This document shows, one piece after another, positions 1 through 64,000 of a DNA stretch of 64,000 nt (positions are counted from its first letter, which is position 1; the number at the start of each line of letters is the position of its first letter). This DNA comes from Asterochloris sp. CNOR1. Taxonomy: Eukaryota > Chlorophyta > Trebouxiophyceae > Trebouxiales > Trebouxiaceae. Where the stretch lies: NCBI GenBank assembly GCA_963969365.1, contig OZ017762.1:62001-126000 (forward strand), in the 5' to 3' direction. The notes beneath the pieces are model-generated. The model had not been told where the DNA came from. It saw nothing but the letters and a program-made list of their open reading frames with translations, and ran no database searches. A program made the position numbers and the translations under genes.

Positions 1-3000
1 GGGCTGCAGCTGCCCCTGGCACCTCACTCGTCTGCCCCTCTGACACACTGTCGTGCGCAGAACGCCCTCACCCAACCCATGAGCCCTGCACACCACTGCC
101 ACCCACCTCGCGCTCCTTCTCAGCTGGCCCCTGCACGTGCAGCACCAGCTCCTCACGTGCATGGCGATCCCCCTCCAGCCGCTCAGTCTTGGCTGTACGC
201 TCAGCCATGTCTGCCTTCCCTGCAGCCAGGCATGATTAGGCTCAGCCTGCGCGGCAAGCTTGGGCATGGTCCCAGCCTTCTCAGTCCTCAGCCCAGACAG
301 CAAGCTCAGCCGTGTCTGCCCTCCCCGCACCCACAGCAAGCCGTCAACCAGCCTTGGCTGTGCGCTCAGCCAGCTGGCAGTATGTCCTGCCACAATTTCA
401 ATCCACCAATTATGCACCCTTGGACTGAGCCCTCGTGAAAGCACATTGACTCTAGGCTTGGTGAGTAGCTCTGTTGTGTCCACCTGCCATGGGGGAAGGC
501 AAAAGCCTCTGCAGCAAGTGTGGGCGTGTCAGTGCTAAGCGCAGGCGGCACGCTCAGCCAAGTGCGCTTTACCTGCACCTGGGGTGAATTGATGCTCAGC
601 TGTAATATTGCGGCACATGGTGCCCGGAAGTACTGATCCTAGGTTTGCTAAAAGAAATTGCGCAGCTGGCAGAGGCAGACTGCTTCTGTGTGCCCTGTGA
701 GGCTAAGCATCAATATGTAACACTCAGCAGAAGCTGCCAGCAGGTTGAGGACATGTTGCTGCAATATGTTGAGCTGGTAGCTGCAGCCCCTTTGCTGCTG
801 CAGTATGAGGTAACTAGCATGGAACACTGGACGTTCTCTACCGCAGTCAACATGCAGCACTCACATGCAGCGAGCAGCTTGGGAATATGCTCCTTCATCA
901 CACTGAGCTTGCAGATGAAGGCGTCCAGGATCCTGGCCAGCTGTACACGGTAGTCATTGGCCGTCAGCACGTCTGCCCGCCTCACGAAGATAACCTCCAC
1001 CAGGTTTAGCAGCAGGCGCACGCTGGTGCACTGCACGCTGACAGGCAGGCTGCCGTCATGTATGTTCCTGCAGTGCAGGCAGGCAGGTTCTTAGCAAAGC
1101 AGCAGGCACGTCAAGATATGCTGTACCCTGCCGGCTGCGGTGACGCATTCCTAAAGTACTGAGATGAGTGTGAGGTACTCCAAGTGAGTCTTGTATGCAG
1201 AATGGTCCTCCTAACCTCCGAAACCTCAACTGGAAGTTCCTGCAGCTTACAATGTTTTCAGCATGATGCATGCCTCCTATGAGTTCAGAGCCAATTCTGC
1301 AATCTTAGCAGACTACAACAGGCTGAGAATGCCTGTGCAGCATGAGGCTGAAATCTGGGAACACCCAAGAGATTGAACAGCGGGTGTGAACTAAGTGGCA
1401 GGCTGCTCAAGGGATGATACTGCAGTACGCTGCTTGTGGGTGCCTGGATAGCCAACTTGGTTCATGTGCCCATGACGTGGGGCAGCTGTTTGACAGCCCT
1501 TGCCAGCTCACCTGGAGAACATGTGGACAATGCGCGACAGCTGCCTGAAGTCAGGTCTGGAGCAACTTTGTGACAGCCCCTGCCGGCTCACCTGGAAAAC
1601 ATGTAGATGATGCGCGACAGCTGCTTGAGGGTCAGGTCCGAGCGCACGTGGTGCACCAGCTCTGCCAGCATGGAGAAGGCCAGCGGGCGCAGGGCCTCCT
1701 GGCACAGGCGACCCCTGCCCACCAGCACACTCTCGTCCAGCAGCAGCTCCAGCTGCCCATAGAAGCTGCAGGGCAGAAGGACGCAAGGCTTTGCAGCAAA
1801 CATGAATATTCATCAGGTGCGGAGTGGGACCAGCACGCCATCGTCCAGGAGCAGCTCCACCTGCCCATTAAAGCTGTGGGGAAGTTTCCATCAGCAGCTC
1901 CAGCTGCCCTCAGAAGCTGCAGGGAGTGGCATGGCAAATGCCCATGAGGCATCACAGTCTGCTACTGAGATTGAGGTGGGGCATTCAGGGGTCCCTCAGA
2001 GCACTGTGAGGACAGGGGCATGACTGAGTACAAGTGATGCAGTGGTGGCAGCCCAAGCTGTGCCTACAAGACACTGGGCAGAGCAGGCTTGCAGGGGTGC
2101 CTGGTGCAGGGCAAGCAGGCCTTCTGCATGCGTCAGGGAAGGGGATCCCATCCATGTGATGCCCTCAGAAGCACAGTGACGAGTGCTGCATACCTCTCCA
2201 AGCTCCTTCACAGGGCCTGCCACAACAAAGGTTGAGACCCTTACCTGCGGAAGCTGGCGCTCAGCATGTGGCGGGTGGCCACCAGCATCTCTTTGCGCAG
2301 GGACACCGTGTCTGGGCAGGTGCGCAGCAGGTGCACCAGCGCATCAGCCACCTGCTGCTGCCTGTCAGCGATCTGCAGAGCAAGGGATATTGCCCTAATG
2401 ACAGCTTCGGAGGAAGCAGGTGCACCTGCGTGTCAGCCAGCTACTGCTGCCTGTCAGGGAGCTGCAGCACACCAAAGGACATGCAATGCTGCACGGCATG
2501 ACAGAAATGGTTTGATGACAGTCATAACCAAAGTAGGCGCGTCAGCATGTGAGCCAAGTGCTGCGACATGTCAGCAGTCTGCAGCCAATCTAGTAACATG
2601 CTATAGAGTAACATGCTATTAAGCACGGCAAAGGAACTTATGTCTGACAACAGCCTCAGAGAGGGGAGGTAGATCAGCGTGTCAGACACCTGCTGAAGCC
2701 TCTCAGCAATCTGCCGGATGCAGAAGACCACATTATGATGCAGGTCACGGGGGGGCGGGCCTCTGCACAGCAGCTTTGGCAGTAGCTAGGCATTGCAAAG
2801 ACTGTGTCAGGCACAAGCACAACCTCATAATATTAGGAAGAGTGAAGGCTGCTGTGTGCCCCTGTTTGATATGAGCCTGCTGCCCCAAAGGGGGGTCCAC
2901 ATCATCCCTAACATTTATCTGTGTGCGCTGTACCCATGACACTTCTCCCTCGCACCACTCCTACCTGCTGGGGCAGGCGGCGCACCAGGTAGGTCAAAAA

Positions 3001-6000
3001 GGACACTGTCTTGACCTGGCTCAGCTTCAGGTCCACATGCACTGCCTGCAGGTGGTCTGGTACCTGTGCAGGCTCTAAGCCTGCAGGCAAAGGGAGCAGC
3101 GCAGGCTTCTGTGGGCATTCAGGCTTCAATTGCCAGAATTGGGGTAGGAAGGCGGCTTGTGACCGGGGGCACTGCTCTGCCAAGCAGGAACTGAGCATCA
3201 TCCCCCAGTCATTGGGTGCCAGAACAAGTAGAGCAGCAGGCATGCAATAGGACAGTGTATGATATGGAGGCGGGCACCCAGAAAGCATAGTTGTGCGGAC
3301 ACACCCTCATGCAGCAGGCAGGCAAGCTGCCACTACAGAAGGAGGGCGGTCAACCAACCATGAAGCACTGTGCCTCAGGCGACCCGACACTGCAGGAGGT
3401 GTTGCCATGCAGCACGGTGGCTCACCCTGGCTCCCCACAGAGTCCACCATGTAGGGCAGCAGCATGGGCACATAGGTGTTGATGTGGTGCTCATACAGGT
3501 TGAACAGGTACATCACTGCAGGCATCAGTTGGAAGGGTTCAGCATCAGCTGGTCATTCAACAGGCCCATTGCAGAGGCAAGCTCGTGCACATCGCAGAGG
3601 CAGGCAACATCACAGTTGACATACCAGCACAACTGAGTGCAGTCAAATTAGATCTGCTGCTGACAAGTCTGGCTCAAGCACAAACCGCCAAGTCAAGACA
3701 CAGGAGTAACGGTTGGCAGCTCCCTGCCACCGAAGAAGACGTTTGCGCCACCCATCAAGCAAGATGCGGGCACAACTTCAATCATGCCTGAATCAACAGC
3801 CTGTGTAGCCATGCGCTTGTTCAGCAGATTGTCCGGCACGGCCACTCACCAATGAGGGGGCACTCTGCCACGACCTTGAATGACCTGATGCTGGGGGCAT
3901 AGCTGAGCGCCACCGGCTGCGGTGGGTTGGCTAGCTGCTTGAAGTAGTGCTCGAAGGTGAGAGGAAATTCCATGTACACCTGCAAGGAAGGATGCTTTAG
4001 CTTGGCTCAATTTGGCTGCTCCAATCCCCAGACATGCCCTGTCCTGGCAAACCTGTAAACGGTGAGGAGCCACTGCCCGACAGGCAGTGAGTAGACAGTG
4101 CTGCAGTGCCAGAGCCGGTCTCATGAACACGCCAACGACAAGACAGAGTCGCTGGGCAGCAAGAGTAGACAGTGACGCCAGTGCCTCATGCATGTTTCCC
4201 CACAACAACACAGAGTCGCACAGAAGGGCTGCCACAGCACACAAAGGGGGCAAGGCAGTCTGACCACCCTGTGTGGGCCCAAAACGCATGAAGGCCCTTG
4301 AAGCTGGTGGTACATGCATGCAAAGTTTCACAGTCAGGGTCAGACATTCATTGCCGAAGGGCATTTGCCCGACTGCTGCCTTCGTGTGAAAAATCTGCTG
4401 AAAGGACCCCAGAGACAAGGCACCACATCAAGGCTGACACGTACAGCAAGAGGCTGCAAGCCCCCTTACCTTCTTGACAAACTCCAGAAAGGTGATGCAG
4501 GCGCCCTCCTCCTGTGGCTTGTAGGTGCGATGCACATCAAAGAAGATGTGGATGCACACCTGCAGCGTATCAGTGAGTGGTTCAGGGACATTCCGCAGCA
4601 GAGATTGTGCAAAGTTTGGGGACATGTGAAGGCTGCCAACCTGCAGGAACCAGTCAAGTATCTTGGTGCCTCTGGGTCATGCATGTGCAGCTTCTGCCCA
4701 CATTTGAAATGGTGACAAGCTGCTGACCATGCTGGGGCAGTGGAGCATATGTGCCACAGCCAAGCAGCATGAAGTTGCTAGCCTCCATCAGCTCAAAGCT
4801 ACACAAGACCAGGGCTGAGATCTCACCCCAAAGAGTGGCTCAACAAGCACCGGCAGGACAAACTTGCCAGAGAACTCTCCTCGTTTCTGAGTTGTGGCTA
4901 CACTGCGAGTGATGCCACAGATGAACATACCAAGGGCCAGTGCATGCGCAAGACTTATCAGGGCTTCAAATATGGCAATTGCCAGAGTTGGGGACAATCT
5001 AATGACCAGACATTAGCTTGGCTGTCACCATTACTGGACAGTCAGACTCACCAGAGCGTTCTCCTCATTGTCGCTCTGGATGGTGGCCAGCACCAGGCGC
5101 AGCAGCTCCGGGACGTATGGCCTCAGGCTCTCATTCTGGGGCAGGCGGTGCACCACCTCCACAATGATGTTGCGCAGCTTGTGCTCTACATGCGGGAAGG
5201 TATTGTCAGCGACAAGACATTTGCTGCATCACAGGGGGCCCTCCCAATACACAGCTGTTCTTTTGCAGGAAGGAGGCATTGCCAGCACACAGACATTTGC
5301 TGCAGCATTGCATGGGTTCCAAGCTGTGCAAGGCCAAAGGACGCAATGTTGTGCAGCTTGTGCTCTGCAGAAGGGAAGATGCTCTTAGTATGCAGGCCCG
5401 TGCTGCAGCAGCATTGGGACTCTTTTTCTTGAAGCACGTGCATAGTGACGTCGTGAAAACCTGTATTATGCACGTCAGAGGCAGCCTGTACACACACTAG
5501 CAGCCACAGAGGCCAATACAGCCCGAGTCAGTGCTGATCTGCAGAGACTCCTCCTGCTGCGTTGCCTTAAACGAGGTGAAGCACAATCTGTACTCCAGCT
5601 GATTCTGCAGCATGCCTGGTCTGCAAGGTGCCTCAATGCATCCGCTTGTTGAGGGGACATGCACCTTGCGAGGCAGCCTTGCCTGTGCCATGATGTCTGC
5701 AAAAGTACCCCAGCGTGGATGCTTCAAATCACAGCAGAGCATGGAACCCTGTTCACTTGGGCTGCTGCTGGTCTGCCATGGCACCCATACAGCTGCTGGC
5801 AGCCTGGTCCATGTGTCACTCACCAGGGGTGCTGCTGGTCTGCGGGGGCACCTCCTGCAGCAGCTTGATAAAGACAGGGAAGAAGTGGCGCAGGAAGTTG
5901 GCATACTCCGCCGTGTGCACGATCTCGATGGAGTCGCGCACTTCGTTGGCCAGCTCCACACGCCTCTCGATCCCTGCAGGTACAAAATGAGGTTCAGCTG

Positions 6001-6108
6001 GCACTGCCCCTCAGCCCTAGAGGCTGCAGCCTGGTCAGCTCCACATGCCCTCAAGGTGCCTGCCTCGACGGCATGGAGCCAGGCTTGTGCATGCTGCAGG
6101 GCCAGCAT
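1..6108 (-). CDS. TRA1: TRRAP/Tra1-like PIKK-family scaffold protein, N-terminal part (3' end outside window)
   Basis: Tra1/TRRAP is the very large pseudokinase scaffold of SAGA and NuA4 histone acetyltransferase complexes and binds transcription activators. Nine exons join in frame (about 392 codons): 5973-5824, 5185-5052, 4559-4470, 3979-3850, 3515-3426, 3041-2965, 2372-2245, 1765-1592 and 1067-865. They match the N-terminal HEAT-repeat region in order: NEVRDSIEIVHTAEYANFL, EHKLRNIIVEVVHRLP, QVKTVSFLTYL, LRPLAFSMLAELVHHVR, then SVRLLLNLVEV. Known homologues are about 3,500-3,900 residues, so most of the gene lies to the left. The likely start is the ATG at 6108 (MLALQHAQAWLHAVEA), but joining that exon to 5973 needs a non-consensus GC donor, so the first exon is tentative. 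From 864 to 1 no further exon was recognised; this looks like intron with CTCAGCC-rich repeats. Family call is firm. Confidence 0.9.
1491..1930. repeat. Exon-edge echoes on both sides of a TRRAP exon
   Basis: The donor end of exon 1765-1592 (GACAGC...GGCTCACCTGGAAAACATG, 1571-1640) has a second copy of about 70 bases at 1491-1560, including the donor dinucleotide. The acceptor end (CAGCTCCAGCTGCCCATAGA at about 1744) has two degraded copies at about 1848-1885 and 1890-1925. All lie in flanking introns. Confidence 0.85.
2339..2720. repeat. Four-copy acceptor-edge echo array in TRRAP intron
   Basis: The acceptor edge of exon 2372-2245 (GCATCAGCCACCTGCTGCTG followed by CCTGTCAGCGATCTGCAG) recurs in decayed form at about 2430-2470, 2539-2576 and 2674-2716. 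The genuine edge is the copy at 2339-2377, since only it joins in frame with the next exons. Confidence 0.85.
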
Positions 6109-7662
6109 CTCGCTCCTCCGGCCAGCTCTGCACTCCAATCCTGGCCTGCAGCAGCCTTGAGAGCTCAGCACCAGCTGGTACAGCCATTCTTGCAGAGCTC
6201 CCTGACTACCAGAGGCGACATTTTCATATCCTGGTCAGCCCCACGCGCTTGTCAGGGCCTGTACCAGTCTGACACAAGTGATGTGTCTGCCGGCTCTTTC
6301 GGCCATTCCCGCCCAGCGGTCCTGCTGAGCGTTCATTTCAGCAGCGCTCCGCCTCTGAGCTACAAAAGGGGACAAGGTCGTCTTGGTTCGAGCCTTCCTG
6401 AGCTGCAACAGCGCAAGGTTGAAGCCAGCAGCCACGCTGACGGCGGCCTTCTGTTAGCTCCAGTGCCTAGAAGAGACGCCAAGCAAAGTCTGACAGGTCA
6501 CTGGCAGAAGCGGATTGCCATGTTACATTATTGAAGAGGCTTTCCAGTGCTGGCCTGGCTGTTGGGACTCCTGCACTGATGACATACATGGCCAGATGCA
6601 ATGCTGTGCCAGCCGCGTCCACAGCAAGCAGCACAGTATTGCCTCAGTGACGCACAGCAACAGGTGCGCGCTGTGCCCCTGACAGACGCAGCAGGCAGAG
6701 GACGGAGCTGGTGATACGTCGTGCTTGGAGGCTTGCAGCAATGGCAAGCTCTCCTGCATCATGCTGGCGGCCCTGCACCGTTACATGCCGGCCTGGCCAG
6801 TCATGCTGCGCAATGCCTGCTGAGACTGCCGGAAGGCCACCGCAATCCAGAGAAAGCTTCAGGAGGCGCCAGTCAGGCCCCACGTGGAGCAGGCCAGCAG
6901 AGCAGCAGCTTGAAGGTGTTTACCTGTGCCTTCTGCAAAGAAAGCCTGGGCATGGCTCTCAAATTGCTCCGCTCCCAGCATGAGCACGATCCTTGTTGGT
7001 TTTGCTGATTGCAGCGTCACATGCCGCTCCTTATGTCCACCATCTTCATTGGAGACAGCCTCAGCAGGACACCTTCAGAGGGCCAAACGTGTGAGGCTGC
7101 TTCCAGTTCGCTGGGCATGCTGCAGAATAAGTGCAGGTATGTAGGCAGGGCAGCTTTTCTGTAAAACTTTTATATGGGATTCTAAATAAAAGATCAAACC
7201 TACTGCCTCAGAGACTCTGCTTTGTCTTGAGGAAAGTGCTCAGGTCCTTGGGAGGCCTGGCATTCCAGGACCTCGAAGCACACAGAGCTAACCCCCTATC
7301 CGCTGGGGAGAGAGGTTCCACATCATGCAGCAATGACTGCCCACTCCAGGCATGCAAGCTGCCCTGCCTTTTTACCTGTTGCTTGCTGTCCTGGTAGCCA
7401 GCTCAAGAGCAGCACAAGCAGCAGCAGCTGATTACCAGAGACACCTGGGACGTGCCACCTACTATGGGAATGGGGGTGAGCTCTGATTGCAGCAAGGCTT
7501 GACTTGGAGCAGCCCTTGTCGCTTGTCCGAAACTCACAAGAATTTCCTTGTCAAAGCTCTCAGTGTGCTGGAAAGTGCACACAGACACAGGAAGCACAGC
7601 TGCGGCATGCTCGCTGCCAGCCACCTATATCTCATCTTCACCCAGCTGGCTGCTGTCTGCAG
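6109..7662. other. Divergent intergenic region between TRRAP and the expansin-like gene
   Basis: About 1.5 kb with no exon I can assign. It should hold the promoters of both divergent genes and the missing first exon (start codon and signal peptide) of the expansin-like gene. Two open stretches around 6711-7008 are in mutually exclusive frames and resemble no family I know. Confidence 0.4.
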
Positions 7663-9940
7663 ATGGCTACACGCTGAATGACGGGTCCTGCGCCTGCCAC
7701 AAGCAGTGGGGCTGGTTCACCAATGCCTGTGAAGGCTCCTTCTGCTTCGACTACATTGGTGAGTGCCCAGCAGGACGTCACGTGGTTGTGTGGCAGAGCA
7801 AGCCCCTGTCTGACAGAGACACCAATCGTCGTGCGGCAAAGTCCATGCGGAAGAGGTTGGCAGCCGGCAGTGCCTGCTGCAGAGTGCCACAGTTGGCGGG
7901 AGGGGCAGGGCTCCATGGCAGCCCCAATTGTAACAACATGCTTGCAGCCACAAAGTCCTCGCGGCCAGCAGATTGGCAGGGCTTTGTTGCAGCCAACATT
8001 TGCATCATGCAGGTGCCAACGCCTGCTGCTCCTACAGAACCCAACAGTCAGCAGAACAAGAGGGCTTGTGGGTGGCGACTGGCAGTTCCCTGACATGGTC
8101 GTCACAGCTGAATGCTTGCTGCTGCAGGGTCCCCGAGGCCAGCAGACGGGCAGGGCTTTGCAGCAGCCATCAACACAGCCGGCACCGCCAACACAGACCA
8201 GTGTGGCATTTGCTATTCCATTAAGTGTACAGACGGACCGACACGGGGCACCCCAGGTGCAGAGTTTCAGGAGTCGGGCTGCTGGACGCAGAACAGGACC
8301 GTCGTTGTCATGGTTACTGACAGGTGACTAGCCTGCCACTGCTGCCTCGATTGCAGCAAAAAATTGACTGGGGCGCTGGGGCCAGAAAGAGGCCATCCCT
8401 GACTGGGCTTGCAGCGCCTGCCTGTGCACAAGAGGGTGTGAGCAGGCATTGCCTGCACCCTGCCATAGGGTGGCCGTGAGCTGGCATGGGATGCTGTTGC
8501 TGTCTCTGCATCGACGAGACGCAGGGCAGACATGCCATATGGGCTGCCACTATTGCAGACAGACCACTGGCCGGGTAGGGCCCATAGCTGCTGCCTTTCA
8601 CAGACAGGGCATGACCCTGCACCTGCTGCCAACTCACAACCCGGACCTGAGCACTTGTGGCTTGTGCTGCCTGTTCACAGTCAGCTGTGAGCAGGCACAG
8701 CAGGCAGTGGCTGCCAGCTCACAAGCAGGGCCTGAAGTGGGATGGCATGATGTTGCTGCCTCTCCATAGACTGGCAGGGCAGACATGGCACGCGTTTGCG
8801 CCAGTGTTGCAGGCAGATGACTGAGCCAATGTGCAGCTGCTGCTCTCCGGACCGGCGCTGGTGCTGCCGCCAAGCACAACCATTCTGGCTGCTTCATGAT
8901 TGTGCACATGCCATTCATTCTGCACACAAAAGCCTGGGCAGGGTATGGCACCAAGCACTGAGGTTGGTGTCCCCTGCCTGCAGCTGCCCCTGCCAGCACA
9001 GGAATCCCACCAACCGGAAGTGGTGCTGTGGCGACAAGACCCATTTTGTGAGTTCCTGCCAGTCGTTGGTTTTCCAGATGCGCATGCCAACTTTTGTGCA
9101 GCTCTCTGATGATGCTGACCTCACTGCCTGAAAGCAGTGCTGAGTGACCCAGACAGACCCGTGCACGTGTGTCAGTGCGATCAGTGCAGCAATGTGCTCT
9201 TAGTGCTCTCATCCACTGATGTACTAAACATGCAAGCCTGTACTCAGTTTTGTGTGTGTGGTTGCGGATGTTTGCCCAAACTGCAGCCAATCAGGCATGA
9301 GTTGCTTACAGCCACTTGGACCATAGTGCCATTATATACGCATAATTCAGTTGTGTGACCATGCTACATGTGCCCACACAACTTCTGACCTTCAATGCCT
9401 GCAGGATCTGAGCTATTGGGCTTTCAAGGAGCTGGCAGATCCCAATGCTGGCGTAATCGACCTGATGTACGAGAGGCTGCCTTTCTGCCCTAAAGCAGAT
9501 CTGGGCATCCATACCCCGACCTGCGATGAGTGCGTGCAACGTTGCCAGCTGCCTCAAACTATGTGCTGGCTTTGTGCAGGGCTGCAAGGGCATTGACATG
9601 GTGTGTCTGGCACAATTGGCTGGTTCAGTTTACTGAGTGACTCTCCTCAACCTTGCACCGCTTCGAGCAGCCTGTGACAAGGTCGTCACTTCCAGCAGCA
9701 CACCAAGTCCGTGCTTAGCTGGCCGTCTGCTTGCTGTGGTCCCTCGGGACGACATGAGGCCAATCTTGGCTCCATTGTGATGGCGGCTGCAAACCAATTG
9801 CAAGAAACTGTGTTTGCAGGTACAATGGCCTCTTCCCTGTAACACTGCTATGGAAGCTAGGGGCAGGAGTCGGCGCATCGTTGGCCGTTGCAGCTGTTCT
9901 TGCCGGCCTGCTGGTGGCTGCGCTGTATGGCAGACAGTAG
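7663..9940 (+). CDS. Expansin/EG45-like double-psi beta-barrel protein with C-terminal membrane anchor (5' end missing)
   Basis: Five exons join in frame: 7663-7758, 8164-8323, 8984-9047, 9405-9529 and 9820-9940. Together they spell the RlpA-like double-psi beta-barrel signature of expansin domain 1: GSCACHKQWGWFTNAC, TDQCGICYSIKCTDG, VTDSCPCQHRNPTNRKWCCG, then HFDLSYWAFKELADP and GVIDLMY. The HFD-like triplet and cysteine pattern are those of EG45/expansin-type proteins, which loosen or bind cell-wall polysaccharides without hydrolysis. The last exon encodes a hydrophobic segment of about 25 residues (GVGASLAVAAVLAGLLVAAL) with a short Arg-Gln tail, so the protein is probably anchored in the membrane with the barrel outside. 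No cellulose-binding domain 2 follows. The first exon (start and signal peptide) is not identified; the frame stays open upstream of 7663, so the acceptor used there is an inference. Confidence 0.85.
7955..8830. repeat. Echo of exon 2 acceptor and tandem intron duplication in the expansin-like gene
   Basis: The acceptor region of exon 8164-8323 (GAGGCCAGCAGACGGGCAGG then GCTTTGCAGCAGCC) has a degraded copy at about 7955-8010. In the following intron a segment with GTGAGCAGGCA, then GGCATGGGATGCTGTTGCTG, then GGCAGACATG is present twice, at about 8438-8570 and 8687-8820. Confidence 0.75.
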
Positions 9941-10206
9941 CCTTACATGCCCTACGCTTGAGCCACATCACTCAAGGCTGTAGCAAATTGGTGTAGGCGG
10001 CAGGTCCCTCGTCAACAGGAGAAGAACATAGATGTCTTCTGCTGACCAGATAGGCAGCAAGCAACACATTGAGCTTCTACGACCCCGCTCAATAAAATCA
10101 AACGAGGTCCTCATAATGAGCAGAAATGCAATACTTCAGTGAATAAGTCATTGATGGGCCATATGTTCAAGAATGCTTGTGCAAAACAATTGGTTGCTGA
10201 ATGCGT
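9941..10206. other. Short convergent intergenic spacer with possible polyadenylation signal
   Basis: Only 266 bases separate the stop codons of the expansin-like gene (plus) and the ABCC gene (minus). A TGTAA motif on the minus strand at 9943-9947, the usual green-algal polyadenylation signal, sits 260 bases after the ABCC stop and directly beside the expansin stop, so the two transcripts may overlap tail to tail. Confidence 0.4.
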
Positions 10207-28866
<18,660 letters not shown>

Positions 28867-30174
28867 ATTCTGACGCCATGGCAGCAGACTTGTTAATTTG
28901 TGTAGGAATGCTGGCTGAGTTGAGCTGGTTCCTCCTCCTGTGTCGAAAGCTTGCATCGATGGAGGCAAGGCTGCAGAGACCCTGTCGCGATGATGACAAC
29001 AGCCAGATCTGTAGATTGATCAGGCAGATGGGGCACTTCCTTGGGGACACACTCTTTGCTGCTGCAGCCCCAGCTCCGGAGAGACTCTCTGACAGGGATG
29101 TGACCTATTCGTGTCATGACAAATGACATAGCCAAATTGACGTGATCTTTCTGACTAGACGAGCACTGCTGCTGGCTGGCACTGCTGTTGCAGGTGAGCC
29201 CCCTCGTGCTTCCCAGCAGATCCCAGCTTTCTGAGCAATGCCAGAATCAGTTGATACAAGCTCTCAGAGCAATTGCAGACAGCCCCATATGTTGAAATGT
29301 GCAGACAGCAAGTACACCAAGCTGCATTGCTGACTGCCGATTGTGCACTCTCTGTAGAGGGCTGATTGTTTTGGGATGGTGAAGGAGAGAGCTGCCTGCC
29401 ATTGCCTTGGCATTCCCCCCCGTTGGTGTGCCCCTGCTCAATTGTTGGACAGCAGACCAATGCCTGACACATCTGTGCTGTCAGGGACGTGCCCTAGTCA
29501 CCCAGCTTTGCTGGCCACAACTGCCCAAGCTGCAGCCACGTCTTCAGCGAATTCCTGGCCAGCACCAGGGCCACCCCCTGCTCCTGCATAGCTTATCTGC
29601 AGGGTGGAAGCTGATGGGTCAGTGGTCAGCACGACGCCTCCTCTCAGCCCCAACAGAGTCTGCGACGCAAGCCCTTCCCTTCCACATCCTGTCTAGCTGA
29701 GGGAGGGATGTGGTCTGGGCCCCAGGCCTTGCTGCTGCCGTGCGTCCAGGGATGCGCACTGGTTGCAGCTTGCCTCCAGGCATGCCCGAGCTGCGGCAAG
29801 ATGTGCAGCGACATCCTGGCCAGCAGCAGAATCCCTCTGCTCCTGCACTGCAGAGTTGCAGGGTTGGGAGTCGGTTTTCTGTCAGGGTAGGCCTGAGCTG
29901 GGACAAGGCTTAGGCTGCAACAAATCTCATGTCATTGCCTTCTGCGCGGCTGATAGCACTGGCTGTGTGGGAGTCAACCCCGATGACAGGGCAAGCCTTG
30001 CCACCGCCCAGTGGCAGAAGATGGCAGGACTGGCATATATTATGAGATGAAACAGTTGGGCACCCCAGCTGTGGCATCGTTGACTAAAAGCTCAGCTGGC
30101 TGTCAACTGTTGAACTTCAGTGTGTGTCAACCGCATCGGAATTGACAGAAGATTGGCCGCCGGCGTCGGGGACC
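28867..30174. other. Bidirectional promoter region between ABCC and GT92 genes, with an internal repeat
   Basis: 1.3 kb between two divergent start codons; no exon recognised. A segment of about 95 bases occurs twice, at about 29505-29600 and 29760-29855, sharing CATCCTGGCCAGCAGCAG / AATTCCTGGCCAGCACCAG and then CTGCTCCTGCA. Elsewhere in this window such duplications sit next to exons, so an unrecognised exon here is possible. Confidence 0.4.
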
Positions 30175-33100
30175 ATGGCAAGCTGGTGGCTGGCTGCCTG
30201 GGCCCTCCTGGTGTCCTCAGGTAGGCCGGTGTTTTACCGATCACGGGGCCTGCGGACCGGTCTGCACTGTGCTAGTGCCAGGGAGATCCCTGCAACGCTT
30301 TGCCGTTTGTGGAAACCTGGAGTTCGCAAGAGTGCCCGCCATCACCGCTCCGGGAAGCCCATGCAGCGCTCTTTTCATGCCTCGTTGGCATTTGCTGATG
30401 CTGGCAGGGGAGAGCTGGTTTTGTTGCCCCCTAGGCCAGGTCCTTCCCTGCAAGGAGTGGCCAGCTGTCTCTAAAGCGCACTGAGGCGCTGAGGCAGCTG
30501 TGCTCTTTGCCAGCATGCTCTTTCTGTGGCTCAAGTCTCTCTGACAGCTCATTATTCCATTGACATCATCCGCCACAATCTTGGCAGGTGCTGAGCGCCG
30601 CTTAGTGAGGCGCAGTTCCTGCTTCTTGGCAGGGGCCTCATGGCTGGCCAGGCATACCCGCTGAGACTGCTTGCTGCCACAAGCGCTGGTTTTTGAGTGT
30701 CTGCACCATGTGTCTGCACCTGACGGGCTGCAGAGCAATGCAGGCCCTTGCTGAACTGTCTTTGTGTTGCTCATGCTATGCTGTTCAAAACATCTCCTTT
30801 AAGGCAGGCTGTGCAGCAGGATACACCATGGCAGGGACTGGGTCCTGAGACTGTTGACGCCCCAGCTGGAAACTGACTAGGCTTATGCCTGCAGAGCTGC
30901 TTTACCCTGCTGCTCCCCCATTCAGGGAGCGCTGTAGGCATGAGGAAATGCCTCCAGCGCCCCCTTGTTCTCACCAATTGTGTCTGACCTGCCTGCTGGG
31001 GCTGGAGAGGCTGGTCCAGTCAGCCATATGGGGAAGGGAGCAGCGCCCAGACACAGCCAGCTGCTGGGCCTCCAAGCTGCTGGTTGCTGGGCGTAAAAGA
31101 TGATGCTGGCACACAGTTTTCAAGCATGACTGACGGTGTGCTGCCGCCTGCCTTGCCTACAGGGCACTGGACGCAGGCCCGGATCATAGCGCCCCCAGAG
31201 CTGGCTTTGGATGTGCGACCTGAGCCCACTGGAGGCTATCTGGCCATCTGCCTGATTGTCAAGGTGAGGCTGATGATGTGTCAGGGCACTGGCGGTGGCC
31301 TGCCGCTAGATGCGTGCGTCAAAGACATCAGACGTGCCCCTGCCTGTTGCCCTAGCATGAAGTGTCTGCTGCATACCAACTGCACTTTCATGGCCGGGGC
31401 ATTGCCCAGATGCCGGGCAGTTCCCGCCTCTAGGAGTGGTCACATGCTGGAGTTTGTCCGAGAGGCCTGCAAGGCGGCTCAATCCCTTCAGCAGCAGCTT
31501 GAGCTCCCCTGGCATGGTGCCGCACTGTAAGAGCCCCACCATCAGCCTTTGTGACGATGCTTGGGCCTGCAGGCAAGGGTGGGGCGAAGCGTGTGCTGCG
31601 CAGACGCAACTGCATGCAGGGGATAGATTTGAACCTGTGCAACCTGCAAATCTCTGGCCTGTAAAGAAGAGCCTGTGCCGCCTGCAGAACTAGCCAAGCT
31701 ACATCATGCTGTCAAGCTCTGCTCCAGCTGTGACACATGCCCTTTCTGTGTCTGCCCTGCTCAGCCTGGCAGCGCCGACAAGGCAATAGTTGCTTCATGG
31801 AACGCACAGTAGCTCACCTCAGCAGTGCTAGAGCTTTCTTGCAGTTTTCTGCAGGCACAGGCAAACAACAGTGCATGGCGCCATCTCAGGCGCCTAGCTG
31901 CTGCAATTAAGTGGCCCCCAACAGAGACCTCGACCATTTCTGCCTGCTGAATATCATTGCTGTGTGCTGCCTGCTGCCCTGCAGAATAGGGGGCCTCCTG
32001 CTCCACATCACTGACTTCGCCAGCTGGTCCTACCAGATCCCCAACTGCCATGCAGGATACTGAACATCGTTGCTGCGTGCTGCCTGCTGCCCTGCAACAA
32101 TAGCAGGCCTCCTGCTCCACATCACTGGTCAGCTTGTCCATTCAGACTCCCAACTGCCATGCAGAATCAAGCAGATGACATTGCCTGGTGGGCAAACTAC
32201 CACATCGCAATGGGGGTCAGCCGCATCTACGTGCACGACAACAACAGCACGCGGCCTTTGAGCACAGAGCTGGATGACTTGATTGCAGACGGCTTCGTCC
32301 AGTGAGTTCTGGGGGCTGGTGGTCGCGGGGCATCTTGGGAGCCAGCCAGTGGGGGGCGGCTGGGTGTCTGCCGGCTGGCGTCTGAACCTTCTGTGCCCTG
32401 TGCTTGTGGGGCAAGCAGGTTACCTGCCGTCTGGAGCTGGAGGAGTGTGTTTCAGACAGTCATGTCTGGTGAGGTGCTGGGCTGGACAGGTGCAGGGTGC
32501 AGCTGCTGCATGCGCAGGCTGGCGGCACAAGGCTGGCAGCACAGCAGTGCATGCTGTGCGAGCCATGCTGCGAACAGCAGCACATCCAAGCTCATGCTGA
32601 GAATGGAGCCAGCGGGCGGCCTCACTTGGAGGCCAGCTGCGGGGTTGCGCCTGCAGGTCTAGCCAGGGCTGGGAAGGGCTTTGAGAGAAACAGCGCATTG
32701 CAATCTTACGCTGAGCATGAAGCTGGCGGACAGCCTGACTTGGGGGCTGCTGCATTTCGCCTGCAAGCTGGAGCAGGAGACTGGAAGGCGCTGTGCATGC
32801 CAGCGTGTGCCATCTACACTGAGCGTAGAGCTGGGCGGCGGCCAGAGTCGGGGGCAGGGCGCAGTGTGCCAGATTGCGGCTGTATGTCAGCCAGCAGCGG
32901 GAGGCTGGGAAGTGGCGCCTGCTGGCGCTGCGCAGCCTGTGCCTCAGCTAGCTTGCTACGCATGGGCACGGTTGACAGTTTCCCCCTTGAGCGCAGAGCA
33001 GGTCGATGTGGGGTCTGTGAGTGGCTGCTGCATTGATGTGGGCATCAGCAGGCCAGCTCAGCCCCTGAAGGTGAAGGCCTGGGAAATCGGTGGTGTGGCA

Positions 33101-35458
33101 GCGCTTTGTGGGGCGCATCTCAGATCCCCCTAGGCATGCATCTGGATGTCCCCATCGCCCACAGATGCTTATAGCAGTGTGGCGGGCACTAAGTGCTGCA
33201 GTTGCTGTCCTGGGTCTGCAAGCAGGGCGTGCAGGCAACGAGAGGGTGTGTCAGGACGGGCTGAGACGGACCTGTGGGCTGTGGCTGCTGCAGCAAGAGT
33301 CATCAAGGTCCTCCTCTGCAACCTTTGTGCATGCCTTTACTGTGCAGAGTGGGGGCTGTTCTCTGTGGGTGTGCAGATAGACGACAGAACATTACAGGTA
33401 CCAGGACCAGTAGGCCGTCTGCTGGTTGCGCCGTGCCATGCAGAACACTGTGTGGAGCCTTGCATGCTTGTGCTGTGGGGTCCAGGCAGGCTGGCACTTC
33501 GTGGGCTGCCCTTTCACAGTGTGCCCATGTCTCAGAGTGGCCCCTGCCCTTGCTGCCGGCACCGATCCTGTTGCAGGCCTGCATGGTGTCCTGCAGCCTC
33601 AGGGCCCCACTGGCAAGAACCCATTGCCTTCCCACCTGGTGCTCCATTCCTGGATGTTGTGAGCATTGCTGAGGGAGTATTGCCCCCCTCCTTCATTGCA
33701 GGTACTCCTGGTTTGACCACTACCCCACGCAGCCCGAGCCCCCCCAGTTCTGGGTGTACAATCGGTGCATCAGCCGCTACGGGCACAAGCACCGCTTCAT
33801 GGCCTTCATCGACACAGACGAGTTCCTGGTGTTGCAAGACCATAGATACAAGCGCTTGCCAGACTTCCTGCGCAACTATGAGCCCTTTGGAGGTGAGCTG
33901 GGTGCCCTGCAATGCTTTCTCTGCATCTGCTGTCCTGTCTGTGGTGCTGTGGAACCACAAGTATTGGCCTGCAGCTCTGAGCCTGGTAAGGGTGGGTTGG
34001 TGAGTGCTGTGTGTGAGTCACCAAAGGGTGCGGCTCCCAGTGTTCTGCATGACTGCAGAGGTCGCTGCTGTGTTTGTGTCACCAGAGGCTGCCGCTCCCA
34101 GCGTTGAGCATGACTGTAGAGGCCAGCGCCTCTCAGGCTTCCTGCACAGCTCTGAGCCCTCTTGAGTGTTTTAACTAGGCAGCTGTGGTGTACACTGCTT
34201 ACAGCCATCGTGCTCCCAGACGTCCTTTTGTAGTGCAACTTCTCATGAGGCTATGGAAGCCGGCCTGTTTGGGGCTGCTGCAGATCAAGTACTGTGCAGC
34301 GCATTGCTGCTCCGTTGGACAACTGCCTAAGTGCCATGGTCAGATGCTGGGGTTGTACCTGCTGTCAGGCTGGGCACAGTGCTGCCCGTGCCAATCCCAC
34401 TCATGCCTTGCCTGCAGGCAATCGGTGAACAAGGCCTATCTGGGCAATGGACGCTGCATGCACCCACTGCATCTTTCAGATGCCCTCTCCCCCGGTTGCA
34501 GGCATCTCCGTAAATGAGGTCCTCTTTGGCAGCAACGGGCTTCACCAGCGCCCAGCCAACCCTGTGGTCTTCCAGAACTATGAGATGTGCATGGACATGG
34601 AGGGCGAGAAGGACTACTTCGTCAAGGTCATTGCCAACACTGATCACGTCCTGCGGTCCCTCAATCCCCACCACTTCGAGTTCCAGGTGAGCTGAGCTGC
34701 TGGCAGCATCAGCTGCCCAGCTGCCCCCAAAAAGGTTCCTGCCGTTTGCTCTGTGTAGCGGGTGGGCAGCACAAGGGCTCTGCAGCTGGTCGCTGATAGC
34801 AGCAGCTGCCTGCATGTCCCTTGGAGTGAGTATACTCGCAGTCTGCTCTGTGCCAGGCGGGTTAGCATCTGTATACTCAGTGCCAAGACTGGCCATGTTC
34901 TGCCTTGTGTGGTGGCACTCAGCCTGCCCTGCTGGTCGCCTTGTGCATGCACTAAACACTGACCTCTCCCCTCTCCCCTAATCAATTTGGGGGGAGTCCT
35001 CCTCAGGACCGCTGCATTGGGCACCCAGTCAGCCAACCCCATGCCAAGTCTCAAGTTTGCAGCCTGCGCAGCACGAGGATCTCTGCTCTGTACACGCCTC
35101 CTGCCGCTCATCGCTCACAGCCCACAGCCATCCCCGCTCTGTCCACCTGCAGGAAGGCTTCTCCAGCGTGCTTGAGGACCGCTCCCCGTTCAACAGCCAC
35201 GCCAGCAGGCAGCACCACCACGAGCATATATCCCTGTACCACTTTGTTCTGAAGAGCCGGGAGGACTTCGCGAACAAGGCCATGCGTGGCGGAGCAGCGG
35301 GCAAGTTTCGGGATTGGGGCTTCTTTGATGACATTGACAACCAGGCGGTGGTGAACTGTAGTGAGGCTCTGCTGGGGCCTCAGTGGCCCATCCAAACTGA
35401 GGATGAGCGGCCTCCAGGCATACAGCCAGCACGACACCACCGCACGCTGTTGATGTGA
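30175..35458 (+). CDS. Family 92 glycosyltransferase (DUF23), secreted or lumenal
   Basis: Six exons join in frame to 321 residues: 30175-30220, 31163-31263, 32165-32301, 33702-33892, 34502-34686 and 35153-35458. Exon 1 encodes a hydrophobic signal-like start (MASWWLAAWALLVSSG) in a good context (GACCATGG). The body has GT92 landmarks: YLAICLIVK, then WWANYHIAMGVSRIYVHDNN, then HKHRFMAFIDTDEFLVL with the DxD-type metal and sugar-nucleotide motif, then VLRSLNPHHFEF, and LYHFVLKSREDFANKAMRG near the end. GT92 enzymes in animals and plants add galactose to glycans or cell-wall polysaccharides, probably in the Golgi; donor and acceptor cannot be read here. The 0.9-kb first intron could hide another small exon. 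A TGTAA polyadenylation-type signal lies at 35506-35510. Confidence 0.88.
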
Positions 35459-36604
35459 TCTGCCCTTCTTGAGTTGGCACTGGCAGGTGGTGCCTCCCAT
35501 TTCCCTGTAAATCTGCCAGCCCTCTTCTTCAAATGAACCCGCAAGTGCAAGTGTAGTCTGCCTGCCTGTCCCCCTAGCCCTCTCAGCAGCCCCTAACCTG
35601 TTTGTCCTCTCCCCAACATGTTGTTGTATCCAGCAGGATGAATTTGCTCCACATTTGCCGGCAGCAGCACCCTTTGGGCAACCATTGCAGAGATCCCAGA
35701 GCTCTCACCTGTGACCCTGACACTGGACTGTCCACAGATGAACACCACATGAAACTGAATGCCAGCCACCGCGACAACAGAGCATTCTGAGCTTCAGTTC
35801 ATTTCATTTGCGCGGTTTTTTTTGAATTTCTGGCGCGTCTGTGCCTGCCCTTTTGCTCATGCACAGCGTTGGAGCCATAACATGAAGGTGCTGCCCTTCG
35901 GGTTTCTGTGCGCGGAAGCACTGTAACTGCAGCACCAGTGAAAGCCATGTTTACGTCCAGATGATTGGCCTGCAGAGTGCAGACTGAAGTTTTGTTGCGT
36001 GAAGCTACTGGCAAAGGCCCATGAAAGATCAAGCCCTCACCAGCCAGCTTGGTGGGATGCCCACTGGGCCCAGGGCAGCCCTCAGGACAAGATATGAGAA
36101 GGTCAGGACTGTCACAAACAGTTGAGCCTCAGCCTGAGTCCTGTCTCAGCAGGCGCTGCGCCAACAAACATGTATGAGATGCAACCAGGCATAGTGTCTG
36201 CCCAGCAGCTTCAAATAGCATTTTGGACCAGCAAACCGCTTATTGCTTTGTCTCACTGACTGGACTTCCCAGGCACGCTGCAGCACAAAAAGAAACCCAG
36301 GGTCCCTTTCACCGGCCTTCAAGAGCTTCCAGGAGGCTGCTCTTTGAAACACATGGACGAAACGCAAATTCAATGAGCCTGGATGCACTCTGAACACTGC
36401 CAAGTCATCGTTTTGAGGTCCCCCAGGAGAAGCAGGGCTGGTGCACGATGCATCAGGCAGCCAGCACATGACTCAACTGGCGCTCAGGCATTGGTGGACA
36501 AAACGAGACAACAAGAAATGGTGCCGCCCCAGTACCCTGAGTATGCAGGCGTTCCTCAAAGGGGCTGGGCGCTATATGCTGAGAGTGTGTACTAGGTTTG
36601 GCGC
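35459..36604. other. Convergent intergenic region and 3' untranslated regions
   Basis: 1.1 kb between the stops of GT92 (plus) and aldolase (minus). I see no exon or RNA gene. It is less CAG-rich than the introns and includes an eight-T run at 35817-35824. Confidence 0.5.
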
Positions 36605-39600
36605 CTAGTACACGTAGCCCTTCTGGTACATGGACTCGCCCAGCTTCTTGTCCTCGGCGCTGGGCTCGTACTGCCCCTTCTGTGCGTCAGAGTTGGCCTT
36701 GGCCCGGCCAAGCAGGGCCTCCTGAGCAGCCTTGACATTGGCGTCATCTCCCTGCAGGAGGGCAGGTAAGTGCTCAGGCTGTGGGCGAGATGAGTGCTCA
36801 GGCTGTGGGCAAGATAAGTGCTTGGGCTGAGGCAGCAAGCAGATCAGCCTCGCAAGTATGGAATACCTGCGCAAGGTCCAATGTCAAGCAAATCCATGTC
36901 TGCCATGTGATGCTTGACAGTCCCAACAGGCTGACTTGACCCACCTGCCATGTCTTCAGCACCGTGTTCTGCAGGGCGCGGGCGTATGAGAAGGACACGT
37001 GCCATGGGTTGGGCTTCTTGTTCATGGCGTTGAGGTTCAGGGTGGCCTCCAGCTCAGACTGGCCGCCGGACAGGAACATGATGCCGGGCACAGAGGGAGG
37101 CACGCGGCGCCTGCACAGCAGCAAAGGAGTTGTGTCAGGGTGGACCAGGCCAGTGGAACTGTGGTGCTGCATATGGAGGGGGTGGACGCAGCATCTGCAT
37201 AGCAGCAGAGGACCTCTCTGAGAACTGGACTAGACTTCTGTGAAATGTGAAAATGTTGTGCTGCCCCCGGGGAACAAGAGGGGGGAGCAGGGCACAGAAA
37301 CTCTGCACAGCAGTAGCAGAGACCTTGTCATGCCGCGAAGGACCTTCTTGAATAAAGACACAATGCCTGGGCGCGTGTGGGTGGGCATGCCTCACCTGCA
37401 CCACAACAAATGTTCTTGTGCTGGTGCACGATCACAATGCCTGCTGCAGCAGAGGCAGCAGTAGCCCTGCTAGGTTTGTGCCTATGCAGGCCATCAGGAG
37501 CACGCACAGTTTGCAGTGGCAGGGAGCAGTGCATGTATTGTCTGCGCAAAACACAGGGCAGCACCATTTGGCCTCAGCCGCTGGTACCACTCAGTCATAA
37601 CACATCCTTAAAGGCAGACGCCTGACCTGAGCAATTTCCCCTTGAGCAGCTGGGAGGCCCTTCTAAGCCAATTGTATTGTAACACAAAGCCCTCAAAGCT
37701 CACGTGAGCAGCTTGCGGGCAGTGTCCTTGTTCCTGGCGACTGCTATGCACAGCAGAGCGCTGCAGAACTCAGAAGGGCAAGCAATGCACTTCTTAAACC
37801 TCTTCCAATCTGCCCAGCTGCCACTCTGCCTGCACTTGCACTGCAATGTTTGCAATTTACACCCAGATTTACCTGGAGTCATCAACATAGTGGAGCAGCT
37901 TGAGGGTGCAGCCCAGCCAGGATGGCAGGGTGCGCCTGCACATAAATTCAGAGCGCACAGCATTGAAGTATCAACTCACTTGAGCAGCTTGAGTGTGTAG
38001 TCAGCGACGGTGGCGGGGTCCTCCTTCTTGGAGCCGTCTGCGCCGGGGGTGACCATGCTTGGCTTCAACAGGATGCCCTCGAACATGACCTTGTTGTCGG
38101 CCATGTACTTGAAGGTCTCTGCCCAGATCTCCTGAGCCACCTCCAGAGTCCTGCAAAAAGGGGGACGGAAACGACACTAAGCACTTGTGGCACAAGCAAA
38201 CAACATGCTCTGGCCTTGGCAGGGCTGAGCCGTTGTGACCCGCAGGCGCGGGCATAGAACAAGGCCCAGGAAGACCTGGCACACAGACCCCAACAGGCTC
38301 AGCACTTGGCAAAGTTCAGTCTCTGCTGACAGGTATCACCTCTGCAGTCCAACAAACTTGGGCTGGCCATGCATGTGCAGGGCTTTAGCATCCCATAGAG
38401 CCCCACTGCAGTGTCGGCCTCAGGCACCAACCTGTATCAAGCAAGTGCAAGTGGGTCACAGGCGCTCTGCGATCTGGCGGCACGGTTGCTGCCAGCAGGA
38501 TTTCTCAGATGGCCTGAGAGCTGCTGCGGGCTGTCAACAAGTCACTGCCCGCGCCTCAGCAACGGCTACATGGACAGCCCTTCAGGCAAAGCCCCACACC
38601 TTGCTGGCACATGTCAAAGTCATGGTGGCCACTCAGCATAGTTCTGAGCTCTGCCCTAGCCACCCGTCATCGACAGCAGTGCTGGGCAGCAGCTGCAGAC
38701 CCTTGTCTCCATTGATGACTAAGCCCAGGTGCAGCAAGGAACCCCATGGGAAATGCTGCCCTATCCCACGTTCAAATGCCACCCAGCAGCAGCTTGCAGA
38801 CTTGGTCAGTCGGCTGCAGTCCTGGAACTTTGGCCCTCGCTGAGAGCTGCGTCCCTGTGGAACGCACCCAGCACGTGCAGCGCTGCAACCTGAAACCGTG
38901 GGAACACATCAGCAGCGCTGTTAGTGCACCCGGCCGTCACAGACGTGTTGACCATTCAGCACCACATCAGTGAACAACTATGACCAGCACCAAGCAACAC
39001 TGGTGCCTGCCAGCTGCAGCTGCACCGGCCAACAGCGCCAAGCCTCCCCATCACTGCTCTGCCTGCTGAGAGAGCCTCAGCCTCAACCAGTGGTGTGGGC
39101 TGGGCTGGCAAGATCTCACCTAAGATGTCGTGCTGCATGACTCAGGCTCCTTGATAGAAACCAACAGCGACACCAAGTCCATTTGAACAAAGAGCTGCTG
39201 GGCTGTAGCTGCATTCCCACACTCACTCGAAAACCATGCAATGCTCTCAGTCCAGCAACACTACGGCTTCACCATGGGCACCCAGCAGCGGACAGCGAGC
39301 TCATCGAGCTGAGCTTTGACCCCTTTGCAGCACTGCCCATTCTCACCTGTCGATGTCGTGGTCGCCGTCCAGCAGCACCTCAGGCTCCACAATGGGCACC
39401 AGGCCAGCGGACTGGGCAATCGCTGCGTAGCGGGCCAGGCCGTATGCGCAGTCCGTCAGAGCCATCCGGCTGGGGCCTGCAGGGTCGAGGCTGCTTTTAG
39501 TGCAGGCGCCAGGCATGCTGCTGCCGATCTGCAGTGCAGGAAGTGCTGAATACCCCAACCCCGGAAAGGAGTGGTGCAATCATGCATGGGCCCTGCAGGT

Positions 39601-40332
39601 TGCCCCGCCACCGCCAGGAAAGCTGCTGGCAGTGCAACCCAGATCAGCAGATTGCACATGCACCGTTCAAGTGGTGTTCAAGCCCCACTTCACCTGAAGG
39701 GATGGAGATGACCGAGCGCCACTTGGCAAAGCGGGCCCCCTGCTTGTAGTACTCGGCGCACCGCTGCGCCAGCCCATCCAGCCCCTGGCACCAGGACTCA
39801 TTGTTGGAGTTTGGCAGGGGCACCAGGCCCTTGTCCACCTTGATGCCAGGCATGATGTTCTGGCTGTTCAGCACGTCTGTGAACTTCTTGCCATCGCGGG
39901 TGGACTGGTACAGGGTCTCCTCAAACATGATGGCCCCAGAGATGTACTCCCCCAGGCCTGGGGTTGTGACCAGCAGCTCGCGGTAGGCCCGGCGGTTCTC
40001 CTCGGTGTTGTCGACATTGATGGACTCCAGGCGCTTGCCGCAGGTGGCATTGGACTCGTCCATGGCCAGGATGCCCCGGCCCTTGGAGGCAATGCTGTTC
40101 TGCAGCAGGGAGAGGCGCAGGCTGAACTCCCATTGCCCAAAAGGTACTCGGGCATAAAGGTGGTGCAGCAGCCACAAAACCCACTTACAGCGGTCTGGAC
40201 GAGCTCCTCTGCATACTGAGACGCAGCCCGAGTCTTGAGGACCTGGCGGCTGTTCTGCCTGGGGCTCTGGCGGTGCACAGATACTTTGGTGCCCAGTAGG
40301 GCCTTGTTGCCCAGGAGTGCGGGGGCGACCAT
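36605..40332 (-). CDS. FBA: Fructose-1,6-bisphosphate aldolase, class I, chloroplast
   Basis: Catalyses reversible aldol cleavage of fructose-1,6-bisphosphate and, in the Calvin cycle, condensation to fructose- and sedoheptulose-bisphosphate. Six exons join in frame to 387 residues: 40332-40189, 40099-39694, 39476-39347, 38150-37980, 37110-36945 and 36751-36605. The first 35-40 residues ([20 protein letters not shown], then Arg/Ser/Gln-rich to KTRAASQY) form a typical chloroplast transit peptide. Mature landmarks: [34 protein letters not shown] with the Schiff-base lysine, [13 protein letters not shown], and the C-terminal GYVY whose final tyrosine is catalytic. Length matches Chlamydomonas plastid aldolase (about 377). 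It diverges from PsaD across an interval that also holds tRNA-Sec. Confidence 0.97.
37100..38000. repeat. FBA: Acceptor and donor echoes in aldolase introns 3 and 4
   Basis: Donor edge of exon 38150-37980 (CACTTGAGCAGCTTGAGTGT at 37977) is echoed at about 37893-37915 (GTGGAGCAGCTTGAGGGTGC) and 37700-37725 (CACGTGAGCAGCTTGCGGGC). Acceptor-side GCCTGCACAGCAGCAAAGGA at about 37110 is echoed at 37193-37215 (CATCTGCATAGCAGCAGAGG) and 37303-37325. Confidence 0.8.
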
Positions 40333-41862
40333 GTTGCTGCTGAGCTGGGCTAAAATGACTGGCTAAGGGACAGTGGCAGATCAAACAGCAGGCTCTTTCA
40401 AGACCTTGCTGATTTGGATTTTCCTTCTGTGGATAGAATGATTAGCCCCCATCGAGTACAGCCTGGAGCTGGCAATGAGAGATCTGATGCCTGCACGGCG
40501 TCCTCGAAGCCGCTCCCTGAACGAAACATGAAGGTGCCTGTCATGCAGGGGTGGCCGTTCACTTGTTACGGTCAGCTGTGCAGCTTGATCTGCTGTGCAA
40601 GTGCTGGATCTCTGGGCTGCATCAGAGCTGCATATGCTGTTGGCCAGGCATGCCTTGCGCATGTGTCTGGCTCCTGCCCGCATGATCCTGGCTGGTGCTG
40701 GGGACAGCCTTCAAAGCTGTTGGAGGCGAGAGTCTCAGAGGTTCGATCCCTCCTTGCGGGCGAGCTTGCCTAGTTGGTGGAGAACCGATGCTTGGCTGAA
40801 CAAGAACCTGTGCAGCTGCTGGCCTCAAGCACTGCATGGCATTGTCATAAAGAAACTGGCACCAGGTTGAGTTGCTGCAGCGTCTGTTTAGCCAGGGAAA
40901 CTAGATTGGCCACAGCACACACTGAGTGGTGTTACTTTCAGCCCCTGCAGCGCACTTTGGTGGCTGAATCTGATGGTGAGAACAGGAGCAGAGGCAGTGG
41001 AGACATGTCTGCCTTGCATTGACTCTGACCCAACAGCCATGAAAGAAGACTGTGCACGGTTCCCTGCTCTTGATTTGAAAGCCACTTGCTGCTGGTGAGC
41101 AGGGGAGGCTGGTCCAAGTCAGACAATTGCGTCTTGCCCCAGCAGTTCGAGGTGACATCGCTCACTGACACTGTGCCTACATCTGGCAACCACTGCATGA
41201 CTCCTCAGAGCATCACCAGCAGCAGGAGCTCACAGGGAGGGTGTGCTGCTTTGCGCCTGCCCCTCCCAGACAAGGGCTGCCTGCTGTTGCATGCCGACAG
41301 GCCTACATCACACAGGTGGCTGCGCTCTGCATGGCGCGCAGCCACCAGATGGGCATGTTCACCACGGCCTGTGCCTGCTGTACTGCACAGGTGCTGCGAT
41401 TCAACAGCCAGGTCAACCTCCTCCCTCCCTCCCTGATGCAAGTATGTCTGTTTATAGGGCAGCTACCCTTAGATGCATGTCTGGCAGCCAGCCTGCTGCA
41501 CACGAGGCTCCTGACAGCAGTTGACCATTGCACAGCATGATTGTCCCTGCAGTAAAATGAAGTACTGTGATGCTGCTGACTGTGATTGTCGCAATGAAGC
41601 CATGAGGCTACACGCTGCTGCTGAGCCGTGCCGCTGCCTGAAGAGGTGCTTCAGGTAGCGAGGCAAGCCAAGCAGCTGATTCTGATGTCCACCCAAGCCC
41701 ACCAGATGGCACTAGGGAGCCCATCAGGTGGCTGCAAGTAACATGCGACTTGGGCAACAAATATACAGAAATCAAATAATCTGCACTCATCTTCCGCAAA
41801 TTGCCTGCCTCGCCACCCTCCCTCTCCAGCCCGTGGAGCCCAGAGTTGCAGGGTCAGCCGTG
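40333..41862. promoter_or_regulatory. Divergent FBA / PsaD upstream region
   Basis: 1.5 kb between the two start codons, interrupted by tRNA-Sec. A TATA-like CAAATATACAG lies at about 41757-41768, some 100 bases before the PsaD ATG; its use is inferred from position only. Apart from the tRNA I see no other gene. Confidence 0.4.
40676..40762 (+). tRNA. trnSec: tRNA-Sec (selenocysteine), anticodon TCA
   Basis: Inserts selenocysteine at recoded UGA codons. The 87-base sequence folds as a eukaryotic tRNA-Sec: acceptor 5' strand GCCCGCA (40676-40682) pairs with TGCGGGC (40755-40761), extended toward the 9-bp acceptor of this class, with discriminator G. The D arm has a 6-bp stem (CCTGGC / GCTGGG) with a 4-base TGGT loop. 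The anticodon stem ACAGC / GCTGT encloses CTTCAAA with TCA at 40711-40713. A long variable arm GAGGC-GAGA-GTCTC follows (40723-40736). The T arm is GAGG-TTCGATC-CCTC (40738-40752). The GATGATCCT block and CTTCAAA loop match animal and Chlamydomonas tRNA-Sec. No T-run terminator lies close downstream. No covariance model was run, but the fit is very specific. Confidence 0.95.
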
Positions 41863-44776
41863 ATGCAGATGCAGGCAAAGACATCCCAGTGCCTCAAGGG
41901 GGCGGCACTGGTGCAGCCCCGGGTGCAGCCTCGTGCCGCCAGGAGGAGCTCAACTGCCGTGCGGGCAGCTGAGACTAAGGAGAGCAAGCCCAAGGCCGAG
42001 AAGAAGCCCTTCTCGCCACCAGCCCTCGACGGTAAGCGTCACCAAAAGATGTGCTGTCCCTAGTGGCCATGTGCAAGCCTGGAGCAACGCAGCCTGGCTC
42101 AAGGCAGTCAGTCTGCAGCACCTGCGGCCCTGGGCAGAGCTCATAGCTGGCACATCCCCACATGACCTCAAGATATCAGCAGGATTTGCTGCGCTGTTCC
42201 CCTTGCTGCGTGCCTGCTGTGACTGGACACCATGCAGGCACTCAGATCTGACCGTTACCTGCTGCAGGCTCGTTGCCCTCCCCCATCTTTGGCGGATCCA
42301 CAGGCGGCCTTCTGCGCAAAGCACAGGTGATCATCTGCGCTGTCTCCCAGGGGCCAGCAGCAGCCTGCCAGTGGGGAGCACCCTGAAACCCTGAAGTTGG
42401 CAGTGGGGTCAGCAACAGCCACCAAATGCAGCAGCAGTGACGCCTGTCACGGCAGTGCAGCAGCCCTCTTCGAGGAGTGCAATGTCTCTTGCTGAGCGCC
42501 TGGCATTGGACAGCACTCAGCAGAAGTGCTAATGCTGCTGCGGCAGCAGCCAAACAAAGTCAAAACCGTGAGCTGGCGCTGGCAGAGTCAGCCAGGCTGG
42601 GTGTTGCTCCATGTGATGCCCCTCCTGGAGTCAAACACGCAGGGTCTCGCCACGCCTCAATAGCGACCGCCTAATGCACCACGCACTTGCTGGGGCTGAG
42701 TGCACGATGTCTTAGCTTACACTCTTAGGAACCCGAAACCCTGCAGCTGCCCAGTCAGACTGCTGTTCCTGACATCAATGACCGCCCTGCAGGTGGAGGA
42801 GTTCTACGTGATCGTATGGGAGGCGAAGAAGGAGCAGATCTTTGAGATGCCCACCGGCGGCGCCGCAATGATGCGCCAGGGGCCCAACCTGCTCAAGCTC
42901 GCCCGCAAGGAGCAGTGCCTGGCCCTGCTGCAACAGCTGCGCAACAAGTTCCGCACAGACGGCCAAATTCACCGCGTCTTCCCCAGTGAGTGTGGCTTCA
43001 GAAGTGCTTGCTGTGGGTTGCTGGCTCCAGGGCGCAGCATTCAGCCTCGGTGGTCATCAAGGCAAGGGCGTGGCGTCAGGGCACTGGCGTGGCGACTCAA
43101 CAGCCCATGCAGCTATTGATGGCCTGCTTGCTGTGCGACACCAGCTAGAGGCTGCCTGCACACGTTTTGGCCACAGCACTGCCTGACTGCATGGGGCGCG
43201 GCGGGGAGTGGGACTAGCGTAGTCAGTCACAGAATTGGGGTTGGGGACTTGCCCAGCCGGTCACAGAACTGGGGTTGGGAACTTGCCCAGCCGGTCACAG
43301 AACTGGGGTTGGGGACTTGCGCAGCCGGTCACAGAACTGGGGTTTGGGACTTGCGCAGCCGGTCACAGAAGTGGGGTATAGGACCTGCGCAGCAGGTCAC
43401 AGACCCCACCTAAGCCGCTAGAAAGGATGCTGCCAGTCTGACTGAGCTCATGCCTTTGGGACTGATTGCCTTGTCTGATGACCCTCTCCAAGGGCCCCGC
43501 AACACTGGTGGGATCCGGTGACTGCACATGCGGTACACAGCAGCTTGGCAGGCTGTTATACGTAATACACAGCACAGCTGAGTGGACGCCCTGCAGTCCC
43601 GTACTTGCATGAGCTTGGCAATGTTGCATAGCACTGCGGACTCTGGTCCGCCTGCCAGGCACATCTTGGCTTGCAGCGTTGTGGATTCAGGAACATGTGT
43701 CCACAGAGCTGCAACTGTGGCATGTCTGGCTGCTGACCACATGCTGCTGGAAAAGTGCATAATCTGCACCCTTTACACCCCAGGGCCAGCAGCACAGGTC
43801 GCTCAGCACCCGTCCTGCCTCCAGTTGCAGACCGCTGGAGAGCTGTGGCACCTCCACCCTGACAGCTCTGGGTCGGCAGGCTGTCTGACTTACAGGCGTG
43901 CATGACTTCTGTCTGCCCTTGCGGACTGCTGAGGACTTATAGTGCCTGCACCCTGTCAATCCCCAGCCTGCAGGGTGTGACCTTGGTGGGTGATCCCCCT
44001 GCTCTGCCCTGATCCCTGCAGGAAGCCACGCTGCCAACCCAGAACAACCCCAATTGTCGGTTCATTCCACACTTCTGCTGGCAGCCCTCTGTCCCATGCA
44101 AAACTTTGGTGCGCCAGCTAAGCACTGTCTCTGCCTGCCCCTGCAGACGGTGAGGTGCAGTACCTCCACCCCAAGGACGGCGTGTACCCAGAGAAGGTCA
44201 ACCCCGGCAGGCAGGCGGTGGGCTCCACAGACAGGAGAATTGGTGCCAACCCCAACCCCATTGAGGTAGGCACAGCTGCACTCTGCTGCTGCCTCTGCTG
44301 TGGGAGCTTGTCCAGATATGGGGCTGTGCTGGCAGGTGATGCTGCTCATCGTCAGACATGACGCTCTTGTTGCACTGCCTTCCTCTTGCTATGCACAGGA
44401 ATAAAGAACACATAGTGGCTGTGCAAAGCCAAGTAAAACCTTTGTTGCTTTGTCTGCCGTGGGCAGATGTCAGTTGGGTGCAATGAGTGCAGTTGTTGCG
44501 GTTCCTGCTGTGTAGCTGCGCACTGCGCTGCGCAGCGTTGACCTGCATGACTGTTTGGGGTGACAGCAGCCATTGAGGTTAAGCTGAGGTGCTCAGGTCA
44601 AGTCCTGGTTGGCTGTACCTGCAGTCTCTTGTCACCTGCTGACCTGCTTGCGCGACCAAACAGGCCACACTCAGGCGTATCAAAAAAGCCCTGTCAGTCG
44701 ATGTTCCGCATGCTGATACCTCTGCTGTTGTCTGCAGGTCAAGTTCACAGGCAAGCTTGGCACATACGACGTCTAG
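41863..44776 (+). CDS. PSAD: Photosystem I reaction centre subunit II (PsaD), nuclear-encoded
   Basis: Stromal subunit of photosystem I that forms the ferredoxin docking site with PsaC and PsaE. Five exons join in frame to 192 residues: 41863-42031, 42268-42326, 42793-42985, 44147-44265 and 44738-44776. The N-terminus ([20 protein letters not shown], then [14 protein letters not shown]) is a chloroplast transit peptide. The mature part carries [77 protein letters not shown] and the end [12 protein letters not shown], all diagnostic of PsaD; length is close to the Chlamydomonas protein (196). Two in-frame ATGs (codons 1 and 3) could both serve. A TGTAA signal lies at 44903-44907. A 34-bp minisatellite sits in intron 3. 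Confidence 0.97.
43227..43396. repeat. PSAD: 34-bp minisatellite, five copies, in PsaD intron 3
   Basis: Five head-to-tail copies of exactly 34 bases (43227, 43261, 43295, 43329, 43363), each beginning TCACAGAACTGGGGTTGGG and ending CAGCCGG with few changes, plus a partial sixth. The right end is most diverged. Likely length-polymorphic between strains. Confidence 0.97.
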
Positions 44777-44958
44777 ACTTGTCCCCTTAGCTCAGCCAGG
44801 CTGACCCCAATTTTTCGTGCTCTGCACTCCTCCTGCCCTCTGTACCAATCCTGACTTGAATACCTGGAGAATTTTGCACCAGTCTTAACAAGCGAGAGGC
44901 GATGTAAGCCACACTAATCAATTGTAGTGGTTCAATGAAACAGGGGTCCTTGAAAGCG

Positions 44959-47900
44959 TCAGGTAGGGGGAGGAGCCTGCTGGCCCCCTCGTCTTGAGGC
45001 CTCAGCTGCAGCCTTCTCGCTCTCGATTTCTGCTACCAGGCCGTCCACCTCGTCGTCCTTCAGGAAACGCATCTGTGGGCGGTGGTCCACCACCTCCATG
45101 ACTGCCACCTGCACAAGGGCAGAACTGATGAGCTGGCGTGGCACGATGACTCTGCAGCAGGCAGGGTCCACGCAGCAGGCAGGGTCCACATGAGACTGGT
45201 TTGTAGGCTCGCTGAGGTGCAGGGTGAGGCAGTGATGGCCTTGGTGCCCTGGCTCCACAGTGCATCAAGAAAGCAAGGGGCAAGCCTCCATTGGTTGGGT
45301 TGCAGGAAGAGCGCCCAAAGGGGCGAGAGACGCCAGGGAGCAGCTTCGCTGCCTGTCCATGTTGATGGGGCCTTGCTTGCTAGAATCACACTGCAAGGCA
45401 GCTACTTCCCAAGCGGCCTGCCCTGCCAAGGCCGGCCCATGTTCAAGTCAGCAGCAACGCAGCACTGCTCACATCTGAGGACACAGCCAGCATGACATCT
45501 TTCTGTGCCCCTCATACTGTGAAGTCTTACTGTGTGCGAGCTGTGACAGGGAAGGCATCTGGCAGCAGGCAGCTACAGCATCACCAACTGTCTGTGCAGC
45601 ACTCAACTGCTATGGTGCCACAGCAGTGTGTTGAGCCCTCAGTTTCACCTCGACGTTTTTGCTGCCGGCCTCCACAGTCTCCATGAGGGACTTAAGCGCC
45701 AGCTTGATGGTCTCCTTGCCCGAGGTCTCTGCATAGTGCTTCTCCAGGTACTCCCGCACCTGCAGCAGTTAACATTGACAACTGTGCCCAAAAAAGGCCT
45801 GCGCCTGTGTGATACAGACGAGGGCTCACCGTCAGGCTGCAGCACCACCTGCACTCAGCCAAACAACCCCTCGGCAGATTTTACCAGGGATGCATAGACA
45901 TGATGTTGAGGTCGTCAACAGCGTGCATGGCCTACCAGCAGATAAGTCACTCAGCAGATTCTTGGAAGCAGCTCGTACTGCTGGCTGCCTGAGAGTGGCT
46001 GAGCAGCCCAGTCATGCTTGTTCCACTCACCGTCCGCTGAGGCCGTCAGCCTTCCAGGCACGACGCCATACTGCGAGCCATGCATACATCAAGTCTTGCA
46101 GGGACTGTGCACATATCCCTGCCAGCACAACCAACTTGCAAAAACACCAATGGGTGATGCTATCAGACAGTTCCTTGTACCACTGCGCCCACCGTCTTGG
46201 AGTTGCGCCCAATGGCGTCAGCCTTCCAGGCGCTGTAGGTCCCTGAAGGGTCTGTCTGGTACAGCGCAGGCTTCCCCATCGGGTCAAAACCGGCGATGAG
46301 GGTGCTGATGCCAAAAGGGCGCACCCCGCCGCTCTGGGTGTACTTCTGCTGCACGCCTGCAGGGGTGGAGGCAAACATCATCCACAGCTGCCCGTGACAT
46401 CTGCTCATCCATGCCTGAAGGACAACAACCGCAGACCCTACCCTGGTCCCCTGATGACAGCAACATGTGTGATGCCCAAAGCATCTGAGCTGAGCTCCTC
46501 TGTCCTATCTGCCATGTCATTCAAGTGCCATGGATAAGCACATGACCAACCAGCCCAACCCACCTGCAATGTAGCGGGTGAGGGCGTCCACGCTGATCTG
46601 CTCGTCCAGGGTGAGGCGGAAGCTCTGCGCCTCCACGCGCGCCTTGTCCACCAGCACTCTGCAGGCAACTTAGGCTGTCAGAAGGGCTGGCACAGGCATG
46701 ATGTGGTAACATCAGCTGCAGCTGACATGGGCTTAATTATACTTGTTATTGGTCTCTTTCAGATGTGGATCATGAGCCTAAGTCAGACGTCCTGCAGTTG
46801 GTGGCCGCCTTGCCATGTTCACCAGCACTCTGCAGCAGATCAGGCTGTCGAAATAGCTGTTACAAGCATGGTGCGATGTCACCAGCTGCACTTGATGTGG
46901 GCTCAGCAGCATTATCTTCTTTCAAAAAGGACCATGCTGATGTCCTGCAGTCAGTGGCAGCCTTGCTGCGTGCACCAGCACTCTGCAGGCAGTGGGCATG
47001 CTGTGTGAGCTGCATGTTTATTTGCCTTCTGGGGCCAGAAGGAAGTTTGGTCAGTCCATAGGGAAAAGCCCTGTGCACAGCGCAATACAGCCATGTGGCA
47101 TGCCTTGTTGCCTAGGAGCGACTGTAGCAGGGATGGAAGTCATTTGGCCAAGTCATAGTTCATATTGCCCAGAGAGCAAAAGCCAGGCAGATACAATTTG
47201 CATGCGTGCAGTCCCAACAGCCATTGCAAAGGTCACAAAGACCAGGGAAGCCTCCGTTGGGGCTTGTGATCCCTGGACTGATAACCCTTTGAAGGAGCCC
47301 CTACTACGCCACCTGGCTTCAGTCACAGTCCAGACAAGCCAGTCCTCAAAGGTGCAGCGACAGTCACGCCATGCACAGCACATATATATGTATACCATAT
47401 ACCTGGCATTGGCCGTGAAGCCCGCAACGGCCTGGCAGATGCAGTGTCGCTCACACACAACATGCATGACGGTGCCTATTGCCACACAAGTCCTCAGAAC
47501 GCAGAGCAATCAGACACAACGTCAGACATGGGCCCTGCAACAGCCAGGCAGATGTGCTATGCTTATCACCAAGAGCAGATCTCACCTTTTGCGCTGGCCA
47601 TCAACAACTGCATTGACGAGGCAGGTGTGCTGCAAGACTACACCAAAGCCTGCTCTCACCTGGCGTCAGCCATGAGCCCTGCAAAGGCCAGGCAGATGTG
47701 ATCGTCCACTGCCACCATCTTGTGCACGGTGCGCGTGTCTGCCAGCTTGGCCGCTGCCTTCCGCTCAGCGCCTGCAGTGGCCGGGCACAAGTCACTGCAG
47801 CTGAACTCTGCAGGTGCCCCTTCTAGATAGGGTCCCTTTCTGGCAGCACTGCGCAGGTCTTGAACAGCATGCCCCACACCCTGAGTGCAGGGCCTGAGAG

Positions 47901-48761
47901 CTTAGCACAGGAAGCACCTGCAGGGAGCGCAAGTCACGAGCAGCTGGTGCCTTCCAAGGTGGAGCACCTCTCTGTCACCACTGCTGGTGCCCAAAACAGG
48001 ATGCCCCACACCCTGCGTGCAGGGTGTGAGGGCTTAGCACAAGATAAACACCTGCAGGGTGTTGCAAGTCACTGTCAGCTGAGATCAGCTCTGGTGCTCA
48101 TCTTCCAAGGGCAGACTGCCGTCATCAGCAGCGTCTGCAGCTGCCAGCAAAGAGCATCTACATGCAGGAGGAGGGGCTCAGCGCCTGTGAGACTCCCTGC
48201 AGGCTGAGAGGCACAGTCTCGGGGAGAGCATCTATAGGACTGTGCGCTGGGAGCCTGCAGGCAATGTCAGACGGCACAACCTGAAACTTGTTGTGCAGCA
48301 GGAGGGGTTGGGCGCTCAATGCCTGCTGATGCAGGGCTGACAATGTTGCACGATCGGTTATGCCTAAGATGAGCTCCAGCAGCTTTTTGGACTCGCTGAG
48401 TCGCATCGGGGACAGGCACCCTGCCTGCTTGCCCAGCAGGGGTCAAGCCCGACTGTGTGCGTGATGTTGGCCTGACTTGAGCAGCTTGATTTACATCTGC
48501 TGCCACACATGGAGCTGCCTGGGGAGACCTGACCGGACCGCTCACCTAGGACAACAACATCCTTCCCACGAACGCCCACAGCCAATGTTCCTTTTCTCAC
48601 TGCTTCCAGTGCATACTCCACCTGGAATCTGCACCAGGTCACAGGCACAGTCCAGATCTGTTGTTCCTGGTATGCATCAGAGCACAGAGCAGCAGGTGAT
48701 GACAGACTCACAAGTGCCCATCTGGCGAGAAGACTGTGATCGCCCTGTCATAGCGAGACAT
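44959..48761 (-). CDS. PAD1: 20S proteasome alpha subunit, PSMA7/PAD (alpha4) type
   Basis: Structural alpha-ring subunit of the 20S core particle, gating substrate entry. Seven exons join in frame to 254 residues: 48761-48712, 48628-48546, 47771-47660, 46658-46564, 46356-46193, 45759-45649 and 45108-44959. The start [19 protein letters not shown] is the conserved alpha-subunit N-terminal signature, followed by [20 protein letters not shown], then [19 protein letters not shown], then [20 protein letters not shown], which points to the PSMA7/PAD type, and [15 protein letters not shown]. The C-terminus ends in a charged tail with [11 protein letters not shown]. Length fits (human PSMA7 is 248). 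Its 3' end faces PsaD with 182 bases between stops. Confidence 0.97.
46640..46995. repeat. PAD1: Three-copy acceptor-edge echo array in proteasome intron 3
   Basis: CACCAGCACTCTGCAG spans the acceptor of exon 46658-46564 (46650-46665) and is repeated exactly at 46820-46835 and 46973-46988. Flanking sequence is also shared (GCCTTGTC / GCCTTGCC / GCCTTGCT before it; ACATCAGCTGCAGCTGACAT and TCACCAGCTGCACTTGATGT after it in copies one and two). Spacing is about 150-170 bases. Confidence 0.9.
47865..48095. repeat. PAD1: Tandem duplication, about 130 bp, in proteasome intron 2
   Basis: ATGCCCCACACCCTGAGTGC with a following AGAGCTTAGCACAGGAAGCA block at about 47869 is repeated from about 48001 as ATGCCCCACACCCTGCGTGC, again followed by GGGCTTAGCACAAG and CACCTGCAGGG. 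Confidence 0.9.
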
Positions 48762-49113
48762 TGACTTTGATCACTCCTGAGGCAGGTGCCTTGCCAATGC
48801 CTCTCTGATACTTCTACAGCCACAGCTGCAGCGGTGGCCTTCACTCTAGGTCGTAACGAACTTCTGCTCACTCTCAAGGCTGGATCCTGGCCTAGGTAGG
48901 ATTCAACCTGGCTTCCCGTATATTCGCGCATTCTTTCCCAGGGCAAACGGGGTTAAACCTACGAATTTCGCTGAAGCCGGGCACCTCCCCCATCTGCTGT
49001 CCCGTGAGACTTCCTCAAACATCGTCAAAAATCGTTGGAAGTGACCTGCTGACTCCTCTCTCACTGCTTTCTGCAGGTCCCTTCAGGGCCCCAGTTTTAT
49101 TCACTTCTAAGGG

Positions 49114-50117
49114 CTACAGAAGGCTCAAGTAAACGTCTGTCACGCAATGTGTACAGGGACTAAGCACTGCAATATGTGCCAGCAAGTATCTGTCATGCAA
49201 AGGAAGCTTCTCAGCCTTCCACTCTGCAATGAGCTCATGGTAGACCTCCCTCTCGTACTCTTCCTGCAGCAGATATGGACACACCACCAGCAGCAGGTAT
49301 TTGGATGTACGTGGGAGTCAGACAACAGCAGCCAACTCATCCAGCAATGGGAGGCTCTCCCCGTCTCAGTTTACTAGCCACTCTCTCATGGTCCAAGCTC
49401 ATCTTAGCAGCACACTGCCTGCAGAACTGGGCTGGGCCTCCCTCATGGCAACAGTTGAAACCTTTGACACAGGGTACCCAGGTCTGGGAGCCAGGGCCCT
49501 CCTGATCAATCCACTTCTTGCTGCACTTGCAACACTGCAGCCAATGGTGATACATGAATGGGTTGCAGCAGCGCTGGAGGCCTGCAGCAAGCTGCAAACA
49601 GAAACACACCTCAAGCTTCCACATCTCCCAATATGGCCCCTTCCTGTCAGGAGTGAGCATCAGCCTCCTCCACAATCTTTACTCCTGCCCCACCTCTGTC
49701 ACCCCCAAAGCTTTCAGCATTGGCATCAGCCTCAGCTATGGCAGTGGCAGCCCTGCTCCTCTGTAGGATTCAGCTGATGCCTCACTGAAGCTTGCAGAAA
49801 ACAGCCATGGACCAGAGCCACAGACCTCACACACCCTTTTGGGCTTCACATGCTCGGATTCACTGCCAGTGTCTCTGCCTCTCCTGCCCCTCCTTGCCTG
49901 TGGGTGCAACCGTTGTTCCTTCCGGCTGAAGCAGCACACAACCACGCCACAGCTGGTGAGCTGGGGCGGAGTTCCGGCATCCGCAGGGTAAACGGCCGAA
50001 AAATACTATAAGAGTAAGCTCAAGAAACCCCTTGGAGGTCCTGGGACTCGGGTGCGCTACCACAGCCACTACTAGTCGCGACAGCGTGCAGTCATACTGG
50101 GAGGGCCTTTCGACCCT
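49114..50117 (-). CDS. Unrecognised Cys-rich, CW/PHD-like zinc-binding protein, 3' part
   Basis: Five exons join without frame break: 50117-50061, 50005-49835, 49760-49694, 49581-49382 and 49263-49114 (stop at 49114). The fourth exon encodes a compact Cys-rich block (RCCNPFMYHHWLQCCKCSKK, then a tryptophan, then TWVPCVKGFNCCHEGG and FCRQC) whose WLQC-x2-C-x2-KW and following W-x2-C resemble a CW or PHD-type zinc finger. Before it lies a basic Arg/Gly stretch (QARRGRRGRDTGSESE) like an AT-hook or nuclear signal; after it comes an acidic amphipathic tail (EEYEREVYHELIAEWKAEKL). These traits suggest a chromatin-associated protein, but that is inference. Start codon and 5' exons (somewhere at 50.1-50.5 kb) are not identified, and the donor after codon ER (49382) is weak. 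Confidence 0.6.
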
Positions 50118-50911
50118 CTGCAGGAGAAGGTGCAGCACCTGACCTGGGGCTGTAAGCATGTGCCTGCACAGCAAGCATTGATGCTTGTGGAAAGGCTCGC
50201 ATGTCACTGCACACTGTGATTTCGCTGCAAATGCCTGGGAGCCCACAGTCCTGGCATCTTGCAGCGTGTCCTGTACTGCAGGCGACGGTGGTCCTGCAGG
50301 AGCTGACCAGTAGCGAGGCCAGCAGCACCACACAGGCTTTCTCGTGCAGGAGCAGGCTGTCAGGTCTCCTGCCCTCCCTACTGGAGTGAGTGGAGGTCTG
50401 CACCATGGGGCCCTGCTTTGTCACAGCCACTCTAAAGCTGAGGGCCTCAGCAACTCCTTGGGGCAGTTCTGTGAGGCATCAGAATGCATCTTGGTTCAGC
50501 AGTCCACTGACTGGACAATCTCAACATTGCATGCACATCATGCAGAGTATGGACACTGATAGATGCTCCACAGCTCGCTCAGTCTGGCATCACTGATCAT
50601 TCTGACTGCACTGATCAGTCTGGGAACACTGGCTGATCTGACTGCACTGGTATGCTGCAGAGGCGGTGCTGTGCGCTCACAAGGTGGCATCTCTGCAGGC
50701 CCTGGATGCCTGGAGGCCCTGTGTGTCCTGTCTCCTGTTTCACGCTTCATGACCTGTGTCATTTGGTGCAGTGAGCGACAGTGTGTGCAAGCGCCCCATG
50801 ATTGCGCCTGACTGGTGCCGGCCATGGGGCCATCTGTGTCCTCAGTTGCTTGGGCAGATGGAACAGCTGATTCAGCTGGTGAAGACAGTGGATGTCGTGC
50901 TCCTGCTGCAG

Positions 50912-51138
50912 GCCAGTCATGGTCACGATCCAGGAGGTCATTGCCAGCACTGGCTTGCCACCTGACAGCAGGCAGCGGCTCTCCAGGGTGATGCGCCAGT
51001 ACGGCTATGCAGAAGGCGATACGGTGGGGATAGAGGTGCAGAGGATGACGCAGGAGAGGCTTGAGGCAGCGGCGAGGGCAGAAGAGTTGGTACCTCCACT
51101 GACCTTGAGGGAAATAGACGCTCTGCTAGTTTCAGCAG
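50912..51138 (+). CDS. Exon of an unrecognised plus-strand gene
   Basis: A clean exon between a CTGCTGCAG acceptor and a GTAAGC donor encodes about 75 residues: PVMVTIQEVIASTGLPPDSR, then QRLSRVMRQYGYAEG, then QRMTQERLEAAARAEELV and PPLTLREIDALLVSAG. It is helix-rich and charged, consistent with a real protein, but I recognise no family. A possible continuation (51401 onward, DRLQHLGLAQAVPGGASDG) would keep frame with an acceptor at CACCTAG. Open stretches at 52295-52519 (plus) and 53023-53295 (plus) could be later exons of the same gene, but I cannot link them. Upstream at about 50590-50650 a short CTGATCA-TCTGACTGCACTG motif is repeated. Confidence 0.45.
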
Positions 51139-53750
51139 GTAAGCGTGTGATGATTGAGAGGAAGTGGGCACCCCCCATGACAACCTCTGGGAGCACCATG
51201 CAGAAGCTCAAGTTTGCACAACAGTGGAGTCACGGATGTCAGCTGGTGCTGCTGGCCTTGCACAAGATCAGACAACTAAGTTGACCCCACCAATTTGCCT
51301 CACAATGTAGGACATGATGCGCCTGCCCTGCCATGCCACACAAATCACCACTAAGTTCCTGTCTCTGCTGCACACAAAGTGTTCTGTGCATCACCTAGAC
51401 AGGCTGCAACACCTAGGCCTGGCACAGGCAGTGCCTGGTGGTGCATCAGATGGTGTGCACATGCACACCTCCACTCGCAGTTGTGTGAGGCCACCTGCCT
51501 GGCGCAGATGTGAAGTGCTAGATGTGTCAGCCAGGGGATACTGAGGTAGGGATTCTTCTAGGCTTGCAGAGCCTGTTTAACAAGCAGTTTGAGATAGGTT
51601 TTCACATGTCCCCACCTGCCATACTGCCTGTGCCAGCGTCTGCGGGGCCCATGCTCCTAGCCCTGCCCACGCTTCAGCACCTGATGCTGGGTGAGATGAC
51701 TGACTCAGTGGAACATCAGCAGCATGTTGTGCTGTGCCGTGCCTGTCGCAGCTTGGATGCTTAAGACTAGCCAAGGTGATTTTCTGGTGCTCTGCAACAC
51801 CCAGCAAGCTAATGCCACCCTGCCGCCAAGTTGCTGCTGGATGTCGAGCTGACCCTATTTCTGGAACTGTAAAGAGAGGCTGACGTCACTCAAGCTTGAG
51901 AGAGCAATGTGAAAGCAAGAAGGGTAGAGCTTGACAAAATGCAAAACTTGACAGATTCTCACCGACAGATTTTGTGACTGTACGTCCACACAGGGGCAGA
52001 GTCGTTGGGCATGTACAGAACAAAAGTGGGGGGCCGAGGGATCAGACAAACAGAAAACCAGTCAAATGCAATCTCAGGGGGCAGCAATATCACCTCTCTG
52101 AACAGTACAACAGCATCTGCAATGCGTCACATGATGGCGCACTGCAGCTTGGTGGTGCAATTGCAGAGGTACTGGAGTTATGAGGTGGGCTGCTGCGACC
52201 TTCATGGACAGAGCTGTACTTGAATGGCAGCATTAAGAGCTGCCCTGACAGAGGGCGCCTCCTTGCTGCTACTGCATCAGGCAGCATATGTTGAGTGGAT
52301 GCAGAGCACTGCTCATTGACAACTGTGTTCAGCGAGGGGGGTACTGGCTTACTTCGAAGATGCACTATCAGCGCCGTCGTCACAAATTTCAGCATCCAAT
52401 GGCGAGGCCGGGCTGCCCATCACCTGCTGACCTTGACGGTGCGCCTCAACGCTTTTCACTGGTGTGTCACTGACAGTGACCTCAGCTGGGAGATCGATGA
52501 CATGACGAAATTCGATTGACTGTGAAACTCTCACGTGTTTCAAGTCAACAGGCAAACACTCGCTCCAACTTCTTGAAGGAGGTGTAATGTGCTTCACATG
52601 TGTTACTGCCATTACGTTGCAGTCAGCCTAGAAAGAAGCCAGGCCCACCATTGTCATTCACTGTTCAAAGTTGGATTGGATATGTATCCAAGCATGATCT
52701 CAAGCAAATCATCTGGAATCCTTCTGAGACTCATGAACACTGACAGTGAACGTCCTGGGCACAGAAGGCAGCATGCTAGCCCAGCCAGCCGCACCTGAGT
52801 AGGGAGGGAGGCAGGCCACAGCTTTGAGCAGCTGATCAGGCAGATCTGTGTGGCCGCAGGCCTGCAGCACGGCAGAGGTAGGGCAGCAGCAGTTTCACAC
52901 AGCAAGATGTAGACCTGATTGTTTTTGCTGCTGACTTTCAGACTTCTTGCTGCAGCCTGCAGCCACATTCAGACGTTGCAGGTCGAGCACACTGAACACA
53001 AGCTTCACGCACAGGCTGGTTAATGTCATCTTTTGCAGGTTGTCAGTTCGTATTGCAGCTGACAGGAAGAGCCCCCATCACAAAAAGCTACGTCAGTGCA
53101 ATCCAGCGACTGCCCTTGATTGTTGAAGCCGTACCAGAGCAGCAGGTCCTATGCCCTCTGTTGCGTGTGCTGCCAGCAGCTGCCATGAACCGTTGCTCTG
53201 GATACACACTGCTGGATGCCAATGAGCAGCCGCCCCTGACATTCAGCAGCATTCGCACAACTTCAGCTCAGGAAGTTGACAAGCCTCGGTTGTGACCCTG
53301 CTTGTACATGTCTTGTGTGCAGCTCCAGCATGCTCAGTGCATGCGCACCAGTCCTCTGCCACATGCAGGGGCTGACTGCAGAGGCTTTGACCGCTGTCAC
53401 AAGGTTGTCCAGAGAATTAGAACTCCAGTCAATACTGACAGGTCCAGCCCTGTGCCTGTCAAAGTTAGGATTTGCACAGCGTTTTTGCAATAGTTCCGCA
53501 GGCTGGGCAGTCCAGCAGGAGAGAGTCTCTACCCTGTTGACCTGGCATCCCCTTGCAGAGCATTGGTGTCACACAGATAAGGTGCCGTCTGCTTGGGTCT
53601 AGCAAGATGTTGGATGGCATTGACAGCCTTCAGTGGCGTCCACAGCACATCAAAATCACCAGGCTGTCAGCGTTATTCACACTGTCTAGCAGCAGATAAT
53701 GCAGCAGTACAAATCACTCAGTTTGGATGTGCACACAAGCGTTATGCATT
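51139..53750. other. Unassigned 2.6-kb region, probably exons and introns of an unrecognised gene
   Basis: Several open stretches (for example 51522-51764, 52295-52519, 53023-53295, 53370-53490, all plus) look protein-like but overlap minus-strand alternatives of similar quality, such as 52349-52612. I recognise no family and make no gene call. The left end of G6PDH's 3' UTR should lie just below 53751. Confidence 0.3.
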
Positions 53751-56700
53751 TCAGAGGGCGCTTGTGACACTGGTCTGCGACCGTGGGGACCAGACGTAGT
53801 TGGCGTTCTTCACAAACCCATTCCTGGCCACCAGCTCATCGGACTGAGGAGGCCCGCGAGTGCCATACTTGTAGGGCAACAGGGGCACCTCACCCTTGTC
53901 AATGGCGTGCAGCAGGGGCGTGAACACTGCCCAGGCTGCCCGCAGTTCATCCCTGCATGTGGGCAGCAAAAGTCACAAAGCGCAGAAAGTGTACCATGTG
54001 CAAAATGCATGTTGCAGAGATAAAGCCCATCGTAACCCGCAATCCGGCAGCATGGGTCTGTTGGAGACCAGGGACGGTCAAATTGCAGGGTCACCCCTGC
54101 AGCATATGAGAACCTGCTGTCTGCCCTGAATCCAGAGCAAGCCCCCCAGTGCGCCCACCTGCGCACAAAGTGTTGCTGGTCGCCGCGAATGGCGTCCAGA
54201 ATCAAGCGCTCGTAGGCCTCAGGGATGTGAGTGTCCCCATACCGCTCCTTGTAGGTCAGGTCCATCTCACTGACCACAGGGGTGGCCTCTAGGCCAGGCT
54301 TCTTGACCACCTGCATCAGTGGCACATGTAAATTTAGGTCAGGTCCATCCCACCAGCCACAGGGGCAGCCCTGCTTGTTGAATTACCTGCATGCGTTGAC
54401 CCAATCTTGCTTCAATGGTCTTGCTACATAACACTCTGTGAAAGTTGAGAGGCCTCTCTTGGCACGGTCCAGACTTGCACTACAGCTTTGCCTGGCTGTT
54501 TCAGGTCACCTTTGTGGTGCTGTCGCTGCAAGCAACTGCAAACAGTAGCAAATGAAATGTGCTTGTACTGCGGAAAGGAGGTCTGCACATCTGGCCAACA
54601 GTAGCCGTATTGCAGGTTCTGCAAGCTAAACAGCGCCCCGTGCACGTCATGGCCCTGTATTGGCGAAGCCCAGTCCTCACTCACCATCTTCATGTAGACC
54701 GCCTCGTCGGGCTGCAGGCGGACCACTAGCTCATTCCGCAGGCTGTCCAGATCAGTGTTCATGTCTGCCGCTGGCGGCTTGAACTGGATCCGAATCTCTG
54801 CCTTGCGCTCGTTCAGCGCCTTGCCTGCCTTCAGGATGAAGGGCACGCCGTGCCACCTGCAGGTTGCATAGAGCAGTCCGTTAGAGCAGAAATGCAATTC
54901 CTAGCTAGTGCAGTAGAAGGCTGGGTACCAGGCTGGAGAGCATGCGAAGTTGTGAGAGTCACCTGCATGCCTGAGGCCATCAGCATGATACCATGACACC
55001 CAACTGTATTACGTGTTGAAAAGATGCACCAACATGCAGTCCTGCTCAGTGACGCCTCGCGCACACCTCCTGAACCCCCAGATTGTGTCTGAACAGGTCT
55101 CAGGCCCACCTCTCATTCCTGATGTGCAGCACGCAGGTGGCAAAGGTGGGCGTCTTGGAGTCGTTGGGGACGGTCTCGTCCTCCAAGTACCCTGGCTTCC
55201 CCCCAGCAGCTGCGTACTGCCCCAGGACAACTTCCTCAGCCCTTACTGGGGGGATGCACCGCAGCACTTTGACCTTTTCGTCGCGCAGGTCATCTGCGCG
55301 GTTGGACACGGGCTTCTCCATGCAGATCAGACTCAACACCTGCACACAGGGAGGGAGGGTGTCGATGGAGTGACAATTGGCACTGCAGTCATGCCGACAC
55401 AGGATGTGACTGCCCATTGCACAGGTGGCCCACACAATTGGAGATGACGTTCCCCATGCAGACTAGACTCAGGTCCTGCAGCCAGGATGTGGGAGCGTGA
55501 TAGAACAGAACTGCCTATTGTGCAGCTCATTTGCCCAGCTGCCCCAGGCTTCTGCATGCAGATGACACTGTGCACCTGCAGGAATTGGAGGGGAAGTCAG
55601 CCTTTGCAGCACCTTGACTGATGGTCATCCCAGTCATGCCCTTGCCTCTTGTGTATGCATATTGCTGAACAGCCAACAGGTGCACTTGGGCAGCCCCAAG
55701 CCTCTACAAAGTTGATCTGCATGAATTGACTCTGCATGACGTCTCGGATGCAGTAGATGTCACCCTAAGTTTGGCCATGCCTTGCGTGTCAGGCACCTAG
55801 CTGAGCAGCAGACAGGTGTGTGCATGGGCAATTACAAGCCTCTACGATGAAGCGCTGACCTGCATCAGGTGGTTCTGCATGACGTCCCGGATGATCCCAA
55901 ACTCATCAAAGTAGCCGCCGCGTCCCTCCGTGCCAAACGGCTCCTTGAAGCAGACCTGCACGTAAAACACGCCACAGCTCAGACACAGCAGGCCAGGCTT
56001 TAATCGCTCATTTTGCTTTCACAACCCTCCAACAGAGCCTCTCCTGCACATCCATGGCAGGGCTGAGCTTGTCTTGTATCAGACTAGAAGCCGCCACACC
56101 CCTCTGTCCTGTAAGGCGCCTCATAGCAGACGTCAACAGGCGCGATACTAGTGCTACAGCCAGCCTTGATGACCCTCAACATCCAGCAGCCTGAGCCAGA
56201 ATTTCAAAACCCACATTTCCCCACCTCTGCTGTCTAACCAGAAGCTTGCACGGGGCAGGGCACTGAAGATGTGCTGTATGTTTCACATGACTAAGACAGC
56301 CAAAAGCCTTAGCTTACCAAGTCAGGGCCGACCCACACAGCATGCCCTTCACCTAGCAACCCGCTCAAAATGCCTGAATGCCGGCAAGGCGCTGCACGTT
56401 CACATGGGGCTGTGCGCCACACCTTGAGTTTTACATTCTCAGCTGCCTCCCAGTGCTTTGGCGCTGCCACCAAGACCCCAGCCTCGAGAGGCGCAAGCCC
56501 TGGCTGCAAACCCCCATGGACACAGCTTGTTTCTGACAGACTCCTTCCCTGACATGAACACTGCTGCCAGTTGCTTGACACTGCCTGACAGCAGGGCCAG
56601 GCATACGGCCCCCTGGATCTCTCACACATGCGCCCAAAAAACATGGATTTGTCACACACCTGGACATTGGAGATGTGCTGCGCGTTCCACATGGGGCTGA

Positions 56701-59700
56701 GAAAGCGATTGGAGAAGCGCATGGTGATCATGTTCTGCATCATCTCTTTGCCAAGGTAGTGGTCAATCCTGCACGCACGTGAAGCAGATGTCTTGCTGAG
56801 GCTGGACTGCCTCGACCCAGGTAGCACTTCATCCTGCAGGAGTTTGTTCAGCTGCTCAAGCGAGCATGTGCTGCATAGTGAGGGCAGCGTACTCCTCAGG
56901 CAGCCCTGTCGGGCCGCCTGGAAGCAGATTGCCAGCTCCCTCTGCATGTCTCGCTCAGCAAAGCAAAACAGCACAGGCGCTGCACTGACAGCAGCAGTAT
57001 TGATGACCCAATGCGGAGCAAGAAGTGCAAGCTGCCCTGCTGCTTCACTCTGGCAGCAGAACGGCACACAACACCAGCCCTACAGAGCCATGAAAGAAAA
57101 GATAATAACCCGCCGCTCCTCACCGGTACAGGCGCTCCTCAGGGAACAGCTCATTGATCTGCTCTGCCAGCTTTTCGGAGGACTCCAGGTCCTGCAGCAG
57201 TGCACGGGTGAGCATACACAGGCCGCAACCAGCCATGCTGCCAGAGGGTTGCTTCTTTGCATCACTCCACGCAAAGAAGTCCAGTCTCATCATAAGCCCT
57301 GTAGATAGGGGCATGAACAACTCCCAACTTGTACAGCCAGCCTTCTAGAGGACAGCAGGTCCTGCAGATGCAGCACAGTCTTAAGTCATATTGCGTAAGC
57401 CCTGCAGCGTCACCAGCGCTACTGGCCATTGATTGCTGATCCTGCAGATGGGGTCTTTTGGAGCAATGTACAGCAACTCTCGAAGAAAATGGAGGGCCAA
57501 GGAGCAGCAGGAATGTCTGAGTCTGCTCCAATGAAGACTGCACAGCCCGGGAGCACGGCACTCAGGCGAATAAAGGCTCTACTGCAATGAGCACTGAACA
57601 TCACCACCCTGTCCGAACAGTATCTCGATGACCATTCAACACCACAACACATCTCAGCATGCACAGCCACTTGGCAGCACCACTGTGATAAAGGCTGATC
57701 TCTGACAGCCCAGACCCTGTAGCTCCGACCGCATGCGAGGACATCAAACTAAACATCGCACACATGTTGCCAGAGGGCTCAACGACTACCCAGAGCCTGC
57801 AAACAGCTCAGCAAACACAGCCCCCTCCCACAGCACCCACTGCGCCATTGGGCTTCTCTCTGACAGCCCAGAGCCCGCAGCCCCAAGGGGATGCAAGGGG
57901 AGAAGAGGAAATGCACACACCTTGCCAAAGGGCTTTTCAATGACCACCCTGAAGAAGCCCTTGCTCTCGTCGCGCTGGAAGCAGCTGTCATGGATGCCCT
58001 TGCAGACCTGCAGAGAACCCACTACACTGAGTCATCCCACATCTCAGGTAGACATTGACCGAACCAACAGTTTGTCTGCTTGAATGCTGGATAGATCGCC
58101 AGCACAGGCCATGACCTGTGCAGGTGGCTGCCACCAAGTGCCACACAAGCCAGCCGTCCAGGTAGCAGCTAGACAAGCAAGGGCTGAAAAAGCAAATCAA
58201 CTCCACTCAAACCATGCTGCTGCTGGCTGCAGTGTTCCAATCTGGCCATGGCGCACCAGCAGAGCTCATCTGGGTTGCACTGAGGGGTGCAAGTCGAGCT
58301 GGGTGCAAGCCACATCAGCCAAAGCCCCCTCAGGTAACCCCAAAGGCCAGCTCGCACAGCAACTCTTGACACAGCAGCTCACCTGGGAGTACCCAGAGGA
58401 GGGAAAAGCAAGGCAGATCAGGCCACTGCTGAGAGCAGTGTCCAGTCTCGCTGACACGCAGCGGGTCCACCCCAAACTCACCTGGGGGTACACCGAAGGG
58501 GGCAGTGCAAGGTAGAACAGGCGGTGATTTTTGTCCCCTTTCTCCTGCTCCTCCAGCGCTTTATTCAGCTGCAGACAAGTGTGACATGGGTTGGCCCTGA
58601 TCTCAGGTCCTACGCGCTGCACCCCTCTAGACCAGAGATGCCTGTGCAAAGCATGGTGTCCAGCCTCCACTGCAGGAGCTTTGCTGGGGCCCCTTAATAA
58701 CTGCAGGGCTTGCTGCCCGAGCGCATGACAGCTCCCCCAGCGCTTTGTCAGCTGTAGGCAGCCGTGACATGGGCTGGTTCAGGTCAAATCCTCTGCTCAT
58801 TTGTTTTGCTGGACACAGCTGTTTCGGTTATGTGTCCACCTGCAGGCAGTAGGACTTTGGCTGTTATGAGGAGTCCGCTCTGATGGTGCATGCCTTGTTG
58901 CCTGAGCACATACTCCCCCAGCGCTCTGTCCAGCTGCAGTCAGCACGGACATGGCATTTGAAGGTGCCTCAGTGCTGCAAGCTCGCTGCCTGAGATTTCT
59001 CCTTGTCAGTCTCCTCCAGCACGTTTCTCAGCTGCAGGCAGCAGCAACACATATCGTCAGAGATATCCTCCAGCAGCAGTTGCCAGGGGGCAAGCCTGCT
59101 GAGAGGCGCCACTAAGGTGCTTGCTCCTGAGCTTCGCATGCGCCAACGCAGTACCTCAACAAGGGTTGCACAGCCTCATTGCTGCCATATGAGACGCAGC
59201 TCTGTGCGCACGCCTTCAGCACCTCTGTTCGCTGCAGCAGGCGGGCACTTGAGTTGGGGTCAGCATGATGCACCGCTGCTGCACAGCAGATGCATGTTGC
59301 CCTGCTTCAAGCGTCCTCCCTGTCACCAGCGGCAGCCACACACTGCTGGCCAGCAGATGCTGCCTGCGCCAGCACTGGCCCGCGCATGCAGAGCTCTCAG
59401 AGCACAGGCCCTGCAGTGACTGCATCCAGCTGCAGCTGACAGTGAGAGCAGGTCAGGAGTGCTGCAGAGGTATAACGTGTCCTGCCGCGAGGGGCTGTGG
59501 CAGGTGCTTCTGGCAAGAGCCTGCATGCACTGGCACTCCCTGAGCGAGCAGCCCTGTGACGAGCACCTGCCACAGCCAGGGCAGTCATCATGCTGCTCAG
59601 CACAAACAGCCCCAGCATTGGCCTAAGCTCACGTCGCGGGCCCTCAGCAGACTGAGCCCTGCTCTGCTGCATACGCCATGACCATTGCAGCCAAGGTAAG

Positions 59701-60395
59701 GCATGCAGACCACGTCACAACTGCCTGTGCTTTGCTGCAGTGACCAGCAGGTTGATTAAAGGCGCCACTCAGCAGGAGCTGCAGACGCCATCATGGTCAG
59801 CGGCAGAGTCGAACATGGTTGGTCAGGGTCAGCTGCTCACAGCACGGTTGCCTCTGCCCAGCTGGAGACCTCAGCAGCCCGTGTGAGAGATGTTGCGCCG
59901 CAGATGCAGACTGTGGTGCATGCGTCATCACTGCCTGAGCCCATGCGACGCAATTGACACCCCCTGGCCTAAAGACAACTCAAAGGCTGCAATCCTGGAC
60001 ACGGCACCATGGCCTGAGGTGCACATACATTGGAGGAAACCCTGGGCATGAACACACAATACAGGGCTCACCTTCTGGTAGCCCTCTGACCCATCGTACT
60101 GCCCAGCAATGTACTTAATCTTGGAAAGGAACTCATCCTGGTCCTTGCCCTCGCCAATGCCTGGCTTGATCTTCTTGCGCAGATCATCATCACTCAACTT
60201 GCTTCTCGCATATCCAAAGATGAGTGTGTCCTCCGGCAGGAACCTGCAGACGGCTGCCAAAGGTGAGATGCTGGACCACATCACAGCATGCATCGCTGAT
60301 GTCACTCACCCCCTCTCAAATAATGTGTACAGGGCGGGGAATGTCTTTTTCTTTGCCAAGTCCCCAGATGCCCCCAGCACTATAATCGAGAGCAT
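53751..60395 (-). CDS. G6PD: Glucose-6-phosphate 1-dehydrogenase, cytosolic type
   Basis: First enzyme of the oxidative pentose phosphate pathway; makes NADPH and 6-phosphogluconolactone. Eleven exons join in frame to 486 residues: 60395-60310, 60243-60072, 58568-58482, 58007-57921, 57191-57124, 56768-56660, 55955-55860, 55339-55110, 54856-54685, 54310-54159 and 53952-53751. Landmarks: NADP-binding [32 protein letters not shown], the active-site RIDHYLGKE (first residue split across an intron) with catalytic histidine, [20 protein letters not shown] and [14 protein letters not shown]. It lacks the Cys-containing N-terminal extension of redox-regulated plastid forms, so a cytosolic role is inferred. 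The ATG at 60395 places GASGD only 7 residues from the N-terminus, about 30 fewer than in most homologues; a small upstream exon or an in-frame extension back to a CTTAG-like acceptor near 60434 cannot be excluded. Confidence 0.96.
55310..55890. repeat. G6PD: Acceptor and donor echoes in a G6PDH intron
   Basis: Acceptor edge of exon 55339-55110 (CTCCATGCAGATCAGACTCA then ACACCTGCA) recurs at about 55452-55485 (CCCATGCAGACTAGACTCAG) and 55549-55580 (CTGCATGCAGATGACACTGT). At the other end of the same intron the donor region of exon 55955-55860 (TCTGCATGACGTCCCGGATG at 55871) is echoed near 55728 (TCTGCATGACGTCTCGGATG). Confidence 0.85.
57600..57960. repeat. G6PD: Donor-edge echoes of the EKPFGK exon in G6PDH
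   Basis: Donor edge TTGCCAAAGGGCTTTTCAAT-GACCACCCTG at 57922 has a degraded copy at about 57768-57805 (TTGCCAGAGGGCTCAACGAC-TACCCAGAG) and a weaker trace near 57613-57640. Confidence 0.65.
58360..59040. repeat. G6PD: Donor echo and four-copy acceptor echo around G6PDH exon 3
   Basis: Acceptor edge CTCCAGCGCTTTATTCAGCT-GCAG (58551-58573, codons LNKALE plus the AG) recurs at about 58734-58758, 58914-58940 and 59012-59039, each keeping CAGCTG or CAGCTGCAG and, in the first two, GACATGG downstream. On the donor side CTCACCTGGGGGTACACCGA (58478) is echoed at 58380 as CTCACCTGGGAGTACCCAGA, so [13 protein letters not shown] has a ghost reading roughly [13 protein letters not shown]. Confidence 0.9.
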
Positions 60396-60551
60396 TGCAG
60401 TCTTACCAGCCAGCGTAATTATATTGACCTAATTACTAAATCCCAGGGCTGTTCACATCAGGCACAGGTGTCAAGAAAAATGGATCTCTCACTCCAGTGC
60501 TGCCTACAAGTGTTGTACATTCAGAACATTCAGAACATTCCCTCCCTCAAG

Positions 60552-63500
60552 TCACTTGCTGTTGTTTGTTTGTGCTGCAGTGGTCGGAGGTACAGCATCT
60601 GGATCATCATGCCGAGCGAAGCGCCCCCCCACACCTGCAACACAGTGTGCATGGGGATTGAGCACTCACCACATGTTAGGTGCAGCAGGACACCCCAGCA
60701 GGGAGCACTGATGCTGAGGCACAGCAGAGCATTCGGGCAAGACGCTCATACTCTGTGGGATAGCTCAGAATGTCATGGCCACGCATCAAAGCACCTTTTG
60801 AGCTCAGGCACAGCATGAAACTGACAAGGCAGCAGCGCCTTACGTTTACGCTTATCCGCCAAGTCCTTTCTGCACACATAGCTGATACGCCGAGAGAAGT
60901 TCCGGGCGTTGCGTTTCTGACGGTACCTGCACACGCCCAGACGTCTGTTTGTTCCCCTGAACATCGCGCATGGGCCCTTGCTTGGGACTGTCGCCCCCCT
61001 GACACTGCCTTACTGATGGTACCCCCTGATGGCCACCATCCTGTTGATCCCTCAAGCAGTGTGTGCTTGGGAGTGTCATCGCCAGGCATGTCCCCTTGCA
61101 GCTCTGCTGGCATGCAGGGGACTCTGCATGCTTGCAGGCTGCTGCCTCAAGCACCAGCCAGCTCCTGTTGATCCCTGAAACAGTGTGTGCTTGGGAGTGT
61201 CATCGCCAGGCATGTCCCCTTGCTCTGCTGGCATGCAGGGGACTCTGCATGCTTGCAGGCAACGAGGCCATGGGCACAGAACACAAAGTATATTTCACAG
61301 ACTGTGACCGGCGCTGCCTGCAGTGTCTGTGGGCCCAGCAAGGACGCTGCGCTCCTGGAGGGCTCCAAGATGTTCATTAAGGTAGGCCTGGCCTACTGTG
61401 AGCAGCCTGTGACCCAGAAGGCTGCCTGCTGTCTCAACCTCACAAGAGGCTGAGGCTTACTCCTGCATTGTGGCTGGTGTAGGTACCTGCTTATCAAGAC
61501 AATTATCTTGTTCGTTGACAAGGCAGCCCCCAATAAGCAGGACACACAGTGTCCCGCAGTCCTGGCGACCCCCTGCATGTGTTCGAAAAGCACCAGCCAG
61601 CTCAGCTGACACAGCACAGACCTCAGATTGACCTGCCCAGCAGCTGCTTGCTTGGAAGCTGCTCAACGGGACCACTGGCAGAGGCACAGCTGTATGTACC
61701 TTACAAGGTTTGCAAACTGCCAAATGGAGGCTGCTCCCCCCACCCGCTCCGTCCATCCAGACGAATCAAACCTCATCACCCTGGCAGACTGCTGCTGCAA
61801 AAGCTGCTCAGTCCCACCATGGAGCCCAGCCACAGGAGCCAAGCAGGGCGCCACCTCAACACCTTCGCAGCCTGCTGCTGCCCGTCAGCCCTCCCCTACT
61901 CACGCCACCTCACCCAGCCACTTCAACTCTCAGCAGGGCCCCACCTCATGACTTTGGCAGCCCTCTCTTGCAGAAACTCCTCACTCCTCCCATTGGGCCC
62001 CAGCGAGCTCAGCTCCAGGGCCGACCTGCTGCGCTGCATACCTCCCCCCGGGCCTTCAGAACAGGGCGGCGGCTGGCGATGCAGCAGCTGCGGCGGATGC
62101 TGCTGCTGGGGCTGCTGAAGCTGCTGCTGTGGCTGGAGGCAGCCAGTGTCCACCACGGCAGGAGGCTGGTGCCCAGGCACCTGGAAACGAAGCAAGGCAA
62201 TCAGATTTTGGAGGACTAGGCATCTGCAGGGACTGAATCTGCGCTGGGGCTGGAGGTGGCCGGTACCCACCACCACAGGGGCCTAACGCCCAGGCACCTG
62301 CAAGCGAAGAAGAAGAAGGAATAGAAGTTGCAAGGCTGCGCATCTGTTGGAGCTGCTGAGCTTGGGCTAGAGCTGGAGGGGGGTGGTGTCCACTGCTGCA
62401 GGGAGCCAAGGTTGGGCACCTGCACGGTAGTGATTAGAGATGTGACAAAGGCTGATCTTCACAAGCAGTGCTGAAGGGCCACGAAGCAAGCAAGTCAGGT
62501 GGGGACGTGTCTAAGTTTACCACTGCAGGGAGGGCGCCAGCATGGAAGTTGCTCGCATCTGCAGATGTGGCCTGCATTGGCTCCTTCTAGCGTAGTTCCA
62601 TGCACAGCACAGCTTCCAAAGCAAGACACCTGTCCTGCCCTGCAAAAGTTGACGACCAGGGCCCTTCATAACAGCTGGCCGTGACCATATGCTGCAAGGA
62701 GCTGCTACAAAAGTGATGCGCAGGTACCAGGCAGCCTCAATTCAGCTGATGTCTCAGCCTGCGCACAGGAAGCATTTCGCAGACAGCCATGATGTAGCCA
62801 CTTTTACCTTTGGTGCACGCAACAGGACACGCCAATATTTTTTCCCCAGATAGGTCAAGGAGTCAGCTCCTGGTGGCATGCTTTCTTGCCATTTAGTACA
62901 GGTTTCATAATCACCGCCCCCTGAGCAACTTCAACTGCCCCTGAGCATGTACGCCATCAGCAAGCCCATACTGCTTAAAGATGAGGCAGCTTGGTCCCTT
63001 GTCGGTGCCTGTAAACTTCCACGGCCTGCTGCTGGACCAGCGGAGGCGGTTGCAGGGACCCTGCTGCTGTGCATTGTGTCTGTTGTGGTGCACCGCACCG
63101 CCCAAAAGTCACCACTGCCCGCTGCTGAGCCATGGGGTGTTGGCTTGGGTCTGGTTGCAGCAAAGTCCAGCAGGCCTCTGATGAAGTGGAGCTAGGGCTA
63201 AGCAATGCCTCACGCTCACCATTGCCGCCTGCTGGGCCATGATGAGTGGCTCCACAGGGCTACAGCTGCAGCAAGCAGCCTGTGCCTGACAAGGCCCACG
63301 CCTAGTGCAACACACCAACCAGAACTCACCACCACCAGCTGCCGAGACAAGGGCGGGCCCATGAGGTCTCTGCCTGGAGGCGCTCAGAACTGCGCCACCC
63401 AAGGCACCACCGCTGCCTGCCACTGGGCCAGCCCCCCTGCGCCACTGCTGGGGACTCTTCCAGCAGCAAATTGCCTGGATGGGGCCACAGTAGCGCACTG

Positions 63501-63673
63501 CTTTGTGCTCACCATTGCCTGCTGCTGGGCCATAGGGGGCTGCTGCAGTGGTCCCGCCTGGAGGTGGAGAGGCTGCAGCGACCCAAACAGGGTGTCCCCG
63601 CCAACAGTGGAAGGCACTGTCTGGAACGGGGATGACGGCAGTTGCCTCGAGACCTCAGGTCCTAGTCTCGCAA
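60552..63673 (-). CDS. CCT-domain (CONSTANS/TOC1-type) protein, Gln-rich, 3' part
   Basis: CCT domains occur in plant and algal transcription regulators of light, clock, photoperiod and metabolism, where they mediate nuclear import and contact with NF-Y or DNA. Four exons are supported: 63673-63513, 62180-61945, 60926-60844 and 60634-60552; the last three are phase-consistent. Their junctions rebuild a full CCT motif: ERAAKVMR, then YRQKRNARNFSRRISYVCRK, then DLADKRKRVGGRFARHDD, ending 17 residues later. Upstream is Gln/Pro-rich (LQPQQQLQQPQQQHPPQLLH and GPLQQPPMAQQQAM), typical of activation regions. No B-box, response-regulator or GATA finger is visible here; such a domain could lie further 5', outside the window. 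Exons between 63513 and 62180 are uncertain because this intron is full of exon-edge echoes. Confidence 0.88.
61041..61260. repeat. 124-bp near-perfect tandem duplication in CCT-gene intron
   Basis: CTGTTGATCCCTCAAGCAGT at 61041 and CTGTTGATCCCTGAAACAGT at 61165 begin two copies that stay almost identical through GTGTCATCGCCAGGCATGTC and GGGGACTCTGCATGCTTGCA. This is among the youngest duplications in the window. Confidence 0.95.
61770..62430. repeat. Donor and acceptor echoes flanking the CCT-gene exon 62180-61945
   Basis: Donor side: the edge encoding EEFLQERAAKVMR (61945-61985) is echoed at about 61775-61825 (reading roughly EQLLQQQSARVMR) and 61855-61895 (QQQAAKVLR). Both lie in the intron that interrupts the CCT motif. 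Acceptor side: the edge encoding VPGHQPPAVVDTGCLQPQ (62130-62180) is echoed at about 62245-62300 and 62370-62420; the nearer copy has an in-frame stop, so it is not an exon. Confidence 0.9.
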
Positions 63674-63930
63674 CTGCAGTGTGAACACAGAGCATCAGGT
63701 GATGAGGTGGCATGGTGCCTTGCCTGCCTGTTGAGTGAAAGATTGCTGTCTGGAGTGCCCCCGATCTGGCTGCCTGGAAGTCCCAGGGCCTATCCCTGCA
63801 AGTGCACACGTCAAAATGAGTCCCTTGGTAGACCGATTGTGTGCTGAGTCAAGGGCGCTGTCCGGATGGGCAGAGGGTGCCTGAAGGCCTCAGGGCCCTG
63901 CCCCGTAACTGCACACAACAGCCAGACACT
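63100..63930. repeat. Donor and acceptor echoes flanking the CCT-gene exon 63673-63513
   Basis: Donor edge encoding PPMAQQQAM (63513-63540) is echoed at about 63213-63245 (reading roughly PLIMAQQAAM) and 63100-63135 (HPMAQQRAV). Acceptor edge (GACCTCAGGTCCTAGTCTCG then CAACTGCAGTGTG, 63652-63682) is echoed at about 63770-63806 and 63885-63925, spaced about 115-118 bases. Confidence 0.85.
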
Positions 63931-64000
63931 GTCAGAACAATGATTGCGGTGCCCCGAGGCCCAGGCCGCTCCAACTCAACACAGCAGCCGCCTTGAAGCT

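Follow-up and report, generated by a model that had tools for sequence, protein, structure and literature searches.

Faded copies of adjacent exon ends in the introns of a 64,000-nucleotide algal window, probably left by ordinary short tandem duplication

Do the introns of this locus hold genuine copies of the exon ends beside them and, if so, is duplication drawn to the exon-intron junction? We addressed this question in a window of 64,000 nt (the whole stretch of DNA analysed), where exons of seven genes were trusted on the basis of protein homology, yielding 102 trusted splice junctions. Five genes lie on the minus strand: a TRRAP/Tra1 gene fragment (865-5973; 9 trusted exons; gene model; PDB TRRAP chain 8xvg, E 8.4e-63), an ABCC (MRP-type) transporter gene (11351-28354; 19 curated exons in an incomplete model from which some exons are absent; PDB MRP1 8vt4, E 5.6e-163), a class I fructose-bisphosphate aldolase gene (36605-40099; 5 trusted exons; PDB 7b2n, E 8.6e-93), a proteasome alpha-7 gene (45049-48621; 6 exons; PF00227, E 2.1e-56) and a glucose-6-phosphate dehydrogenase (G6PDH) gene (53791-60386; 11 curated exons; PDB 6vaq, E 4.5e-94). 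The plus strand carries a glycosyltransferase family 92 (GT92) gene (32165-35350; 4 exons; gene model; PF01697, E 6.2e-15) and a PsaD gene (41969-44265; 4 exons; gene model, Pfam). Donors in the modelled genes take the form CAG/GTGAG and acceptors CTGCAG/G, and the median gap between modelled exons is 520 bases.

We defined an echo as a same-strand copy in the adjacent intron, within 1.5 kb, that contains at least 10 bases of the exon end. By this definition 33 echoes were found at 22 of the 102 junctions: five in TRRAP, five in ABCC, three in aldolase, two in proteasome alpha-7, six in G6PDH and one in GT92, a gene beyond those first named as echo-bearing. The junction-echo search found none in PsaD. 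Homology to solved proteins or Pfam picks out the genuine exon copy, as the first-pass annotation had expected, and its attribution of echoes to TRRAP, ABCC, aldolase, proteasome alpha and G6PDH was borne out. Its other two genes offered no trusted exons. For the supposed CCT gene, a Pfam scan of both strands over 49,800-53,501 and 61,000-64,000 found no domain; the supposed expansin-like gene yielded a sub-threshold DPBB_1 match at about 8.2-8.4 kb, with no trustworthy exon edge. Local repeats are present in that region.

CTGCAG occurs 1.8-fold above its first-order Markov expectation, which would favour similarity by chance or low complexity in a CTG/CAG-rich genome. This origin was refuted by the controls and has a negligible probability: reverse-complement, reversed and swapped-intron targets each gave echoes at 0/102 junctions, and at a score of at least 18 the window contained 90 local direct repeats but none at offsets of 6-7 kb, one at 20-21 kb and no local inverted repeat. 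The same counts agree with the earlier statement that this is not a transposon signature, and such sparse long-range direct matches in the two offset ranges do not fit a dispersed intron element within the window. Likewise, when the window was compared with itself by blastn, no direct match more than 3 kb apart was returned at a score of 50. The faded exon-end copies in these introns are genuine.

The TRRAP echoes, all on the minus strand, include three at acceptor junction 2372 (2433-2482, 2532-2584 and 2667-2714; identity 0.80, 0.72 and 0.79), two at acceptor junction 1765 (1829-1884 and 1887-1924; 0.82 and 0.92) and one at acceptor junction 5185 of exon 5052-5185 (5346-5378; 0.85). At donor junction 1592 the echo retains an intact GT (1478-1557; 0.84), and at donor junction 865 the GT is lost (710-786; 0.68). 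ABCC echoes, likewise on the minus strand, were detected at acceptor junctions 24880 (24947-25035 and 25044-25093; 0.71 and 0.80), 22280 (22500-22567; 0.74), 21737 (21846-21881, 0.83; 21897-21978, 0.72, the latter with AG lost) and 21004 (21086-21183 and 21277-21344; 0.75 and 0.78), and at donor junction 24699 with GT lost (24542-24623; 0.67). The single GT92 echo, on the plus strand, derives from the donor end of exon 33702-33892 and has lost its GT (34108-34166; 0.75).

The remaining echoes are again on the minus strand. Aldolase contains one from the donor end of exon 39347-39476, with an aligned part that excludes the junction (39242-39282; 0.79), one at donor junction 37980 with GT lost (37874-37911; 0.79) and one at acceptor junction 37110 (37176-37249; 0.69). 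For proteasome alpha-7, the donor end of exon 47660-47771 is echoed twice, by a copy with an aligned part that excludes the junction (47520-47556; 0.89) and by one that spans donor junction 47660 with intact GT (47401-47441; 0.78); acceptor junction 46658 has echoes at 46812-46888 (0.76) and 46970-46991 (0.95 over 22 bases). G6PDH shows three copies at acceptor junction 58568 (58731-58777, 58913-58954 and 59011-59040; 0.81, 0.76 and 0.83), two at 55339 (55438-55499 and 55522-55580; 0.73 and 0.75) and one at 57191 (57336-57367; 0.81), together with donor echoes at 58482 (GT intact; 58378-58421; 0.77), 57921 (GT lost; 57703-57794; 0.71) and 55860 (GT lost; 55664-55750; 0.73).

All 33 copies are in the same orientation as their exon and number one to three per echo-bearing junction, in agreement with the first description. 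As also described, they include the adjoining splice site and some intron: 30 of the 33 alignments span the junction, some by merely 2-6 bases, and three end within the exon part. Other features of that description did not hold. Spacing of 80-170 bases applied to 16 of the 31 echoes in which the junction position could be mapped, the full range being 80-463 bases from the junction. A rise in divergence with distance was not seen, the nearest copy being the most similar at just 3 of 9 multi-copy junctions, where aligned lengths are unequal. Nor are the introns built from echoes, as all detected local repeats together account for 3,915 of 33,353 intron bases (12%). Of the 51 gaps separating modelled exons, 24 contain detected local repeats and 17 contain exon-edge echoes; coverage and gap counts are lower bounds because older copies are masked by decay.

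The copies are thus local, same-strand and derived from their own locus only, which strongly supports tandem duplication as their source, and tandem duplication within introns therefore adds to intron length. The smallest offset fell between 40 and 230 bases in 36 of 41 families, with offsets of 18 to 411 bases overall. Within gene spans we counted 38 families, 19 touching one exon edge, 17 purely intronic and 2 exon-interior; none covered a whole exon with both splice sites, or two exons. Exon interiors are largely spared (repeat coverage 6.0%, compared with 11.7% in introns, 15.2% in the outer 30 exon bases and 7.9% outside modelled genes, where unmodelled genes may be included). The junction arrays, with one to three copies at 67-95% identity, do not have the character of minisatellites. 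One minisatellite is present at 43,210-43,403, away from any junction, and a near-complete repeat unit with a period of 125 lies at 12,544-12,795, wholly between modelled exons.

We consider it likely that the echoes are remains of ordinary short tandem duplications that occurred at high density, with selection as a filter that confines surviving hits on exons to the exon edges. Short head-to-tail duplications would arise anywhere in the introns of these genes, as well as in unmodelled DNA of the window. A unit lying entirely within an intron would do no harm, and one across a single exon edge would be harmless if splicing kept using the donor or acceptor beside the intact exon, in which case the surplus exon end would become intron. 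Units confined to an exon, or enclosing a complete one, would alter the protein and mostly be lost; the exon-derived copies would carry an exon edge and sit in introns because the other exon-hitting units had been selected out. Successive rounds would lengthen the introns. The mutational source is probably the repair of staggered double-strand breaks or paired nicks, whose ends are filled in and joined: PMC8355091 reports that fill-in at breaks yields small tandem duplications, and PMC4202315 ascribes internal direct repeats in new Daphnia introns to repeated staggered breaks. Most copies within the genes here are too decayed to preserve the unit junctions that a fresh duplication of this kind would show. 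Since just 16.2% of established Daphnia introns had significant internal repeats, the Daphnia parallel applies mostly to new introns.

The first-pass annotation had instead proposed duplication centred on exon-intron junctions, and part of the evidence points that way. With the matched segments put down at random positions, 8.2 exon-edge families were expected, and 0 of 20,000 trials reached the observed 19 of 38; at a threshold of 20 the count was 15/30 against 7.4 expected (P 0.002), and at 24 it was 8/17 against 4.7 (P 0.07). The excess narrowed but did not vanish under a unit-length null, which expects 21-43% exon-edge families where 50-54% were observed. Against this null the strict count of 19/38 gave P values from 0.0001 to 0.25, with 22 of 24 settings below 0.05, and a looser count of 22/41 from <0.0001 to 0.12, with 23 of 24 below 0.05. 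When exon-anchored copies were taken to decay more slowly, the expected exon-edge share rose noticeably only if introns had once been shorter and exons changed slowly. Coverage was 14.9% within 15 bases of a junction, compared with 10.1% in rotated maps (P 0.044, rotation test), and the outer exon bases are covered more than introns. However, junction coverage relative to other intron gave P 0.19 in the rotation test, and windows with local copies were nearly as frequent in intron interiors (63/338) as at junctions (22/102), with 2/49 in exon middles. The coverage profiles showed no clear junction peak: on the acceptor side, values were 0.19-0.21 within 15 bases, 0.15-0.17 at 100-300 and 0.10 at 300-450, and on the donor side 0.14 in the exon, 0.03-0.05 over the 60 intron bases next to the donor and 0.14-0.15 at 200-450. 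Moreover, the two top-scoring families in gene spans (12,533-12,764 and 43,203-43,403) touch no modelled exon. The excess of exon-edge families therefore stands, while near-equal window rates and barely raised coverage speak against a junction-centred process, and we regard a true bias, caused for example by breaks at transcribed splice junctions or by R-loops and making introns grow from exon ends, as unlikely.

A further reading would have the copies retained through use as alternative donors or acceptors, or as partial alternative exons. AG was kept in 21 of 22 acceptor echoes (binomial P 0.002 against a rate of 0.67 in 28 pairs of non-exon repeats), and several echo splice sites score equal to the genuine site. 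Donor echoes kept GT in 3 of 9 mapped cases (of 11), in keeping with the non-exon rate of 0.46. The high AG retention has to be read with care, given that near-threshold alignments favour an intact CAG; at a score of at least 24 it was 12/13. CAG within TGCAG is also well kept in non-exon repeats (61 of 69 positions; compared with junction CAG, Fisher P 0.74). Where echoes differ within their exon part, the changes are spread over the codon positions as 89:73:100, i.e. with no clear coding constraint, and just 3 of 31 mapped copies offered a site usable in frame without a stop. Retention through use consequently appears improbable. Somewhat less doubtful, if a little weaker than junction bias as such, is a combined scenario in which short tandem duplication in this alga is frequent and mildly junction-biased, acceptor copies keep AG and donor copies decay; introns would then grow from their 3' ends, and a reserve of intact, normally silent acceptors could seed new exons. 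Echoes may possibly supply spare splice sites for new exons.

The Rogers/Hellsten model, in which duplicated exon segments with AGGT create introns, would also place copies of adjacent exon ends in introns, and the CAG/GTGAG and CTGCAG/G sites suit it. Yet it predicts that the upstream exon end is copied to the intron's far end, immediately next to the acceptor. Of the 10 donor junctions with an echo, we examined nine, the gene model having no exon beyond junction 865: in all nine the echo ends at most 274 bases from its own donor and stops more than 300 bases before the next modelled acceptor. Intron creation of this kind is thus highly improbable here.

Ordinary tandem duplication filtered by selection would mean that the introns of an intron-rich gene can grow in small steps, with the protein unchanged and readable fossils left behind. 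Echoes are also an annotation trap: a simple gene finder miscalled parts of two of them as exons, at 1512-1544 (TRRAP, echo of donor 1592) and 55434-55475 (G6PDH, echo of acceptor 55339). Should junction bias or acceptor retention be true genome-wide, they would open a direct route to studying the origin and silencing of spare splice sites.

Internal gene duplications crossing exon-intron boundaries were reportedly treated by Gao & Lynch in 2009, a study cited in PMC4974935 and PMC3443670. In the potato RdRp case (PMC4974935), a tandem duplication runs across an intron-exon boundary, and the splice junction is copied along with pieces of the exon and the intron, as here; there a new intron arose, whereas here the extra exon end apparently stays inside an enlarged old intron, with up to three copies per junction and 22 of 102 junctions affected. 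Daphnia introns (PMC4202315) share direct repeats, which were proposed there to make introns drift passively toward greater length. Their new introns average 77.7 bases, compared with our median exon gap of 520 and offsets of 18 to 411, and many copies here include exon edges. The AGGT model of tandem genomic duplication (Rogers 1989; Hellsten et al. 2011), reviewed in PMC3443670 and treated for Drosophila in PMC2891723, similarly turns tandemly duplicated exon sequence into intron, but it would put the copy at the other end of a newly formed intron, whereas the copies described here lie next to their own junction. Tandem exon duplications and degenerate intronic exons, as catalogued by Exonize (PMC12343006), also match exons of the same gene from within introns, and partial and inter-boundary matches form one of the Exonize classes; here only exon ends are copied. 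Introner elements (PMC9860276) are intron-internal repeats as well, but are copied into many genes, whereas within the window each locus repeats itself alone. The earlier remark that this architecture has no named description holds only in part, as boundary-crossing duplications have already been published, and so has the growth of introns through repeated staggered breaks. The type of event is known; within this window it is dense.

The window is nuclear-type DNA from an intron-rich organism of the green lineage. It encodes PsaD (PF02531, E 6.7e-62 in Pfam) and a class I aldolase whose top PDB match was a chloroplastic aldolase. Adjoining the aldolase gene, ARAGORN placed a selenocysteine tRNA on the plus strand at window positions 40676–40762 (Rfam RF01852, bit score 76.3, gathering threshold 47); such a tRNA is a pointer to an alga, not a land plant. 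Exons were predicted by a simple exon–intron Viterbi model with codon usage taken from homology-confirmed peptides, and were accepted when supported by a PDB alignment or Pfam. This support was given for the exons of TRRAP, ABCC, GT92, PsaD, proteasome alpha-7 and G6PDH; for aldolase, the first two exons had PDB support and the other three were assigned from coding score and the known aldolase sequence. During hand curation, zero-length, very short and other homology-unsupported predictions were removed and one exon end was corrected. The gene finder had put zero-length exons at CAG|GT sites many times. The curated models retained 58 exons, with a median length of 130 bases. Adjacent exons in these models are separated by 51 gaps whose median length is 520 bases; some of the gaps in ABCC conceal unmodelled exons. 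Introns were GT–AG, with consensus CAG|GTGAGC and CTGCAG|G; CTGCAG occurs 224 times in the whole window, 1.8 times the first-order Markov expectation. Two long gaps in the ABCC model, 18100–20378 (2,279 bases) and 26419–28211 (1,793 bases), may hold unmodelled exons. After exclusion of 14 of the 116 exon ends as untrusted (seven in ABCC and seven gene ends), 102 junctions were available, comprising 53 acceptors and 49 donors.

An ungapped local self-match scan of the whole window (match +1, mismatch –1.2, score at least 18) yielded 90 same-strand self-matches at offsets of 12–1012 bases, while controls at the same score gave one match at 20–21 kb offset, none at 6–7 kb and no inverted match up to 1 kb away. 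Each trusted junction, taken with no more than 80 bases of exon and 60 of intron, was searched against its own intron. This gave 33 copies that include 10 or more exon bases, at 22 of the 102 junctions, compared with 0/102 for each of the reverse-complement, reversed and swapped-intron targets. The echoes described in the first-pass annotation, decayed same-strand copies of an exon end and usually its splice site in the adjoining intron, are thus real as such, and chance similarity was rejected. For instance, a copy 80 bases from the TRRAP donor at 1592 still carries, at 84% identity, the donor GT together with the end of the exon and 34 bases of intron, and the TRRAP acceptor at 2372 has three copies. 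The proteasome intron between exons 47,660–47,771 and 46,564–46,658 contains four copies, two derived from the end of the first exon and two from the start of the second. Assembly duplicates were rejected, the copies being 5–33% diverged at varied offsets, as were transposons or introners as a source, whole-exon duplication and AGGT intron gain. Copies had been described as more diverged with distance; the nearest copy was the most similar at just 3 of 9 multi-copy junctions, so that divergence did not clearly rise with distance. The proposed spacing of 80–170 bases applied to 16 of 31 mapped copies, but the full offset range was 80–463 bases. Among the genes named there, no CCT gene was identified in the stretches scanned, and the expansin-like gene had a DPBB_1 match, sub-threshold, as its sole basis. 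Parts of two exon-edge echoes, at 1512–1544 and 55434–55475, were predicted as real exons by the simple gene finder, which is a warning for annotation.

The first-pass annotation had further proposed tandem duplication centred on exon–intron junctions, and the tests bearing on this differ in strength among themselves. Among 80-base windows, a local copy was present for 22/102 at junctions, 63/338 inside introns and 2/49 at exon centres; the intron rate is raised because these windows include the copies themselves, and the 22 junctions overlap, but differ from, the 22 of the echo search. Repeats covered 14.9% of the bases up to 15 from a junction; rotating the repeat maps gave 10.1% (P 0.044). 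Measured against the rest of the intron sequence, the difference had P 0.19, and the coverage profile around junctions had no clear peak. The local direct repeats formed 56 families, 15 of which lie outside modelled genes and were excluded from junction counts. A looser count of 22/41 took all exon-overlapping families, including two exon-interior ones and one past the modelled ABCC end. In a stricter count, indel-broken families were merged and all copies were required inside gene spans; it gave 19 exon-edge families (touching one exon edge) out of 38, besides 17 intronic and 2 exon-interior, and some scored as intronic may be exon-edge because the ABCC gaps may hold unmodelled exons. Against 8.2 expected, none of 20,000 random placements of the matched segments, which are shorter than the duplicated units, reached 19. 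The corresponding figures were 15/30 against 7.4 (P 0.002) at threshold 20 and 8/17 against 4.7 (P 0.07) at threshold 24. Simulation of units, viability filter and decay in 24 settings gave an expected exon-edge share of 21–43%; binomial P ranged from <0.0001 to 0.12 for the looser count and from 0.0001 to 0.25 for the stricter one, the latter being <0.05 in 22 of 24 settings. Junctions may well be favoured by as much as about twofold, an estimate limited by the small samples, the exons absent from the models and the uncertain lengths of former introns.

Duplicated acceptors seem to keep their AG more often than expected (P 0.002), and duplicated donors seem to decay neutrally. AG was kept in 21 of 22 acceptor copies, where alignments near the score threshold favour intact CAG, and GT in 3 of the 9 mapped donor copies (of 11). 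In 28 exon-free repeat pairs, AG retention was 0.67 and GT retention 0.46, while CAG within TGCAG was kept at 61 of 69 positions in non-exon repeats. Given the near-threshold bias and this good retention away from exons, we treat acceptor over-retention as unproven.

Most likely, short-unit tandem duplication strikes throughout these introns as well as outside modelled genes. The share of bases covered by repeats is 7.9% outside modelled genes, 11.7% in introns, 6.0% in exon interiors and 15.2% within the outer 30 bases of exons. A minisatellite (34-base unit, 5.7 copies, 90% matches) lies at 43210–43403 in the PsaD gap between exons 42793–42985 and 44147–44265, and a duplication that looks recent, with a period of 124 and 95% matches, at 61039–61260 outside modelled genes; a Pfam search of 61–64 kb found no domain. 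A unit inside an intron or across one splice junction would not alter the mRNA as long as splicing still uses the site beside the intact exon, while a unit inside or around an exon would. Such a viability filter would explain why exon-derived copies contain an exon edge and sit in the intron. Use of a copied splice site would add 80–463 bases. An intact site, a kept frame and freedom from stops come together in only 3 of the 31 mapped copies. Exon–copy differences at codon positions 1, 2 and 3 numbered 89, 73 and 100, giving no clear coding constraint on the copies; conserved alternative coding exons were rejected. The duplications probably originate in break repair, as we infer from published work: the available text of PMC8355091 presents fill-in at break ends as a source of tandem duplications, and that of PMC4202315 gives significant internal repeats in 61% of new Daphnia introns, compared with only 16.2% of those already established.

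The counts above refer to one 64 kb window, DNA sequence alone and hand-curated exons. Scans of viral contigs with peptides from exons of the aldolase, ABCC, G6PDH and proteasome genes gave no relative, and a scan of genome contigs gave 45 loci, archaeal by title except one ('bacterium') and none eukaryotic. Twenty of these, 303,764 bases together, served as a rough baseline, not a eukaryotic comparator. They contain 140 local direct repeats, with a median of 1.5 per locus; 90 fell in two Methanothermococcus loci. Searches of the open-licence PMC literature brought up no paper that describes, under any name, arrays of exon-edge copies in introns; this does not prove absence, as subscription papers lie mostly outside it. 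The echoes fit an already known type of event, the boundary-crossing duplication. The available text of PMC4974935 describes a duplication across an intron–exon boundary in potato, and both that paper and PMC3443670 cite Gao and Lynch 2009 for internal gene duplications. As far as these texts go, the alga shares with the known cases a duplication across the exon–intron boundary, but differs in how densely the copies occur locally, with an echo at one in five trusted junctions, and in that an old intron has apparently been enlarged rather than a new one made.
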